Position numbers and translations under genes: made by a program. Below are positions 1 through 64,000 of a stretch of DNA of 64,000 bases, piece after piece. Position 1 is the first letter of the stretch. Every line of letters starts with the position of its first letter. The notes under the pieces were generated by a model, which ran no database searches, had not been told where the DNA came from, and saw nothing but the letters and a program-made list of their open reading frames with translations. The stretch covers positions 49,584 to 113,583 of the forward strand of contig JARLHR010000210.1 in NCBI GenBank assembly GCA_031292145.1, in the 5' to 3' direction. This DNA is from Clostridium sp. (GTDB taxonomy: Bacteria; Bacillota; Clostridia; Clostridiales; Clostridiaceae).

Positions 1-968
1 CCACTTAAAACCTTGTATTCACCTGAACTTTCCTTAACTACAAGACCTATTCTATCACAATCTGGATCTGTACCAAATATTATATCTGGATTTTCATTTT
101 TAGCCATATCTACAGCTAATTTAAATACATCTGGATTTTCTGGGTTAGGGTAAGATGCTGTTGGGAAATTTCCATCTGGAGCTTCTTGTTCCTTAACTAC
201 TTTAACATTGCTATATCCTAATTCCTTTAATACGGCTCTTACTGGAACATTTCCCGAACCATGAATTGGAGTATATATTACATTTAAAGTACTAGCTCTT
301 TCTTTAACTAAATCTGTTCTTATAGTTAAGCCTTTAACTCTATCGTAATAAACTCTATCTATATCTTCTCCAATATATTTCAATAAGCCTTTTTCTATTG
401 CTACATTTTCATCTATATTTTTAATTTTTGAAAAATCATCAACAGCATTAACACAATTAATAATTATGTTTGCTTTTTCATCAGTTACTTGACCACCAAA
501 TTCATCATATACTTTATATCCATTATATATCTTTGGATTATGAGATGCTGTAACTACTATACCACCACTACACTTTAATTCTCTAACTGTAAAAGATAAT
601 ACAGGTGTTGGTCTTAAACTTTCATATAAATATACCTTTACATTATTAGCACATAAAGTAAGCGCTGCTGCTTGAGCAAATTCCTTAGACATATTTCTTG
701 AATCATATGCAATTGCTACTGAAGGATCTTTAAAATTACCAGTTAAATAGTCAGCAAATCCTTGTGTAGCTTTAGCAACAGTATATATGTTCATTCTATT
801 ACTTCCTGCTCCTATTACGCCTCTTAAACCACCAGTACCGAAATCCAAGTCTTGATAAAATCTATCTTCAATTTCTTTTTCATCAGATATACTCTTTAAT
901 TCATTTTTTGTTTCCTCATTAATAATATCAGAGTTAATCCATATGTTGTACTTTTCTTTGTAATTCAT
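1..968 (-). CDS. Phosphoglucomutase/phosphomannomutase, 3' end cut by window edge
   Basis: Alpha-D-phosphohexomutase family enzyme that interconverts sugar 1- and 6-phosphates in the cytoplasm, linking glycolysis with glycan and cell-wall precursor synthesis. I translated this reverse-strand frame directly. It starts at ATG 968, preceded by AGAGGGGAT as ribosome binding site, and reads MNYKEKYNIWINSD. The frame runs open to base 1, so about 322 residues are visible and the C-terminus lies outside. The active-site serine loop TASHNP is present (Ser142), as are GTGGLRG near residue 45 and the metal loop GTDPDCDR near the window edge. The length and the N-terminal helix fit the roughly 570-residue PgcA-type bacterial phosphoglucomutases. 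Substrate preference between glucose and mannose cannot be read from the fragment. Confidence 0.93.
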   Translation of the reverse strand, partial: MNYKEKYNIWINSDIINEETKNELKSISDEKEIEDRFYQDLDFGTGGLRGVIGAGSNRMNIYTVAKATQGFADYLTGNFKDPSVAIAYDSRNMSKEFAQAAALTLCANNVKVYLYESLRPTPVLSFTVRELKCSGGIVVTASHNPKIYNGYKVYDEFGGQVTDEKANIIINCVNAVDDFSKIKNIDENVAIEKGLLKYIGEDIDRVYYDRVKGLTIRTDLVKERASTLNVIYTPIHGSGNVPVRAVLKELGYSNVKVVKEQEAPDGNFPTASYPNPENPDVFKLAVDMAKNENPDIIFGTDPDCDRIGLVVKESSGEYKVLS

Positions 969-1317
969 TTTATAATCCCCTCTCTGTGTTGTTCTCTTAT
1001 ATATTATACAATATTTACCGTTGTTTAAAAATAGTTTTGTAGGCATAATATATAAATTTTTATCATTATGTTATATCAACTTTATTTTATAATAATAATA
1101 AATAAATGAATACTCCAAAAATATGTTTAATTAATTAATTGTTATATGCTCCAAGTTTTAATTATTATCCTATACTTAATTTTAGATAAAATTACTAAGA
1201 GCATATAAGATATAATAAAAATCAATAATATTTTTTTAATTTGTGAGCATTTTAATATGCTATGACATCTAATAACCGTAATACTTAGCTAGGTAGTATA
1301 AATAAGGGAGGAAAAAG
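969..1317. other. Divergent promoter region between phosphoglucomutase and sigma-factor genes
   Basis: A 349 bp AT-rich gap between divergent genes. For the leftward gene a good -10 (TATAAT on the minus strand, 1003-1008) is visible with only a weak -35. Next to the sigma-factor gene there is a small palindrome AGCATTTTAATATGCT (about 1247-1262), then AACCGTAATACTTAGCTAG, then the ribosome binding site. The AAC-containing stretch could be the -35 of an autoregulated ECF promoter, but I cannot define it. No gene is seen. Confidence 0.4.
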
Positions 1318-1845
1318 ATGGAGTTGATATCATTTTTAAATTGCAGAAAAAAGTCAACAGTATCTAAAGCAAAAAAAGGAAACAAAGAAGCCTTTTTGGC
1401 ACTTATAGATGAAAATAGATTAAATCTTTATAGAGTGGCTAGAGGAATTTTAAATAGCAAGGAAGATATTGAGGACGCTCTTCAAAATACAGTAATACAT
1501 TCATTTCAGAAAATAAATTCATTAAAAAAAGATGAATATTTCAGGACTTGGATAATAAGAATTCTAATTAATGAGTGTAATGAAGTATTAAGAAAGAGCA
1601 AACGAATTACTTATTTAAATGAGAATAATGATACTGAAGTTTACACAGATAGTTATGAAAATATGGATTTAACAAAGGCAATAAATTCTCTAAGCGAAGA
1701 GCTAAGAGTAACTACAGTGTTGTTTTACTTTGAAGATATGAGTCTTAAAGATATTGCAAAGGTATTAAAAATTCCAGAGGGGACTGTCAGATCTAGACTT
1801 ACAAGAGCAAGAACAAAACTTAGAGAAATAATAAGTGAGGTGTAA
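1318..1845 (+). CDS. ECF-type RNA polymerase sigma factor
   Basis: Sigma-70 family factor of the extracytoplasmic-function class, 175 aa, which is normal length. Region 2 spans roughly residues 20-90 (RVARGILNSKEDIEDALQ, then FRTWIIRILINEC). A region 4 helix-turn-helix spans roughly 122-170 (LSLKDIAKVLKIPEGTVRSR-like; here MSLKDIAKVL). GGGAGG lies 7 bases before the ATG. The next gene starts 5 bp after the stop and encodes a membrane protein of the anti-sigma type, so the two form a classic sigma/anti-sigma pair. The signal and the regulon are unknown. The pair is probably autoregulated, as is usual for the class. Confidence 0.93.
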   Translation: MELISFLNCRKKSTVSKAKKGNKEAFLALIDENRLNLYRVARGILNSKEDIEDALQNTVIHSFQKINSLKKDEYFRTWIIRILINECNEVLRKSKRITYLNENNDTEVYTDSYENMDLTKAINSLSEELRVTTVLFYFEDMSLKDIAKVLKIPEGTVRSRLTRARTKLREIISEV

Positions 1846-1850
1846 CTATT

Positions 1851-3278
1851 ATGCAAGTGAATGATGATTTATTTGATGATAAAATAAAACAAAAATTAAA
1901 GTATGAAATTAACTATATACCTGATGATATTAATCAAAAGATTGATGATGCAGTTAAAAAAATAGAAAAAAGACGATTTAATGTAAAAAAAGTTTGCAGT
2001 ATATGTGCTTGTTGTGTAGGCATCACATTATTTCTAGGAATGGCAATGCCAACTTATGCAAGTAATATTCCCATCATAGGGAGTATATTTAAAATGTTTA
2101 ATTATAAAACTTATGAAAACTATGATAAGTATGCTTCAGATTTAAACATAACTAAAGAAAGCAACGGAGTAAAGATGACTATTAATAAGGTTGTTTATGA
2201 TGAAATTGAACTAGCCGTATTTTATTCTATAGAAAGTGAAAATGAAATTAAATTTGAGCCTAGATTTCCTGGAGCAGAATTAAAAATAAATGGAAAGACA
2301 ACAACTTTTAGCGGTGGTGGCCCTGGAAAATTTTCCGATGATCATAAAACTTACGTGGGTGTCATGGAGTATAATGTGTCAAAGAAAAATTCAGTGCCTA
2401 AGGAAGTTCAGGAAAAAACCTTATTAGGTGGATATGTTGAGATACCAGATGAATTTGTATTTACTTTAAACATAAATGAAATTGGAACTCCAGACGATAG
2501 CAATTCTATTAAAGGAAAATGGAACTTTAATATTCCAGTAAACAGCGAAAAGATTATTGGAAAAGTTAATGAGAAAGAGTGCGATATTGATTTAAGCAAT
2601 ATCGCAAGTGGGTATAACATAAAAAAAATTATTACAACACCACTAAATACGGTAATACAAGGAACTAGAATGGATGAAGAAGATAATTCAGATGATATAA
2701 ATTTTGATGTGTTTGATGATAAAGGCAGATATATCGAAGGTAAATCAAGTGAGGCTATAGGACATAAAGATAATGATGGCAATTGTATTATGTATTTTAA
2801 TAATAACTTTAAAGAGATCTATGATGATACAAAATCACTAACATTTATACCTTATAAGTATAAATTTATTGGGAATGATAATTCTGAAAATAATGAGAAT
2901 AGTAATGAGATTACTGCTAAAATAAATTTTAAGGGGGAAACAAAGTTATACTCAAATGATGGAACAGAATATGCTGTTATTACTAAAATTCAAAAAGAAA
3001 ATGGAAAGACAAAAATTTATTATAAATCAGAATATGGAATTAGTATAGGTCCAATTGAAATATTAAATAATAAAACTGGTGAAAATATAGTGTCATTTAA
3101 TACAGAGTATAGTGGACTAGACCAAAAGGAAGCTACAACTTATGATTATAATAGTAATGAATATGTAATTACTTGCGATAAAGAAATAACGGAAGGAGAC
3201 TATTCAATTAAAACTGTAGACCAATCGAAATCCATTGAAACTTATAATAATGATAAATTTACGATAAATATTAAATAA
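1851..3278 (+). CDS. DUF4179-type membrane anti-sigma factor
   Basis: Single-pass membrane protein of 475 aa, predicted to hold the preceding ECF sigma factor inactive. The N-terminal 45 residues are cytoplasmic and charged. One transmembrane segment covers about residues 48-67 (CSICACCVGITLFLGMAM), followed by a YASNIPIIGSIF stretch typical of DUF4179 proteins. About 400 extracytoplasmic residues rich in beta-strand-like sequence follow, in the arrangement often seen as DUF4179 plus a C-terminal DUF5643-like region. The start lies 5 bp after the sigma gene stop, with GAGGTG upstream. The family assignment rests on layout and the post-membrane motif. The inducing signal is not visible. Confidence 0.8.
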   Translation: MQVNDDLFDDKIKQKLKYEINYIPDDINQKIDDAVKKIEKRRFNVKKVCSICACCVGITLFLGMAMPTYASNIPIIGSIFKMFNYKTYENYDKYASDLNITKESNGVKMTINKVVYDEIELAVFYSIESENEIKFEPRFPGAELKINGKTTTFSGGGPGKFSDDHKTYVGVMEYNVSKKNSVPKEVQEKTLLGGYVEIPDEFVFTLNINEIGTPDDSNSIKGKWNFNIPVNSEKIIGKVNEKECDIDLSNIASGYNIKKIITTPLNTVIQGTRMDEEDNSDDINFDVFDDKGRYIEGKSSEAIGHKDNDGNCIMYFNNNFKEIYDDTKSLTFIPYKYKFIGNDNSENNENSNEITAKINFKGETKLYSNDGTEYAVITKIQKENGKTKIYYKSEYGISIGPIEILNNKTGENIVSFNTEYSGLDQKEATTYDYNSNEYVITCDKEITEGDYSIKTVDQSKSIETYNNDKFTINIK

Positions 3279-3303
3279 TAATATAACTTTTCGTATCTAT
3301 GCT

Positions 3304-3466
3304 TTTAGAAATAAAAAAATAATAGACCAATATGCTTGTCCATTTTTGCATTAAACAAAAAGGCAAACTTTGCTAATAGACCTGCTAATTAGCAGAACTC
3401 GCCTTCTTGTTTGACACAAAATATCCATCGCATCGTTGGTCTATTATTATCTTTCCTGTGCCTTAG
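3304..3466. repeat. AGGCAC-ended palindromic repeat, full-length copy 1; shared terminator
   Basis: A repeat of about 160 bp between two convergent genes. Its outer arms, AATAATAGACCAA (3318-3330) and TTGGTCTATTATT (3436-3448), are exact inverted complements, and the right end reads TGTGCCTTAG. The interior (AATAGACC, CTTCTTGT, GACACAAAATAT, CGCATC) matches the copy at 27835-27998. It probably terminates transcription from both sides. The sbcC stop codon lies inside its right terminus. Confidence 0.8.
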
Positions 3467-6400
3467 TTTCTCTCAATCCTAACCTTACTTCCCCCCATTC
3501 CACATTCTGCAGGTGTAATCATAAGTTTTACTGGAACTCTATTTTTTATAGACTCCACATGGCTTATTATTCCTACCTTTAACTTTTCATTGTGAATTCT
3601 TTCTAAAGAACTCATAACTACCTCAAGAAGATCTTCGTCTAGAGTTCCAAATCCTTCATCTAGGAAGAATAATTCTAATGGTGCTGTTCCTTTTAATTGA
3701 ATTTGTGCTGATAATGCAAGAGCTAGTGATAAGGATGCTAAGAAGGTTTCCCCTCCAGATAAAGTAGATGCATCTCTTTCTGCCCCACCATTTTTATAAT
3801 CTCTAATCATAAACTTACCATTTTCATCAACTTCTAAGCCATAATTTCCATGAGTTATTTCCTTTAATCTTTTTGAAGCTTCAATGGAAATGTATTTTAG
3901 CTTATTAACAGCAACAAATTCTACAAATCTCTTTCCCTTAAATAATTTTTCTAAGTCACTAAGTAGAGCCAGTTTATGTTCTAATTTAGCCTTTTTATCT
4001 AAAAGTTCCTTTTGTTCTTTTAACCTTACTTCCAAATTCTTTAATTCTTCTTCAATTTTAATTTTGTTTTCATTTGCTTCATTATATTCTTTATCCTTTT
4101 GCTCCCTTAATAACTTAACTTTTGAATATTCTTCTTCAGTTATTTCTTTATCACCTATTTTGTTAAGTAAACTTTCAATTGTTCCTTTGACTTTTGATAG
4201 ATTTTCTTTATAGCCATCTATTCTCATCTTGTATTTATTGAGTTCTTCTTTCTCAATCAAGTTATCCCTAACTTCCTCTAAGGATTTGAAGCCCTCACTG
4301 TCTATTGCAACTTCTAGCCTTGCTTCCTCTTCCTTCCTTCTCTTATCTAAATCCTTATATTTACTGCTGATATCTATAAGTTTTTCATTGTTTTCTGTAA
4401 ATTCTTTTTCTATTTTATTTTTAGTCCTTTGAATATTTTCAAATTCTTCATTGATATTTTTTATAATTTCTTGAACTTTGCTAAGTAATAAATTCAAGTC
4501 ACCTTCTTCATTAACTTTGCTCTTTATTATTAAAAGTTTTTCTTCTTTATTCTTCTCAAATGCAGCTAAATTAGCATCATAACCCGATAGTTTTTCTTTT
4601 ATTGAAGTAACTTCATAGCGTAGCTTTTCCTTTTTGACCTCTAAATTTTCTATGGCACTTCTATTACTCCTAATATCCTTTGCTAACTTTTCTCTCTCTT
4701 TTTCAATTGCTTTAATTTCTTGATTCTTTTCTATAAAATTAATTACTAAAGTCTCTGACTTCAATGAATTTACCTTATCATTTAATATATTTAATTCTTC
4801 TGAATTAGTCTTAGTATTCTCTTCTATATCTTTTAATTGACCTCTAATATTTTTTATAACAGCTCTAAGTCCATTTATTTCCTCATTCTTAAGGCTTATA
4901 CCATTCTTTAAATCATTAATATCTTTTTCTAAAGTTTCTTTTTCCTTCTTATAATTATCCAAAGCTTTTTCTAAGCTTGCAAATTCCTCTTGAAGCTTTT
5001 CTAAAGGCTTCTCTTTAAATTCAGTTCCAAGTTTTATTATTTCATTTTCATTTGTCTTTATCTTTTCATCATAATTATTAATTTTAGTTTGACTTTGAAC
5101 AATACTGTTATTGATTTTCTTTATAGACTCTTCTATTACTCTTATTTGTTCTTCTACAATGCTTATATCCTGAACATCTAAAATTTTTATATTTTCTTTA
5201 ACGTGATGAGTAGATCCGCATACAGGACATATTTCTTCATCTTTAAGTTCCATTCTAAGAGTATGAGCTATATTTTCCCTCATAATTTCTTTTTGTTTAT
5301 TTTTGAATTTCTCTAATTCATCTTTACATTTTTTCTCTTCTTCTTGGGCCTTTGTAATTTCAGCCTTTAACTTTTCTATTTCCCCCTTAGAAATATTTAT
5401 TTCCTTGCTGAACCTATCATAATTCACCCATTTTTGCTCACTTTCCATTACAACTTGCTTTAAGTTTAATAGATCCTTTTGTTCACCTGGTGAATTATTA
5501 ATTAAAAATTCATACTGCTTTTGTTTTTCTTCTAACTTTTTAGTTTCTCGCTCTATTATTTCCTTTAGATCTTTACCCTTAAGTATAGTCTCATCATTTT
5601 CTTTTTCAAGAAGCTTTTTCTTCTCTTCATCCTTAGAAATAATTGTTTTTAAATTATTTATTTTTTCCTCTGCAATTATTCCTTCTTGAACCTTTTCTTT
5701 AAGGCTTTCATCTATTTTCATATCATCATAATGCTTTTCATCAGCTTTAACTTTACTAGTCTTTTCTTTAATTTCTTTATCAATTTCAATAAGTTCCTTT
5801 TGATTTTTTTCAAGCTTCATCTTAACTTCTTCAATTTGAGCTTTTAGTACCTTTATTTTTTCTTCAATACTATCTACTAGCTTTTTTTGTTCAATTGCAT
5901 CTTTAATTTTTTCCTCTTGTATCATTAATTGAGGAAGTTTATTTTCCTTATTATCTTTTGCTTTAATCCATAACTCTTCTACATTTTCTTGTTCTTCTTT
6001 AATCTTTTGTATTTTTAATTTTAAGTTTTCTAATTCTAATCCATTCTTATTAAAATCTCTTATTGTATTTTCAAAAGCATTAATATATGGAACAACCTTT
6101 GCACCAGCTTCTCCTAGCCTTACTTTTTTTATATCTTTATTTATCTCATCTTCTTTTTCTTTTAAATTATCTTCCTTATTCTTATATTCTTTTAACTCTA
6201 ATTGTAATTTCCACAGTTCCTCATTTTCTTTACAGTTTTTTTCTATCAGGGTTAGCTCACTTTTTAAATTTCTCAAATCATTTTTTAGTGCTTTTAATAC
6301 CTCTTCTTTTTCCTGTAACTTTTCTTCACTTATGTCACTATAACCACTTAGCTGTCCCATCAAAACATTATTATCTGTTTTTTCCTTATTCATTTGAGAA

Positions 6401-6951
6401 TTAAGTTTTCTAGCTAAATTATCTCCAAACTGCTCTAAATTAAATAATCTTTCAAGCATATCACGACGCTCTTTACCCTCAAGTTTTAAAAATTCACTAA
6501 ATTTGCCTTGTGGGAGCACAACAGTTCTTGTAAAGTCATCTAAATTAAGACCTATTATTTCTTCAACCATTTTATTTATAGTTTTAACACTATCCGCTAA
6601 AACTTCTTCTGAATCTGTTATATCAACTATTTTACATTTTCCTGAATTTATACTTCCATCTTTTTTTCTTCTAAATTCTCTATCTATAGTATATCTTCTA
6701 ACCTCACTGCCTGATATTTGAAATTCAAAATTTATATTTAATCTGTCACAATTAGTATTTATATAATTAGAACTCTTTCTAGACAAACTACCATATAACG
6801 CCAAAGTTATTCCATCTAATATAGTAGATTTCCCACTGCCTGTTGGCCCAAAGATACCAAAGAAGCCTCTATCCGTTAATTTATCAAAGTCTATAGTTTG
6901 CTCATCAATAAAACTATTTAACCCCTTAATCTTCAATTTTATTGGTCTCAT
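3463..6951 (-). CDS. sbcC: Exonuclease SbcC (ATPase subunit of SbcCD)
   Basis: SMC-like ATPase that works with SbcD to cut hairpins and blocked DNA ends at stalled forks. With my chosen start it has 1162 aa, a normal length. Walker A GPTGSGKST lies near residue 35. Two long coiled-coil arms flank the zinc-hook motif CPVC at 575-578. Near the C-terminus are the signature LSGGETFLASLSLALALS and the Walker B region LFFLDEGFGTLD. I prefer the ATG at 6951 (MRPIKLKIKG, the family's usual start, with AAGGGG upstream) over the ATG at 6972, which lacks a placed ribosome binding site. The start overlaps sbcD by 26 bp, indicating translational coupling. The stop codon lies inside a repeat terminus. Confidence 0.97.
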   Translation of the reverse strand: MRPIKLKIKGLNSFIDEQTIDFDKLTDRGFFGIFGPTGSGKSTILDGITLALYGSLSRKSSNYINTNCDRLNINFEFQISGSEVRRYTIDREFRRKKDGSINSGKCKIVDITDSEEVLADSVKTINKMVEEIIGLNLDDFTRTVVLPQGKFSEFLKLEGKERRDMLERLFNLEQFGDNLARKLNSQMNKEKTDNNVLMGQLSGYSDISEEKLQEKEEVLKALKNDLRNLKSELTLIEKNCKENEELWKLQLELKEYKNKEDNLKEKEDEINKDIKKVRLGEAGAKVVPYINAFENTIRDFNKNGLELENLKLKIQKIKEEQENVEELWIKAKDNKENKLPQLMIQEEKIKDAIEQKKLVDSIEEKIKVLKAQIEEVKMKLEKNQKELIEIDKEIKEKTSKVKADEKHYDDMKIDESLKEKVQEGIIAEEKINNLKTIISKDEEKKKLLEKENDETILKGKDLKEIIERETKKLEEKQKQYEFLINNSPGEQKDLLNLKQVVMESEQKWVNYDRFSKEINISKGEIEKLKAEITKAQEEEKKCKDELEKFKNKQKEIMRENIAHTLRMELKDEEICPVCGSTHHVKENIKILDVQDISIVEEQIRVIEESIKKINNSIVQSQTKINNYDEKIKTNENEIIKLGTEFKEKPLEKLQEEFASLEKALDNYKKEKETLEKDINDLKNGISLKNEEINGLRAVIKNIRGQLKDIEENTKTNSEELNILNDKVNSLKSETLVINFIEKNQEIKAIEKEREKLAKDIRSNRSAIENLEVKKEKLRYEVTSIKEKLSGYDANLAAFEKNKEEKLLIIKSKVNEEGDLNLLLSKVQEIIKNINEEFENIQRTKNKIEKEFTENNEKLIDISSKYKDLDKRRKEEEARLEVAIDSEGFKSLEEVRDNLIEKEELNKYKMRIDGYKENLSKVKGTIESLLNKIGDKEITEEEYSKVKLLREQKDKEYNEANENKIKIEEELKNLEVRLKEQKELLDKKAKLEHKLALLSDLEKLFKGKRFVEFVAVNKLKYISIEASKRLKEITHGNYGLEVDENGKFMIRDYKNGGAERDASTLSGGETFLASLSLALALSAQIQLKGTAPLELFFLDEGFGTLDEDLLEVVMSSLERIHNEKLKVGIISHVESIKNRVPVKLMITPAECGMGGSKVRIERN

Positions 6952-8161
6952 ATGTTTCCCCTTCTTCTTCATTTATAATCGATAAAAGCAATTCCACCAC
7001 ATCTTCCGCTGGTGATGTTCCTCTTTCTTTTGTATAGAAATCTCTAAATATTTCCTCAAAAGACTTTTCGCTTAAAGTAAAAGTAACTTCTTCTTCATCT
7101 ACACCCTTAATCTTAGGAATAATTTCTATAATATCCTTCTTAAAATCTTTCATTTGCTTTATTTCATCTTCTCTTATATATCTATCAGTTGCTATTTCTA
7201 AATAAACAAAACAATCTCTCTCTTTATTTTCTTCACATTTTGATATAGCCTCTTCAATATTTGCACATTTCCAAACCTCAATAGGTTTGTATACTTTTAA
7301 ATTTACTTCTTCTATGTTACATTCTTCCTTAGGTTTAACCTCAACGATATAGCATTTTTTATTAAAACTTATTTCTTTCTTGTTGTAATGAATCGGCGAA
7401 CCACAATATCTTGCTCTTTTATCTGTTCCCGGAACTATTTGCGGCTTATGAACATGACCTAAAGCTATATATTGTGCTTCTTCTGGGAAACATTTACCGT
7501 CTACTATATAAGTTCCACCTAATTGAATACTTCTTTCGGAACCACCCTCTTCACTTCCCATAGCAAACAAATGAGATATTACTAAATTAATAGTATCTTC
7601 TCTATAATGACTTTTTAGTGAATCAAATAAAGAAAATATTTTATCACTATAGGATTTAGCCTTTTCTTCTTCCTCCTCCATATAATCATAAATGACCTCA
7701 TTTAATCTTTTCTCACTCGGATATGGTACAGTTAAAATAACTGATTTTTCATGATTTATTTCAACTTCAATGAAGCCCTCCCCTGAATCTAAAACCTTAT
7801 GAATTCCATATTCTCCACAAGGGACAACAGTTTTTGGAGTTCCAACCATAATTATTCCATGATCTCTAGCAAGGGGACCTGCTGCGACTAACCTATCTGG
7901 ATTATCGTGATTTCCTGCTATGACTAAAGTAAGCCTTTCTCCATTTTTAGATAACCTCTTTAAAGTATCATAAAACATCTTTTCTGCCCTTGCTGGAGGA
8001 TTTGGCCCATCATAAACATCCCCTGCAATCATAATTAAATCTATATTATTTTCTTCTACTATTCTCACAAAATCAGTTAAAAATTCTTCCTGCTCATCCA
8101 TCCTGCTTATTCCTTCTAAGTTTTTACCTAGATGCCAATCTGCTGTATGCAATATTCTCAA
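6926..8161 (-). CDS. sbcD: Exonuclease SbcD (nuclease subunit of SbcCD)
   Basis: Mre11-type metallophosphoesterase, 411 aa, and the nuclease partner of SbcC. The metal-binding signature motifs are all present: ADWHLGK at residues 7-13, GDVYD, GNHDNPDR, SHLF and GHVHKPQ. The C-terminal part contains the capping domain and an acidic tail. The start codon is TTG at 8161, supported by an excellent ribosome binding site (AAAGGAGGAG) 6 bases upstream. sbcD and sbcC form a two-gene operon. A 280 bp palindromic repeat begins only about 10 bp upstream of the ribosome binding site, so any sbcD promoter lies within or beyond it. Confidence 0.97.
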   Translation of the reverse strand: MRILHTADWHLGKNLEGISRMDEQEEFLTDFVRIVEENNIDLIMIAGDVYDGPNPPARAEKMFYDTLKRLSKNGERLTLVIAGNHDNPDRLVAAGPLARDHGIIMVGTPKTVVPCGEYGIHKVLDSGEGFIEVEINHEKSVILTVPYPSEKRLNEVIYDYMEEEEEKAKSYSDKIFSLFDSLKSHYREDTINLVISHLFAMGSEEGGSERSIQLGGTYIVDGKCFPEEAQYIALGHVHKPQIVPGTDKRARYCGSPIHYNKKEISFNKKCYIVEVKPKEECNIEEVNLKVYKPIEVWKCANIEEAISKCEENKERDCFVYLEIATDRYIREDEIKQMKDFKKDIIEIIPKIKGVDEEEVTFTLSEKSFEEIFRDFYTKERGTSPAEDVVELLLSIINEEEGETYETNKIED

Positions 8162-8187
8162 AATAAACTCCTCCTTTACGACACATA

Positions 8188-8469
8188 TAGATATCCAAAT
8201 GTGAACTTAGACTTATGTGGTAATCTACCGAAATTCCATACATTTTTGTTCCACAGGACTATGAAATTTTCACTGGAAGGTTCTAAGCACAAGGTTGTGC
8301 CCATTTCTGCATGCTCCAAATATAAAATTTTGACAAGCAGTAAATGGTACAACCTTGTACTAAGAACCTTCACAGTTCAATTTCAAATGCCTGTTTCACA
8401 AAAATGTATGGAATTTCTAGTATGTAAACACTTTCTGAGTATAAATCAAAGTTATGATTTGGATATCTA
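8188..8469. repeat. GATATCC-ended palindromic element, subfamily a, copy 1
   Basis: A 282 bp element bounded by TA-GATATCC and GGATATC-TA. The two halves are extended imperfect inverted repeats: CCATACATTTTTGT (8238-8251) faces ACAAAAATGTATGG (about 8397-8411), and GGAAGGTTCTAAGCACAAGG faces CCTTGTACTAAGAACCTTC. The left 45 bp match, inverted, the right ends at 17108-17157, 41450-41493 and 50385-50434. It is closely related to the copy at 60854-61163. Short open frames inside it are not credible genes. Confidence 0.85.
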
Positions 8470-8611
8470 TAAATAACAACAATTAGGTCTATACTAAAAT
8501 TTTCTTAAATAACTACTTATAACAACATTATAACCCAATTAAATATATTTTTTCTAATATTCTTTTTCTATCAAATTGTTAGCACATTGAAAAAGCAACT
8601 AGACTGCTTTA

Positions 8612-8682
8612 AAATAAGGTACATTCAAAAAAATAATAGGCTAGAATACTAGTCTATCATTTTCTTGATTGCGCCTTATTTT
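8612..8682. repeat. AGGCAC-ended repeat, short copy; terminator of the GH5 gene
   Basis: A 71 bp internally deleted member with arms AAAATAAGG...CCTTATTTT and an inner stem AATAGGCTAG...CTAGTCTAT (inexact). It lies 10 bp beyond the stop codon of the leftward GH5 gene and is likely its intrinsic terminator. Confidence 0.7.
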
Positions 8683-8692
8683 ATTTAAAAAA

Positions 8693-11506
8693 TCACCCTA
8701 TCCATGCACCATTTGATCCTAATTGGTATCCATCTATTGTTGTATTAGTTATCATAGATCCATCTGCATTACAGTAGTACCAAGTTTCTCCGTCTTTTAT
8801 CCAACCTGTTGCCATATATCCATTGTTTCTCAAATAATACCAATTACCTCCATCCAATATCCATCCTGTTTTCATAACTCCATTTGTTAGAGATAAATAG
8901 ACCCATCCTATACTATCTTTTTGCCAGCCTACTTGTGGATCACCAGTTGCATTAACCATGTACCAATTAGTATCCACCTTAGCCCAACCTTGTGTTATAA
9001 TTTCAGTTGCTGGAATTTCAGAAGTTGATACAATATAAGTTGCATTTGCTTGAGTTGGTAAAATAATTGTATTAGCTCCTATAGTAACACCATCTGATAA
9101 TTTTATATACTTATCTAGTAAAGGCATATATTTATAGATTACTGCAGCTTTCCCATCTTCTTTATCTATAGGAATAATCGTTGCTAAACTTGATCCTTCT
9201 GCTGTTATAATTTCTCCTATATTCTTATCATTTTTAGTTATTGAAGTTATAGAAAGTTTATTTCCATCTGATGCCACTAGCTCCTTAGTTTGTTTAGCTA
9301 TTGCTCCTTCACCTAAAACTGTACTTACATTAGTTATCAAGTTTATTTCAATAGCTTTTGCTTCTTCTTTTGTTATATTGGCTATTACTACTGGCCTAGT
9401 ATATGGTATTTTAGGCACACCATTATTACTAATTGTTATACCATTATCATTAGATGTTGTACTTGAATTTGTGCTGGCTCCACTACTACCGCCAGATCCT
9501 CCGCCACCACCGCTAGAACTTCCGTTTGATGAAGAATTTGAATTTACATATAATTTAACTGCACTGCTTGTTGTTACATTCCCAATTTCATCTGTTACAA
9601 TGCAAAGATATTCGCCCTCATCGCTTTTTTCCACATTCTTTATAGTTATAGTTCCATCATTAGCTCCGCTTATGTCACCACCATCATTCAAATCTCTACT
9701 ATCTTTTTGCCATTGATAAGTAAGTAAACCTGATCCTGTTGCCTCTATGCTAAAACTTGCTGTCTTTCCTTTTATTACAGTTTGACTACTCGGTTGTTTT
9801 GTTATAGTAAGTGAGTTCGCATTCTCTGGTGCTGTTACTGTAATAATTGCAATTTCATGTTTGCTCGTATCAACTACTGATGTTGCTGTTATTCTTGCTT
9901 CTCCTGCACTCACTCCAGTTATAACTCCATTTTTATCCACGCTTACTATATTAGAGTTATCTGATTCCCATGTTACAGCTGCACCAGTTGTACTACTTGA
10001 ATTTATTGTTGCTATTAATACATCCGTTTCTCCCACTGTTAAGGTATCTGACGCTTTATTTAGGATTATTGATTCTGCATTATCTGTATCTGTTACAGTT
10101 ACAGTACATTCCGCAATTTTTCCCCCATCAACTGTTGTTGCTGTTATTACTGCTGTTCCTTTACTTACTCCAGTAACTTTTCCATTTGCATCTACTATTG
10201 CTATTGCTGCATTACTTGATTCCCATGTTACATTTTTATTTGTCGCATCACTTGGCAATACAGTTGCAGTTAGTGTTGATGTATCTCCTTTCGCTATATT
10301 TAAGCTTTTGGAATCTAAAGTCACTGACGTTACACTTACTGTTGATTTATAAACTGAAGCTATATCCTGATCTTTAAATGCACAATCCTGCCTATCATAC
10401 CACCCGTTGGTATCCCAAAGCATTGCACAATAGTTATATTCTTTTGCCAATGATACAACCGATTTAAAGAAATCAGCAGTACCTGTTTTTATTGTCTCAT
10501 CCGCCTTTCGCCTAGCAACTCCGTATTCACCAAAAATAACTCCATATCCTGCTTTCGTAAATTTTTGCATTTCCTCAAATTGTGATTTCATATAATTCCT
10601 ATCACTATCAGTACCCCAGCTATCCGAATATCCCCACGAGTTGTTCGTTTCATCAGCAATACAGAAAGCAGGCGGCGTGTAATAATGTACTGATACGATT
10701 AAATGATTTTGAATCACATCTGTCGGCATAACAAATCTATTATCACATGTGCTATCTATATCAGTATTATACCCAGCAATCAATAGATAACGTATTTTGT
10801 TATTCCCTCCAGAACCGCGAACAATATCAACAAATGCCTGATTAATTTCATTCACTTTTGCATAGCGTTGATCTAAAGTCAAACCTGTACCGAATGCATC
10901 ACCTAATTCCTCGTTAGCAGACTCAAAAATGAGGTGATCTGAATAATTTGCATAATGATTAACAATTTGTGTCCACATAGTCTTGTATTTGTTCATTGTT
11001 TCATTTCTAACTGCTTCATCATTAGAGCCAAAATTACTCCACCATCCGCCATCCCAATGGTCATTTATGATTGCATACATATTATTATCTAATACATAAC
11101 TAATAATTTGGTCAACTCTATCGAAATAAGATTGTGAAATAGTGTACTTACCATCTTTTGACATTAAATTTGACCATGCTACTGGAATGCGGACGGAATT
11201 AATGCCACTTGCTTTTAATCCATCTATCATCGCCTTGGTTGTTGTAGGCATCCCCCAAGCTTTTTCATAATCATAAGCAGTCGCATCAGCTGGTAACCAT
11301 GATGCCGTAGCCTCCATAGTATTGCCCAAATTCCATCCATATCCCATTTCTTGGGTTACTTCAATTGCAGTTTTTTCTGTCTGAGTTGTATTATTGATTG
11401 CTGCTTCAGTCTTCACTGTAGGAAATATCGCTATATACGTTAGTATTATTGCCACAACTAACATTTTAGCTAATGCTGATTGATATATATACTGTTTATT
11501 ATTCAT
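8693..11506 (-). CDS. Secreted GH5 endoglucanase with Big2, Ig-like and cell-wall-binding repeats
   Basis: Extracellular beta-glucanase, 937 aa. It begins with a signal peptide (hydrophobic core about residues 14-30, likely cleavage after TEAA). The GH5 catalytic domain spans about 45-385. It has GYGWNLGNT, NSVRIPVAW, His150 in INDHWDGG, the acid/base Glu199 in ESANEE, His-Tyr-Tyr at about 274-276 and the nucleophile Glu327 in VIFGEYG. Two Big2 domains (about 391-470 and 475-558) and an immunoglobulin-like domain (about 563-652) follow, then a Ser/Gly linker (about 653-685), an unassigned region, and four Trp/Gly-rich choline-binding-like repeats from about 838 (GWxKDGxxWYY style). The GWNLGNT and KAMIDGLKASG pattern suggests subfamily 4, which includes xyloglucanases. 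AAAGGAG precedes the ATG. Confidence 0.92.
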   Translation of the reverse strand: MNNKQYIYQSALAKMLVVAIILTYIAIFPTVKTEAAINNTTQTEKTAIEVTQEMGYGWNLGNTMEATASWLPADATAYDYEKAWGMPTTTKAMIDGLKASGINSVRIPVAWSNLMSKDGKYTISQSYFDRVDQIISYVLDNNMYAIINDHWDGGWWSNFGSNDEAVRNETMNKYKTMWTQIVNHYANYSDHLIFESANEELGDAFGTGLTLDQRYAKVNEINQAFVDIVRGSGGNNKIRYLLIAGYNTDIDSTCDNRFVMPTDVIQNHLIVSVHYYTPPAFCIADETNNSWGYSDSWGTDSDRNYMKSQFEEMQKFTKAGYGVIFGEYGVARRKADETIKTGTADFFKSVVSLAKEYNYCAMLWDTNGWYDRQDCAFKDQDIASVYKSTVSVTSVTLDSKSLNIAKGDTSTLTATVLPSDATNKNVTWESSNAAIAIVDANGKVTGVSKGTAVITATTVDGGKIAECTVTVTDTDNAESIILNKASDTLTVGETDVLIATINSSSTTGAAVTWESDNSNIVSVDKNGVITGVSAGEARITATSVVDTSKHEIAIITVTAPENANSLTITKQPSSQTVIKGKTASFSIEATGSGLLTYQWQKDSRDLNDGGDISGANDGTITIKNVEKSDEGEYLCIVTDEIGNVTTSSAVKLYVNSNSSSNGSSSGGGGGSGGSSGASTNSSTTSNDNGITISNNGVPKIPYTRPVVIANITKEEAKAIEINLITNVSTVLGEGAIAKQTKELVASDGNKLSITSITKNDKNIGEIITAEGSSLATIIPIDKEDGKAAVIYKYMPLLDKYIKLSDGVTIGANTIILPTQANATYIVSTSEIPATEIITQGWAKVDTNWYMVNATGDPQVGWQKDSIGWVYLSLTNGVMKTGWILDGGNWYYLRNNGYMATGWIKDGETWYYCNADGSMITNTTIDGYQLGSNGAWIG

Positions 11507-12200
11507 AGTGTTTTCTCCTTTACTTTTACATATTTATTTGTGAAAAAGCTTTAATGTGATTCTTTTAGGCACATTAAAATAAATAACAAGTCCAAAGTTT
11601 GCCATGAATATTTTTCATCAAGCAAGGAGGCAAATTGCCCTCAGGCGTTCCCATTTCGAGTATCCACGTTTTAGTTCTCTTACATAATCTTTGTCCAACT
11701 ACGTACCAACGACATAGTATTTATCAGGAGAATGTAAAGGTTTAAATTTGTATGTATGCTAAATGTATTTGAGAGTCTTTGAAGTTATATATTTAAAATA
11801 AAAAGATTAAGGTTAAAACTCAGATGGCTATTAATCTTATAAATTCCTTGTCATCTCCAATAAATCAAGGATATGTTTTGTGTGATAGTTATATAAAATT
11901 TATTATTTAATAGATTCATTTCGTTACTCATAATTATCTTAACTCCATTCCTTTACTGAATGCATAAAACATAATGAAATATTCCATTTCCATACCTTAA
12001 GTTGAGAATGTATGTATTTAAAATTTCTTTAAAAAAATTATATGTCTTTGCTATCTAAACGTATACTGTAAATATTTCACATACTTTACACTAATAATTA
12101 GTGAATTTTAGTTTTAACATTAATAATATAATTTTCTACATTTCGTAATTATTTAGCTAAGCATATTAATTAATTTGAGAATATAATTTTAGGCATAACA
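11507..12200. other. Non-coding upstream region of the GH5 gene with a decayed repeat
   Basis: About 690 bp without a credible gene. It begins with the GH5 leader. At about 11568-11690 there is a degenerate copy of the AGGCAC-ended repeat: the left end TTAGGCACATTAAAATAAATAACAAG is clear and the right end is not recognisable. The remaining AT-rich sequence should hold the GH5 promoter. I could not identify a convincing CcpA operator. Confidence 0.5.
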
Positions 12201-12236
12201 AATAGAGGTATTTAACTACTTAATACCTCTATTTCT
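12201..12236 (-). terminator. Intrinsic terminator of the GH74 gene
   Basis: Perfect hairpin AATAGAGGTATT...AATACCTCTATT just beyond the stop codon of the leftward GH74 gene. It separates GH74 from GH5 transcription. Confidence 0.75.
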
Positions 12237-12247
12237 ATACTTTATTC

Positions 12248-14686
12248 TCAGACTATATCTCCATATACTAATCCTCTCGTACCTGTTGCAACATAAATAC
12301 GCCCAAATACTCTTGGGTCTCCTGATATTGACCTAATATCACCATATTGATGCTTGTCATCATTGATTCTAATCCACGTAACCCCTTCATCATGTGACCT
12401 ATGGAATCCATACTCTCCTTTTATAGTTCCACTAGTATAAAGAGTTTTTATCTCACTTCCTTCAGCTGCTTTACCTAGACCAATTCTTTTTATAAAATCT
12501 TCTGCTTGTGATACTCTGTTCCCATTAAAAACATTACTTAAACTATCATAGGTAATTTTCCAAAGACCATGTTCCTGCATTGCCATCCATATAACTCCTT
12601 CTTTATATGACTCAACTCGAATCTCATAATCCTGCTCATAATCTATTCCAGCAAGGTTTACTTCCGGGAATCCCCATGGTGCTTTTACTTGATGAAAACT
12701 TAAGCCCTTATCGATACTTACATAAAATCCTGCTCCATTTATATTTACACTAAATCCGTAAAATATGTTTGAATTCACCCTATCAGACATAACCTTAAAA
12801 AGCAATTTATCATCTGAAAGAAGGTTACCATTTGCATCAAATACTTCAGTTTTTCTCCAAGTCTTTCCTAAATCCTGTGTATATACAAGTCTTGATGCAT
12901 AAATAGGATTGCCAAGTGACCAAAGAATAGTTTGTCCATCTGCTGATATAGATGTCCAGCCAGAAGTGACATTTGGCATCTTTAAATATTTAATTAATTT
13001 ATCTATATCTTCTGTAAGGCCAACTGGATCACTTAGTTGTTCCCAAGTAATGCCTTGATCAAAGGATGCTATAATCCCACCCTTTGTCTTTCCAGTCCAA
13101 TTTCCTCTTGGTGCAACCACTATAAGATTAGGATTACAATCTGGATAATCTGCATTCATAGCTGTTATCCATCTGTCTTTGTTGTGGTTTGCAAATGTAT
13201 TTTCTACTGGCTTATCAAGGTCAGTAAATACAAAGCCTCCATAATCACCAATAATGTCAATTAATTTAACATCACCTAAAGGTGGAGAATATATATTTAA
13301 GTGAACAGTTTCTTCCACTCCCTTATTACAGCATGCCCAAGTAACAGATTTATCTTCATCTGCTTTTGTCAAATCTTTTGTCATAAATATACCTGCACCT
13401 GTATTAAATAGGGCTATATTACTATCAAATGGATTTATTTTTAAATCAGACATCCAATGTATAAGCGAAATATTACCATTATATTCAGGTTTTTGATAAG
13501 AAACATTAAAATCAATCTTTCCTATACTAAGACCTGACATTATTGGCTTCCAAGTTAATCCATAATCTGTAGATCTATAGATAGTATCTGGTGCTGCCCC
13601 TATTGTAGAACATATTAAAGTTCCTTCAATTTGTGGATCTGCACTTATTCCTCCAATACCATAACCTAACCTTCTGCCAGGAGCTTTTGGATCATTATAA
13701 TTCGGTTCTATTATATTTTGAGGAGTAATATCTAAAGCTTCAAGCACTTCACCATTATTATCAAGCGCAAAACGATAAAGAGCACCGTCATAACATTTTC
13801 CCAAATCACAGCCATAAGTATTCCAATTTGACCATCCTATATTATATGCAGCATATGATATATATAAATATTTACCAATAAATTCTGCACGTTGGCCAAC
13901 ATACCCTGGATGATCATTTGGACCACCAATAATAGGTGAAGGTTCTCCTTTTAATTGCTTAAATGTTTCTCCTCCATCATTGCTTATATAAACACTTTGC
14001 CCACGAACATTATCATCAGGTGAGCCCTGCTCTCCATTTGTAGAGACTATAATCCTTCTTGAAGCACTGTTATTTTCACCACTAGATGAATCAATTTCTA
14101 CAAAGGCTATATTCCCTTCTGTTTCTTTGCCTGGATAGGCAACATTAAGTTTTGTCCATCTCTTACATCTATCTACTGTTTTCCATAGCCCATGCTTCAT
14201 AGTCCCCATGTATAAAATGTTTGAATTGTTTGGATCAACAACAAGTCTTTCTCCAGTGGATCTACCTGAAGCATTTCCATGAATTCCAGCTGTGTTTCCT
14301 TTTTCATCAATAATAGGTGTATCAAAGTATACAAAGTTAGCTCCATAATCATCGGAAAAAGCAATCTTATACGTCGGATAACTTCCAACCATTGAGTATA
14401 TATAACTAGGATTTTGTTTATCAAGAGCAATAGCTAGAGGATAAGTTTCCCAAACATTAGAATCTGTTACATGATCCACTAGTGATATCCAACATTCTTT
14501 ATTAAAATCGAATCTATAAATCCCCCCAATATCAGTTCTACAATACAAAATATTGGGTACTGAAGGGTGAAAGACAAAGCCTGTAACAAATCCACCTCCT
14601 GGTACTGAAATATGTTTATATATATATTTAATGCTTTCATTATGATTATTTGCATGTAAACAATTTTCTAATTTTTCATTAAGCAT
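12248..14686 (-). CDS. GH74 xyloglucanase-type glycoside hydrolase without signal peptide
   Basis: Beta-propeller hydrolase of family GH74, 812 aa. Members cut the glucan backbone of xyloglucan or its oligosaccharides. The N-terminal GGGFVTGFVFHPSVPNILYCRTDIGG is typical. The two conserved catalytic aspartates are visible as Asp52 in RTDIGG and Asp481 in IGDYGGFVF, a spacing that matches the family. Sialidase/BNR-like repeats (SxDxGxTWK) recur throughout. The sequence begins MLNEKLENCLHANN with AAAGGAGG upstream of the ATG. It has no hydrophobic leader, so the enzyme should be cytoplasmic, which is unusual for GH74. It is co-directional with GH31 121 bp upstream and probably shares its operon. 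Confidence 0.9.
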   Translation of the reverse strand: MLNEKLENCLHANNHNESIKYIYKHISVPGGGFVTGFVFHPSVPNILYCRTDIGGIYRFDFNKECWISLVDHVTDSNVWETYPLAIALDKQNPSYIYSMVGSYPTYKIAFSDDYGANFVYFDTPIIDEKGNTAGIHGNASGRSTGERLVVDPNNSNILYMGTMKHGLWKTVDRCKRWTKLNVAYPGKETEGNIAFVEIDSSSGENNSASRRIIVSTNGEQGSPDDNVRGQSVYISNDGGETFKQLKGEPSPIIGGPNDHPGYVGQRAEFIGKYLYISYAAYNIGWSNWNTYGCDLGKCYDGALYRFALDNNGEVLEALDITPQNIIEPNYNDPKAPGRRLGYGIGGISADPQIEGTLICSTIGAAPDTIYRSTDYGLTWKPIMSGLSIGKIDFNVSYQKPEYNGNISLIHWMSDLKINPFDSNIALFNTGAGIFMTKDLTKADEDKSVTWACCNKGVEETVHLNIYSPPLGDVKLIDIIGDYGGFVFTDLDKPVENTFANHNKDRWITAMNADYPDCNPNLIVVAPRGNWTGKTKGGIIASFDQGITWEQLSDPVGLTEDIDKLIKYLKMPNVTSGWTSISADGQTILWSLGNPIYASRLVYTQDLGKTWRKTEVFDANGNLLSDDKLLFKVMSDRVNSNIFYGFSVNINGAGFYVSIDKGLSFHQVKAPWGFPEVNLAGIDYEQDYEIRVESYKEGVIWMAMQEHGLWKITYDSLSNVFNGNRVSQAEDFIKRIGLGKAAEGSEIKTLYTSGTIKGEYGFHRSHDEGVTWIRINDDKHQYGDIRSISGDPRVFGRIYVATGTRGLVYGDIV

Positions 14687-14807
14687 AATATGCCTCCTTT
14701 ATTCTTAAATTTACTCAAAATTAGTTAAAATATCATGAACAAAAAAGATATAGCATATATACTTAGAATATCTAATTTTATTAATCTAACTAGTAAAACG
14801 CGTTATC

Positions 14808-16874
14808 TTAGTATATAGGATAATTCTTTTCTGCTCTTACAAATAGAGGAATCTCATCAATCTGTGCCTCAACATTGATTGTTTGTCCGCCTTCTATCAT
14901 TTCATTTGATTTTGCATTTCTCCAATGTTGATTTTTAGGAAGATACACTTCTCTACTTCTTTGGCCTAATTCAAATATAGGTGCTACTAAAATATCAGGA
15001 CCAAACATGTATTGTGTATCTGTAGTCCAACAATTAGAATCCTCAGGAAATTCATAAAACATAGTTCGCATAACTGGTGTTCCATTTTCATGAGCTTCTG
15101 CCATGCAACTTCTTATATATGGACGTAACCTTTCTCTCATTTCAATATAGCCTTTCATAATCTCATAGTTTTCCTCACCGTAACTCCAAATTTCATTAGG
15201 ACTTCCAGTCATCATTTGAGCTACACCATCAATAACTGCTTGTTCTGGTTCAATGTGAGGAACACGCTCTCCATGAAGGCGAAATACAGGTGAAAATACG
15301 CCAAAAGCAAACCAACGAAGTAATAATTCATGGAAGTTCTTATCTTCTACATATCCTCCTAAAAATCCTCCAATATCAGTTGTCCACCATGGAATACCAG
15401 CAATGCCCATGTTAAGTCCAATTTGTAATTGCTCTCTCATAGCTTTAAAGGTTGAAGAAACATCTCCCGACCATATAAGTGCACCATATCTTTGACTTCC
15501 AGCCCAAGCAGAACGTACCAGATTGCATATATTTTTCTGGCCTTCCGCTGTCATTCCATCATAATAGCCCTTAGCGTACATAGCAGGATATATGTTAGAG
15601 CATTGCAGCGCTGAGCCTTGATAATATCTATAAAGATCAAAGTCATAAGGTCCAAATTCTGGTTCAGCTTCATCTAACCAGAATATACGAACTCCCTTGT
15701 CATAATAATTCTTTTTACAAACCTGCCATACATAATCTCTTGCCTCAGGGTGTGTAGCATCAAAAAATACAGTTTCACCCATCCAATTCATATTTATATT
15801 CATTCCTCTATCAGCAGATATTAAATATCCTTCACTGGCCATTTTTGTATAATTCTCAGATCTACTATCAACAGTTGGCCATACAGAAACCATAAGTTCA
15901 ATACCAAGTTCTTTTAACTCAGCTATCATTGCATCAGGATTTGGCCAATCTCTTGGTTCAAATTTAAAATCTCCTTGCTTTGTCCAATGGAAAAAATCAA
16001 TTACAATAACATCAACCGGAATACCACGACGTTTATATTCTCTGGCTACATTAAGCAGTTCTTCCTGATTACGATATCTAAGCTTACATTGCCAAAATCC
16101 CAATCCATATTCAGGCATCATTGGAGCTTTTCCTACTACACTTGCATATTGCTCTTCTATCTGAGCAGGTGTTTTACCAGCTGTAATGAAATAATCCATC
16201 TTTTTTGTACTCTTTGCAACCCATTCAGTACGGTTTGTGCCAAAAGTCACTGTTCCAATAGCAGGGTTATTCCACAACAATCCATAACCACGGCTTGACA
16301 TCATAAAAGGTACACTTGCTTGACAATTACGATGTGCTAATTCTAAAGTAGCGCCCTTTTTATTTAAAATCTTTTCTTGGTATTGACCAAGTCCAAAGAT
16401 TTTCTCATCTTCGTATGCTTCAAAACGAAGTGTTAGCATATAATCGCTGGTACCAGTGATAGGTTTTAATTCTCTCCCCTCAATACGAAGTGGAACACAA
16501 TATCTATCAATACGATTTCTATCCCTCCAATACTCTTCAGTAAGTATTTTTCCATCGCTATTCTTAAAAGTAAGCCATTCCTCTCCATTGAAGGATGCAA
16601 TAATTTCTCCATTTTGGATTGAAGCTACTTGAGTCTTTTGAGCATGCTTCTCCTTATAAGCTTCCTTAATCCAAGGTTCAACTAATTCAACATCCTCTAT
16701 TACAATTTTAGCTGAAGAAACTTCTGGTGTATCAATTAGTGCCCAATCATTAGTATCCATAACTGCTTCTTTTGTCATACGAACACGTAATGAATTCTCT
16801 CCCCATGGTTCTATCCATATAGTCTCTGAACCTAATCTTCCAATTAAACGATTTCCATCTTTAATAAACTTCAT
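14808..16874 (-). CDS. GH31 alpha-xylosidase (YicI/XylS type)
   Basis: Cytoplasmic retaining alpha-glycosidase of family GH31, 688 aa with the start used here. It likely removes alpha-1,6-xylose from xyloglucan oligosaccharides. The catalytic nucleophile is Asp401 (FWLDEAEPE) and the acid/base is Asp471 (SGDVSSTF). GFWQCKLRYRNQEELL and VDVIVIDFFHW mark the barrel start. There is no signal peptide. I prefer the ATG at 16874 (MKFIKDGN), which has GGGAGG 8 bases upstream, over the ATG at 16889, which has none. It lies between GH74 and a divergent AraC regulator and forms with them a likely xyloglucan-use cluster. Alpha-glucosidase activity remains possible. Confidence 0.9.
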   Translation of the reverse strand: MKFIKDGNRLIGRLGSETIWIEPWGENSLRVRMTKEAVMDTNDWALIDTPEVSSAKIVIEDVELVEPWIKEAYKEKHAQKTQVASIQNGEIIASFNGEEWLTFKNSDGKILTEEYWRDRNRIDRYCVPLRIEGRELKPITGTSDYMLTLRFEAYEDEKIFGLGQYQEKILNKKGATLELAHRNCQASVPFMMSSRGYGLLWNNPAIGTVTFGTNRTEWVAKSTKKMDYFITAGKTPAQIEEQYASVVGKAPMMPEYGLGFWQCKLRYRNQEELLNVAREYKRRGIPVDVIVIDFFHWTKQGDFKFEPRDWPNPDAMIAELKELGIELMVSVWPTVDSRSENYTKMASEGYLISADRGMNINMNWMGETVFFDATHPEARDYVWQVCKKNYYDKGVRIFWLDEAEPEFGPYDFDLYRYYQGSALQCSNIYPAMYAKGYYDGMTAEGQKNICNLVRSAWAGSQRYGALIWSGDVSSTFKAMREQLQIGLNMGIAGIPWWTTDIGGFLGGYVEDKNFHELLLRWFAFGVFSPVFRLHGERVPHIEPEQAVIDGVAQMMTGSPNEIWSYGEENYEIMKGYIEMRERLRPYIRSCMAEAHENGTPVMRTMFYEFPEDSNCWTTDTQYMFGPDILVAPIFELGQRSREVYLPKNQHWRNAKSNEMIEGGQTINVEAQIDEIPLFVRAEKNYPIY

Positions 16875-17107
16875 TGTTAATCCTCCCATGCTTCATATTT
16901 TTTATATAACAACTTAAATTAATTTTATTCACTCTTATAAACTTTAGAAACCAAACATTTTAAATTAGCAGTTGCAGTTTTGTATACATTTCTTATAATT
17001 GTATTATATTAAGAATTTCTCCCGAATACTTTAAGTAAATTACTGATTACTAACACAATATTGTTAAAAATATATTTCTGATGATATAAATATAAAACAA
17101 ATCCATC
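16875..17107. promoter_or_regulatory. Divergent promoter region of the GH31 and AraC genes
   Basis: AT-rich intergenic region between the leftward GH31-GH74 genes and the rightward araC-type gene. It is the natural place for the regulator's operators. A near-palindrome ACACAATATTGT-like segment lies at about 17049-17064. No operator can be assigned by eye. Confidence 0.35.
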
Positions 17108-17157
17108 TTATTTCGACTGACCATCTCATAAGTTTAGATCTTAAATTGGATATCTAT
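17108..17157. repeat. Solo right end of a GATATCC-ended element
   Basis: About 50 bp matching the right terminus of the subfamily b elements: TTATTTCG, then CTCATAAGT, then TTGGATATC-TA. The rest of the element is missing. It ends about 16 bp before the araC ribosome binding site, so the transcription start of that gene probably lies within or upstream of the relic. Confidence 0.7.
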
Positions 17158-17184
17158 AAATCTTTAATGAAAAGGGGTAATAAA

Positions 17185-18063
17185 TTGAAATCAAAAATAT
17201 TACTGAAAGAGAAAGCTGTTCATGGAACAGCTCTAATACCTATTGCAATCCATCATCTATGCTATCCTACTAACATGGAAGAGTTTTTTTACTTACACTG
17301 GCATTACGAATTTGAATTTATTTGTGTAATAAAAGGAGCAATCATATACACAATTGAAGATGAAGATTATTGTGTTATGGCAGGAGAAGGCTTATTTGTT
17401 AATTCGAATCAGCTTCATTCTGCTAGATCTTATAATAAAATGCCATGTGAAGCCTGTGTGGTATTGTTCCATCCAAATCTATTCGACAACAATAAACAAG
17501 CTTCTGCATATTCAAAATTTGTTTATCCTATTTTAAATGGTGAAATAAAATTTGAGAATTATTTTGCATGCAAAGAAAAATGGCAGAAATCAGTTATGAA
17601 ATTAATTGAAGAAATAGATGCCTTAAGGAATGAAAATTTATCTGACAATGAATTATTATTAAAAAGCAAACTCTTTGAGCTATGGCATTTATGTTATAAA
17701 AATTCAGTAACTTTAACGCTTGAATGTAGAAAAAATAAAAACTATAAACTAGAAAGAATTCAGCCTGTTTTGAATTACATTCATGAAAATTACAAAGAAG
17801 AAATATCCTTAACAGCCTTAGCAAAAATCCTTCCTATGAGTGAAGGACAATTCTGCCACACTTTTAAGGAAGTCATGAATATATCACCCATTTCCTATGT
17901 TATACGCTACAGAATATTACAGAGCTGTACCTTACTCACTGAAACTGACTGGAAAATAGCTGACATCGCAAAAACTGTTGGCTTTAATAATATAAGCTAT
18001 TTCAATAGAGAATTCATAAAATCAATCAGATGCTCACCTAGTAGATATAGGGTTGAAAGATAA
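17185..18063 (+). CDS. AraC-family transcriptional regulator
   Basis: Sugar-responsive regulator, 292 aa from my chosen start. The N-terminal cupin-type sensor spans about 30-100 (YLHWHYEFEFICVIKGAI, then GEGLFVNSNQLHSA). The C-terminal double helix-turn-helix spans about 190-290 (ISLTALAKILPMSEGQFCHT and WKIADIAKTVGFNNISYFNR). The frame is open back to a TTG at 17146, but that codon lies inside a repeat remnant. The TTG at 17185 has AAAAGGGG 8 bases upstream and is preferred; the ATG at 17167 is the alternative. Its divergent position next to GH31-GH74 suggests that it activates them in response to a xyloglucan-derived sugar, which is inference. Confidence 0.9.
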   Translation: MKSKILLKEKAVHGTALIPIAIHHLCYPTNMEEFFYLHWHYEFEFICVIKGAIIYTIEDEDYCVMAGEGLFVNSNQLHSARSYNKMPCEACVVLFHPNLFDNNKQASAYSKFVYPILNGEIKFENYFACKEKWQKSVMKLIEEIDALRNENLSDNELLLKSKLFELWHLCYKNSVTLTLECRKNKNYKLERIQPVLNYIHENYKEEISLTALAKILPMSEGQFCHTFKEVMNISPISYVIRYRILQSCTLLTETDWKIADIAKTVGFNNISYFNREFIKSIRCSPSRYRVER

Positions 18064-18231
18064 TATGGCCGCTTAATATATTGTGCTAAATTAAAATTTG
18101 ATTGTATATTATTATTCTCATTGCAAATAATATGCTTATTATATTTTATTGTTGTAATGGTATTTTTTAATTTGTATACTATCTATATTTATGTAAGGCA
18201 CAACCAATAATGTACTGTAAAGGGGTTTAAT

Positions 18232-19080
18232 ATGAAAAGATCATATAAATTATTATTTATTTTAATTACTATTATTATCTGCATTGAAATAATAGTAGGA
18301 TGTAGTTTAAATATTAGTAATATTGTGATGTCAACTAATCCTCCAGTAAAAGATAGACTACAGGCAATAAAGGAAAAAGGAGTACTAACTCTAGCTTCAT
18401 CAAATGATAAACCTTATGCATATATAGATCCTGATACAAATAAGATTAGAGGAATAGATGGTGAAATTATAACAGAAGCTGCGAAACGTCTTGGAATTAA
18501 TAACGTGCAATTAAAGGAAGTCCCTTTTTCCAATTTATTAAATGCATTAAATAGTGATGATACCATAGATATAGCAAGTGATGGAATATACATTACTGAT
18601 GATCGTCAAAAACAAGCACTATTTACAATTCCGTTTTATAAAAGTTCAGAAGTTATTATTACTCCAAAAGTTTCAAAAATTAATTTTAAGGAAGATCTGG
18701 CAAATGCAGTTGTAGGCGCGCAAAATGGAACACTTTCATTGATGTTAGCTAAAACGTGGCAAGAAAAAGGTTTACTGAAAGAAATTCAGATATTTGAAAC
18801 TAAATCCGAATTAATAGACGCAGTAAATACTGGCAAAGTAGATGCAGGTATAATTGACAATATTTCTATTGCCTACCAAATACCGCATGAAAAAACTCTT
18901 TATTTAAAAATAATAAAGCCATACGCCCCAGAAATATCTGGACTTATAGCAGCAGCGGTTCGAAAAAGTGATACTACGTTATTGAATGCGATAAATGAGA
19001 AAATTTATGAAATGAAAATAGATAAAACAATTAAGAACATTCTTGAAAAGTATGGACTTGAAGATAATTATTTAGCATGA
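18232..19080 (+). CDS. Orphan ABC substrate-binding lipoprotein, polar amino acid type (paralogue 1)
   Basis: Periplasmic-binding-protein-fold lipoprotein of the SBP_bac_3 (PAAT) family, 282 aa. It has an N-terminal hydrophobic segment followed by a plausible lipobox IIVGC with Cys near residue 24. The mature protein opens with KEKGVLTLASSNDKPYAYIDP and contains GIDGEIITEAAKRLGI, the usual ligand-binding N-lobe start. AAAGGGG precedes the ATG. No PAAT permease or ATPase is nearby, so it is an orphan or shares a distant transporter. Two closely similar paralogues lie at 45333 and 46313. The ligand is unknown; a sensing role is also possible. Confidence 0.85.
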   Translation: MKRSYKLLFILITIIICIEIIVGCSLNISNIVMSTNPPVKDRLQAIKEKGVLTLASSNDKPYAYIDPDTNKIRGIDGEIITEAAKRLGINNVQLKEVPFSNLLNALNSDDTIDIASDGIYITDDRQKQALFTIPFYKSSEVIITPKVSKINFKEDLANAVVGAQNGTLSLMLAKTWQEKGLLKEIQIFETKSELIDAVNTGKVDAGIIDNISIAYQIPHEKTLYLKIIKPYAPEISGLIAAAVRKSDTTLLNAINEKIYEMKIDKTIKNILEKYGLEDNYLA

Positions 19081-19103
19081 GAAATTTATTTCTCATGCTT
19101 AAA
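19071..19103. terminator. Bidirectional terminator between convergent genes
   Basis: Hairpin TTTAGCATGAGAAAT...TTTCTCATGCTTAAA. It overlaps the last codons of both the rightward binding-protein gene and the leftward small lipoprotein gene. Confidence 0.75.
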
Positions 19104-19388
19104 ATTAGAACCTTTATAAAACTCCATTATATAGTCAATACCACCATCAATATCATTGGCTTCTTTCAATGCATTAGGAGAGAGCATTTTTTTCAACCCT
19201 TCCTTATCTTTATTCTCTAAAGCCTCTATGATATTTTGAAACCGTGTATCCGCAATTTCATTATCGTTGCTGGCATTTAACTCAGACAGTCTCTCTCTTA
19301 GCATAGAAGATCTGACAGAGCTACACGATAATAGACCTAAAGAAAGTGCTATTATGGTTATAAATAATATTAATCTCTTAATATTCAT
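19086..19388 (-). CDS. Short putative lipoprotein, possibly 3'-truncated (DUF5104-like)
   Basis: Predicted 100-aa lipoprotein. It has a hydrophobic leader with lipobox LLSC (Cys at about residue 22), then a small domain ending GGIDYIMEFYKGSNFKHEK. The segment with NDNEIADTRFQNIIEALENKD and the IDYIxxFYKG motif recalls DUF5104 lipoproteins of Firmicutes, which are normally longer. The last four codons lie inside the terminator hairpin shared with the opposite gene, so the 3' end has probably been replaced. Function unknown. Confidence 0.6.
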   Translation of the reverse strand: MNIKRLILFITIIALSLGLLSCSSVRSSMLRERLSELNASNDNEIADTRFQNIIEALENKDKEGLKKMLSPNALKEANDIDGGIDYIMEFYKGSNFKHEK

Positions 19389-19836
19389 GATTTTCTCATT
19401 TTTAATTAGATTTTATTTTACTTGAAGCTCTGTAGTAATTCCAATGTCAGGCTTTGATACTACTACACCACACAAGATTATGCAATAACTTAGCAATATG
19501 GTTTTCAGTGTCAAATGTCAACGTTGACGTACCACTATATTTGGGAGTATACCCAATTTGATATCCATTGAGAATAAAATTCTGTTACTATTTTATAAGC
19601 TATTTCTATTTTTGATTTTTCGCCTTTTTCACAATACTCAATAGGTAATGAAACACATCATGTATGGACGCAATAGTTTTGACTTGTTGAAATCAAAACT
19701 ATTGCTATATGAGGCATAATGCTATTAAATCAACTAACTTCGGAAAGAACCGGTCTACCGTTTACGTTCCATTACTACACATACCCATATTCTTATATTG
19801 TTCATCAACTACTACTGAAATAAGAAAGGCCACTAG
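19389..19836. other. Non-coding region with an inverted repeat
   Basis: About 450 bp with no credible gene. It contains a 13-bp perfect inverted repeat GCAATAGTTTTGA...TCAAAACTATTGC (19672-19707) without a clear T-tract. It may be a hairpin downstream of the leftward immunity gene. The rest is unremarkable and may be decayed sequence. Confidence 0.45.
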
Positions 19837-20157
19837 TTACTCATTACGTTCTTTTAAATGTTCAGAAAATTTCTCCAAATATTCCTTTAATCTTGTTGGA
19901 TTATTTGAAAAATCAGCTATGCCAAATAAATTTCCTTTCTTACTAACAGCATATGCACCATCAAGCAAACTCTGTGATTCTGGAATTTGAATTTGTTTAT
20001 TTCTAAAAAAGAACCAACAACATTCTGCCTCTACGTATTGTTCACTAAGTATAGGAATTTGACAACTATCTCTAAACAAGCCTATTCTCTTCACAAAACT
20101 TTCTTCTGCCAATTTCTTTGCTTGTTCAAATGTAATTTCTTGAATATATTCACTCAT
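19837..20157 (-). CDS. Immunity protein, Imm35-like
   Basis: Small cytoplasmic protein of 106 aa. It starts 2 bp after the stop of the upstream toxin remnant, with GGAGG 10 bases before its ATG, so the two genes are coupled. The motifs ECCWFFFRNKQ, then DGAYAVSKKGNLFGIADF, resemble immunity proteins of the Imm35 group that accompany papain-like polymorphic toxins. The gene looks intact while its cognate toxin is not, a common orphan-immunity situation that can protect against toxins of relatives. The family call is from memory of the motif and is moderately sure. Confidence 0.65.
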   Translation of the reverse strand: MSEYIQEITFEQAKKLAEESFVKRIGLFRDSCQIPILSEQYVEAECCWFFFRNKQIQIPESQSLLDGAYAVSKKGNLFGIADFSNNPTRLKEYLEKFSEHLKERNE

Positions 20158-20159
20158 TT

Positions 20160-20441
20160 CTATTTTCCTCCTAAATCAAGTGTAAGATTTGGATTGAGTT
20201 CCACAACTTTTCCTATCTGAGAATCAATAAAATATATCTCTCCATCTTTATTGACAACATTTATTACATGCTGTATCCCCCCTTGTTGAATTACAACAAC
20301 ACGTGATTCAACACTTCCATATTCTATCATTTTTTCTTTAACCTGTTCTACTGTTAAATCGTCAGTAAATCCAAATGGAGCAGATATTAAAGCACTTATA
20401 AACCCGGACATTAATACAATATATTCTCCATCAGAAAACAA
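20160..20441 (-). pseudogene. 3' remnant of a papain-like-fold polymorphic toxin
   Basis: A frame of 93 codons starting from a TTG without a good ribosome binding site. Its C-terminal half reads GGIQHVINVVNKDGEIYFID followed by SQ. This is the characteristic His...Asp-x-Gln half of papain-fold (Tox-PL-like, glutamine deamidase) toxin domains: His58, Asp73 and Gln75. The catalytic Cys half and any delivery domain are missing. An in-frame stop lies near 20469, and beyond 20441 the DNA instead belongs to a sensor-kinase fragment on the other strand. It is therefore a truncated toxin tail next to its immunity gene. Confidence 0.65.
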
Positions 20442-21205
20442 ATTTTTAAGTAAATCAATTGTTCATTCTGATAGATTTTCTTGGAACTATGTATCTGTAA
20501 TTCCAGAAAATATACTCTATTATGTTTCTATGAGCTTACGTAAATATACCCTTATACTATTATTAGTTTCATTTATTTTAGGGTTAATTTTAACCTTCTA
20601 TCTTACTCGGAAAAACTACAAACAAATTTCAAACATTATATCCATAATCGATTCAGCTAAGAATAATCAAGCTATTCCTGAGATAAATAACAATACAAAA
20701 AATGAATTTAGTTATATTATAATTGAACTATTCCTTAACAACTCCTTGCAATAATGTTTCTGTTGAAGATGAAATTAGATACACTAAAACCTATCTGGAT
20801 ATTCAAATGATAAGATATGCAGATAAATTTGATGTAATATGGGTTTATAAAGAAAATGTAAAACCCATTTCTACAATTAAGTTATTAATACAGCCACTAG
20901 TTGAAAATTGCATATATCATGGCATTAATAATAAAGAAGGAAAAAGTAAGATTAAAATTAAAATATCCAGTGACGATGATCTGCTAACACTTGTAATTAT
21001 TGATAATGGTATTGGAATTAATAGCGAAAACCTAAAAGTCATAAAAGACAAGCTAGATTTAGACGGTGAACACTCAAATCATATTGGCTTGTTTAATACA
21101 AACAAACGCCTTAAGTTAACCTATGGAAATAATTTTGTTCTCCATATAAATAGCAAATTAGGGCTTGGCACCGTAATTTATATTAGAATACCTATATCAT
21201 CTTAA
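20437..21205 (+). pseudogene. Decayed LytS/YesM-type sensor histidine kinase
   Basis: Two overlapping frames make one broken kinase. In the frame of 20530-20754, reading also upstream from about 20437, come the end of an extracellular domain (DRFSWNYVSVIP), a transmembrane segment (LILLLVSFILGLILTF) and a HAMP-like stretch. The other frame (20723-21205) holds VSVEDEIRYTKTYLDIQMIRY, the ATP-binding domain with N-box LIQPLVENCIYHGI, DNGIGI, and the C-terminal lid. The segment that should carry the phospho-acceptor motif QINPHFLYN is absent at the join near 20730, where the frame also shifts. Internal deletion plus 5' truncation make it non-functional. Confidence 0.75.
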
Positions 21206-21206
21206 T

Positions 21207-21246
21207 AAAGATTAGAAGTTATATTAGTTGATAACTTCTAATCTTT
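21207..21246. terminator. Bidirectional terminator
   Basis: Hairpin AAAGATTAGAAGTTAT...ATAACTTCTAATCTTT between the decayed kinase and the convergent Nim-like gene. Confidence 0.75.
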
Positions 21247-21282
21247 GGAACCCCTCCTTCACATACCCACAATAGAAGTAAC

Positions 21283-21753
21283 TTACCTTCTTGCTTTACC
21301 AGAAATATGCTCAATACTTATTTTTATTACTTTTGTTTTTGTACTTGAATTTGCAATGTATGCCTTTCCCTTTTCTATGTAATCTGTTGAATATTTATTT
21401 AACAACTCTAAAAGAACTGCATTTTTTTCATTATTAAAAACTTCATTTGCAACTCCAAATATTATTACACTCTCATAATTTGTACTAAACTTATCTGGCA
21501 AAATACAAGTTTGTCCAACCACACTAAAGGATACTTTATTATTGTGCATTAAGTTATCTAATTTGTATCCATTTAAAGCACAATGAAAGTATATTGAATT
21601 ATTTATATACACATAACTTACTGGTACTCCATATGGATATCCATTTTCACCTACTGTTGATAAAATACCATAATTACAATTTTTCAATAGTTCTATTGCT
21701 TCTGTAGTCTCAAGTTCCCTGTCTTTTCTTCTCATTTCCTTAAACATAGTCAT
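21283..21753 (-). CDS. Pyridoxamine 5'-phosphate oxidase-fold flavoprotein (NimA-like)
   Basis: FMN-binding split-barrel protein, 156 aa, of the family that includes 5-nitroimidazole reductases. It has MRRKDRELETTEAIELL at the N-terminus, then GILSTVGENGYPYGVPVSYVY and IYFHCALNGYKLDNL, the usual cofactor-binding strands. AAAGGAT precedes two in-frame ATGs (21753 and 21747); the spacing favours the second slightly, and I keep the longer form. It is monocistronic with its own terminator. Real substrates of most chromosomal members are unknown, so resistance should not be assumed. Confidence 0.88.
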   Translation of the reverse strand: MTMFKEMRRKDRELETTEAIELLKNCNYGILSTVGENGYPYGVPVSYVYINNSIYFHCALNGYKLDNLMHNNKVSFSVVGQTCILPDKFSTNYESVIIFGVANEVFNNEKNAVLLELLNKYSTDYIEKGKAYIANSSTKTKVIKISIEHISGKARR

Positions 21754-22027
21754 CCCATCCTTTTTTATATAATTAATTCCTAATATTTATTATGTACTAT
21801 TATATTATGGTTGAATTTATTTACAAGTTTAAATTATTTTTATATGTCTAAATAATTTTCTAAGTTGTTTCATTTTTCATAATTTTATGTTATTATATCA
21901 ATAATAATTATCCTTTGATATCTACTCTTTTTAATAAATTAGTTTTAATATATGAAATTTTATTGGCTATATATTATTTAAAATTAACTTCTAATAAAAT
22001 ATATAAGATAGGAGGCGCTTATTATAT

Positions 22028-22792
22028 ATGATTAAACCTTTATTTTTAGCTCATGGTTCACCAATGATGGCCATTGAAGAAAGTGTATATACTGAATTTT
22101 TAAATAGCCTTGGACACTCTATTACGCCAAAAGCCATAGTTGTATTTACTTCACATTGGACTACTGAAGTACTTACTATCTCTGCTTCAGATTCTACGTA
22201 TGATACAATATATGATTTTTATGGATTTCCTGAAGAACTTTATAGGGTTAAATATCCTGCAAAAGGTTCCAGTGTAATTGCTGCAAAAGTTCAAGATAAA
22301 TTAACTAGTGTGGGCATTAAAGTAAGAACCGATTTAATCAGAGGCTTAGACCATGGAACTTGGACACTTTTACAGCATCTTTATCCTAAAGCTAACATAC
22401 CAATTGTTCAAGTTTCTATAAATTATACATTACCTATTGAAGAACAAATTAAAATAGGTAATGCTCTTAAAGGCCTTGATCAAGAAGATATTTTAATTAT
22501 TGGCAGTGGAAATACAATTCACAATTTACGATTACTTGATTATAATAAAACAACTCCCGATCCTTGGGCAAAAGAATTTGATGATTGGTTAATTACTAAA
22601 ATAGAAACAAATGATTTAAAGTCACTTTATAATTATAAAAAATCTGCTCCTCACACCGATTTAGTATTTCCAACCCCTGATCATTTTGTTCCATTATTTA
22701 TAACATTAGGCAGCAGTTCAGATTTAAAACCTAAAGTTATATTTAGAAATTATCTATTTGGAAATTTGAGTTACCTCTGTTTTGAATTTTAG
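22028..22792 (+). CDS. DODA-type extradiol ring-cleavage dioxygenase (LigB fold)
   Basis: Zinc or iron enzyme of the 4,5-DOPA-dioxygenase/YgiD family, 254 aa, full length. The metal ligands are recognisable: His9 in FLAHGSPMM, His in FTSHWTTE, His in RGLDHGTWTLL and His in SGNTIHNL. The C-terminal TPDHFVPLFITLG is family-typical. The ribosome binding site is AGGAGG 12 bases before the ATG. In an anaerobe ring cleavage by O2 is puzzling, and the physiological reaction of such proteins in clostridia is not established. It stands alone between two terminators. Confidence 0.92.
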   Translation: MIKPLFLAHGSPMMAIEESVYTEFLNSLGHSITPKAIVVFTSHWTTEVLTISASDSTYDTIYDFYGFPEELYRVKYPAKGSSVIAAKVQDKLTSVGIKVRTDLIRGLDHGTWTLLQHLYPKANIPIVQVSINYTLPIEEQIKIGNALKGLDQEDILIIGSGNTIHNLRLLDYNKTTPDPWAKEFDDWLITKIETNDLKSLYNYKKSAPHTDLVFPTPDHFVPLFITLGSSSDLKPKVIFRNYLFGNLSYLCFEF

Positions 22793-22818
22793 AAATATTA
22801 ACGCATTAATATGATACA

Positions 22819-22850
22819 AAAAGCTTAACTATTTTTAGTTAGGCTTTTAT
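22819..22850 (+). terminator. Intrinsic terminator after the dioxygenase gene
   Basis: Stem AAAGCTTAACTA / TAGTTAGGCTTT with a short T-rich loop, followed by TTATTTT. It is 26 bp past the stop codon. Confidence 0.8.
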
Positions 22851-22994
22851 TTTGTATGATTATATTACATTATAATGAAATATAATCATATTATGGTGTA
22901 AATTAACTAAATATTAATGTATAATAAAAATGTATTTTTTATTATAACTGCTTTACACAAGCAGTCATTAAAATTAATTAAAGGGGGTATTTTA

Positions 22995-24293
22995 ATGGCA
23001 ATTGTAGAAGTTGTTAAATATAATGGTGGCCCAGATGTTTTTGCTTGGAAATATCCAAGCGAAGAACTTGGAACTTGGACTCAACTTATTGTTAACGAAT
23101 CTCAAGAAGCTATTTTATTTAAGGGTGGTCAAGCACTTGATTTATTCCCAAGTGGAAGACATACTCTTCAAACTGCCAACATTCCGATTTTAAATAAAAT
23201 CGTTAATCTTCCGTTTGGCGGAAGATCACCATTTACAGCAGAGATCTGGTATATAAATAAAGTTCATTCATTAGATATTAAATGGGGTACCGCTACACCC
23301 ATTCAATTACAAGATCCAAAATATAAAGTTTTTTTACCAGTGCGTTCCTTTGGACAATTTGGAATTCAAATAGAGGATTCAAGAAAATTTTTGATTAAAT
23401 TAGTAGGTACTCTATCTATGCTTGATAAGGATAGTCTTGTTAAATACTTTAGAGGCTTGTATTTAACCAAAGTAAAAGATGCTATATCATCATACTTAGT
23501 TCATAAACAAGTAAGTGTTTTAGATATAAACGCTTATCTTGAAGATCTCTCTGAGCAATTGCACGAAAAAATGGTACCTGTTTTATCAGAATATGGTATT
23601 AAGTTAATTAATTTTTATGTTAATGACATAAACGTTCCAGAAGACGATAACGCTGTCATAAAACTAAAAGCCGCACTTGCTAAACGTGCTGAAATGGATA
23701 TAGTTGGTTATAATTATGTTCAGGAGCGTTCTTTTGATACAATGGAAGGTGCTGCTACAAACCCAAGTTCCGGGCAATCAGGATTTATGGGAGCTGGACT
23801 TGGACTGGGCATGGGAATTGGACTTGGAAACGGGTTTGGAAGTCAAATGAGTATATTAACTCAAAATATGGACACTAAATCAGCAAAGAAAATTTGTCAA
23901 AATTGCGGTGCTGAAATGGACATGGAAAAACACTTTTGCAGTGACTGCGGATTTGATACAAACAAAAAGAATAATAATAAAAAACGTGGAACAGTTAATT
24001 GCAGCAATTGTGGTGCTACATATTCTGTAAATGCTAAATTTTGCCCTGAGTGTGGTGACAAATATAATCCTTGTCGTAAATGTGGAGCAGCTTTAAAAGA
24101 AGGCTCAGATGTATGTCCTGAATGCGGCAGTACAAAACCAAGACTTTGTAACAATTGCGGACATGAAATAGAAAATGAAAATGCTAAATTTTGTCCTGAA
24201 TGTGGAACTTCTTTAGTTAAAAAATGTTCAGGCTGTGGCACAGAAATAAAAGGTTCTCCAAAGTTTTGTCCTGAATGCGGAAATAAACTATAA
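22995..24293 (+). CDS. SPFH-domain protein with five C-terminal zinc ribbons (YdjI-like)
   Basis: Cytoplasmic membrane-scaffold-type protein, 432 aa. Residues 1 to about 250 form the SPFH region (MAIVEVVKYNGGPDVFAWKYP, typical of YdjI), and residues 250-290 form a Gly-rich linker. From about residue 301 there are five treble-clef-like zinc ribbons with repeated CxxCG pairs (CQNCG, CSDCG, CSNCG, CPECG, CRKCG, CNNCG, CSGCG). The frame is open back to 22917, but the ATG at 22995 has AAGGGGG 8 bases upstream and matches family starts. It is first in a four-gene operon with membrane proteins, two of which also carry zinc ribbons. In Bacillus, YdjI works with YdjG, YdjH and a PspA homologue in envelope stress; no pspA is seen here. 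Confidence 0.9.
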   Translation: MAIVEVVKYNGGPDVFAWKYPSEELGTWTQLIVNESQEAILFKGGQALDLFPSGRHTLQTANIPILNKIVNLPFGGRSPFTAEIWYINKVHSLDIKWGTATPIQLQDPKYKVFLPVRSFGQFGIQIEDSRKFLIKLVGTLSMLDKDSLVKYFRGLYLTKVKDAISSYLVHKQVSVLDINAYLEDLSEQLHEKMVPVLSEYGIKLINFYVNDINVPEDDNAVIKLKAALAKRAEMDIVGYNYVQERSFDTMEGAATNPSSGQSGFMGAGLGLGMGIGLGNGFGSQMSILTQNMDTKSAKKICQNCGAEMDMEKHFCSDCGFDTNKKNNNKKRGTVNCSNCGATYSVNAKFCPECGDKYNPCRKCGAALKEGSDVCPECGSTKPRLCNNCGHEIENENAKFCPECGTSLVKKCSGCGTEIKGSPKFCPECGNKL

Positions 24294-24322
24294 TTCCCAA
24301 AATTAAATAAGGTGGTGTAATT

Positions 24323-25036
24323 ATGAGCCATAAAGCAAGCTCTCTCGCAACTTTAGGAATTGGCTTAATCGTTTTTATTGTTACCTTAATCGTATTTTTA
24401 TTGGGGTATACAAATCATTCAAAGGAAACTATAGATTGGCTTGGTTTAATTTTTATTCTAATTTCAGAAGTCGCCTTGTTTGGAGGTACTACTGTTATAT
24501 TAGAAAAAAAATATCCAAGCAGCCAAATGCTATTGGTATCTGGAATTATATCAACCCTTTCCATTTACTGGATTGTAACATCTATACTTTCAGTTTTTAA
24601 CCAAAATATATTTGGAAATAATATCCGAGGCTTTGCTACCACTCAAATTATTATTCTTGCAATTGCTTTAATTATTTCGATTGCATTATATGCTATCGGT
24701 ATGAATGTTAATGAGCAAGATTCTAAACTTAATCACTCTAGATTAATAATGAAAGATTGTGAAAGCCTTGTCTTTACACTAAAATCCAATGTTAGTTTTA
24801 GTGAATATTCATCACTGCTTAGCAATATTTATGAAGAAATAAAATACAGTGATAAAACAAAATCAATTGAAAATGAAGAAACTATATATAATAAAATAGA
24901 ATACCTTAAAGAACTTTTGTCAAACACTGAGATGAAACCTAACGTAGAAGATATCTCAACAATTGTTGATGAAATAGTTTTGCTTATTAAAGAACGTAAT
25001 CTATCAGTACTACGATTAAATCAAGGAGGATTCTAA
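24323..25036 (+). CDS. Four-transmembrane protein of the SPFH operon
   Basis: Integral membrane protein, 237 aa, that I do not recognise as a named family. Four hydrophobic segments lie at about residues 8-28, 41-60, 67-90 and 106-127. A soluble, mostly helical C-terminal region of about 105 residues follows, with acidic and Lys-rich stretches. AAGGTGG lies before the ATG. It begins 29 bp after the SPFH gene and ends 2 bp before the next, so it is clearly in the operon. It is likely a membrane partner of the SPFH/zinc-ribbon proteins. Confidence 0.75.
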   Translation: MSHKASSLATLGIGLIVFIVTLIVFLLGYTNHSKETIDWLGLIFILISEVALFGGTTVILEKKYPSSQMLLVSGIISTLSIYWIVTSILSVFNQNIFGNNIRGFATTQIIILAIALIISIALYAIGMNVNEQDSKLNHSRLIMKDCESLVFTLKSNVSFSEYSSLLSNIYEEIKYSDKTKSIENEETIYNKIEYLKELLSNTEMKPNVEDISTIVDEIVLLIKERNLSVLRLNQGGF

Positions 25037-25038
25037 AT

Positions 25039-25593
25039 ATGAATATTCAGCAAACTTCTCGTTCAGCAATTGTAGTGCACAGAATAATGGGCGTCTTAGC
25101 AAGTGTAGTTGGTTATTTTGTTGATTTTATATTTGGTATTACACTGTTATTTGGTAAATTAAAAAATGCAGCTTCAATAATATTATTACTTATATTTCTC
25201 GTTATAGGAACATTACTAATTGTATATGGAATTAAAACCAAAAAAAGAATACAAAGATTTAAGAAATATGTAAGTATAATGTCACTAGAAAATGAGACTT
25301 CATTAGAAAACATTGCAAATTCTTGTTCACAATCCCTAGACTTTGTAACTAAAGATTTGCAGATAATGATTAACCAAAAATTTTTTATTAATGCGTATAT
25401 AGATAAAAATACCAATGCAATTATTCTCGAAAGAAAATATGCAACATATACACAAGATACAGTGAAAAAGGCTGATACAGTAGAATCTAATAAATCTAAG
25501 GCTGTTACCTGTAAAAACTGCGGTGCCTCAAATAATATCACTATAGGTACGGTTGCCGAATGCGAATTCTGCGGATCAGCTATAAATTCTTAA
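25039..25593 (+). CDS. Membrane protein with winged-helix-like segment and C-terminal zinc ribbon (paralogue A)
   Basis: 184 aa. Two transmembrane helices (about residues 15-33 and 38-61) are followed by a cytoplasmic segment ENIANSCSQSLDFVTKDLQ...INQKFF, which looks like a small winged-helix/PCI-like domain. A four-Cys zinc ribbon closes the protein (CKNCGASNN, then CEFCG). The same order is found in the next gene product, so the pair arose by tandem duplication. It resembles B. subtilis YdjG/YdjH-type proteins in layout. The start follows AAGGAGGATTCTAAAT, an excellent ribosome binding site at the end of the preceding gene. Confidence 0.78.
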   Translation: MNIQQTSRSAIVVHRIMGVLASVVGYFVDFIFGITLLFGKLKNAASIILLLIFLVIGTLLIVYGIKTKKRIQRFKKYVSIMSLENETSLENIANSCSQSLDFVTKDLQIMINQKFFINAYIDKNTNAIILERKYATYTQDTVKKADTVESNKSKAVTCKNCGASNNITIGTVAECEFCGSAINS

Positions 25594-25617
25594 TAAAAGG
25601 TAAAGGAAGAGAGCTTG

Positions 25618-26298
25618 ATGAATAGCAATTTACAGAACAACTTTCAAAATTGTGAAACTTTAATTAGAAATCCAAAACCTGAATGGTGGTTATCCTGGCC
25701 AGCTATTGTAATAGCTTTTATTGTATTTTGGCCAATAGGCTTATTTTTGATATGGAAAAGGACTTCTATTGATAAAAAAGCAGCTTTACTTTCTGGAAAA
25801 ACTATTGGCATATTAGGTTGGGTAAGTTTATCTATTGCATTCATTGGATTTTTTGTAAGTATTTCTGATGGAATTAAGAGCGACGACATTTCTACAATAA
25901 TATTTTTTCTTTTAGCTGGAGCAGGTCTTATTGCCTTAGGGAAAAAGATAAAAAATAATGCAGATAAATCAAAAAAATATATTTCAATTATCGTTAATGA
26001 TGGAGTCATAGATATAGATAACATTGCCGCAACAATTCCAACATCATATGAAAATGCCAAAAAAGACTTGCAGAAGATGATTAATAAAGGCTTTTTTGAA
26101 GGTGCCTATATTAATGAATCAGAAAGACAGATAGTATTACCTAAAAAACATCAAGATCCTTTATATGATCAATCCAATAATGTTGAAGAAAATACTAGAA
26201 TGCAATTTGTAACCTGCAAAGGCTGTGGTGCACAAAACAGCATTGTTGCTGGAACTGTCGGCGAATGCGAATTTTGCGGTTCTAAAATTGAAGCATAA
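25618..26298 (+). CDS. Membrane protein with winged-helix-like segment and C-terminal zinc ribbon (paralogue B)
   Basis: 226 aa from the ATG at 25618; a TTG one codon earlier is possible. GGAAGAG lies upstream. The N-terminal region (about 1-40) is followed by hydrophobic segments at about 24-43, 58-78 and 87-105. The segment IDIDNIAATIPTSYENAKKD...INKGFF aligns with the same region of paralogue A, as does the terminal zinc ribbon (CKGCGAQNS, then CEFCG). It is the last gene of the SPFH operon and is followed by a strong terminator. Function unknown; probably a membrane partner of the SPFH protein. Confidence 0.78.
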   Translation: MNSNLQNNFQNCETLIRNPKPEWWLSWPAIVIAFIVFWPIGLFLIWKRTSIDKKAALLSGKTIGILGWVSLSIAFIGFFVSISDGIKSDDISTIIFFLLAGAGLIALGKKIKNNADKSKKYISIIVNDGVIDIDNIAATIPTSYENAKKDLQKMINKGFFEGAYINESERQIVLPKKHQDPLYDQSNNVEENTRMQFVTCKGCGAQNSIVAGTVGECEFCGSKIEA

Positions 26299-26307
26299 CA
26301 AATATAA

Positions 26308-26357
26308 AAAAATAACGAGATTAGCTAATATATTTCCAGCTAATCTCGTTATTTTTA
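26308..26357. terminator. Terminator of the SPFH operon
   Basis: Perfect long stem AAAATAACGAGATTAGCT...AGCTAATCTCGTTATTTT followed by TATTT. Confidence 0.85.
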
Positions 26358-26483
26358 TTTATCAGAAATTATTGCTTATAATTTCATAATTTAATACAAA
26401 GCCTTTGCTACTTATATGGCATGTTCCTTATTTGGACTAATTACCATGTAACCCCATAATTTATATGTTCATCTATACTTTAG

Positions 26484-27752
26484 CTAGTCCAATTTTATTA
26501 ATTCTTCTACAATTTGTTTTATCTTTTCATCCTTATTTTTCATGCTATTTATTTTCTTAAATTTTTTCTTTAGATTCTTCTTTAATTTTTCTATAAATTC
26601 AATGGTAAATGGTAAATATTTTTCTTTTTCTTTCACATATTCTTTTGAAAAAAACTCCCTACTTAAGGCTACTGAAAATAATATTAACATTACACAGTTA
26701 TCTTTTATCATAATTTTTATTTTTTTATTATTGTCCAGTTTCTTAAAATCATCTATAACATTAACAGTAAAATTCATAAGTTTATTTACTATGGAGTCTA
26801 ACTTATAACGTCCTGCAAGTTGAGACATCACAGTAATATGATTATTAACCAAGTCTTCTTTTACATCTTGTATGTCATCCGCAAGCTGCAAAAGAACTCC
26901 ATACCCTATACAAAACTCTAATTCTTCAGGCGTCAATTCTCCATTTACAAGATAACCATCTACAAGTACTGATGAACCACCCTTTTCAATTGATATTCCA
27001 AGAATGTCCCTTTCATAAGGAATTGTTATTTCATCTTGCTGATTTAAACTCATAACTTGGCCATTTTGTATTTCCATCAAACTCTCATATACTTTAGGAT
27101 AATTTTGTCTATTAAAAATCTCTTCAATATTTTCAACTAATTTATATACTTTTCTTTCATGTTCATTTTTAGGATCTATATTCTTACCTTCTAGCCTTTC
27201 ATATAACCTATTATTAAACTGCTCTTTATCCTTAATATCAACTTCAGCATTATCTAAATAGTTATCTGTATAAGGATACAGCATACTATAACCAAAAATA
27301 GCTTTAGAAAGCTCTATTTTCTCTCCTTTTATTGCTTGAAGAATATTAATAATCCACACATTTCTCATAGCTTGACCAATATCGTTTGTAGTGATTTTCT
27401 CATCAAATTTCTTAGCTTCCTTTATAAACTCTTTAGTAATCTTAAAAAAATTATTTTTTAATTCATCTTCAAAATCAATATCAAAAATATATCCATTCCT
27501 TAAAAAATCATTTATAATTTCATTTAAATTATCATTCCATACTTTTAAATCTTCCTCATTTTCAAATGCATATATGTGATCAACAAGCTTATCTATTAAA
27601 TTATCAAATCTCTTTTCTCTAATCTTCTTTTCACTAAAACTAATTTCCTTTTTATAAAGCTGAAAATAACTATTACTATTCCACCATTTTTCTCTAAATA
27701 AATTATAGCAATTACTTGGATTTCGATTTTTAATTTTTCCCCTAATATTCAT
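26484..27752 (-). CDS. Class I isoprenoid-synthase-fold protein of unknown product
   Basis: 422 aa, almost entirely helical and Lys/Asn/Glu-rich. Two Asp-rich motifs in the right order mark the polyprenyl-synthase/terpenoid-synthase fold: D163-NYL-D167 and D292-D293-IQ-D296 in GVLLQLADDIQDVKEDL. The second fits the Mg-diphosphate-binding DDxxD motif. The sequence is not that of IspA, HepT or squalene synthase, and it is longer than typical prenyltransferases (about 290-330 aa). It is monocistronic, with no other isoprenoid genes nearby. It could be a cryptic prenyltransferase or terpene cyclase, or a non-catalytic relative. The ATG is at 27752; GAGGTGA lies upstream. Confidence 0.7.
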   Translation of the reverse strand: MNIRGKIKNRNPSNCYNLFREKWWNSNSYFQLYKKEISFSEKKIREKRFDNLIDKLVDHIYAFENEEDLKVWNDNLNEIINDFLRNGYIFDIDFEDELKNNFFKITKEFIKEAKKFDEKITTNDIGQAMRNVWIINILQAIKGEKIELSKAIFGYSMLYPYTDNYLDNAEVDIKDKEQFNNRLYERLEGKNIDPKNEHERKVYKLVENIEEIFNRQNYPKVYESLMEIQNGQVMSLNQQDEITIPYERDILGISIEKGGSSVLVDGYLVNGELTPEELEFCIGYGVLLQLADDIQDVKEDLVNNHITVMSQLAGRYKLDSIVNKLMNFTVNVIDDFKKLDNNKKIKIMIKDNCVMLILFSVALSREFFSKEYVKEKEKYLPFTIEFIEKLKKNLKKKFKKINSMKNKDEKIKQIVEELIKLD

Positions 27753-27834
27753 GAATCACCTCATAACATTTTTTGTAATTTTAATCACTATGAAAGATAT
27801 TTTGTTTGTTGCATATATTTCCAAATCCTTAATC

Positions 27835-27998
27835 TAAGGCACTATCAAAAAAATAACAAGTCAGTATGCTAGTCTATTTTGCGTCATACTGCGTCGCTAA
27901 GTCTCACTAATAGGCCCGCTATGAGCAAGCCTTAGCTTCTTGTCTGACACAAAATATACGTCGCATCTTTGACTTGTTATTTTCTTTCTAGTGCCTAA
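27835..27998. repeat. AGGCAC-ended palindromic repeat, full-length copy 2
   Basis: A 164 bp element with terminal inverted repeats TAAGGCACTATCAAAAAAATAA... and ...TTATTTTCTTTCTAGTGCCTAA, and inner arms ACAAGTCA / TGACTTGT. The interior (CTAATAGGCC, CTTCTTGTCTGACACAAAATAT, CGCATC) matches the copy at 3304-3466. It lies between the DUF523 and isoprenoid-synthase genes (both leftward). Confidence 0.85.
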
Positions 27999-28111
27999 TT
28001 ATATAATTAAGAAACCATGAAATTTAATATATTCATGATTTCTTTCATAATCCTTATAATAAATTGTAGTGCATAATTTTAAAAATATGAATAAATTCTT
28101 TACACTGGAAT

Positions 28112-28840
28112 CTATTTATCTTCATCCAACATTTCTTCTACTTCCTCAATACTTAATCCTGTTGCCTCTGCAATTTCATCTGCATCCTCAAATCCCATTA
28201 AGTCATGCGCTAAAGAAATCATCAGTTTTTTCACATTTTCTTCGACTCTTGGAGGTAAATCTGACATATCCGTTAAATTTTCTGTTAAATCAAAATATTC
28301 TTCTTCGTACTCCTCTTCTTCTCCCAATTCAAAAAGCTTCCTTTTTTTAGCCTTTTCTCTATCAAATTCATTAAGATAGACTAATTTGCTATTGTTTACT
28401 TCTAAATCTTCATCTGAAAATACGGCTATACCTTCATTTTCTAATAATTGAGCTGTTATTCCCTTACCTTTAATTTTATTTCCCGTAAAGGTACCATCAT
28501 ATACAAAATTAGCTCCACAAGAAGGACTGCCCTCTTTTAATATGGCTCTAGTAGCACCAAGTTCTTTAGCAATTTTTAGTGTTTCATAAGCTCCTTTTAA
28601 AAACTGCTCAGTCACATCTTCTCCTTGGTCACTTAATGCCTTTCCATTGCCTTCTATAACTTGACTTGCTGTATTATTTAATTCAACAGGATTTCTTGGT
28701 GTTGGTAATCCACCTAATTGCTCTGGACATACTAATAAGGCTTTTCCTTCCCTTAGCAGCTTTAAACACCTTTCATTCTTATTATCATTTCCATTATACT
28801 TACAATTTATTCCACATAAACATGCACTTATTATGTACAT
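28112..28840 (-). CDS. DUF523 family protein with acidic C-terminal extension
   Basis: 242 aa. The first 150 or so residues are a standard DUF523 domain: ISACLCGINCKYNG with paired cysteines, VCPEQLGGLPTPRNP, KEGSPSCG, and GKGITAQLLENEGI. Cys-rich loops suggest metal or Fe-S binding, but the reaction is unestablished. Beyond about residue 165 comes an extra segment with a strongly acidic patch (FELGEEEEYEEEYFD) and a small helical end ADEIAEATGLSIEEVEEML. That ending resembles the C-terminal tail seen in many clostridial transposase-like proteins. Most DUF523 proteins stop without it. A repeat separates the gene from mutS2 upstream. Confidence 0.85.
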   Translation of the reverse strand: MYIISACLCGINCKYNGNDNKNERCLKLLREGKALLVCPEQLGGLPTPRNPVELNNTASQVIEGNGKALSDQGEDVTEQFLKGAYETLKIAKELGATRAILKEGSPSCGANFVYDGTFTGNKIKGKGITAQLLENEGIAVFSDEDLEVNNSKLVYLNEFDREKAKKRKLFELGEEEEYEEEYFDLTENLTDMSDLPPRVEENVKKLMISLAHDLMGFEDADEIAEATGLSIEEVEEMLDEDK

Positions 28841-28858
28841 AAAACCACCCCACTTATT

Positions 28859-28962
28859 CAGTTAACAGTTTACAGTTTACAGTGCACAGTTATGGAACAA
28901 AACTCACTTGGAAAGTTCATGTTTCCCAAATTGTTAACTGTGCATTGTTAACTGTTAACTGT
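28859..28962. repeat. Heptamer-type palindrome between mutS2 and the DUF523 gene
   Basis: The left arm is a run of AGTTAAC/AGTTTAC-like heptamers ending GTGCACAGTT. The right arm is its complement, AACTGTGCATTGTTAACTGTTAACTGT. Together they form a long hairpin that ends 2 bp from the mutS2 stop codon. Confidence 0.8.
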
Positions 28963-28963
28963 A

Positions 28964-31324
28964 TTAAGCCTTCAGCTCTACCATTGTAACTCCATCTCCA
29001 CCTTCACCATAAGCACCTAGCCTATAAGCTTTTACATGAGGATGTCTTTTAAGCATATCATTTATAGCTTTCCTAAGGATTCCTGTGCCTTTACCATGAA
29101 CTATGGTTACTTCTCCTAAATTAGCCATGTACGCATCATCTAAATATTTATCTGCTTTATAACAAGCCTCTTCAGCATCTAATCCTCTTAAATCTACTCT
29201 TGATTCTACATTGCTTAAATTAAGTTTTACTTCTCTTTTTCTTCTTACCTTTTCTACTTTAGTAACTTGAGTTTTTCTCAAATCCTTAAGCTTAACATTA
29301 ATTTTCATAATTCCAGCTTCAACCTGAACTTCTCCTCTATTGTCTGGCATAGAAATAATGATTACTCTTTGATTTAATGATGGCAGAAAAGCTTCCATTC
29401 CCAAAGTTACTTTTGCTATAGCTTCTCCTTCATTTTCTTTCATATTATGAATGCCTTTTTCTTTTTCTTCCAAACTTACTTTTAATTTTTTGCGTTCTTC
29501 TTCAAGTCTTTGTCTTCCACCACTTGATATTCCAAGCTTCTCTAGTTCCCTCATTGCTTTTAAAATTTCATCCGCTTCATCTTTAGCATTTGAAATTAGT
29601 TCTTTTGCCTCACGCCTTGCATCCATATATGCCTTTTCTCTAGTTTTATCTAGCTTTTCAAGCTTTTCTTCATACTTTTTCTTAAGCTCTTCTGTGTCTT
29701 TTTTAAGCATTTTAGCTTCCCTTGCTTCTTGTTTGGCAATAATACTCTTTTCTTGAAGCTCTCTGATTAAATTTTCAAATTGAAGATTTTCTTCTGAAAT
29801 ATATTCTTTTGCTCTTTTAATTACGCCTTCTACAAGACCTAATCTCTTGGATATTTCAAAAGCATTAGACTTTCCAGGTACTCCAATTAATAATCTGTAA
29901 GTTGGTCTTAAAGTCTCTATATCAAATTCAACTGAAGCATTTTCAACACCATCTGTTTTTATAGCATATGCTTTAAGTTCACTATAATGAGTAGTTGCAA
30001 TTAATTTTGCCCCTCTATTTTCTAATGTTTCCAATATGGATACAGCTAGTGCAGCGCCTTCTGTGGGGTCTGTACCTGCTCCAAGTTCATCAAATAATAC
30101 TAAAGACTTATCATCTACATGTTTCATAATCTCTACAATATTAGTCATATGAGATGAAAAGGTAGATAAACTCTGCTCAATGCTTTGTTCATCACCTATA
30201 TCTGCAAAAACTTCTGTAAAGAAAGCTATAGCCGAATTATCCCTAGCAGGAATTAAAAGTCCGCTTAGTCCCATAATATGAAGCAAACCAACAGTTTTTA
30301 TAGTAACAGTTTTTCCTCCTGTATTAGGTCCTGTTATCATTAAAGTTGTAAACTCTTTTCCTAAATAAATATCAGATGGTACTACTTTATCATCTTCAAT
30401 TAAAGGATGTCTTCCTGACAATATGCTGAAGGTTCCATCTTCTGTAACTATTGGTTTTATTGCATTTAAGGCAGAAGCATACTTTGCTTTTGCAAATATA
30501 AAGTCAAGTTCAATTAACACTTTTAAATTGCTCAAGCATTGCTCTGCATTCATTTTAACTTTTAAGGAAAGGTCTGAAAGTATTCTTTCTATTTCAGCTT
30601 TTTCTTTTAGAACTAATTCTCTTATTTCATTATTCAAATTAACTAAACTCATAGGTTCAATAAAAAATGTTGCACCAGTTGAACTTTGATCATGCACAAG
30701 TCCTGGAACTTGACTTTTATATTCTGACTTTACAGGAATTACATACCGATCTCCCCTCATAGTATATAAATCATCTTGCAAATATTTCGAATTGCTCTTT
30801 ACTATAGAACTTATTTTTTCTCTAACTGAAGAATTCTTTTCTTTGAGACTTCTTCGTATATTGTATAATGTTTGGCTAGCTTTATCGCTAATTTCATCTT
30901 CTGAAACTATAGCCCTTTCAATTTCATCTTCTAAAACCTTTACTGATACTAATATATATGCTAAATCTTCAAGTCTTGGATATGCTTTTTCTACTTCTTC
31001 TCTTTTAAAGAATTCCTTCATATTTCTAGAAGCTCTAAGCATCCCTCCAACTCTTAGCAGTTGTTCTGGGCTTAAAGTACCTCCTTTTCTAGCTCTTTCA
31101 ATCCCTTCGTGGGTATCACAAAGACCTTCTAGAGGAGGATTTCCTTTTGTAATTAAAATTTCAAGCGCTTCATTTGTATCGTCTAACTTATTGTTTATTT
31201 CATATAAGTTATCATATGGTCCAAGTTTATCAACTAAGTCTTTTCCTGCATTTGTTCTTGCATATTTTTTTATTTTCTCTTTAATTTTATAAAACTCTAA
31301 TACTCTTAGAGAACGTTCATTCAT
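28964..31324 (-). CDS. mutS2: Endonuclease MutS2
   Basis: 786 aa, the normal length for MutS2. It is involved in suppressing homologous recombination and in rescue of collided ribosomes. Core MutS domain with Walker A TGPNTGGKT (about residue 330), Walker B LVLFDELGAGTDPTEGAAL, a central coiled coil (about 510-620) and a C-terminal Smr nuclease domain (VDLRGLDAEEA, VTIVHGKGTGILR). There are no mismatch-recognition domains, as expected. AAGGGTG precedes the ATG. The order mutS2, U32, zapA (all leftward) is common in clostridia, but palindromic repeats separate the genes here. Confidence 0.97.
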   Translation of the reverse strand: MNERSLRVLEFYKIKEKIKKYARTNAGKDLVDKLGPYDNLYEINNKLDDTNEALEILITKGNPPLEGLCDTHEGIERARKGGTLSPEQLLRVGGMLRASRNMKEFFKREEVEKAYPRLEDLAYILVSVKVLEDEIERAIVSEDEISDKASQTLYNIRRSLKEKNSSVREKISSIVKSNSKYLQDDLYTMRGDRYVIPVKSEYKSQVPGLVHDQSSTGATFFIEPMSLVNLNNEIRELVLKEKAEIERILSDLSLKVKMNAEQCLSNLKVLIELDFIFAKAKYASALNAIKPIVTEDGTFSILSGRHPLIEDDKVVPSDIYLGKEFTTLMITGPNTGGKTVTIKTVGLLHIMGLSGLLIPARDNSAIAFFTEVFADIGDEQSIEQSLSTFSSHMTNIVEIMKHVDDKSLVLFDELGAGTDPTEGAALAVSILETLENRGAKLIATTHYSELKAYAIKTDGVENASVEFDIETLRPTYRLLIGVPGKSNAFEISKRLGLVEGVIKRAKEYISEENLQFENLIRELQEKSIIAKQEAREAKMLKKDTEELKKKYEEKLEKLDKTREKAYMDARREAKELISNAKDEADEILKAMRELEKLGISSGGRQRLEEERKKLKVSLEEKEKGIHNMKENEGEAIAKVTLGMEAFLPSLNQRVIIISMPDNRGEVQVEAGIMKINVKLKDLRKTQVTKVEKVRRKREVKLNLSNVESRVDLRGLDAEEACYKADKYLDDAYMANLGEVTIVHGKGTGILRKAINDMLKRHPHVKAYRLGAYGEGGDGVTMVELKA

Positions 31325-31347
31325 TTACATTCACACCCTTAATTAAT

Positions 31348-31530
31348 TCAGTCAAGAGTTAACAGTTAAGAGTTAAGAGTTAGTGGACAAATCCTTGCAG
31401 GATTTGAAATATGTTTTCTTCGAAATTACTAATTAAATATGCTCTCCAAATCTTGCATTTAAATAGCATAACTTTCTCTTTAAAGGTTTCATCCCCAACT
31501 ATTACCTGTTCATTGTTAACTGCCAACTAT
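31348..31530. repeat. Heptamer-type palindrome, copy next to mutS2 start
   Basis: The left arm AGAGTTAACAGTTAAGAGTT is a run of related heptamers, and the right arm TTCATTGTTAACTGCCAACT is a degenerate complement. A loop of about 130 bp separates them. It lies about 25 bp upstream of mutS2. Confidence 0.65.
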
Positions 31531-31539
31531 ATTTTAATT

Positions 31540-31667
31540 CAGTTAAGAATTTAAAGTTAAGAATTAAGAATTAGTAAAATAAATTCTTTCAGTATTTGAA
31601 TAGTGTATTTTCAGAAATTCCATAGGAATTTCTTCCTCAACTCCTAATTCTTAACTCTTAACTGTTA
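31540..31667. repeat. Heptamer-type palindrome, copy at the U32 stop codon
   Basis: The left arm CAGTTAAGAATT, with repeats of GTTAAGAATTAAGAATTAG, faces the right arm CTCCTAATTCTTAACTCTTAACTGTTA. The TAA stop of the U32 gene lies inside the right arm. With the copy at 31348 it forms a tandem pair of hairpins. Confidence 0.75.
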
Positions 31668-34025
31668 TTCAACTCCACGTTTATAGTGGCCTTTTGTATA
31701 TTTATTATTTTCATTTTTCTTTTTATAAGCAATTTGATTTAAAATCTCTTTAACTTCTTCATAACATTCATCTTTAAAGTCTATCCTAAAGTTTGAAATA
31801 TTAAAAGATTTAAGCTCTTCTACTTCATCAATTAAATTTGTAGCCAATGAATTCAAAATATAACTTCTACAGCTATTATCTGACAAAACGCTAAAGCTTT
31901 CATTCATTCTATCTTTTAATTTAAAATTATCTTTCATACATGGTTTACTGCATTCTTTTTTAGAAGCTTTATTTCCAAATGTACTTCCTATAGGACAATA
32001 TTCGCTAACCATAAGTTCAGTTTTTCCATAAATATTAGCTGCAACTTTGCAATTAATATTTTTCATGAGTTCTTTTATTTCTTTTCGATTTAGCTCTAAA
32101 CTTATAGATGAAATATCCACATCTTCAGCATAAAGCTCTGCTGCTTCCTTATTAAAGATATTTAATTTATAATCTCCAACTATAGATAGTTTATCTTTAT
32201 ATAATTTAATTATTCCGGCATTACATGTGATAATTCCTCTTATGTAAGGCATTAGCTCATCTATAACCTTAACTATATAATTAAATTCACCTTTAATTAT
32301 ATTAGGCACTTTCAAATATATTTTTTTATCTTCAGATATTTGCTCATATAAATTCTTTAAGTCTTCTTTATTCAAGGCCGCACTTTTTCTGCTGAAGAAT
32401 ATATTTAATGCTATATTTTTAACATCGTCATCTTCCACTAAAGCTTTTAGCTGCTCCTTTGTAATACAACTATAAATATATCCTAAATCTTCATTACATT
32501 TTATAGACTTAGCTTTAGGAGTTTTCTCTTCTCTTCTTCTCCTATAAGAACTTGTATCTTTTAATACTTTTTCAAATAATTCTCTTCTCAAATTATTTAT
32601 AGCCGCTATTCTTATAAATCCATCTTCAAAAACATCAAAAAGTATTTTATCAAATTTATAAGGAATATCTCCTGATTTCTTTAAGGCTTCTTCAACTCTT
32701 TCTCTAGTTAAAGGCTTATTAGTAGCCGGTTCAACTATTTCCCCATAAACCTTATATTCCTTATTATTAAACCTAGTTTTAATAGATAGTGGAGCACCAA
32801 CCTTAAACTCAACTTCTCCTATTAAATCTATTTTTCTCTTATAAGGCTTTAAATCTTCTTTTAATTCATCATATAACCTTTTGTCAGACATCTTATATAA
32901 TTTATAACCTTTTTTATATCCACCAGTTGGGAATAGCTTAACTTTTTCTCCCTTGATAGCTTCTTTAACTTCCTTATTATTTTTTAAGATTTTGCTCAAG
33001 GTAAATCCATCATCCGCAAAGCGTATTCCGTCACCTAAAGCTACGTTATCTTCTAATATGACTTCTCCATCATTTCCAATCTGTCCTATAAAGACTCCAG
33101 TATTTTTAGGATAATTATAGCTCATCATATCTTTTCCTACATTTTTATATAAGTATGCTTTAGCAAAACCTTCTCTATTAAATAATTGAGCTAATTCATT
33201 TCTACCTTTATGTAAGTCAAACTTTGTATTTATTAATGCCTTATCAATGGCTTTTCTATAATTTCTTGTAACACCAGCCACATACTCTGGCTTTTTCATT
33301 CTTCCTTCAACCTTTAACGATGCAGTTCCACTCTTAATAATTGAATCTATATCATCTATTAAACATGTATCCTTAGGACTTAAAAGATATCCTTTTCTTT
33401 CTCCTAAAGTTTCACCTTGAAGAGTATATTGCATTCTACAAGGCTGAGCACATCTTCCTCTATTTCCACTTCGGCCGCCTATCATAGAACTCATTAAACA
33501 TTGCCCTGAATAACATACACATAAAGCTCCGTGTACAAATATTTCTGTTTCAATATTTAAATCTTTAGAAATATACTTAATTTCATCAATAGACAACTCC
33601 CTAGATAAAACAATTCTTTCCATTCCTTTTTCTTTAAAATATAAAGCACCTTCTGCATTATGAATTGTCATTTGAGTTGAGGCATGAAGTTCGAATTCAG
33701 GATATACATCTCTAATTAAGCTTATTAAGCCAATATCCTGAATTATTAATGCATCAACTCCTATTTCATAAAGGTAACCTGTATATTTCAATGCTTCTTT
33801 TAATTCATTTTGTTTCAAAAGCGTATTCATAGTGACGTACACTTTCACATTATAACTATGTGCATAGTCCACAGCCTTTTGCATGGTTTCATTATCAAAA
33901 TTGGAGGCATAAGCCCTTGCTGAGAACTTATTTCCTCCTAAGTATATTGCATCTGCGCCATTATTAATAGCTGCAATTAAACTCTCCATACTTCCTGCCG
34001 GAGCTAGTAATTCAATCTTATTCAT
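31665..34025 (-). CDS. U32 family peptidase / RlhA-like protein
   Basis: 786 aa, the long form of the U32 family with an additional C-terminal domain (DUF3656-like). The N-terminal TIM-barrel-like region begins IELLAPAGSMESLIAAINNGAD. The U32 signature lies at about residues 155-200: EIFVHGALCVCYSGQC, GNRGRCAQPCR. E. coli relatives (RlhA, TrhP/YegQ) hydroxylate rRNA or tRNA bases with an Fe-S cluster and prephenate, so RNA modification is more likely than proteolysis; this is family knowledge, not shown here. AAGGAGAAAT precedes the ATG. It starts 14 bp after the zapA-like gene ends, as one operon. Confidence 0.92.
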   Translation of the reverse strand: MNKIELLAPAGSMESLIAAINNGADAIYLGGNKFSARAYASNFDNETMQKAVDYAHSYNVKVYVTMNTLLKQNELKEALKYTGYLYEIGVDALIIQDIGLISLIRDVYPEFELHASTQMTIHNAEGALYFKEKGMERIVLSRELSIDEIKYISKDLNIETEIFVHGALCVCYSGQCLMSSMIGGRSGNRGRCAQPCRMQYTLQGETLGERKGYLLSPKDTCLIDDIDSIIKSGTASLKVEGRMKKPEYVAGVTRNYRKAIDKALINTKFDLHKGRNELAQLFNREGFAKAYLYKNVGKDMMSYNYPKNTGVFIGQIGNDGEVILEDNVALGDGIRFADDGFTLSKILKNNKEVKEAIKGEKVKLFPTGGYKKGYKLYKMSDKRLYDELKEDLKPYKRKIDLIGEVEFKVGAPLSIKTRFNNKEYKVYGEIVEPATNKPLTRERVEEALKKSGDIPYKFDKILFDVFEDGFIRIAAINNLRRELFEKVLKDTSSYRRRREEKTPKAKSIKCNEDLGYIYSCITKEQLKALVEDDDVKNIALNIFFSRKSAALNKEDLKNLYEQISEDKKIYLKVPNIIKGEFNYIVKVIDELMPYIRGIITCNAGIIKLYKDKLSIVGDYKLNIFNKEAAELYAEDVDISSISLELNRKEIKELMKNINCKVAANIYGKTELMVSEYCPIGSTFGNKASKKECSKPCMKDNFKLKDRMNESFSVLSDNSCRSYILNSLATNLIDEVEELKSFNISNFRIDFKDECYEEVKEILNQIAYKKKNENNKYTKGHYKRGVE

Positions 34026-34039
34026 ATTTCTCCTTTGCC

Positions 34040-35752
34040 TTATCTTTTCTTTTTAACAACAGGTCCTACTTGTTCTTTCTTAACTTTTGCAATTTCTATT
34101 TCTCTATCTATTACTTTAGCTTGTAGTTCAAATATCCTATGTTGAAAAGTTTTATATTCTTGATTAAGTTTACTGTTTGTATTACTTAATTCTTCTTTTT
34201 CATTAACTAATATTGAAATTTTTTCTTGTAAATTATCCAGAGATTCTTTACTATTTCCTAAATCTATATCTTTAGTTTCAATTTCTCTTTTTAGACTTAA
34301 GAAAATGCCTTCCTTATCTTCTAATTCCTTTTTTACACTTTCTAAGTGTTCTGTCAATTCTTCAATTTCTTTAATTTTTGTATTAATCTCATTTTGCTTT
34401 TCTTCTTGATCTACTTCAGCTTCCTGCTTTAATTGCTCATTAGTGCTTCTCATAAGTTCTAATTCTTCTTCTAAAACTTCTTTTTGTCTATCATTTTTTT
34501 CTATTTCTTGTGATAACCCATCATTAACATCTCTCATATTTTTAATTTCATTATTTAAAACATCTTGATCTGACTTTAATTTATTGATTTCAATTTGAAG
34601 CTCATTCTTTTCATCATTTAATAAGCTAATTTGGTTAACTAAATTCTCATTTTCTTTAGTTATATTATTTAACTTATCTTTGCATGCTGTTATTTCCCTA
34701 TCTGACTCTTCAAATAAATCATTTAACTGTTTATTAAGTTGAGCTTTTTCAATATTGTTTAAAACACCTTGCTTTTCTAAGCTATCTTTACACTCCGCAA
34801 GTTCTTCAGCACATTTAGAATAAACCTCATTTAATTTTTCTAAATTTACTTTACATGCATCATATTCTTTATGAACTGCTTCTTTATTAGAAATTTCAGC
34901 GTCTAACCTTGATTCCACTTTTTCCAATTCTCCCAAAGCATTATAATACTTTAATTCAAAGGAATCCTTACTTTCACTTAACACTGCAATTTCGCTATCT
35001 AAGTTAATCTTAATTTCATTAAGTTTTTCAATTTCTTTATTTAATTCTAAATTTTTATCATTTAGTTCATTAAATGCTTTATTAATTTCATCATTTTCCT
35101 TATTAACATTTGAAACCTCATTTGTTAACTTTCCTATTTGTTCATCAGCTTCTTGCAATTGCTTATTTAATCTATGTTCTTTATTCTTAGCTTCATCAAC
35201 TTTTTTATAAAGGAACTTATTCTTTTCCTTAATTTCAAGAATTTCCTTCTTTAAAACTTCATTAACATTATTACTTTTTTTAAGTTCATCGCTTAATGAT
35301 TTACTTTGATTTTTTAATTTTTCATTTTCTGCCTTAAGATTATTCATTGCATCATTCAATGAATTATAAGTTGCTTCTTTATCTTTATATCTTGTATTTA
35401 ATCCTTGCTCTTTTTTATCAAATTCACCTTGAATTCTCAATTTTTCGTTATTGACATTTTCCAGTTCTAAATTAACCTGCTCTATCTTTTTATTTAATAA
35501 ATTAATTTCCGAATCTGCAGTTTCCTTAGATTTAATAGCTTTATCTAACTCTATATCACATTCATAAAGCTCATCTGCAATATTTACAGCTGCTAAAACT
35601 GATGCTGCAGTTGTACTAAAGCCTGCCTTTTTAGAAAGTATTTCTTTAATTCTGCTATCAACAAAATTTGCTATTCCCAATAAATACTTTTCATCTTTAT
35701 CACCCTTTAAATTATAACTCATACCATTTATGTTAACTGTTACCTTGATCAT
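34040..35752 (-). CDS. ZapA-like cell division protein fused to a long coiled coil
   Basis: 570 aa. Residues 1 to about 75 (KVTVNINGMSYNLKGDKDE, then LLGIANFVDSRIKEI and ASVLAAVNIADELYE) are a ZapA domain, which binds and bundles FtsZ. The remaining almost 480 residues are an uninterrupted Lys/Glu/Asn-rich coiled coil ending in a basic tail VGPVVKKKR. Ordinary ZapA proteins have about 85-130 residues. AGGTG precedes the ATG. The gene is co-transcribed with U32 and probably mutS2. The long rod could span or tether the Z-ring, which is inference. No frameshift or internal start suggests two separate genes. Confidence 0.85.
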   Translation of the reverse strand: MIKVTVNINGMSYNLKGDKDEKYLLGIANFVDSRIKEILSKKAGFSTTAASVLAAVNIADELYECDIELDKAIKSKETADSEINLLNKKIEQVNLELENVNNEKLRIQGEFDKKEQGLNTRYKDKEATYNSLNDAMNNLKAENEKLKNQSKSLSDELKKSNNVNEVLKKEILEIKEKNKFLYKKVDEAKNKEHRLNKQLQEADEQIGKLTNEVSNVNKENDEINKAFNELNDKNLELNKEIEKLNEIKINLDSEIAVLSESKDSFELKYYNALGELEKVESRLDAEISNKEAVHKEYDACKVNLEKLNEVYSKCAEELAECKDSLEKQGVLNNIEKAQLNKQLNDLFEESDREITACKDKLNNITKENENLVNQISLLNDEKNELQIEINKLKSDQDVLNNEIKNMRDVNDGLSQEIEKNDRQKEVLEEELELMRSTNEQLKQEAEVDQEEKQNEINTKIKEIEELTEHLESVKKELEDKEGIFLSLKREIETKDIDLGNSKESLDNLQEKISILVNEKEELSNTNSKLNQEYKTFQHRIFELQAKVIDREIEIAKVKKEQVGPVVKKKR

Positions 35753-36315
35753 AATAACACCTCGTAAAATTCTTTATTACTTCTAATTATATGGCATATT
35801 TACTAATAAAACAATTATGTAGACGTAACTGTAACCTAATTGTTATACTTTTTCCAACATTATTTATTGAATTTTAAAAAAATTCCCGTACTTTTAAATT
35901 TTTGTGCTATACTTATTTTGATTATTTTATTGTTTAATCTTATAAAAATGACTAACTTTTCTTTATTATGTTAATCATTTTAATGCATATGATTATAGAG
36001 AAACGCATTATGAAGTTTATTTATTATATGTTATTTGATTAGTTAAGAGCTAAGAAGTAAGAAGTAAGAAGTAAGAAGTAAGAGTTAATGATTAAATCCC
36101 TAAAAGGGATTTCTAAAAAATATTTTTATTGAAAAGCCTGTGGCTTTTCTTCCTCAACTTTTACCTCTTACTTCTTACCTCCTACCTAATAACTGTATAA
36201 ATGCTTTTTCTTCACTACAGTTATTACAAAAATTACATGCTATAAATATAATTTTTAATGAGGAACTCTATAATCCCACTTATATTATGCCTAACTATAT
36301 AATTAGAATTGGACG
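35753..36315. other. Divergent intergenic region between zapA-like and murT genes
   Basis: About 560 bp holding promoters for both directions and the palindrome at 36041-36197. The sequence TTATGCCTAA near 36287 resembles a solo end of the AGGCAC-type repeat; a similar TTATGCCTAAATAGAATTGG lies just before dacF. No gene seen. Confidence 0.45.
36041..36197. repeat. Heptamer-type palindrome (AGTAAGA variant)
   Basis: The left arm contains four tandem AGAAGTA-type heptamers (36051-36080). The right arm has the complement CTTTTACCTCTTACTTCTTAC. The loop holds smaller hairpins (AAATCCCTAAAAGGGATTT and AAAAGCCTGTGGCTTTT). It is the same design as the copies around mutS2. Confidence 0.8.
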
Positions 36316-37674
36316 GTGAGTACAATAAATATTAAATCTATTTTGAGCATATTATTATCAAAAATTACCGCTTTTGCTGCAAAACATATTGTAAAGGGTG
36401 GAAGCAATTTCCCTGGAAAAATAGCTTTAAAAATTGATAAATCAATTTTAAAAACAGTTAGTAAAGGATATAAAGTGATTTTGGTAACTGGTACTAATGG
36501 TAAAACAACAACCACTAGCATGATTTATAACATATTGAAGGAAAATAATTTTAACGTTATTACAAATAATACTGGTGCTAATTTATATCCTGGTATCGTG
36601 GCCTGTTTTGTTTCAAATTATTCTTTTTTCAAGAAAAAAGAAAACCCTTATGCAGTAATAGAAGTTGATGAAGCTAATGTTAAATTCATTACAGAACATT
36701 TAACTCCTGAAATAGTTACTGTAACTAATTTATTTAGAGATCAACTAGATAGATACGGGGAAGTCTATACAACTTTGGTTAAAATTTTAGAAGGTATAGC
36801 TAAGGTTCCAGAAACAAAACTAGTTTTAAATGGAGATGAATCTTTGCTTGGAAAACTAGATATTAAAAATCCAGCTGTATATTATGGCTTTAATACTCCA
36901 ATAAAAGAAAATACAGCTTTAGATTTAAATGCTGATGCTAAGTTTTGTAAGTTTTGCAAAGCACCGTATTCATATAACTTTGTTACTTATAACCACCTAG
37001 GAAATTTTTATTGTCCTGAATGTGGATATAAACGTTCTGAACTTAGCTATGCTGTGAATAAAATCTTTGATTTAACACCTGAAAATTCATCTGTTCTAAT
37101 CAACGATACTGATATTTTTATAAGTCAATCTGGCGCATATAATATTTACAATGCTTTATGTGCTTTTGCGATTTCAAAAGAACTTGGTATAGAAGATTCT
37201 GTTATTAAAAATTCTCTTCAAAAGCAAAGTTCGAGTTTCGGAAGACAGGAACAAATAAAGATTGGTAATAAAGATATACAAATTATTTTAGTTAAAAATC
37301 CTGCTGGATATAACCAAGCATTAGACACTCTTGCACTTAATCAAAATGAATTTTCTGCAGTATTTATGTTAAATGATAATTATGCTGACGGACGTGACGT
37401 ATCTTGGATATGGGATGTAGATTTTGAAAAGATATCTACTTTAAAGATAGAAGACATTTTTGTTTCTGGACTTAGAATGTATGATATGGCAGTAAGATTA
37501 AAAGTAGCTGGCTTAAATGTGGATAAATTTGTTTTAAAAGAAGATTATGAAGAATTAACCGATAAGATTAAAGAATCAACTTCTAAAAAACTATATATTC
37601 TTGCAACTTATACTGCAATGATTAATTATAGAAAATATCTTCATTCAAAAGGCTACATCAACAAATTATGGTAA
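36316..37674 (+). CDS. murT: Lipid II isoglutaminyl synthase, Mur-ligase subunit MurT
   Basis: 452 aa. With GatD it amidates the alpha-carboxyl of D-Glu in lipid II, giving D-isoglutamine in the peptidoglycan stem. The Mur ligase ATP-binding loop VTGTNGKTTTTS lies at 58-69. A four-cysteine zinc-ribbon insertion, CKFC...CPEC, at about residues 215-240 is a MurT hallmark, and the C-terminal DUF1727-type domain follows. The start is GTG at 36316 with a weak TTGGA upstream. gatD begins 18 bp downstream with its own ribosome binding site, so the pair is an operon. Confidence 0.96.
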   Translation: MSTINIKSILSILLSKITAFAAKHIVKGGSNFPGKIALKIDKSILKTVSKGYKVILVTGTNGKTTTTSMIYNILKENNFNVITNNTGANLYPGIVACFVSNYSFFKKKENPYAVIEVDEANVKFITEHLTPEIVTVTNLFRDQLDRYGEVYTTLVKILEGIAKVPETKLVLNGDESLLGKLDIKNPAVYYGFNTPIKENTALDLNADAKFCKFCKAPYSYNFVTYNHLGNFYCPECGYKRSELSYAVNKIFDLTPENSSVLINDTDIFISQSGAYNIYNALCAFAISKELGIEDSVIKNSLQKQSSSFGRQEQIKIGNKDIQIILVKNPAGYNQALDTLALNQNEFSAVFMLNDNYADGRDVSWIWDVDFEKISTLKIEDIFVSGLRMYDMAVRLKVAGLNVDKFVLKEDYEELTDKIKESTSKKLYILATYTAMINYRKYLHSKGYINKLW

Positions 37675-37692
37675 GCTAAGGAGGCTAAAAGT

Positions 37693-38415
37693 ATGGAATT
37701 AACAATTTGTCATTTATATCCTGATTTATTGAATGTATATGGTGATTTAGGTAATGTACTTATATTAAAACATAGGGCAGCCCTTAGAGGCATCGATGTA
37801 AATATAATCAACTCTTCTTTAGGTGAAAATGTAGATGATGAAAATGTAGATATTATTTTCTTTGGCGGAGGCCAAGATTATGAACAATCTATAGTTTCAA
37901 AAGATCTAAATGAAGTAAAAAAAGAAGCTTTAACAAACTATATTGAAGATGGAAAAGTTATTCTTGCTATATGTGGCGGTTACCAATTACTAGGCAAATA
38001 CTATACAGCTCCAAATGGTGAAAAGATAGATGGTCTTGGGATCTTAGATATTTATACTGAAGGTGGAGACACCAGATTTATTGGAAATACGGAGATATTT
38101 AACGAAGAATTTAATGAAACTTATGTAGGTTTTGAAAATCATTCTGGAAGAACTTACATAAATAATCATACTCCACTTGGCAAATGTATTCATGGTTATG
38201 GTAATAATGGTGAAGATGGATATGAAGGCTGTATATACAAAAATACCTTTGGATCATACTTCCACGGATCTTTCCTTTCTAAAAATCCTGAATTTGCTGA
38301 TAGACTTTTAACTTTAGCCTTAAAAAAGAAGTATGGGGAAGATGTGCAATTAGACACATTAAATGACGAATTTGAATTAAGGGCAAAAAAATCTATAATC
38401 GAAAAATTGAAATAA
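37693..38415 (+). CDS. gatD: Lipid II isoglutaminyl synthase, glutaminase subunit GatD
   Basis: 240 aa, normal length. Class I glutamine amidotransferase of the CobB/CobQ type that supplies ammonia to MurT. The catalytic cysteine is Cys94 in LAICGGYQLLG and the histidine is His191 in SYFHGSFLSKNP. The N-terminal LTICHLYPDLLNVYGDLGNV is family-typical. AAGGAGG lies 10 bases before the ATG. It forms an obligate complex with MurT. Confidence 0.96.
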   Translation: MELTICHLYPDLLNVYGDLGNVLILKHRAALRGIDVNIINSSLGENVDDENVDIIFFGGGQDYEQSIVSKDLNEVKKEALTNYIEDGKVILAICGGYQLLGKYYTAPNGEKIDGLGILDIYTEGGDTRFIGNTEIFNEEFNETYVGFENHSGRTYINNHTPLGKCIHGYGNNGEDGYEGCIYKNTFGSYFHGSFLSKNPEFADRLLTLALKKKYGEDVQLDTLNDEFELRAKKSIIEKLK

Positions 38416-38583
38416 CCATAAAAATCAAAATAAACTGTCAGATATTACATTAAATATTTAGTGTTTCTTTTATTGTTATAACATTACATAAGTGTTATAC
38501 TAAAAATGTTTTAATAAACTATGGCATGTCCAGAATTAGATTATATTTTTCATTATGCCTAAATAGAATTGGAGAGATTTTAC

Positions 38584-39978
38584 TTGAAAAAAAATTTAAT
38601 TTTAAAGACTCTTATATTAACCTTTTCTCTTTCTTTACTTAGTCCATTAACTATGGCAAGCTATGCTGCAAGTAATTCTGCTGCGAAGCCTAAAACTCAG
38701 GCACAAGCGCAAACTCAAACTCAAACTCAAACTCAAAGTAAAGATGAAACTCAAAGTAAGGCTGAAACTTCAACAGATGGATTACCTGAAATTAAAGGTG
38801 AATCAGCTTTAACTATGGATTATGATACTGGAGAAATAATATATTGCAAAGATGCTGACAGCAAAAGATATCCAGCTAGTACAACAAAACTTTTAACTGC
38901 TTTATTACTAGCTGAAAATAAAAAACCAACTGATGAACTTGAATATACTAAATCAGCAAAAGAGCAACCTGAATATTCTTTAAATATAAACTATATGCAT
39001 AATACTATGCAGCCTGGTGATACAGTATCTGCTGATGATATAATGAAGGGCTTATTATTATTTTCTGGTAATGATACTGCCTATGTTATTGCAGATAATA
39101 TTTCAGGCGATGCTACCGCCTTCGCTGATTTAATGAATAAAACAGCAAAAGATCTTGGAGCTAATAACAGTAATTTTATTACACCTAACGGCTTACATAA
39201 TGATAATCATTATACTACAGCCTTTGACTTATCCTTAATAACAAAAGCAGCTTTTGAAAATGACTGGGTAAGACAAACAATGGAACTTCAAAAAGCCCCT
39301 ATAACTCTAAAAAATTCTAAAATAATTTTAGAAAATAGAAATCTAACCCTGGGAAAGAATGGTAATATTGCCGGAAAAACGGGAACTACCGTTCCTGCTG
39401 GTGGATGTTTAGTTACAATATACGAAAGAGACGGCAGAAAAATAATAGGTATTGTACTTAAAAGCAGGCAAATTGATAATAATGATATGACTAAATTCAA
39501 TGATATGGATGCTATTATGAATTATAGTTATGCATCTACTAAAGAAACTTATAAATCTAGCGGTGAAGATGTTGGAACTGCTGATGTAAAATATAAATCA
39601 TTTGGTTTTTTTGGTCCAACAAAAACTATTTCTGTGCCAGTTAAATTAACTCAAGATGTTACCTATTATAAAAATTCAATTAATGATGCTGAATCTAAAA
39701 TAACTTATAACGGAACTGATTCTAGTGCATGGAGCTTGCTTTCTAATAAGAATATTAAATTAACTTATAGCACAAGAAATCATACAGAAGACGTTACTGG
39801 TATGGTTAATATTTCACTTGGTGCAATACTTAAAGATAATATTATTTTATATATTGCAGCTGTAGTAGTTTTAGCTATTATTATTACTTTAGTACTTCTT
39901 ATTAAAGCTATGGTATCTAATGCAAAACGTAGAAATAGACGTTATTCTAAGAATTCACGTAGACGAAGAAGATATTAG
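38584..39978 (+). CDS. D-alanyl-D-alanine carboxypeptidase (DacF-like, S11)
   Basis: Membrane-anchored penicillin-binding protein that trims the terminal D-Ala of peptidoglycan stems. 464 aa from the TTG at 38584, chosen because GGAGAG lies 7 bases upstream; a TTG at 38569 is the alternative but overlaps that site. It has a signal peptide (to about residue 28, TMASYA). A Gln/Thr/Ala low-complexity spacer of short QT repeats follows. The catalytic motifs are Ser99-x-x-Lys102 (PASTTK), SGN (FSGNDTAY) and KTG (AGKTGTT). A PBP5-like C-terminal domain, a transmembrane helix and an Arg-rich tail end the protein; the tail anchor is a helix rather than an amphipathic peptide. Confidence 0.95.
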   Translation: MKKNLILKTLILTFSLSLLSPLTMASYAASNSAAKPKTQAQAQTQTQTQTQSKDETQSKAETSTDGLPEIKGESALTMDYDTGEIIYCKDADSKRYPASTTKLLTALLLAENKKPTDELEYTKSAKEQPEYSLNINYMHNTMQPGDTVSADDIMKGLLLFSGNDTAYVIADNISGDATAFADLMNKTAKDLGANNSNFITPNGLHNDNHYTTAFDLSLITKAAFENDWVRQTMELQKAPITLKNSKIILENRNLTLGKNGNIAGKTGTTVPAGGCLVTIYERDGRKIIGIVLKSRQIDNNDMTKFNDMDAIMNYSYASTKETYKSSGEDVGTADVKYKSFGFFGPTKTISVPVKLTQDVTYYKNSINDAESKITYNGTDSSAWSLLSNKNIKLTYSTRNHTEDVTGMVNISLGAILKDNIILYIAAVVVLAIIITLVLLIKAMVSNAKRRNRRYSKNSRRRRRY

Positions 39979-40012
39979 GCACATTCAAAAAATTTATTTT
40001 CATGTGCCTTAA
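39975..40012. repeat. AGGCACA...TGTGCCT minimal repeat at the dacF stop codon
   Basis: A 38 bp hairpin, TTAGGCACATTC...CATGTGCCTTAA, a minimal form of the AGGCAC-ended family. The TAG stop of the D-Ala-D-Ala carboxypeptidase gene (39976-39978) lies in its left end. It is likely the terminator. Confidence 0.75.
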
Positions 40013-40039
40013 TTTACTTATTATTTATATATTTTATTT

Positions 40040-40076
40040 GGGTATCTTTAAATAAGCATTTGAAGATACCCTTTTT
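40040..40076 (+). terminator. Second terminator, directly upstream of the flavin reductase gene
   Basis: Stem GGGTATCTT...AAGATACCC followed by TTTTT. It ends only 16 bp before the next ATG, so it either blocks read-through or acts as a leader attenuator for that gene. Confidence 0.75.
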
Positions 40077-40092
40077 AAAGGAGTAATTACCA

Positions 40093-40701
40093 ATGGATAA
40101 AATTAATTTTAACGGAAGTGTAATTTTAAACCCAGTTCCAGTAGTTTTAGTAACATCTAAAAATAAGGCTGGCAAAACTAATGTTTTTACAGTTGGATGG
40201 ACTGGTACTATTAATACAAAGCCACCTATGCTATATATATCGGTAAGACCGGAAAGATTATCTTATGAATATATAAAGGAGACTATGGAGTTTGTTGTAA
40301 ATTTACCAAGCTCAGATTTGGTAAAAAAAGTAGATTACTGTGGTGTTAGGTCTGGAAAGAAAAATGATAAAATAGCTGAAATGAACTTTACTTTAAAAGA
40401 AGGCCATAATATATCAGTTCCCTACATAGACGAATGTCCTGTGAACATTGAATGTAAAGTTAAAAATATAATCCCCCTTGGAACTCACGATATGTTTATA
40501 GCTGAAGTTGTAGGATCTCACGTTAATGAGGATTTATTTGATGACAAAGGCAAGATTCATTTTGAAAATGCAAATATGATGTCATATTGTCATGGAGAAT
40601 ACTTCCCATTAGCTAAAAAGCCTATTGGTTCTTTTGGATTTTCAGTCATGAAAAAGAAAACAAAAAAACGCAAAAAACTTAACGCTACACAAAAAAAATA
40701 A
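40093..40701 (+). CDS. Flavin reductase-like FMN-binding protein (flavoredoxin type)
   Basis: 202 aa, split-barrel FMN-binding domain. The motifs NPVPVVLVTSKNKAGKTNVFTVGWTG and PPMLYISVRPERLSYEYI are typical of the flavoredoxin branch. VDYCGVRSGKKNDK also fits. The C-terminus adds a Lys-rich tail (MKKKTKKRKK) not needed for the fold. AAAGGAG precedes the ATG. It is probably a cytoplasmic electron carrier or NAD(P)H:flavin oxidoreductase; the partner is unknown. Monocistronic. Confidence 0.9.
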   Translation: MDKINFNGSVILNPVPVVLVTSKNKAGKTNVFTVGWTGTINTKPPMLYISVRPERLSYEYIKETMEFVVNLPSSDLVKKVDYCGVRSGKKNDKIAEMNFTLKEGHNISVPYIDECPVNIECKVKNIIPLGTHDMFIAEVVGSHVNEDLFDDKGKIHFENANMMSYCHGEYFPLAKKPIGSFGFSVMKKKTKKRKKLNATQKK

Positions 40702-40711
40702 ACAGCATGCA

Positions 40712-40945
40712 CTAAAGTTACGTGGCAATCAACCGAACTTAGATACATATGTGTTCCATATGACTATGAAAATTTCGCTGGAAGCACTAAGTGGGAGGTT
40801 GCACCCACTTTAGCTTGCTCCAAATTTTATTTCGGACAAGCTAAAGTGGAACAACCTCCCACCAAGTACTTTTAGCAGCTTATTTTCAAATGCCTATTTC
40901 ACACATATGTATCTAAGTTCTTTGTTTGTGCGCGCATTTAGGCAT
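40712..40945. repeat. GATATCC-type element, subfamily a, copy 2 (ends degraded)
   Basis: It matches the interior of the copies at 8188 and 60854: CCGAACTTAGATACATATGTG, CTATGAAAATTTCGCTGG, then an inner hairpin around AAGTGGGAGGTTGCACCCACTT, then CAGCTTATTTTCAAATGCCTATTTCAC and ATATGTATCTAAGTT. The outermost GATATCC ends are not recognisable. Confidence 0.75.
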
Positions 40946-41005
40946 AATAATTATTACTGTATTTCTAAATTATATGCTGTTTATATATATAATTTGACCA
41001 CGAAT

Positions 41006-41077
41006 AGAACTGCCATTAAGAAACTTCAACAGCTTATTTTTCAAATGCCTATTACACAAAAATTTTTCTAATTTCTG
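41006..41077. repeat. Fragment of a GATATCC-type element (right arm)
   Basis: TTAAGAAACTTCAACAGCTTATTTTTCAAATGCCTATTACACAAA-type sequence. It corresponds to the right arm of subfamily a (compare about 61030-61085). It lies between copies at 40712 and 41198, making a nest of repeats. Confidence 0.65.
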
Positions 41078-41197
41078 GTGAAGATATTCCCTTAAGTCTA
41101 GCTTTCTTAAATTACTTTTTAGTTACAGTATAACTCTATATTTTAAAATATGTCATAGCTAGAAATAAGGATAAAAATGAGTTATCATACCCTCCTA

Positions 41198-41493
41198 TAG
41201 ATATCCAACTCATTTATTGGAATATAAATGTACATTTACTATATTTTAAGTGTATAACTACACTAGAAATAAGTAACATATTGTGTGGAGTGTTTCATTG
41301 GAATTTTGATGGTAATGATTCTTGATTAAAAGTTGTTCCAAAATGCTTGTTCGAAGCTTGCCTTCGAAGCAAGCATTTTGGGCACAATTTTTAGTCTTAG
41401 AATCATCCATCAAAATTCCTGTAAACCGGAACACAATATGTTACTTATTTCGGTTAATTATCACATAAGTCCAAGTTCACATTTGGATATCTA
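41198..41493. repeat. GATATCC-ended palindromic element, subfamily b, copy 1 (complete)
   Basis: A 296 bp element, TA-GATATCC to GGATATC-TA. Inverted arms: AGAAATAAGTAACATATTGTG (41270-41290) faces CACAATATGTTACTTATTTC (about 41432-41451), and GGAATTTTGATGG faces CCATCAAAATTCC. The central stem GCTTGTTCGAAGC...GCTTCGAAGCAAGC is strong. Its right 45 bp are homologous to the inverted left end of subfamily a. It ends 7 bp from the stop of the next leftward gene. Confidence 0.88.
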
Positions 41494-41499
41494 TATAAG

Positions 41500-42639
41500 C
41501 TAATCAACTATAAAATGTTTTTCTAATGCCTCAATCATGTCATTTTTAAAGTCATTAAACTTACTTACATTGATTACTTGTTCTGTTTTTTTGTCGTACA
41601 TTACTAAAGATATATATACATTATCATTTCTATAAGAAAGAAGATAGCCTAATTCTTTATTCTTGTCTAAATCAATTTTATTGAAATTAGCAGCAGTAAT
41701 TTGATACAAATTAGATTCCTTTTTTTCTAAAACCATATAGCTTTGTTTAGCTTCTAGTTCATTTTCTTCATTACAATATTTTTCATCATTTAAAGTTATA
41801 AATATATTATTTTCATCGTATTTGCCAAAAGGAAAATATAAATATCTCTTTTCTTTTATAAATGAAATTACATAATCTTTTATTTCTGATTTAGAACCTG
41901 TATATCTTTTACCATTTTTATTTATTGAAAACATTAAACTTGTATATTTTTCATCCCACGTAAAATATTTTTTTTGCCATTCCTCAAGAAATAGTAGTAA
42001 GTTTAAAAAATCAAGTTCTTTATATTCCTTTTTCAACAAGCAATTACTTATATTATCAAGCTCTAATTGCTTATCTATTAGCTTATCATTATTATTCAAT
42101 AACGTAGCTTGTCCATGATTATTTAGAAAATGTCCAAATTCACTTCCAAAGCTGGCAGTTAAAATAACTTTTAAGATAATTTTATTATACCTTAATATTT
42201 TTTGACCTGTATTTTTTATATTGGTTTCTAAATCTTCAACACAATTATCTAGATATTTTTTAACTATTGTTGAATCTTTTTGTGTATATCCTTCTTTTCT
42301 TAGCCTAGCTTGGATTAAATCCCTTTTCATATATTCTTCCATAAGCTGATGCTCTTTTTCTTTATTTTTTGATTTTATTGATGTAATTATTGGTATAGTT
42401 TTTGATAGTTTTTCTTCTAAAGCTTCTTCAATATTTGCAATATAATTTTTAGGAAAATTTAAAGCACACTTTTTATCTAAATTCTCTTTGAATTTATTAA
42501 TAATATTTATTTCTTCCAGTATATTTATTTCTTTTTTTAATACAATTTTCTCTTCAATCTCTGAAACAATTAACAATTTATTTTTCTCAAATGCATACCC
42601 TAATCCATAAGTTATAAGTAGTTCATCTTCATAAGCCAT
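41500..42639 (-). CDS. Unrecognised cytoplasmic protein
   Basis: 379 aa; I do not recognise a family. There is no signal peptide or membrane segment. It is Lys/Glu/Asn-rich and largely helical in the first 250 residues (KEKEHQLMEEYMKRDLIQARL, then NIKNTGQKILRYNKIILKVI), with a more beta-like last third (RYLYFPFGKYDENNIFITL, LGYLLSYRNDNVYISLVMY). The protein begins MAYEDELLITYGLGYAFEKN. It stands alone between a repeat cluster and the YitT gene, with its own start region; the ribosome binding site is GGGAGACGTG. Base composition is like the neighbours. Function cannot be proposed. Confidence 0.7.
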   Translation of the reverse strand: MAYEDELLITYGLGYAFEKNKLLIVSEIEEKIVLKKEINILEEINIINKFKENLDKKCALNFPKNYIANIEEALEEKLSKTIPIITSIKSKNKEKEHQLMEEYMKRDLIQARLRKEGYTQKDSTIVKKYLDNCVEDLETNIKNTGQKILRYNKIILKVILTASFGSEFGHFLNNHGQATLLNNNDKLIDKQLELDNISNCLLKKEYKELDFLNLLLFLEEWQKKYFTWDEKYTSLMFSINKNGKRYTGSKSEIKDYVISFIKEKRYLYFPFGKYDENNIFITLNDEKYCNEENELEAKQSYMVLEKKESNLYQITAANFNKIDLDKNKELGYLLSYRNDNVYISLVMYDKKTEQVINVSKFNDFKNDMIEALEKHFIVD

Positions 42640-42815
42640 ATTTACACGTCTCCCGCACTTCTTAATTTACCGTCATCATTTGTTAATTATAATTAAACTC
42701 GTATACTTTATTATAATTTGCTGCTATTCCTATAATCAACAAGTAAATATTGCTAAACCTATGTTATAGTGCCATTCTTTATAAAACTCTTATATAAATG
42801 TATTTTTATGAAATA

Positions 42816-43658
42816 TTAATTATCTAAGCTTTTAAAGCCTTTTCCCAAAACTTCACTGGTCTCATTAACTGTAATAAATGCTTCTGGATCATTATTTCTA
42901 ATAAATTGTTTCAACCTTATGAATTGACTTCTCTTTAATATAGTTAAAATTACACAATTTTCTTTTCCAGTATAACCACCTTTTCCATAAAATACTGTGC
43001 ATCCTTTATCTATTTCATTAATTATATAATCAGAAATTAACTTTTCATGTTCAGTGAATACCATAACTTGTTTTGATAGATTAAACCCGTCTATAAATTT
43101 GTCAATTAAGTTTCCAGTTAAATATATGCTTAATAATCCAAACAAAGCTAATTCTGTACCAAATGTATACATAGCAAGCAATACTACAATGGAATCAGAT
43201 ATTAAAAGGCTTTTTCCAAAGTCTATATTCACATATTTATTTAAAATTTTTGCTATAATACTCGTACCACCTGTTGTTGCATCTTGAGTAAGCATAACTG
43301 CTGTCCCCAAAGCTAAAAGTACACTTCCAAATATTGAAGCAAGCATTAAATTATTTGTAACAGCTACTGGTGTATAGTTCTTTTCTATAAATGCTAACGT
43401 AAAAGACAACCCAAAAGCTGCATACATGCTTTTGATTCCAAAACTCCCTCCAATAAGTATAAATGCTAAGATAAATAGTATAACGTTACATACTATCATA
43501 ACTATTCCTGTATCAAAACCAAGAATATTATTAATTACTAAAGCTAATCCTGTAACTCCACCTGAAGCTATTTTATTAGGAAAGAAAAAGAATTCAAATG
43601 CTATTACGACTAATGCTACACCTATTGTTATAATTCCATATTCTTTTAATTTTTTCAT
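42816..43658 (-). CDS. YitT-family membrane protein (DUF161 + DUF2179)
   Basis: 280 aa. Five to six transmembrane helices are followed by a soluble C-terminal DUF2179 domain (HEKLISDYIINEIDKGCTVFYGKGGYTGKENCVI). GGVTGLALVINNILG and DATTGGTSIIAK are the paired Gly-rich motifs of the family. I chose the ATG at 43658, with GGAGG 5 bases upstream; the ATG at 43670 overlaps that site. The transported substrate is unknown; some relatives have been linked to formate or queuosine-precursor transport, so no assignment is made. Confidence 0.9.
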   Translation of the reverse strand: MKKLKEYGIITIGVALVVIAFEFFFFPNKIASGGVTGLALVINNILGFDTGIVMIVCNVILFILAFILIGGSFGIKSMYAAFGLSFTLAFIEKNYTPVAVTNNLMLASIFGSVLLALGTAVMLTQDATTGGTSIIAKILNKYVNIDFGKSLLISDSIVVLLAMYTFGTELALFGLLSIYLTGNLIDKFIDGFNLSKQVMVFTEHEKLISDYIINEIDKGCTVFYGKGGYTGKENCVILTILKRSQFIRLKQFIRNNDPEAFITVNETSEVLGKGFKSLDN

Positions 43659-43763
43659 ATTTTCCTCCATTGTTTTATAAAAATTTTACTACTACCGCAA
43701 AATCTAGCTATAGTATAAGAATTTTGTATATTCCACTACATATATTACCCATTTATTAAAAAA

Positions 43764-43817
43764 AAATAAAGAGTTGCTTCAAAATAAACTTAAATTTATT
43801 TGAAACACTCTTTATTT
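43764..43817. terminator. Terminator of lrgAB
   Basis: Stem AATAAAGAGTTGCTTCAAAATAAA / TTTATTTGAAACACTCTTTATT, with one or two mismatches and T runs on the minus strand. It follows the leftward lrgB stop. Confidence 0.75.
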
Positions 43818-43826
43818 CTCTGATAG

Positions 43827-44555
43827 TTATTTTATCATATGATATAAATATAAAGCTAAGTTATATGCATTAGGAGCAATTACTACTGTCATAATCCCAG
43901 CGATTCCAATAGAAAGACTACTCATCGCTCCTTCTACTTCACCAAGTTCTAATGCTTTGCTAGTTCCAACAGCATGAGATGCGGTCCCTATTGCTACTCC
44001 TACTGCAACCTTATCTTTTATCTTAAATAATTTACATACAGTTGGCCCAAATACAGCTCCAATTATCCCTGTAATAATAATAGCAAGTACAGTTATTGAA
44101 ACCACACCACCTAATTGATTACTTATTGACATTCCTATAGGTGTTGTAACTGATTTAGGGACTAAAGACTTTATTATGGTTGCATCTAATCCCACTAAAT
44201 GTGATACTCCTATTATAGAGAGTATTCCTATCAAGCTGCCAACAAAAATTCCAATTAAAATAGCTTTAGCATTTTTTTTAAGTAAATCTAATTGCTTATA
44301 TAAAGGCACTGCAAGGACTACAGTTGAAGGCCCAAGAAACATGTTTATGAACTGACCACCTTTATTATATGTATTAAAATCAATATTAAGTGCAAAAAGA
44401 AAACATATCGTAATTACTATAGCAATAAGCAACGGATTTAAAATTGGCATTCTAGTTGTTCTATTGATAAATATTCCTATTTCAAAAGCTGCTAATGAAA
44501 GCACCAATCCAAACAAAACATTATTTGTCAATATCTCCAAGTGTTTCACCTTCAT
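43827..44555 (-). CDS. lrgB: LrgB/CidB-type antiholin-like membrane protein
   Basis: 242 aa, full length, with six to seven hydrophobic segments. The conserved GPSTVVLAVPLYKQ and PKSVTTPIGMSIS plus TASHAVGTSKALELGEVEGAMSS motifs identify the LrgB/CidB/YohK family. It works with LrgA/CidA in control of murein hydrolase export, autolysis or metabolite (pyruvate) transport. The gene begins 18 bp after the lrgA-like gene; the ribosome binding site is weak, so translation may be coupled. No LytSR system is adjacent. Confidence 0.94.
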   Translation of the reverse strand: MKVKHLEILTNNVLFGLVLSLAAFEIGIFINRTTRMPILNPLLIAIVITICFLFALNIDFNTYNKGGQFINMFLGPSTVVLAVPLYKQLDLLKKNAKAILIGIFVGSLIGILSIIGVSHLVGLDATIIKSLVPKSVTTPIGMSISNQLGGVVSITVLAIIITGIIGAVFGPTVCKLFKIKDKVAVGVAIGTASHAVGTSKALELGEVEGAMSSLSIGIAGIMTVVIAPNAYNLALYLYHMIK

Positions 44556-44572
44556 TTCTTATAAATTTTACT

Positions 44573-44953
44573 TTAATTATTTTTTGATTGTGCCTTACTC
44601 TTCCTCTCTTTAGAAATGACTTGAACTATAGTTCCAGTAGTTCCAATTATAATACTTGTAGTGATTAAGCATACTAATGATAATTGCCACCATGTTGATT
44701 TTATTATATCAAGCGAAGTCATAAGACCAACCCCTGCTGGAATAAAAAAGAACGATAAATGATTTAGCAAAAAATCTGTTACATTAGAAATATTCTCTAC
44801 CTTTACTACCTTAGTGCACAATAAAATAAATAGTATTACCATCCCTAAAATATTTCCTGGTACAGGTAAATGCAACGCTGATGATAATACCTCTCCAACC
44901 AAATAAATTCCTAGTATAATTAATGCTTCTCTAAATAATTTCAATTTCGTCAT
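44573..44953 (-). CDS. lrgA: LrgA/CidA-type holin-like membrane protein
   Basis: 126 aa with four transmembrane helices. LHLPVPGNILGMVILFILL and FFFIPAGVGLM are the family motifs, and a charged Lys/Ser-rich tail ends the protein. First gene of the two-gene lrgAB-type operon. GGATGACGAAATTG at the start gives a GGATG ribosome binding site. The choice between cid and lrg naming cannot be made from sequence alone. Confidence 0.93.
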   Translation of the reverse strand: MTKLKLFREALIILGIYLVGEVLSSALHLPVPGNILGMVILFILLCTKVVKVENISNVTDFLLNHLSFFFIPAGVGLMTSLDIIKSTWWQLSLVCLITTSIIIGTTGTIVQVISKERKSKAQSKNN

Positions 44954-45137
44954 CCTCCAGTTATTTATACATTTTAATTTACCACTATTGCAGAAATAAG
45001 TAAAATTTCTTTTTAGATTAAGTAAAGGTTACCTTTTTTAATACAAATCATTTTTTGTAGATATTTAAAGAATTATAGTATATTTTTAATCTTTTCCAAA
45101 ATCTTAGATCTCAAGAGAAAGCCTTTAAGCTAATTCT

Positions 45138-45236
45138 TATATTTACAAGCTTCTTTTCTATTATTGCAACAATTTCATCCCCAATAAAAGCAATCATAGA
45201 AATAATTTCAATACTCATTATTAAAATATTTTTAAA
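45138..45236 (-). pseudogene. 3' fragment of an SsuC/TauC-type permease gene
   Basis: Reading leftward, this stretch encodes ILIMSIEIISMIAFIGDEIV and then AIIEKKLV. This is clearly homologous to the last 30 residues of the intact permease at 47275-48102 (MSIVILSAIAFIMYEVVAIIEKKLV). No start or upstream domain remains. It is a relic of a duplication of the block that contains permease end plus binding-protein gene. Confidence 0.75.
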
Positions 45237-45332
45237 AGAATAATTTGTATTTAAAACTAACATAATAACTATGATTCTGTCACTTTCTTATATAAAATCT
45301 TAAAGCTGCTAATTATGAAAAGGAGAATCCAT

Positions 45333-46193
45333 ATGAATAAAATATGTAAAAAATTATTAATTGTAATAATTATTGTTATGAATTGCAGTGGAACAACTAG
45401 CAACGCTATAATATCAAATAATATTAATATAGATAATAGACTTGAAAAAATAAAAGAAAAAGGTATATTAACTATTGCCTCGTCAAATGATAAACCCTTT
45501 GCTTATATAGATCCTAAAACAGGCGAGCTTACTGGCATCGAGGGTGAGATTCTTACCGAAATTGCAAAACGTCTTCAAATTAATAAAGTTGAAATGCGGT
45601 ACGTTCCATTCCAAAATTTATTGACTGAATTAAATACTAATAATGATATAGACATAGTATCATCTGGAATGTATGTCACCTCTGAACGTAAAAAAGAGGC
45701 ACTATTTACAAATGTATTATATAAAGAGCCCGAAGCTATTATTGTTCGTAAAGCTTCAAAATTTAATTTTAAAGAAGACTTGAAAGATGCAGTAATGGGT
45801 GTACCGAGCGGAACCATTTTTGTAGAATTAGCTCAAAAGTGGCAAAAAGAAGGCTTAGTAAAAGAAGTACAAACAATTCAAGGTCAATCTGAACTTATAT
45901 TACAGTTAGTTACTGGTGAAATAGATGCTGCTATGCTTGATTCTGTCTCTGCAAAGTATTTACTATCTAACGATAACAACCTTAATATAAAACTATTAAT
46001 TCCGTATACTCCTGAAATTCCTGGATTCATAGCTGCTGCAGTCAGAAAAACTGATACTGCTTTAGCCAATGCAATTGATAATGAAATCGATAAAATGAAA
46101 GAGGATCAGAGTCTTTTTTTCATTTTAAAAAAGTATGGACTTGATGAGACTAATTTTGTTTCAATTAAAGATGGACATATATCGGATAATTAG
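45333..46193 (+). CDS. Orphan ABC substrate-binding protein, polar amino acid type (paralogue 2)
   Basis: SBP_bac_3 family protein, 286 aa from the ATG at 45333, chosen because AAAAGGAG lies 7 bases upstream (an earlier ATG at 45315 overlaps it). There is a hydrophobic leader of about 18 residues. The only cysteine in position (IVMNC) has Asn before it and is a poor lipobox, so the protein may be secreted or signal-anchored. The mature start KEKGILTIASSNDKPFAYIDP is nearly the same as in the two paralogues. Its C-terminal KDGHISDN derives from sequence that in paralogue 3 lies beyond the stop codon. Ligand unknown. Confidence 0.85.
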   Translation: MNKICKKLLIVIIIVMNCSGTTSNAIISNNINIDNRLEKIKEKGILTIASSNDKPFAYIDPKTGELTGIEGEILTEIAKRLQINKVEMRYVPFQNLLTELNTNNDIDIVSSGMYVTSERKKEALFTNVLYKEPEAIIVRKASKFNFKEDLKDAVMGVPSGTIFVELAQKWQKEGLVKEVQTIQGQSELILQLVTGEIDAAMLDSVSAKYLLSNDNNLNIKLLIPYTPEIPGFIAAAVRKTDTALANAIDNEIDKMKEDQSLFFILKKYGLDETNFVSIKDGHISDN

Positions 46194-46312
46194 AATAATA
46201 AATATTCCCCCTAAAAACTGGAAAATTTAGTTGATAGTTTTTATTAAAAGTTGCATACTAAAATCAAAATTTAACAATTTATAATACCGCCTGATTAAAA
46301 AGGAGAATTTAT

Positions 46313-47173
46313 ATGAATAAGATATACAAAAAAATCTTAATTTTAATTATTATAATTGCAAATTTTACTATACTAATGTGTGAATTTGGTACGGGAGCCA
46401 GTAAAACTACAACTTCAAATAATATTAATATAAAAGATCGATTAGACGCAATAAAAGAAAAAGGAATATTAACTATTGCCTCATCAAATGATAAACCCTT
46501 TGCTTTTATAGATCCCAAAACAAATGATTTTATTGGAATTGATGCTGAAATTTTAACTGAAGCCGCAAGACGGCTTGGCATTAATAAAGTTGAGATGAAT
46601 CTGGTTCCATTTAAATATTTATTTACAGAGCTTAATAGTGATAATAATATAGATATTATAGCAAATGGACTATATATTACAGCTGAGCGTAAAAAAGAAG
46701 CGTTATTTACAACTCCATTGTATAAAGAAGGTGAAGCTATTCTTACTCTTCAATCTTCAAATATTAATTCTAAAGAAGATCTAAAAAATGCAATTGTAGG
46801 TGTACAAAATGGAACTGTTTTTTTAAACCTAGCTCAAAAGTGGCAAAAAGATGGCTTAATAAAAGAACTACGAATATATCAAAGTCAGTCTGATTTAATA
46901 TTAGCAATAACCATTAATGAAATAAATGTAGGTATAACTGATTCTGCTACCGCTGCTTATATATTACAAAGATATAAAAACATTTCTTTTAAAATGTTGA
47001 CTCCATATACCCCTGAACTTCCTGGAATTGTAGCAGCTGCTGTTAGAAAAACTGATACTACTTTAGCAGATGCAATAAATAAAAAAGTTGATGAAATGAA
47101 AGAAGATGGTACTCTTCTTAAAATTCTAGAAAAATATGGACTAAATGAAAATAATTTTATACCAGTTGAATAG
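46313..47173 (+). CDS. Orphan ABC substrate-binding protein, polar amino acid type (paralogue 3)
   Basis: 286 aa, tandem duplicate of the gene at 45333 (119 bp apart). The leader is followed by ILMC, again not a standard lipobox because of Met at -1. SBP_bac_3 motifs: GILTIASSNDKPFAFIDP, GIDAEILTEAARRLGI, and PGIVAAAVRKTDTTLADAIN. AAAGGAG precedes the ATG. No cognate PAAT permease or ATPase is present; the convergent transporter beyond has its own, unrelated NMT1-type binding protein. A sensing or accessory role is possible. Confidence 0.85.
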   Translation: MNKIYKKILILIIIIANFTILMCEFGTGASKTTTSNNINIKDRLDAIKEKGILTIASSNDKPFAFIDPKTNDFIGIDAEILTEAARRLGINKVEMNLVPFKYLFTELNSDNNIDIIANGLYITAERKKEALFTTPLYKEGEAILTLQSSNINSKEDLKNAIVGVQNGTVFLNLAQKWQKDGLIKELRIYQSQSDLILAITINEINVGITDSATAAYILQRYKNISFKMLTPYTPELPGIVAAAVRKTDTTLADAINKKVDEMKEDGTLLKILEKYGLNENNFIPVE

Positions 47174-47206
47174 GCACATATTTCAGATAATGAAATAACT
47201 CAATAG

Positions 47207-47278
47207 TTAGGCATATGAAAAAAATAATAGACCAAATATGCACCATACTGGTCTATTATTTTTTTGACTGTGCCTTAA
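47207..47278. repeat. AGGCAC-ended repeat, short copy; bidirectional terminator
   Basis: TTAGGCATATGAAAAAAATAATAGACC...GGTCTATTATTTTTTTGACTGTGCCTTAA, a near-perfect hairpin between convergent genes. The stop codon (TAA, 47275-47277) of the leftward permease gene lies inside its right end. Confidence 0.85.
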
Positions 47279-48102
47279 TTCCTATCTTTTACAAGCTTCT
47301 TTTCTATTATCGCAACTACTTCATACATAATAAACGCAATAGCAGAAAGAATAACAATACTCATCATTACCATGTCTAATTGAGCGACTTGTCCTCCGTA
47401 TACTATTAAAAATCCCAACCCACTTTTTGCGACTAGAAATTCCCCCATTATTACACCTACCCATGATAATCCAACATTTATTTTTAACGCTGAAATAAAA
47501 ATCGGAACTGAATATGGAAATATCAAATACCTTAATATTTGTATTTTAGAAGCTCTAAATGTATTCATCAGCATAAGTTTCTCTTTATCTATTTCATTAA
47601 AGCCTGTTAATACACTTATAATAGTGGTTATAACTGATATTAGAAGAGCAATAACAATTATAGCAGGCATACCATTTCCAATCCAAAAAATTATAATTGG
47701 AGCTAAAGCAACCTTAGGAAGTGCATTTAACACTACTAAATATGGATCTAATATTTTGGATACACGAGGACACCACCATAAAATTATGGCTATTAATACA
47801 CCTAGAATTTCACCTAGGGAAAATCCTAAAATTGTCTCATAACAAGTAATACCTATATGCTTGAATAAGCTACCATCTTCATATAATGAAATAAACGATT
47901 TAACCACTCTAGTTGGACTAGAAGTCAAAAATGGATCAATCCATTTTAAAGTTGCAGCTATTTGCCACAAAGCAATAAATATAACAAGTATTAGAACTCT
48001 ACTAATAACTATTTCTCTTTTTGTCTTTTGTACTTTTCTTAAATATACTTCGTGTTCTTTAGTGGTCTTATCTGCTTCTACCTTCTCATGTTTCTTAAAC
48101 AT
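47275..48102 (-). CDS. ABC transporter permease, SsuC/TauC/ThiX type
   Basis: 275 aa with about six transmembrane helices and a BPD_transp_1 domain. The cytoplasmic EAA-type loop is ALPKVALAPIIIFWIGNG. The N-terminus has a 28-residue Lys/Glu-rich cytoplasmic extension. It overlaps the ATPase gene by 8 bp, so the two are translationally coupled. With the ATPase and the binding protein upstream it forms a complete importer of the nitrate/sulfonate/taurine/thiamine-precursor class. The stop codon lies within a repeat. Confidence 0.92.
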   Translation of the reverse strand: MFKKHEKVEADKTTKEHEVYLRKVQKTKREIVISRVLILVIFIALWQIAATLKWIDPFLTSSPTRVVKSFISLYEDGSLFKHIGITCYETILGFSLGEILGVLIAIILWWCPRVSKILDPYLVVLNALPKVALAPIIIFWIGNGMPAIIVIALLISVITTIISVLTGFNEIDKEKLMLMNTFRASKIQILRYLIFPYSVPIFISALKINVGLSWVGVIMGEFLVAKSGLGFLIVYGGQVAQLDMVMMSIVILSAIAFIMYEVVAIIEKKLVKDRN

Positions 48103-48862
48103 TTCCTTGATTCAACTCCTTCCACAATCTATTGAAATAATCACTAAACTCTAGATCTCTTCTTTTTTGAAATGGAGTTAAATCTTTATTTTTAAAATCA
48201 ATGAGGACCTCTGCTTTTACATTTGATGGCCTTTTAGATAATACTATCACCTTTTCTGATATAGAAATAGCTTCTGCAATATCATGAGTTACCATTATTG
48301 CTGTCTTTTTCTCCGTTTTTATTATCTTATACACATCATCACATACTAAAAGTCTCGATTGATAATCTAGGGCTGAAAATGGTTCATCTAAAAAAAGTAT
48401 TTCAGGGTTTAAGGCTAACGTTCTTATAAGGGCAACTCTTTGACGCATTCCACCAGATAATTCGCTGGGATAATGATTTTTAAATCTTAATAATCCATAG
48501 GCATCCAATAATTCATTTACTCTGTTCTTTGATTCATTAGTTAACTGCTTTTTTATTTTTAATCCAAGAATTACATTCTCCCAAACTGTATTCCATTCAA
48601 AAAGATGATCTTTTTGAAACATATACCCTATTTTATCTAAGTTCTTTTTTATATCCTCTCCTTTATATAATACTTCCCCTTTGGAAGGTTCTAACAATCC
48701 ACTCATTATATTGAGCAAAGTTGATTTTCCACATCCTGATGGTCCTAATATTGAAATAAACTCTCCATCTTTTACTTCAAAACTAATATCTTTTAAAGCT
48801 GGTGTTTCTCCTTTAACAGAATGATAATTCATGGATATATCTGATACTTTTAGTAAACTCAA
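48095..48862 (-). CDS. ABC transporter ATPase, SsuB/TauB type
   Basis: 255 aa. Walker A GPSGCGKST, Q-loop YMFQKDHLFEW, signature LSGGMRQRVALIR, Walker B ILFLDEPFSALD and H-loop MVTHDIAEA are all intact. The pattern is that of nitrate/sulfonate/taurine-class importers. It is the second gene of the operon, 34 bp after the binding-protein gene. Confidence 0.95.
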   Translation of the reverse strand: MSLLKVSDISMNYHSVKGETPALKDISFEVKDGEFISILGPSGCGKSTLLNIMSGLLEPSKGEVLYKGEDIKKNLDKIGYMFQKDHLFEWNTVWENVILGLKIKKQLTNESKNRVNELLDAYGLLRFKNHYPSELSGGMRQRVALIRTLALNPEILFLDEPFSALDYQSRLLVCDDVYKIIKTEKKTAIMVTHDIAEAISISEKVIVLSKRPSNVKAEVLIDFKNKDLTPFQKRRDLEFSDYFNRLWKELNQGNV

Positions 48863-48896
48863 ACAAACTCACCACCTTCTCATCTTTATGTGACTT

Positions 48897-49910
48897 TTAC
48901 TTAACTGCTTCGTCAGCATAAGAATTATCAACTATCTTAGTAAATTGAGGCCTATCAGGAAGTAAACTCTTATCATAATCTGAGATTATATCCATAAGTC
49001 TATTTAAATTTTCTTGCTTAATTTGTGGTGTATGTGCTATGGCATCAATCTTTTTGTAATTGTCGATAACAGTCATAATAGTTTCTTTATCTGTTCCAGG
49101 GAAGTATTGAATTATGCTATCAGCCACTTCTTCTGTGCTATGAATAAAGAACCATTCTTGACCTTCATAAATTGCCTTTGTAAAACCTTCAATTACCTTT
49201 GGATTTTTAGTCATATAAGATTTTGTAGAAAAGAAACAAGTATAGGGCATAACTCCAGATTCTTCACCAACTGATGCTAGTATAGTTCCTGTTCCTTCCT
49301 TTACAAGAGCAGATGCTGTTGGTTCGAAAAGTGCTACATAGTCACCAGTTCCACCTTTAAATGCACCAGCAGTTGCAGCAAAATCTATATTTGTAACCAT
49401 ATTAACATCGGTTTTAGGATTAATGTTATTATGCTTCATAGAATACTCTAGTGCCATTTCTGGTACTCCTCCTGGCCTTCCTCCTATAACATTTTTCCCT
49501 TTAATATTTGTCCACTTAAAATCATCTTCCTTAGTTCTTCCAACTAAAAATGATCCATCTTTTTGTGTAAGTTGTGCAAAAAGCACAGGATAATCCTCTC
49601 TTCCTTGATTATTAGTGTAAATTGTTTGTTCTGGCCCACAAAAACCAATATCTGCTGATTTACTTAAAACTGCCTGCATTGTCTTATCAGCACCTTCTCC
49701 TGTTTGTAAATCAATTTCAATCCCATTTTCAGCAAAAAATCCTTTACTCATTGCCACATACATTGGTGCATAAAAAACAGAACGAGTTACTTCATTTAGA
49801 CGCACAGTTACTTTTCCATCATTAGTTTTAGTATTGTTACAACCAATCATAGATACAGCCATTACACTTGAAATTAATAAAGCAGTTAATACTTTTAACT
49901 TCTTTATCAC
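48897..49910 (-). CDS. ABC transporter substrate-binding lipoprotein, NMT1/SsuA type
   Basis: 337 aa from the GTG at 49910, chosen because AGGAG lies 9 bases upstream; the ATG at 49919 directly touches that site and is unlikely. Signal sequence with lipobox SMIGC. The mature protein shows RSVFYAPMYVAMSKGFFAENGI, GEGADKTMQAVLSKSADIGF and ENIKGKNV-like motifs of NMT1/THI5-like binding proteins. Candidate ligands include sulfonates, pyrimidine or thiamine precursors and similar compounds. There is no TPP or other riboswitch that I can see to decide. Confidence 0.9.
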   Translation of the reverse strand: MIKKLKVLTALLISSVMAVSMIGCNNTKTNDGKVTVRLNEVTRSVFYAPMYVAMSKGFFAENGIEIDLQTGEGADKTMQAVLSKSADIGFCGPEQTIYTNNQGREDYPVLFAQLTQKDGSFLVGRTKEDDFKWTNIKGKNVIGGRPGGVPEMALEYSMKHNNINPKTDVNMVTNIDFAATAGAFKGGTGDYVALFEPTASALVKEGTGTILASVGEESGVMPYTCFFSTKSYMTKNPKVIEGFTKAIYEGQEWFFIHSTEEVADSIIQYFPGTDKETIMTVIDNYKKIDAIAHTPQIKQENLNRLMDIISDYDKSLLPDRPQFTKIVDNSYADEAVK

Positions 49911-50036
49911 GAAAAGCATCTCCTAATAGTATTTATGCTGTATAATATGATATTTAATATAAGATTGTTCTAATTATAATGAACAACCCTAAAGCTTCAT
50001 CATTTCACACTTATTTCCTTTAATTTTTAAACTAGA

Positions 50037-50073
50037 ATATAAAAAGAAAGTGCTCATCATGAACACCTTCTTT
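50037..50073 (-). terminator. Intrinsic terminator upstream of the importer operon
   Basis: On the minus strand, stem AAAGAAGGTG...CACTTTCTTT followed by TTTTATATT. It closes read-through from the leftward diguanylate cyclase gene, or could be a leader hairpin for the importer, whose start is about 130 bp further on. Confidence 0.65.
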
Positions 50074-50126
50074 CTCATAATTCTCCAACATACATTCTTA
50101 CCTTAATATAATAATCACATAACTTA

Positions 50127-50434
50127 TATATGTCCAAATTATATATTTGACTTATTCTTGGTGTAAACAAGAACAATAGTTCAATTTTAGTAAGTTGCTG
50201 CACTAGAAATAAGTAACATATTGTGTGGAGTATTTCATTGGAATCTTGATGGTAATGATTCTTGACTAGAAATTGTCCCAAAAAGCTTGTTCAATGCTTG
50301 TCATTGAAGCAAGCTTTTTGGTGACAACTTCTAGTCGTAGAATCATCCATCGAAATTCCAGAGAAACCGGAACACAATATGTTACTTATTTCGGTGAATC
50401 AACACATAAGTTTAAGTCTTACTTTTGATATCTA
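50127..50434. repeat. GATATCC-type element, subfamily b, copy 2
   Basis: The core from 50190 is very similar to the copy at 41198: ACTAGAAATAAGTAACATAT, TTGATGGTAATGATTCTTGA, a central stem AAAAGCTTGTTCAATGC...GCAAGCTTTTT, AGAATCATCCATC, and CACAATATGTTACTTATTTC. The right end is TTTTGATATC-TA. The left end is degraded (TATATATGTCCAAA). It lies between the importer operon and the cyclase gene. Confidence 0.8.
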
Positions 50435-50465
50435 TAGGCAACTGAAAAATTTAATACCTTATAAA

Positions 50466-52865
50466 TTATTTTTCTTCAAAGATACAATAATTATCTTTTC
50501 CTTTATTTTTCGCTAAATATGCAGCTTTATCCGCATTAGTGTAAAGTCTTTCAAAAGATGTACCATGCTCTGGATATTTTGCAATTCCTATACTGCCTGA
50601 CACTTTATAATTTGAAAATTCTTTAGTAAAATTTGTTCTAAAACCTTTTACCAATTCCTCAGCTTTTTCACAAATCAGTTCTTCTGAATCTATATTTTTT
50701 AAAAATATTATAAATTCATCGCCCCCTATTCTACCTATAATAGAATCTTCTTTAAAAATATTCAATAACATCGAGGACATATTTGTTAATACAAAATCTC
50801 CAGCTAAGTGCCCTAAATTATCATTAATAGATTTAAAATTATCTAAATCTATTAGAAGTAATGCCCCCTTAACTTGACTATTTTCATTTTTAATATAATC
50901 TTCAACCATAGTTTGTGTTGTTCCTTTATTATATAAGCCAGTCAAACTATCCGTTTGCGCTTTAAGCAAAAGTTCTTCAGCTTCATTCTTTTCCTTATCT
51001 ATATTAATTATTACACCTATAGCCTTAGAAATATTATCATTTGCATCAAAAATAGCAGTAATTCTTATTTTACACCAAATATATATGCCTTTACATTTTT
51101 TCATTCTAATTTCGGCTTCTCTATATTTTTCCCCTTTAACAATATCATTTAGCATTTCACTAAATATTTTTGTATCATCCACATAAATATAATGTGTTTC
51201 ATATATTTTCCGCGTAATCTCTGTAAAGCTTGACTTACGATCAAATTTGTTTTCCCAATTTCCCGAATAGAAAACTGTATCATCTTTAACATTCCATTCA
51301 AATATTATATCATCTGTTTGAGATGTAATTATACGATATCTTTCTTCACTTAATCTAAGTTCCTCTAACGCTAATTTAGCATCAGTTATATTTATTACTA
51401 CATTATAGCTGAATATTTTTCCCTCTCTATCTTTAACTATTCTTCCGTTATCAAGAAGCCATATTATGCTTCCATCTTTACGTTTAATTCTATATTCAAC
51501 AGTAAATTTATTGCGCTTCTCTATTTGCTCTTTAACTTCTCTCCGTACCCTTTCACGATCCTTTTCATAAATTATGTCAAATATCCTCTTACCAAATACT
51601 TTCTTAAATTCATGCCTTTTATAACCCATAAGATTTAAACATCCGCCACTTAAAAAATCCACAAAATGTTCTCCATCTATTATTTTATTTCTGTGAACCC
51701 CCCCCGGTATGTTCGAAGTTAAAGATTGTAATTGTTTATTTTTATTTTCAATATGTTTCTTTTTCTCTTCTATAACATCAATCAATTCATTGAATGCCGT
51801 TGCTATTTCTCCAAATTCATTCTTTCTATTATATATAAATCTATCTTTATAATTTCCTTGTTTTATTTTTCTTATTACATCTAACAATTCATACACTGGC
51901 CTTGAAAAATGAATGATTATAAATGCATAGGAACTCATTATAATCAATATCATTACAGTTAAAAATACTATAACATCATTGGCAGTTTTATTAATAGGTT
52001 CCTTAAACTCTGCCCACTCAACACCACTTAATACTATCCATCTAGTATTATTAATCCTTGAGTAATATCCTATTTTTTCAATTCCATTTACATTATATTC
52101 AATTATTCCATTTGGATTATTATCAAAATTTATATTTTTCCATTGTTCATATAAACTTCTAGAAATATTATTCCTACTAATATTTTCTGCTAACTCCTCA
52201 CTGCTGCCTGCTGCAATTACGCCATTTTCATCCATTACTGCTATTTTACCAGTTTTAAAAGAATGTACTTTATTCACAAGGCTTTCAAAATAATTCATAT
52301 TTATTACACTTGCTATAGCTCCTTGATATTTATCCTCAAAAAATATCGGACTTGCTATTATTACACTTTTGACTCCATTATTAAAATCTTTGCTTTCTAT
52401 AATATTTGTTACAACTGCTTCATTTTGTTCAAGTTTTTGCAATTCTTCTTTAGAAAGCAGAACATTTTTATTTATATATGTATTGTCACTGTCAGCAATT
52501 ATCATACCATACTTATTAATAAGCATTTGACTAATCAAAAAAGATTGTTGTTTTTCGGCAAAATTAAAAATTTCGTTTACTACTTTTTCATTCTGTTCGT
52601 CATTTTCAGTATTAATCTCATTATTTGAATTAATTAACAAATCCTTAACTGCTGGAATATTAGAATTCATATTAAGGTTAGTTATATTTTGCTCAAAAAA
52701 AGCTTCCACGTGTACTGACTGATCATTGGCAAATGTTGACATATTTTGCTTAATCAATTCTATACTTTTAGCATTTAAATTTGCAATATATAGAATTGTA
52801 AGAATAACCACAGGAATTACGCCACATAAAATAGGAAAAATTATAAACTTTTTTCTTAAAGTCAT
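50466..52865 (-). CDS. Membrane diguanylate cyclase with dCache, HAMP, PAS and GGDEF domains
   Basis: 799 aa. A first transmembrane helix (about 8-28), an extracellular dCache-type sensor (about 30-300) and a second helix (about 300-322) are followed by HAMP (RPVYELLDVIRKIKQGNY). Two PAS/PAC modules (about 385-640) and a GGDEF domain (about 645-797) come next. The active-site loop is intact (GRIGGDEF) after LIDLDNFKSINDNLGH, so synthesis of c-di-GMP is expected. The upstream product-inhibition motif RxxD is not present (FKEDS stands there). The signal bound by the sensor is unknown. It lies next to a chemoreceptor gene with the same orientation, but a terminator separates them. Confidence 0.93.
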   Translation of the reverse strand: MTLRKKFIIFPILCGVIPVVILTILYIANLNAKSIELIKQNMSTFANDQSVHVEAFFEQNITNLNMNSNIPAVKDLLINSNNEINTENDEQNEKVVNEIFNFAEKQQSFLISQMLINKYGMIIADSDNTYINKNVLLSKEELQKLEQNEAVVTNIIESKDFNNGVKSVIIASPIFFEDKYQGAIASVINMNYFESLVNKVHSFKTGKIAVMDENGVIAAGSSEELAENISRNNISRSLYEQWKNINFDNNPNGIIEYNVNGIEKIGYYSRINNTRWIVLSGVEWAEFKEPINKTANDVIVFLTVMILIIMSSYAFIIIHFSRPVYELLDVIRKIKQGNYKDRFIYNRKNEFGEIATAFNELIDVIEEKKKHIENKNKQLQSLTSNIPGGVHRNKIIDGEHFVDFLSGGCLNLMGYKRHEFKKVFGKRIFDIIYEKDRERVRREVKEQIEKRNKFTVEYRIKRKDGSIIWLLDNGRIVKDREGKIFSYNVVINITDAKLALEELRLSEERYRIITSQTDDIIFEWNVKDDTVFYSGNWENKFDRKSSFTEITRKIYETHYIYVDDTKIFSEMLNDIVKGEKYREAEIRMKKCKGIYIWCKIRITAIFDANDNISKAIGVIINIDKEKNEAEELLLKAQTDSLTGLYNKGTTQTMVEDYIKNENSQVKGALLLIDLDNFKSINDNLGHLAGDFVLTNMSSMLLNIFKEDSIIGRIGGDEFIIFLKNIDSEELICEKAEELVKGFRTNFTKEFSNYKVSGSIGIAKYPEHGTSFERLYTNADKAAYLAKNKGKDNYCIFEEK

Positions 52866-53114
52866 ATTTACACCCCATCACTAAATCATTATCAGACAAA
52901 TTATACATTAATTTTATCAAATTTTATAATTATTTTATATATTTTTCTTATAATTAGTGGTATTTTTTCTGCATCTTAAACAAAACAAACATCAATATTA
53001 CATTTAATATACATATTCGCCATTTTTACTTAAAATATTTTATATCTACCGTGAATGTAAATACAACATATCTTAAATATATTCAAAAAAAATAATAAGT
53101 CAGCATTCTAGTAT
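52866..53114. other. Non-coding region upstream of the cyclase gene
   Basis: AT-rich, no gene. It includes the cyclase promoter and, at about 53074-53114, a left end of the AGGCAC-type repeat (ATTCAAAAAAAATAATAAGTC). Confidence 0.5.
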
Positions 53115-53161
53115 AAAAATAGATTATGGACAAAACCTTTTTGTCCATAATCTATTTTTAT
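53115..53161. terminator. Strong terminator downstream of the chemoreceptor gene
   Basis: Perfect stem AAAAATAGATTATGGACAAAA / TTTTGTCCATAATCTATTTTT (split here for length) with a 3-base loop. It follows an AGGCAC-type repeat end. Confidence 0.85.
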
Positions 53162-53240
53162 TATACCTATAAATGAAGCAACATTTCCGATATTACCTTA
53201 AAATATCTTTTAAATTTTTACATACAAAAAGAGGTGATCA

Positions 53241-55235
53241 CTATAGTCTAAATCCGTCTACTTTTTCTTTTAGTTCCTCCGACATATCCTTCAAATTGTT
53301 AAAATTATTAACAAATTCATCTGTTGAAGCTGTAATCTCCTGTGCTGTTGCTGAAACTTGTTCGGTTCCTGCTGCTGTTTCTTCTAATATTGCAGATAAA
53401 CTTTCTACTTTTCCTACGACTTCGTCCTTCATCTGACTTATAGAATTTAATCCTTCGGCTATTTTTCCTACTTTTCCTGTTAAATCCACTATTGACGTAA
53501 CTATTTCTGTAAATATAACCTGCGATTCTTCAACAGCCTTTTCTTGATCGTCAACTGTTTCACTAGTTACTAAAACTCTATTAACTGCTAATTCAGATTT
53601 ACTTCTTATTTCTTTTATTACTTCATCAATCTGTTTAGCCGAAACAGAAGTTTCTTCTGCAAGTTTTCTTATCTGATCAGCAACTACTGCAAATCCTTTT
53701 CCCGATTCCCCGGCTCTAGCTGCTTCTATTGCGGCATTTAATGCTAGAAGATTTGTTTGTTCTGTAATTGTACTTATTGTTTTATTCATTACACCTATTT
53801 TTATGATACTTTCTGATACTTCGCTTACAACTTCTTTAACTAATTCAGTACTTTTTTTAGTTTCAGAAGACTTATTCATTACAGTTTTTACAACTTCTAT
53901 TCCATTTTCACCTAGATTATTTGTTTTTCCTGCAACACCATTAACGCTTTCTGTTACTTCTCCTATCTTATTTATGGATTCTGATAATAAATGCATACTT
54001 TGTGATATTACTTCTAAATTATTAGCAGATTCTATAGTTCCATTTGATATTTGAGTTATTGTTCCACTCACTTGATTCATTGACGATGCTATTTCTTCAC
54101 TCATACTAGCTGAATTCATTGCATTTTCATTTAAATTAATAACTGAGTTATCTACACTCTTAATTAATTCTGCAACTTTTTTCTGCATACTATTAAAACT
54201 ATTTTCTAATACATTAAATTCATAGATGGAATTATTAATGACAATATCTTTATTAAATTCACCTTTTTCAGTTCTTTCCATTCCATCTTTTAATGTATTT
54301 ATCCCTTTACTTATTCTTCTTGTAATATATATCGTTATAACTACTGCAATTATTGCTAATAGAATACAAGTTATAATCGATGCTGCATTAGAATCTTTTT
54401 CTGATTTTCTTAATTCATTGGATGGTATTTCTAGTATTAACTTCCACCCAGTAAGATCTGAAGTTTCAAAATAACCTTCATATAAATTGCTATTATAATT
54501 AAATTTAATTTTATCACTGCTACTATTTTTTATTTCATCCCAACATTCATATTCAGTTGGCTCTGTTCCTGCAATTTTTGACTTGTCACTATTTGAAATT
54601 ACTACACCATCTTTATCTGTAATAATAAAATCTCCTGTTTGTCCATACTTTAGACTTGACAGCTGATTAGATAGAGCTGTCAAGTCTATATCTATAGCCA
54701 TAACTCCTAAGGATTTATTATCTTTAGTTACAGCTTTATATATTGTTATTGCATTTTTACCAGTTAGAGTATCCTTATATGGACTATGTATTGTGAATTT
54801 ATTTGAATTACTAACTGCTTCTTTAAACCATGACTTTTCAGTAGCATTATATCCTGCTGGTAATTCTGCATCTAATATTTGAAATACTTTTCCTGTATTA
54901 TCTGAAAAATAGATATTTAATATGCTTTTATCTGTATTTTTAATTAAATTCATATGTTCTTTTAAATCATTATATGGTGACTCTTCTAGATTAAATTTGT
55001 CATGCTCAATTAATGTTTGTAATATATCTTCATAATATGTAATTTTATTATTTATTATTTCTTCACCTATGCCACAGAGCAGATTCCCGTTTTCTTCAAA
55101 ACTTTTTTCATTACTTTTCTTGGATATTGTGTTTGAAATAATCCCCAGAATTACTACTGGTATTATAGCCAACATCGTAATTGTAATCAACAAATATGTT
55201 CTTATACTTTTTGTCTTAGTTTTCTTTTTTTGCAT
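53241..55235 (-). CDS. Methyl-accepting chemotaxis protein with dCache sensor
   Basis: 664 aa. A transmembrane helix at about 12-33, an extracellular dCache domain (about 35-280, with [20 protein letters not shown] and [10 protein letters not shown]) and a second helix at about 285-305 are followed by HAMP and a long cytoplasmic four-helix signalling domain. The receptor tip [19 protein letters not shown], then [15 protein letters not shown], is perfectly conserved. The small-molecule ligand is not predictable; many dCache receptors of this kind bind amino acids. It has no nearby che genes. The ATG at 55235 follows GAGGTGAAAT. Confidence 0.95.
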
Positions 55236-55465
55236 ATTTCACCTCATAAATTTAATAATTAATTCCAATTTATATTATATAGTAAAGTGCATTAAAGTGT
55301 CGGATTACAAATTAACTTTACCTATTTTTATCTAAATTTCTTGTTTTATTGATAAATTCTTATATCATTTTGAATCTCATTGCATATTTCATTTTAATTT
55401 TTATATATTACTATCAAATTTATTTTAACTTTATCTTTATAAAATAATATTATTGCCTCCTAAAA

Positions 55466-55515
55466 AATCAAAAGGGATATCTCAAAACCTTAATTTTAAG
55501 ATATCCCTTTGATTT
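55466..55515. terminator. Terminator of the amt gene
   Basis: Stem AATCAAAAGGGATATCT...AGATATCCCTTTGATT, 10 bp downstream of the leftward amt stop codon. Confidence 0.85.
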
Positions 55516-55524
55516 ATTCATTTC

Positions 55525-56757
55525 CTATCTATTGAATCCTGAATATGCTTCTTCCCCATGTAGATAAAGATCTAATCCTTCAGCTTCTTCATTTGAAGTT
55601 GCTCTTACTTTCATTACAGCCTTCATAACTTTAAGTATTAAGAATGTTACAATTGCTGCATATAAAGCAGTAGCACAAGTTGATATTAAATGTGCCTTTA
55701 GAAGGGCGAAATTACCATATATTAATCCATCAGCCCCTGCTGGGTTAATTGCCTTTGATGCAAATATCCCTGTAGCTATAGATCCCCATATTCCTGCTAC
55801 CCCGTGACACCCAAAAGCATCTAAAGCATCATCATATCCTAATTTTTTCTTTAAAACAGCTATAGCAAAGAAACTTAATGTTCCACCAACTAATCCAATA
55901 AACATGGCTGATATTGGACTAACAAAACCTGCACCTTGAGTGATCGCAACTAATCCAGCAATAGCTCCACTGACTATTCCAAGCGCTGTAGGCTTTTTAT
56001 AAAGCAACCATTCGCAAGCTGCCCAGCCAATTGCCCCTGCTGCTGCAGAAGTATTTGTAGTAAAAAATGCATTTATTGCTACATAGTTCATAGAAAGAGC
56101 ACTTCCTGCATTAAATCCAAACCATCCAAACCATAAAAGCCCTCCACCTAGTATTGCCATAGGTATATGATGTGGATCCGGACTTGGATTTTTTCTCTTC
56201 CCAATAACTAGTGCGGCAATAAGGCCTGAAACCCCTGAATTTATTTCAACAGGATGTCCACCAGCAAAGTCAAGAACACCTAAATTTTTTAACCAGCCAT
56301 TAGTTCCCCATACCCAATGAGCAATAGGATCATAAACTAGCGTACTCCATAAAATTATCAATACTAAAAAAGCTGGAAATGTCATACGTTCAGCAACGGA
56401 ACCTGAAATAACAGCTGCAGTAATCGCTGCAAACATTAATTGAAATATTACAAATTCTAAATGTGGTATCGTACCTGCATAATCTGCATTTGGTGTAATT
56501 CCTATGTTACTTAAAAAGCTCCAATCCAATCCACCAATCATACCTTTAATATCTGGACCAAAAGCTAAGGTATAACCTACAAAAATCCATTGTATGGATA
56601 TGATCACAAGTGCTGCATAGTTTTGTATTGTAATACTTAATACATTTTTACTTCTTACCATACCACCATAAAATAAAGCTAAACCTGGTACCATTAACAT
56701 TACTAATGCAGCACAAATAAATACAAATCCCATATCCGCGCCATTTAACACTTCCAT
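55525..56757 (-). CDS. amt: Ammonium transporter (AmtB family)
   Basis: 410 aa, about 11 transmembrane helices. Typical motifs: GLALFYGGMVRSKNVLS, FGWFGFNAGSA, and DAFGCHGVAGIWGSIATG with the pore histidine. There is no long cleaved signal, as in most Gram-positive Amt proteins. AAGGGGG lies 8 bases before the ATG. No glnK/PII gene follows it in this window, unlike the usual amtB-glnK pair. Its leader carries an antitermination-type structure at 56819-56895, so expression is probably set by nitrogen status. Confidence 0.96.
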   Translation of the reverse strand: MEVLNGADMGFVFICAALVMLMVPGLALFYGGMVRSKNVLSITIQNYAALVIISIQWIFVGYTLAFGPDIKGMIGGLDWSFLSNIGITPNADYAGTIPHLEFVIFQLMFAAITAAVISGSVAERMTFPAFLVLIILWSTLVYDPIAHWVWGTNGWLKNLGVLDFAGGHPVEINSGVSGLIAALVIGKRKNPSPDPHHIPMAILGGGLLWFGWFGFNAGSALSMNYVAINAFFTTNTSAAAGAIGWAACEWLLYKKPTALGIVSGAIAGLVAITQGAGFVSPISAMFIGLVGGTLSFFAIAVLKKKLGYDDALDAFGCHGVAGIWGSIATGIFASKAINPAGADGLIYGNFALLKAHLISTCATALYAAIVTFLILKVMKAVMKVRATSNEEAEGLDLYLHGEEAYSGFNR

Positions 56758-56818
56758 CTTTTATTCCCCCTTGAATAATTTTATTAAATTTTAATTGTAT
56801 TTTTAATTTGCTGGTAAA

Positions 56819-56895
56819 TAAAAAAGCGCATCCATCTCAAAGGTATACCCAACCCTGGATATATCTTTCTTTGAAATGAAAACGCCATTGTTTTC
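56819..56895 (-). promoter_or_regulatory. Candidate ANTAR-type antiterminator leader of amt
   Basis: On the minus strand, the first stem-loop is GAAAAC-(AATGGC)-GTTTTC (56878-56895) and the second is TATATCC-(AGGGTT)-GGGTATA (56844-56863). Both loops are six bases with A at position 1 and G at position 4. A competing intrinsic terminator pairs GCGTTTTCATTTCAAAG (56869-56885) with CTTTGAGATGGATGCGC (56826-56842), one mismatch only, followed by TTTTTT. It uses the 3' half of the first stem. Tandem A1/G4 hexaloops next to a terminator are the known RNA target of ANTAR-domain antiterminators. I see the structure; the protein is not in this window. Confidence 0.7.
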
Positions 56896-57315
56896 TACAT
56901 AATTATATATTTTTTATTACTGTTATTAGTTTACTATCATGGATTTTCTATGTCAATATAAAATGAAAAATTTTTTTCATTTGTATTAGAATTTGAATAA
57001 TTCTATTACACAAGTACAACTTTTGCTTAAATAGCATTGTTCAATTCAATTTTATTCCACTGCTTATCCTCTATCTTTTTGCATATATTCTTACATTCTT
57101 TGGTTATAAACATTATAATCCATGAACTTATTACGCGTAATATTGTTAACCATAAAGATATTTTTGGGTAATAAACCATTCTCCGAAAATATTGATAGCA
57201 GAAAAAGCTATGCATTAGCCACATATTAGTGCCATGCCTGCCTAGAAGAGCAAACAGCTTGTCTAGTTTTAGAAATTTAATAACATAATTGCTTGCAATA
57301 ATAATTACTAAAATT
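56896..57315. other. Promoter region of amt and unexplained sequence
   Basis: About 420 bp. The portion next to the leader should contain the amt promoter (AT-rich, TATTGACATAG-like element on the minus strand near 56950). A leftward open frame of 65 codons (57027-57224) rich in Trp, Ile and Tyr has no convincing ribosome binding site and I do not call it a gene; it might be a relic of a membrane protein. Confidence 0.4.
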
Positions 57316-57356
57316 AAAAATCTCTTATTTGTTCAATATTAAAATAAGAGATTTTT
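57316..57356. terminator. Terminator of the DUF4261 gene
   Basis: Stem AAAAATCTCTTATTT...AAATAAGAGATTTTT. It lies about 40 bp beyond the leftward DUF4261 stop codon and has T/A runs on both sides. Confidence 0.8.
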
Positions 57357-57398
57357 CTAACTATTATTCTAGTTAATATATAATTTAAATTTACTTGC

Positions 57399-58268
57399 CT
57401 AACTTCTATTTTCACTAAAAAATTCTTTACCTGGATTAATGTCCAAAACGACACGTGCAGGCTCTGCAAGTGAAATTTCATATTTACATTCCCATTCATC
57501 ATTTTCTGAAATACCTTGTATTGTTTTAACCTTTGTAGCAGCATCCCCTTTGTCAAAAATATAATATCCATAAGAATATAAAATATTGGCTATTTGATTA
57601 GGATCTAAATTTTTAAAGTGGCATTGTAAATCACATAATCCTATTGCTGAAAGTCCTAATGTATCCATTAAATATTTGTTTCTATTTCCTTCAACATTAA
57701 ACAATCTTACATTTAATGTGCCGAACAAAGGATCATAGTCATCATTTAATGGATTATTTTCCAAGTAATCTTCTCTACTTATTACCTGCTCTGTAATATA
57801 AAAATTAATTCCTTCACATGGTATTAATTCTACTACAGCATAAAGTGCTTTCTGAAAAAGTTCTATTCTTTTAGAATAATTTAGTCCAACTGCCATTATA
57901 TCTGCCACTGAAATATTAAATTTACACTTCTCAATTAATTCTTTCTTAATATCGTAACTCCATGATTGTTCTAAAGATCTTTTCAATTTTTCATGTTGCG
58001 GATCCTCATCATTTAAACTAATGGTTATTCCAACTGGAACATTTGCATTTTTATACTCCATTATGTAATCTAAAAAACCAAATGTAATAGCTGTATCTTG
58101 CCTAGATATAACTTCAACTTTTCCACAATATTTTTTAATATTTTCTAACAATTTATCTTCTAAAATAAGTGGCTGCTCTTCCATCCAAAGTTCCGCTCCA
58201 TACATTGATACAAATGCATCTGGTGCATCTTGTAATTTTCCTTTATCATTTTCTTCAAACTTATTCAT
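57399..58268 (-). CDS. DUF4261 domain-containing protein
   Basis: 289 aa, soluble. The C-terminal 80 residues (DTLGLSAIGLCDLQCHFKN, LDPNQIANILYSYGYYIFDKGD, then WECKYEISLAEPARVV) fit DUF4261, a domain often found in proteins associated with contact-dependent or effector systems, though with no established activity. The N-terminal part (residues 20-190) has AELWMEEQPLILEDKLLENIKKYCG and similar mixed alpha/beta sequence. There is no signal peptide. AAGGGGAAATA precedes the ATG. It is monocistronic. Function unknown. Confidence 0.75.
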   Translation of the reverse strand: MNKFEENDKGKLQDAPDAFVSMYGAELWMEEQPLILEDKLLENIKKYCGKVEVISRQDTAITFGFLDYIMEYKNANVPVGITISLNDEDPQHEKLKRSLEQSWSYDIKKELIEKCKFNISVADIMAVGLNYSKRIELFQKALYAVVELIPCEGINFYITEQVISREDYLENNPLNDDYDPLFGTLNVRLFNVEGNRNKYLMDTLGLSAIGLCDLQCHFKNLDPNQIANILYSYGYYIFDKGDAATKVKTIQGISENDEWECKYEISLAEPARVVLDINPGKEFFSENRS

Positions 58269-58343
58269 TATTTCCCCTTCTTTCTTTGCAATAATTTTAA
58301 TTATTTTTCTAATTTATTTTTTGTTTTCGCGTAAAGTTAAAAT

Positions 58344-58385
58344 AAAAAAGCCATCTCAAAATATAATTACTTTGAGACAGCTTTG
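58344..58385 (-). terminator. Intrinsic terminator upstream of the DUF4261 gene
   Basis: On the minus strand, AAAGCTGTCTCAAAGT...TTTTGAGATGGCTTT followed by a T-rich tract. It lies about 240 bp after topoisomerase and 76 bp before the DUF4261 gene, so it may end topoisomerase transcripts or attenuate the next gene. Confidence 0.7.
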
Positions 58386-58628
58386 CCTATTAAATATAGA
58401 TTAATTATAACATGATAGGTAGAAATTTAATACTAAAATAACCTTGTGATTTAATTTTTATTTTAAACATTGTATGCAAATTGGTTCCCCCACGACAATG
58501 ACAATCCCTCGTTAGTTCATCTACATTCCAATGAAGCTTGATTCTTAAACTTAATGTACCTTTAACCGTAGAAGGAATTACTTTTTATATGCACTTCTCT
58601 CACGTCATTTAATAATTATATTTTATCA
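58386..58628. other. Non-coding spacer downstream of the topoisomerase gene
   Basis: No gene. A minus-strand TATAAT near 58402-58408 could be the -10 of a promoter for the DUF4261 gene; its transcript would read through the hairpin at 58344-58385. The rest, including a C-rich patch CCCCCACGAC near 58486, has no recognised function. Confidence 0.4.
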
Positions 58629-60788
58629 TTAAATGAACTCTATTTTCCAATTAAAATATCCAGTTTCTTCATTTCTCTCATATTTAAAATATGCTGAAAA
58701 TGTATTTCCTTTTTTACTTTTTAAATTTCTAAAACCTACTTTTCCGTTTTTTAGTAAAAGTTCAACCATTTCCTTGGATACAGTTTTACCAAAGTACTTA
58801 ATATATTTATCATCTTTCCAAATAGTATACTTACATCCATTCTTCCAATTACTACACCCAAAGTTTTTTTCACCTTCAACTACTGGATTCCCGCAAACAG
58901 GACAAGCTCCTATACTCTCAGTATCCTCTGGTATCTCTACTTTAAATCTTGATAAAGCACCTGTATCATTTTTTATTAATTCAACAGATTTAATAGTGAA
59001 ATCTGTTATCAATTTCATGAAATCGCTTTTAGCAAATTTACCTTTTTCAATATCTGAAAGGGTTTTCTCTAGTCTACCTGTATATTCTAAGTCCAACAAA
59101 TCTCTTACAGGAAATATTTCAACAATATTTCTTCCAAGCTCCGTGCACATAAGGTTTTTCCCTTTTGTTTTTAAATAACCTATATCCTTTAATTTTTTTA
59201 TAGTTTCCGCACGAGTCGCTGGTGTTCCTATGCTATACCCACTCAAAATAGCCTGCATCATTTCTTCTGAATCTTCATCTTTACCTTCAACACCTTTTCC
59301 GCAGGTTTCCATAACTCTAAGTAATGTCTTTTCAGTATGATACTTAGGTGGTTTTTTGGTAACTGAATTTACTTTTGAATCTACAATATCTACATTTTCA
59401 TTTATTTCAACCTTTGGAAGAATGACATCCTTACTTTCTATTTTCTCTACAACCTTCCAGCCCTCAACTAGCTTTACTTTTCCTTTTGAAACAAACTCTC
59501 CTGGAACCTCTGGATTATTAACCTTTAAAGTTACCTTTGTTTCTTCAAATTCAGCTATAGGCATAAACTGCATTATAAATCTATTTTTAATAGCCTCATA
59601 TACTATTTTTTCATCAGCAGATAACCCTGATGGCTTCATATATGTCGGAGTGATTGCACTATGGCTTTCAACCTTTGAGCTGTCAAAAATTCTTTTAGAT
59701 GTACTAAATTTAATGTCTTTTTCATATGGTAATCCAACTTTTAACGTATCTAAAACCTTTTTTGCTCTATCTTTTAAACTTTCCTCTAATACTACACTCG
59801 CTGTTCTTGGATAAGTTGTAAATTTCTTTTCATAAAGAGATTGGGCAACCTTAAGAACCTTATCAGATGTCCACCCCTTATATTTACTTGTAATATGCCC
59901 TTGCAAGTTTGACAAATTAAATAAATACGGAGGGTATTCCTTTTTTAATTCTGTCTGTTTATCAACAATTCTAGCAGTCCCACCTTTAAGTAAAGGCAAA
60001 AATTTATCTAAGTATTCCTTCTTATCAAATTTTTCAGACTCATTTTCATAATATAAGCCTTCAAATTCCTCATTGCTAGAATTCTTAAAATTTGATACTA
60101 ATTTATAGTAAGTAGTTGCTGTAAAGTTTTCAATTTCTTTATCTCTATCATAAATGATCTTTAATGTAGGAAGAAGAACTCTCCCTATATTAATAGTCTT
60201 ATTTTCTTCAAATTTATATTTTAAGGTACTCACAGAAGTTAAATTTATTCCAATTATCCAATCACTCCATTGCCTTCCTATACCAGCATCTTGTAGCGAT
60301 TGCATTTCTTTATTATCCTTTAAGGCTTCCATTCCGCCCTTAACTTCATCGGGTGTCCATTCATTTAAAAGTAATCTATATATAGGTTTTTTGACATCGA
60401 AATATCCAAATAGCTCATCAGCTATAACCTGACCTTCTCTATCAAAGTCAGTAGCTGAAATTATACCATCTACATCTTCTCTATCAATTAAATTCTTTAT
60501 TATTCCAAGCTGCTTTTTCGCTCCCTTATCCTCTGTTGTTCTATCCACACCATCACATTTTACTTTATACAAAAACTTCTCTGGGATAAATGGGAACTTT
60601 TCAAATCTCCAGCCCTTCATGTTTTCATCATAGTCCTTTGCATCAAAAAGCTGCAAAAGATGTCCAAATGCCCATGTTATATAATAGCCATTGCCTTCAA
60701 AATACCCATCTTTCCTGTTTTTTATCTTATATGCATCAGCAATATTCTTTGCAACAGATGGTTTTTCCGCAATAATAACCTTCGCCAT
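58629..60788 (-). CDS. topB: Type IA DNA topoisomerase, topoisomerase III-like
   Basis: 719 aa, about the length of TopB. It relaxes negative supercoils and decatenates DNA through a transient 5'-phosphotyrosine. The Toprim domain starts AKVIIAEKPSVAKNIADAY and has the acidic cluster SATDFDREGQ. The active-site tyrosine is Tyr326 in FTTYPRTAS. A C-terminal four-Cys zinc ribbon (CPVCGNPVVEG...CSNW, C) is present. Two normally strict motifs differ: NLTR is NLTS, and GRVQTPTL is GRVLLPTLK. AAAGGAGG precedes the ATG. The region upstream is occupied by nested repeats. The divergence may mark a separate clade rather than housekeeping TopB. Confidence 0.9.
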   Translation of the reverse strand: MAKVIIAEKPSVAKNIADAYKIKNRKDGYFEGNGYYITWAFGHLLQLFDAKDYDENMKGWRFEKFPFIPEKFLYKVKCDGVDRTTEDKGAKKQLGIIKNLIDREDVDGIISATDFDREGQVIADELFGYFDVKKPIYRLLLNEWTPDEVKGGMEALKDNKEMQSLQDAGIGRQWSDWIIGINLTSVSTLKYKFEENKTINIGRVLLPTLKIIYDRDKEIENFTATTYYKLVSNFKNSSNEEFEGLYYENESEKFDKKEYLDKFLPLLKGGTARIVDKQTELKKEYPPYLFNLSNLQGHITSKYKGWTSDKVLKVAQSLYEKKFTTYPRTASVVLEESLKDRAKKVLDTLKVGLPYEKDIKFSTSKRIFDSSKVESHSAITPTYMKPSGLSADEKIVYEAIKNRFIMQFMPIAEFEETKVTLKVNNPEVPGEFVSKGKVKLVEGWKVVEKIESKDVILPKVEINENVDIVDSKVNSVTKKPPKYHTEKTLLRVMETCGKGVEGKDEDSEEMMQAILSGYSIGTPATRAETIKKLKDIGYLKTKGKNLMCTELGRNIVEIFPVRDLLDLEYTGRLEKTLSDIEKGKFAKSDFMKLITDFTIKSVELIKNDTGALSRFKVEIPEDTESIGACPVCGNPVVEGEKNFGCSNWKNGCKYTIWKDDKYIKYFGKTVSKEMVELLLKNGKVGFRNLKSKKGNTFSAYFKYERNEETGYFNWKIEFI

Positions 60789-60817
60789 GATATTTTTTAT
60801 CCTCCTTTAGTTATCAT

Positions 60818-60853
60818 TTAAGCACATGAAATAAAATAATAGACAATCATATG
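60818..60853. repeat. Left part of an AGGCAC-type repeat interrupted by another element
   Basis: TTAAGCACATGAAATAAAATAATAGACAATC is the left end of the AGGCAC-type family. Its right end, GTTATATTATTTCTAATTATGCCTTA, is found at 61167-61192, on the other side of the inserted GATATCC-ended element. Confidence 0.65.
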
Positions 60854-61163
60854 TAGATATCCAAAGCATCAACTAGATTTATGCGGTAATCTACCGAAAT
60901 CATATACATATTTGTTCCATAGGGCTATGAAATTTTCGCTGGAAGGTTCTAAATGCAAGGTTGTGCCCATTTTAGCTTGCTCCTGAAACAAGTTCAGGAC
61001 AAGCTAAAATAGAACAACCTTCCATTAAGAACCTTAAACAGCTTAATTTCAAATGCCTATTTCACAAATATGTATATGCTTTCTAGTTCAGAGTCACTTT
61101 CAAAGCCTAGTAGCAATGTAAATATATTTTATTAATAAGTACAATTCATGAATTGGATATCTA
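60854..61163. repeat. GATATCC-ended palindromic element, subfamily a, copy 3 (complete)
   Basis: A 310 bp element, TA-GATATCC to GGATATC-TA, inserted in an older repeat. It is closely related to 8188-8469: GCGGTAATCTACCGAAAT, ATACATATTTGTTCCATAGG, CTATGAAATTTTCGCTGGAA, GGTTCTAAATGCAAGGTTGTG, central stem TTTTAGCTTGTCC-like arms, GAACAACCTTCCATTAAGAACC, and ATATGTATATGC. It lies just upstream of the topoisomerase gene. Confidence 0.88.
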
Positions 61164-61192
61164 TACTGTTATATTATTTCTAATTATGCCTT
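61164..61192. repeat. Right part of the interrupted AGGCAC-type repeat
   Basis: Continuation of the repeat that begins at 60818. It ends ATTATGCCTTA, the inverted form of the left end. Confidence 0.6.
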
Positions 61193-61324
61193 ATATAACC
61201 AAATATTAACCACTGAATAGTTAATAATATCAAAAATAGCTTATTCTTAATTATTCAGCATTATATATATTACCATTAAAATAGAAATAAAACCAGTTGA
61301 AGTTACATACAAATTTTAATGATG

Positions 61325-61391
61325 ACTTACCGAAATAAGTAACATATTGCGTCCTGTTTTCTTTAAATTTTGATAGATGATTCTAAATTAC
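61325..61391. repeat. Fragment of a GATATCC-type element, subfamily b, inverted
   Basis: ACTTACCGAAATAAGTAACATATTGCGTCC, then TTTTGATAGATGATTCTAA, corresponds to the inverted right part of subfamily b. It breaks off before the central stem. Confidence 0.65.
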
Positions 61392-61521
61392 TCTTCATTA
61401 TATGTATATTGACGTAGTAAATAAAAAATATGTTCTTTGAAAATCGAATTGTGTTATATTTACAAAGTATGCTATAATTAACTAAAGGATAAATAATAAT
61501 TTATGAGAGAGAAGTCATTAC

Positions 61522-62292
61522 ATGGAAAACAAAGACATTATACAAAATAATAAAACATATTGGGATGCGAATGCCGATTTGTGGTTTGGAACTACAGCAC
61601 TTCCTACATATGGGGTAAAATTTGTAACAGAAGATGACTTACACTTATTTGGAGATGTGTCAGGCAAAAAAATGTTAGAAATTTGTTGCGGGAGCGGCCA
61701 TTCATTAAAATACCATGCAGATAGAAATGCTGCTGAATTATTGGGAGTGGATTTATCACATAAGCAAATTGAAAATGCAAAAGTATATCTAAAAGAAAAT
61801 GGATACACAGCAAAGTTTATATGTGCACCTATGGAATCAGATCTTGATATTCCAAAAAATTGTTTTGATTATGTATATTCAATATATGGAATTGGCTGGA
61901 CAACAGATTTGCAAGGTACATTTAACAAAATAGCTTCATATCTAAAAAAGGATGGAATATTTATATTTAGTTGGCATCATACTTTGAATTATTGTGTGGC
62001 GTGGTCTTGCGATCAACGAAAAGATATTATTGAAAACAATCAATTGATTTTTAATAGGAGCTATTTAGATGAATCGTATTTTACAATGCCCGTCCATGAT
62101 AGCGAGATTGTTCTCTGCAACCGGAAAATATCAACATACATAAATGCATTAGCTAGGGCAGGCTTTGTTATTGAACAAATGATTGAGGAAACAGATAAGA
62201 AAATTATGGAATCTGTTGAAGACGATAGTGATAAAGCTAGAAAGGCAAGGATGCTTCCAATTTCGGTGTGCTTCAAAGCTAGAAAGCTATAG
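61522..62292 (+). CDS. Class I SAM-dependent methyltransferase
   Basis: 256 aa with the Rossmann-like methyltransferase fold. Motif I is MLEICCGSGHSLKY, followed by LLGVDLSHKQIENAK with the acidic ribose-binding residue, then APMESDLDIPKNCFDYVYS (motif II area) and LKKDGIFIFSW. The N-terminus NKTYWDANADLWFGT is common in small-molecule methyltransferases of Methyltransf_11 type. GAGAGAAG lies upstream of the ATG. It is monocistronic, flanked by repeat fragments. The substrate cannot be told. Confidence 0.9.
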   Translation: MENKDIIQNNKTYWDANADLWFGTTALPTYGVKFVTEDDLHLFGDVSGKKMLEICCGSGHSLKYHADRNAAELLGVDLSHKQIENAKVYLKENGYTAKFICAPMESDLDIPKNCFDYVYSIYGIGWTTDLQGTFNKIASYLKKDGIFIFSWHHTLNYCVAWSCDQRKDIIENNQLIFNRSYLDESYFTMPVHDSEIVLCNRKISTYINALARAGFVIEQMIEETDKKIMESVEDDSDKARKARMLPISVCFKARKL

Positions 62293-62361
62293 CAACAATA
62301 TTAGAAAATTTCAGTTTATAGAGTTTCTTATTTATATCTAAAAATTTAATAGTAAATTAGA

Positions 62362-62404
62362 ATATCACATTATTCAAAAGTAAACGGATTTGTGATATTT
62401 TTTG
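62362..62404 (+). terminator. Terminator of the methyltransferase gene
   Basis: Stem AATATCACA...TGTGATATT followed by TTTTTG, about 70 bp after the stop codon. Confidence 0.8.
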
Positions 62405-62483
62405 TTCCGCAATTCTAATATATGCAGTAAAAATTGATCTTCGAAGAATTTCTAATTTCCACTCACAGTTTAAAGTATATATC

Positions 62484-62686
62484 AACTAGAAATAAGGAGA
62501 CTGTTTTGTGTTATGTTTCATTAGGAATTTTGGTGGTTGTAATTCCTGACTAGGAGTTGTTCCAAAATGCTTGTTCAAGGTTTCCCTTGAGGCAAGCATT
62601 TTTGGTACAACTCCTAGTCTTAGAATCATTCATCTAAATTCCTAGAAACCGAAACACAATATATTACTTATTTCGGTAAGCTATAC
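62484..62686. repeat. GATATCC-type element, subfamily b, copy 3 (ends missing)
   Basis: Core matches 41198 and 50190: AACTAGAAATAAGG, GTTTCATTAGGAATTTTGG, central stem AAAATGCTTG...CAAGCATTTTT, TACAACTCCTAGTCTTAGAATC, and ACACAATATATTACTTATTTCGGT. The outer 20-70 bp at each side are missing or changed. It ends about 9 bp from the stop codon of the leftward dehydrogenase gene. Confidence 0.8.
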
Positions 62687-62694
62687 TCCAAACT

Positions 62695-63654
62695 TTAAAG
62701 ATCCACACGATTTCTTTTTTCACCTCTATTAAACGCACTAATATTTTCCAGCAAATCTGTAAACAATCTATTTCTAGCTTCTTCACTTGCCCATGCTATA
62801 TGAGGTGTTAATATTAATCTTTCTTTATTTTTAACTTTCAATAATGGATTATCTGCTGGAATTGGCTCAACGTTAAATACATCCAGAGCTGCCCCCCCTA
62901 TTATCTCTTCGTCTAAAGCTCTAGCCAAATCTTCATCTACTACTATGGGGCCTCTTCCCACATTAATTAAGACTGCATCTTTTTTCATTTTAGTAAATAC
63001 TTCATAATTAATTAACCCTTCTGTTCGTTCATTTAAAGGCGCATGTATAGATATAATATCACATTGCATTAATAATGAATCAAATTCTACCCTTGCATAA
63101 TCTGAATCAGCATTTTTGCCTGATGTTGAATAATATACTACTCTTGCTCCAAAGGCTTGAGCTATTCTCGCCACTCTCTTCCCAATGTTACCAAGTCCTA
63201 TTATTCCCCATACCTTACCGCATAAATCCTTATATGGTACTTCTATATTAGTAAATATATCATGCTTTGAATATTTTCCTGACTTAACAAAGTTATCAAA
63301 ATAACTAAGATTGTCATATAAATGAAGTAACATAGCAAAAGTATGTTGAGCTACTGTAGTAGTTGAATATCCTTTGACATTAGTTACTGCAATATTTCTT
63401 TCTTTAGCATACTTAACATCTATATTATTATATCCTGTAGCCATTTCACATATTAGTTCTAGTTCTGCTGCACCTTTCAAGTTATTCCTATTTAATTCAA
63501 CTTTATTAGTTAATACAATATTAGCATCTCTAATTCTCTCCGGAACTTCTTCTTTTAAAGTTAAATCATAATAAATTACTTGACCAAATTCATTTAATTT
63601 AATGTAGTCTACATTACCTAATGTTTTACCATCTAATACTACTATTTTTTTCAT
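62695..63654 (-). CDS. D-2-hydroxyacid dehydrogenase, NAD-dependent
   Basis: 319 aa from the ATG at 63654, chosen because AGGTGA lies 7 bases upstream; a TTG two codons earlier overlaps the spacing. The two-domain family is complete. It has the NAD-binding Rossmann motif GIIGLGNIGKR and the substrate-binding MATGYNNIDVKYAKE, where the conserved Gly-Asn-Asp is close to family form. The catalytic Arg region NVGRGPIVVDEDL follows, then the Glu and the His in TPHIAWAS. The closest type is hydroxypyruvate/glycerate dehydrogenase, but substrate is inferred only. Monocistronic. Confidence 0.92.
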   Translation of the reverse strand: MKKIVVLDGKTLGNVDYIKLNEFGQVIYYDLTLKEEVPERIRDANIVLTNKVELNRNNLKGAAELELICEMATGYNNIDVKYAKERNIAVTNVKGYSTTTVAQHTFAMLLHLYDNLSYFDNFVKSGKYSKHDIFTNIEVPYKDLCGKVWGIIGLGNIGKRVARIAQAFGARVVYYSTSGKNADSDYARVEFDSLLMQCDIISIHAPLNERTEGLINYEVFTKMKKDAVLINVGRGPIVVDEDLARALDEEIIGGAALDVFNVEPIPADNPLLKVKNKERLILTPHIAWASEEARNRLFTDLLENISAFNRGEKRNRVDL

Positions 63655-63859
63655 GTTCAATCACCTTTCTAACTTTAAAATACTAACTATATTCTCTAAA
63701 TCATACCATTTATTGTTGAATTTACTATATTAATGATACAATAAATTCAAATAAATGTAAACTTTAATCCCCTTGCATTTTCATACAAAAACGAAGATTC
63801 ATAAACATAGTAATTTAATTGCTACATCTACAAATCTTCAACTATATTCTATTAAGGGA
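63655..63859. other. Upstream region of the dehydrogenase gene
   Basis: AT-rich promoter-type sequence with a hairpin GAAGATT...AATCTTC at about 63793-63829 in an unclear role. No gene is seen. Confidence 0.4.
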
Positions 63860-64000
63860 GTTTCAAAAAAATAACCAGTCAGCTTCTGGTCTATTTTGTG
63901 CTATGCTTCATCACCATAATCCTTACATAGTTCACTATGCGCGGGTTATGGTTCTTCGCCTAGCGCAAAATATCCTCAGAATCTTTGACTTGTTATTTTC
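63860..64000. repeat. AGGCAC-type palindromic repeat, copy 3, cut by window end
   Basis: It begins TTTCAAAAAAATAACCAGTCAG and runs to GACTTGTTATTTTC at the window end. The interior (TCTATTTTGTGCTATGC, GCGCAAAATATC, ATCTTTGACTTGTTATTTTC) aligns with the copies at 3304 and 27835. The left GGCAC terminus is changed to GGGAG. Confidence 0.75.

Follow-up and report, generated by a model that had tools for sequence, protein, structure and literature searches.

The palindromic elements scattered over the 64-kb stretch of DNA analysed here (the window) are probably best explained as MITEs of the IS630 type that are mobilised in trans and carry a separate folded hairpin as cargo. According to this proposal: (i) an IS630-family transposase would move the MITEs (~280-315 bp) in trans via the shared end TATAGATATCCAA...TAGACTTAT; (ii) insertion would occur at TA-rich targets; (iii) the ends would enclose a separate cargo of ~200 nt, i.e., one long hairpin whose stems would have changed on both sides together; (iv) this cargo would act as a folded RNA (or a single-strand hairpin) and would be produced by read-through of the 3' ends of genes.

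Six hairpin cores, and no more, are found in the window with model R1 (central 76 nt; E 3e-13 to 2e-17 on the better strand). They correspond to the six copies named in the initial annotation, whose multi-copy palindromic family is thus confirmed at the same positions; moreover, when up to 2 mismatches are allowed, the end motif TATAGATATCCAA occurs 16 times in the window vs. 6.7 +/- 2.9 in shuffled sequences (n=100, none of which reached 16). Clear GATATCC ends are present in three of the six copies, weaker ones in one and none in two. The three copies already considered as complete have indeed 0 or 1 mismatch at both borders. The first one (8188-8469, − strand, subfamily A, TA-GATATCC ... 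GGATATC-TA) starts 26 bp upstream of an SbcD-like ORF (6926-8161, − strand) and has its central core at 8285-8361 (−; 80.1 bits with R1). The second one (41198-41493, + strand, subfamily B) has its core at 41324-41397 (+; 71.6 bits) and the third one (60854-61163, − strand, subfamily A, with 1 mismatch at one end) at 60951-61026 (−; 80.0 bits). Among the copies described at first as less complete, that at 50127-50434 (+ strand, subfamily B; core at 50264-50337, +, 63.8 bits) retains both ends, with 2 and 1 mismatches, and is therefore nearly complete. The description holds for the two others, since the search for the end motif (up to 2 mismatches) gave none at 40712-40945 (− strand, subfamily A; core at 40789-40863, −, 81.5 bits, the top score of the window) nor at 62484-62686 (+ strand, subfamily B; core at 62548-62620, +, 68.5 bits). 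The three proposed relics are half-elements as read by eye: a right end only (...ATTTCG...ATAAGTTTAGATCTTAAATTGGATATCTATA) at 17108-17158 (+), also found by the end motif search, a single arm of a subfamily A copy at 41006-41085 (−) and a single arm of a subfamily B copy at 61325-61410 (−). The idea of a single family has to be refined: the window copies split into two subfamilies (A: 8188, 40712 and 60854; B: 41198, 50127 and 62484), but A and B are one superfamily.

Three subfamilies (A, B and C) are distinguished family-wide. A matrix of the ends was trained on 82 of the 92 ends from 46 full copies, after omission of the 10 that lack TAGATA; TA borders are found at 93-97% of these 82 ends, with a median score of 31.8 bits. 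At a threshold of 28 bits or more, 107 sites are detected in 2.42 Mb vs. 0 in random sequence of equal length and dinucleotide make-up. The spacing of end pairs peaks at ~280-315 bp and the shared ends are 31 bp long. No fewer than 82 copies lie within 1.2 Mb of two genomes, G002 and G013. The elements have the characteristics of MITEs: they are short and without transposase gene, they have inverted terminal repeats, their copies are many, dispersed and polymorphic between close relatives, and their ends match those of an autonomous element (both ends in G002, one end each for pieces in C. beijerinckii HUN142). They were said to be non-coding, and 168 of 175 copies in the stretches of the window's genome (G000), G002 and G013 are intergenic; nevertheless, a mechanical ORF of 114 aa (8132-8476) spans the copy at 8188. 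The exact two-end pattern (one pattern) was found in three stretches among named genomes, in HUN142 and one MAG. Viral contigs gave no match to one exact 30-nt end pattern, plasmids none to a subfamily B copy and phages none to a subfamily A copy (a single query each). The titles and first parts of abstracts listed by literature searches, a scope that leaves subscription papers and ISfinder outside, contain no account of these ends or of such a Clostridium MITE.

In G002, an IS630-family transposase encoded by two overlapping ORFs is located between MITE-like ends (32.9 and 33.3 bits) that did not belong to the training set of the matrix, and has MITE copies on both sides. It is a DDE transposase of the IS630 type: DDE_3 is matched with E 6.6e-27 (94.6 bits), and NF033545 (NCBIfam IS630) is matched at positions 5-134 in ORF1 (80.0 bits, under the cutoff of 100) and at positions 140-296 in ORF2 (107.3 bits, over this cutoff). 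A partial related transposase (80-81% identity over the last 95 residues) is found in HUN142, where transposase pieces with such ends lie at three contig breaks (36.5, 36.5 and 29.4 bits). These observations, first of all the transposase flanked by MITEs and enclosed by MITE-scoring ends, support the view that the window copies belong to a high-copy MITE family of the IS630 type, like RUP of pneumococcus. The mobilisation by an IS630/Tc1-type transposase proposed in the initial annotation is thus supported, and an autonomous element with the same ends exists. It must be noticed that this autonomous copy came to light only via the DDE_3 search: no element of 1-3 kb between these ends was found in 2.42 Mb of G000, G002 and G013, and these ends are missing from 17 of the 21 DDE_3 loci detected. 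By eye, the interior of the MITEs has no likeness to the transposase gene, in contrast with the ~31 terminal bp in common. Whole-genome searches of the window's own draft genome found no transposase of this kind, and DDE_3 is absent, by domain search, from G000 and from the copy-rich G001, G012, G022, G031 and G065. From these sequences we infer that a transposase of the G002 type may be the mover of the MITEs and that the copies of the window's genome would have been moved by a transposase since lost or unassembled.

Empty and occupied sites can be compared between sister species. HUN142 has an empty site, AAAGAAA-TATA-TGAGAATT, where G002 has a MITE-IS630-MITE array, the flanks being 96% identical. 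Among 55 indels between G002 and G013, 15 contain a copy. Six of 16 target sites compared parse cleanly by eye, three as 4 bp (TATA) and three as 2 bp (TA). At the listed junctions of neighbouring copies (n=24), the spacer is 6 bp in 15 cases and 4 bp in 4; the 6-bp spacers favour a 2-bp duplication.

The middle of the element (~200 nt) is one long, imperfect hairpin, in which the internal loops are conserved and the stems compensated. Two cores of the window fold at −100.8 (41260-41457, +) and −101.6 kcal/mol (8225-8422, −) vs. −37 and −40 on average for shuffled sequences (z −15.9 and −14.7). The copies, noted at first as near-complete palindromes, are asymmetric, each with distinct left and right ends and one strand preferred by R1. 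Within subfamilies A, B and C, pairing of an arm with its own partner is 0.912, 0.948 and 0.967, respectively, vs. 0.652, 0.811 and 0.809 for swapped arms (reached by 0 of 500 shuffles). Core cells are paired at 95.4% and 135 are doubly changed vs. 44 in shuffles (0/500). However, pairs with a two-sided change (13 of 23 vs. a shuffled mean of 11.0; 46/500) and further pair types (37 vs. 35.7; 181/500) are unexceptional. Arm pairing could equally persist via arm-to-arm conversion or common ancestry.

It is a serious possibility, if somewhat below an even chance, that the elements are plain MITEs whose hairpin has no role beyond mobility, i.e., a fold-back relic with arms kept matched via a few source copies and arm conversion during replication or repair. 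The mostly intergenic and polymorphic copies agree with this, as do the two ordinary measures among the five of covariation, and the at least 27 cores of G065 sharing one identical score, among the matches listed, suggest few sources. For 11 pairs of copies shared by G002 and G013, core mismatches (48/866 and 79/1502, i.e., 5.5% and 5.3%) show no clear difference from non-coding flanks (183/2866, 6.4%), and no clear constraint appears in the pooled copies. Without the two most diverged pairs, a post hoc choice that is not relied on, the values are 16/711 and 36/1236 vs. 136/2332; a comparison of four copies with short flanks was excluded because paralogues had been caught for at least two of them. 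On the contrary, arm conversion would erase asymmetric internal loops too, yet several unpaired core bases hardly vary, or do not vary at all, between subfamilies. The excess of G-U (145) over A-C (88) on the left-to-right strand also argues against a mere relic, and so does the presence of the same core between different transposon ends. The working strand of the core would probably be that from left end to right end.

Of 68 genomes examined in the genus, 19 contain the core. In G065, the same core is located between unrelated ends, GGGGCTGTCTCA, putatively of the IS1182 type; among the matches listed, 26 of 34 GGGGCTGTCTCA end pairs less than 500 bp apart in this genome enclose a core. G065 also has one copy (L103) with GATATCC-type ends. 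The hairpin therefore behaves as a cargo module common to different MITEs and is not the by-product of one end type. Such a separate conserved module goes beyond the view of the initial annotation. These data, together with the cores without GATATCC ends in G065, G018, G001 and G067, would also suit a host RNA or hairpin element that came first and was captured repeatedly by MITEs, with the GATATCC ends as one vehicle among several. End-less cores that appear by eye to lie beside the same gene in G012, G023 and G033, and likewise in G002, G013 and G003, point in the same direction. Nevertheless, the copies read individually are few (~7 each in G065 and G018, two in G001 and one in G067), and beyond the genus 206 genomes of the family gave one marginal core match only (E 3e-4); such an origin is possible but rather doubtful. 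As for the hairpin cargo of trans-mobilised MITEs, it can be weakly inferred that it most likely works as a folded RNA or a single-strand hairpin. Rfam has 0 matches within the window and, at eight loci, no match on any copy attains the gathering score. It is tentatively suggested, with more doubt than confidence, that the core is a putative functional structured RNA outside Rfam, hitch-hiking within the genus in MITEs of at least two unrelated end types and in some cases retained at the 3' ends of genes once the transposon ends have decayed.

Copies concentrate at gene 3' ends. Their density per kb is 1.16 in convergent gaps, 0.37 in tandem gaps and 0.05 in divergent gaps; convergent gaps (47 copies) thus exceed divergent ones (3 copies) ~25-fold in density. 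This bias would be expected if a bidirectional hairpin acted as a transcription terminator or as an mRNA 3'-end stabiliser and was hence retained between convergent genes. However, simple purging of insertions near promoters would give the same bias, and in the window copies no T run is seen by eye after the stem; this role is unlikely. In tandem gaps, the copies antisense to genes exceed the sense ones (75 vs. 45), which does not favour a sense-strand role in mRNA.

Among known systems, the IS630-type MITEs described here are closest in kind to RUP of Streptococcus pneumoniae (IS630-Spn1), which excerpts of the sources describe as a MITE with TA-containing targets, ~110 copies, ends that match those of an IS630-family element and a predicted RNA stem-loop (PMC3049150, PMC2229807). 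MITE nature, TA targets, IS630-matching ends and predicted hairpin are thus common to both, as far as these excerpts describe RUP, but the Clostridium family is not RUP: it is set apart by length (~280-315 bp vs. 107 bp) and host and, unlike RUP as described, it has three subfamilies and a long cargo hairpin whose internal loops are conserved, this cargo being found between other ends too. Correia/NEMIS/CREE of Neisseria, in excerpts of their descriptions, are likewise short repeats with inverted ends (24-26 bp), TA termini and an RNA hairpin, which in Neisseria is cut by RNase III (PMC10969869, PMC3049150, PMC2229807); at ~107 and 155 bp they are shorter than the Clostridium elements. The part consulted of a 2007 review records an IS with matching ends for RUP only. 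ERIC, BOX and REP/REPIN are also high-copy palindromic repeats of bacterial genomes; the REPs, according to partial sources, measure 20-40 bp and are linked to tyrosine transposases, vs. ~280-315 bp and a DDE-type partner here. A REP-like element moved by a Y1 tyrosine transposase on single-strand hairpins, which would fit the long conserved hairpins, the high copy number and the intergenic location, was judged from the ends (inverted repeats with TA at both borders) to be highly improbable, the matching transposase being moreover of the DDE type.

MITEs are usually regarded as shrunken copies of a single transposon. What is new here is an elaborate compensated hairpin middle common to MITEs with different ends; cargo and vehicle therefore evolve apart. 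If the hairpin works as an RNA, a noticeable part of what lies between genes in an industrially used bacterial group would consist of parts brought in by transposition. Should it be inert, the family would still allow a direct test of what keeps MITE interiors conserved, thanks to its likely transposase partner, a nearly exact empty site and the two end types present in G065.

The elements form a superfamily of MITEs (~280-315 bp, GATATCC-type ends, TA borders; subfamilies A, B and C), with an IS630-family element having the same ends and with presence/absence polymorphism between genomes. In the window (G000:C111:49584-113583, within the 6.34 Mb draft Clostridium genome G000), the six copies of the initial annotation are recovered by a model of the core, i.e., the central 76 nt of the ~200-nt imperfect hairpin inside the MITE, which finds six cores, the same six. 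The copies described as complete (8188-8469, 41198-41493 and 60854-61163) each have two ends. Among those described as less complete, 40712-40945 and 62484-62686 are without visible ends, and 50127-50434 has both, with mismatches. The end motif is enriched in the window (16 matches vs. 6.7 expected; 0 of 100 shuffles reach 16). An SbcD-like ORF and, after it, an SbcC-like ORF (3463-8161, minus strand, Pfam) lie next to copy 8188-8469, which starts 26 bp upstream of the former. SbcCD cleaves DNA hairpins; the presence of a long palindrome ahead of an SbcD-like ORF is a curious adjacency, probably due to chance.

The end alignment comprises 82 of the 92 ends of 46 full copies, namely those containing TAGATA, so that the invariance of TAGATA results from selection of the sequences. 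The aligned end is TA-TAGATA(T)(C)CAA(A/T)...TAGACTTAT. The T and A immediately outside TAGATA, which were not selected, are conserved at 93-97%; at the position beyond them, A reaches only 43-44%. Left and right ends have a 31-bp block in common and diverge beyond it; each copy thus has a direction. The end matrix gives 107 sites with at least 28 bits in 2.42 Mb and none in random sequence of equal dinucleotide make-up, and the spacing of end pairs peaks at ~280-315 bp.

Single-query searches of G000 itself gave at least 69 matches for subfamily A and at least 83 for subfamily B (40 candidates scored for each), one copy being frequently matched on both strands. An A-derived profile retrieves B copies, and a B-derived profile A copies. 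A sample of G000 contigs (820,634 bp), picked mainly for containing matches, has 80 non-redundant copies, of which 23 count as full with the A profile; genomes G002 and G013 together have 82 copies in 1.2 Mb and 95 in 1.6 Mb. By extrapolation, a genome would contain a few hundred copies. Clustering of 219 unique copies of at least 180 bp gives A (88), B (80) and C (30), with 21 outside. With the core model, at least 71 cores were scored in 11 of 68 genus genomes. About 71 or more were scored in most searched genus genomes of 5.4-6.7 Mb; G021 and G033 (6.1 Mb) have only 2 and 1 core matches, respectively. Some hairpins of the MITE family contain, within an arm or close to the loop, another short repeat (CTCAGCGAACGAATGTGAGTCGAGTTTC and variants), which also occurs elsewhere (e.g., g13a 337206-337665 in G013, g2a 318826-319174 in G002 and G000 C198:14982-15057).

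Comparison of empty and occupied sites reveals presence/absence between G002 and G013 (~96% identity where aligned) and between G002 and G003, taken as C. beijerinckii HUN142. A copy is contained in 15 of 55 indels between G002 and G013, at least 2 of these 15 resembling internal deletions. The cleanest site is a MITE-IS630-MITE array, empty in HUN142 (AAAGAAA-TATA-TGAGAATT) and occupied in G002 (AAAGAAATATA-GATAACC...GGATATC-TATATGAGAATT); read simply, this sequence would represent a 4-bp TATA duplication. Among the 16 sites (15 indels plus the array), 6 were parsed by eye: three fit 4 bp (the array, g2b 118350 and g2a 215636) and three fit 2 bp (g13a 127337, g13a 332116 and g2a 473869, the empty allele of the last having AA in place of TA). 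The spacer between adjoining copies, i.e., the distance from TATC of one copy to GATA of the next, is 6 bp in 15 of 24 listed junctions (TATATA in 12), 4 bp in 4 (TATA), 0 bp in 3 and 10 bp in 1, the remaining entry (42 bp) duplicating one already counted. Spacers of 6 and 4 bp both follow from an element ending in TA combined with a TA duplication.

A search for DDE_3 in 16 genomes gave 21 matches in 9 genomes and none in G000. MITE ends are present at four of these loci (L264 in G002; L268, L273 and L278 in G003) and absent at 17. L264 contains an IS630-family element (~861-2056) with MITE-type ends, adjoined on both sides by MITE copies (~568-860 and 2057-2367). Its two ORFs (951-1493 and 1456-2028) overlap near a run of A, which may indicate frameshifting. 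The first has helix-turn-helix domains and matches the NCBIfam IS630 model over its initial part, below cutoff; the second matches the remainder, above cutoff, as well as DDE_3. The partner proposed in the initial annotation, an IS630-type transposase, is thus found with matching ends, from which we infer mobilisation of the MITEs. It must be added that a c-di-GMP-II riboswitch (72.8 bits) lies downstream of the array, at L264:2714-2797.

The second ORF has matches in 11 of 68 genus genomes and is intact only in G002. G003 has parts of it, 80-81% identical, at three contig ends, and other genomes have weaker or decayed matches; at these weaker loci ends occur only at L298 (12.8 bits) and, as two equally oriented ends, at L303 (11.9 and 18.3 bits), all weak. 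The MITEs therefore outnumber, and probably outlast, their partner. There is no match in G000 (10 candidates scored). Nine of its contigs (C22, C46, C90, C153, C169, C177, C250, C272 and C276) start no more than ~300 bp from an element end; the assembly may thus be interrupted by the repeats, and the apparent lack of a transposase may be due to an assembly gap.

One hairpin is common to MITEs with unrelated ends. Matches are found in 18 of 68 genus genomes with a subfamily B query and in 19 with the core model; among 206 genomes of the family, 19 match, i.e., 18 in the genus and one outside with a single marginal match. Core matches number 145 in G065, 93 in G018, 77 in G001 and 19 in G067, and eight stretches from these four genomes contain no GATATCC-type ends. 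Copies in G065 (~275 bp) have GGGGCTGTCTCA...TGAGACAGCCCC ends, some being shorter with the central hairpin deleted. This GGGGCTG-type end, presumably that of IS1182, gives 68 + 59 matches in G065 vs. 1 + 0 for the reversed control, and 0, 1 and 0 in the stretches of G000, G002 and G013. Among the 34 listed inward end pairs of G065 below 500 bp, 26 enclose a listed core and the other 8 are without one; an end of this type lies no more than 330 bp from 42 of the 86 listed cores. GATATCC-type ends are also represented in G065, by copy L103, so that both kinds coexist in this genome. By eye, the bases flanking GGGGCTG-type copies (L317-L320, L321-L324) are often complementary (AAAT|...|ATTT, AAAAAA|...|TTTTTT), a pattern resembling insertion into small palindromes. 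An identical score (69.6) in 27 listed G065 cores suggests a recent burst. G018 has a third flank type, ending TACGTCCTTTATTTA in most copies examined; in its contig C16, cores are frequently in inverted pairs with starts ~415-580 bp apart (e.g., 1606930-1607517). Cores without ends adjoin apparently the same gene, judged by eye, in G012, G023 and G033, and likewise in G002, G013 and G003, which suggests that some cores outlive their ends.

Two cores were folded, both giving ~-101 kcal/mol (z -15.9 and -14.7). Across subfamilies, an alignment of 32 sequences conserves GTTGTTCC ... GCTTGTC ... GGAGCAAGC ... CAAC, and several unpaired positions are conserved at 90% or more. The hairpin is compensated: paired cells amount to 95.4% vs. 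77.9% shuffled and 35-45% slid, with 135 doubly changed cells vs. 44 and a covariation score of 0.516 vs. 0.189 (each in 0 of 500 shuffles, fractions that are not probabilities since the sequences are related). Pairs with two-sided change (13 of 23 vs. 11.0 shuffled; 46 of 500) and further pair types (37 vs. 35.7; 181 of 500) are ordinary. In the three subfamilies, pairing with the own arm is 0.912, 0.948 and 0.967 vs. 0.652, 0.811 and 0.809 with the arm of another copy. The hairpin may be without function, its arms being matched via source copies or arm conversion; no constraint on the core was demonstrated in copies common to G002 and G013.

The core model strongly favours one strand (e.g., 80.1 vs. 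45.6 bits). On the left-to-right strand, pairs recurring when both strands of 151 representatives are folded include 145 G-U vs. 88 A-C (39 vs. 21 by column), and RNAalifold energy is lower in all three subfamilies. Taking ORFs of at least 110 aa as genes, 168 of 175 copies fall in intergenic DNA, 4 extend into an ORF and 3 are enclosed by one. Copies per kb of gap are 1.16 in convergent (n=47), 0.37 in tandem (n=117) and 0.05 in divergent gaps (n=3), and 65% of the 117 tandem copies are closer to the 3' end of the upstream gene; this bias would be expected from either purging near promoters or a 3'-end role. Relative to tandem flanking genes, 75 copies are antisense and 45 sense, an excess that argues against a simple role as sense RNA.

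In the available parts of the sources (PMC3049150, PMC2229807), RUP is likewise a MITE with IS630-matched ends, to which the present family adds another. The literature searched, as far as its text was accessible, gave no description of a cargo hairpin common to differing ends. MITEs of the IS630-matched kind being already known, it is the cargo hairpin common to different end types that is the apparently new feature.
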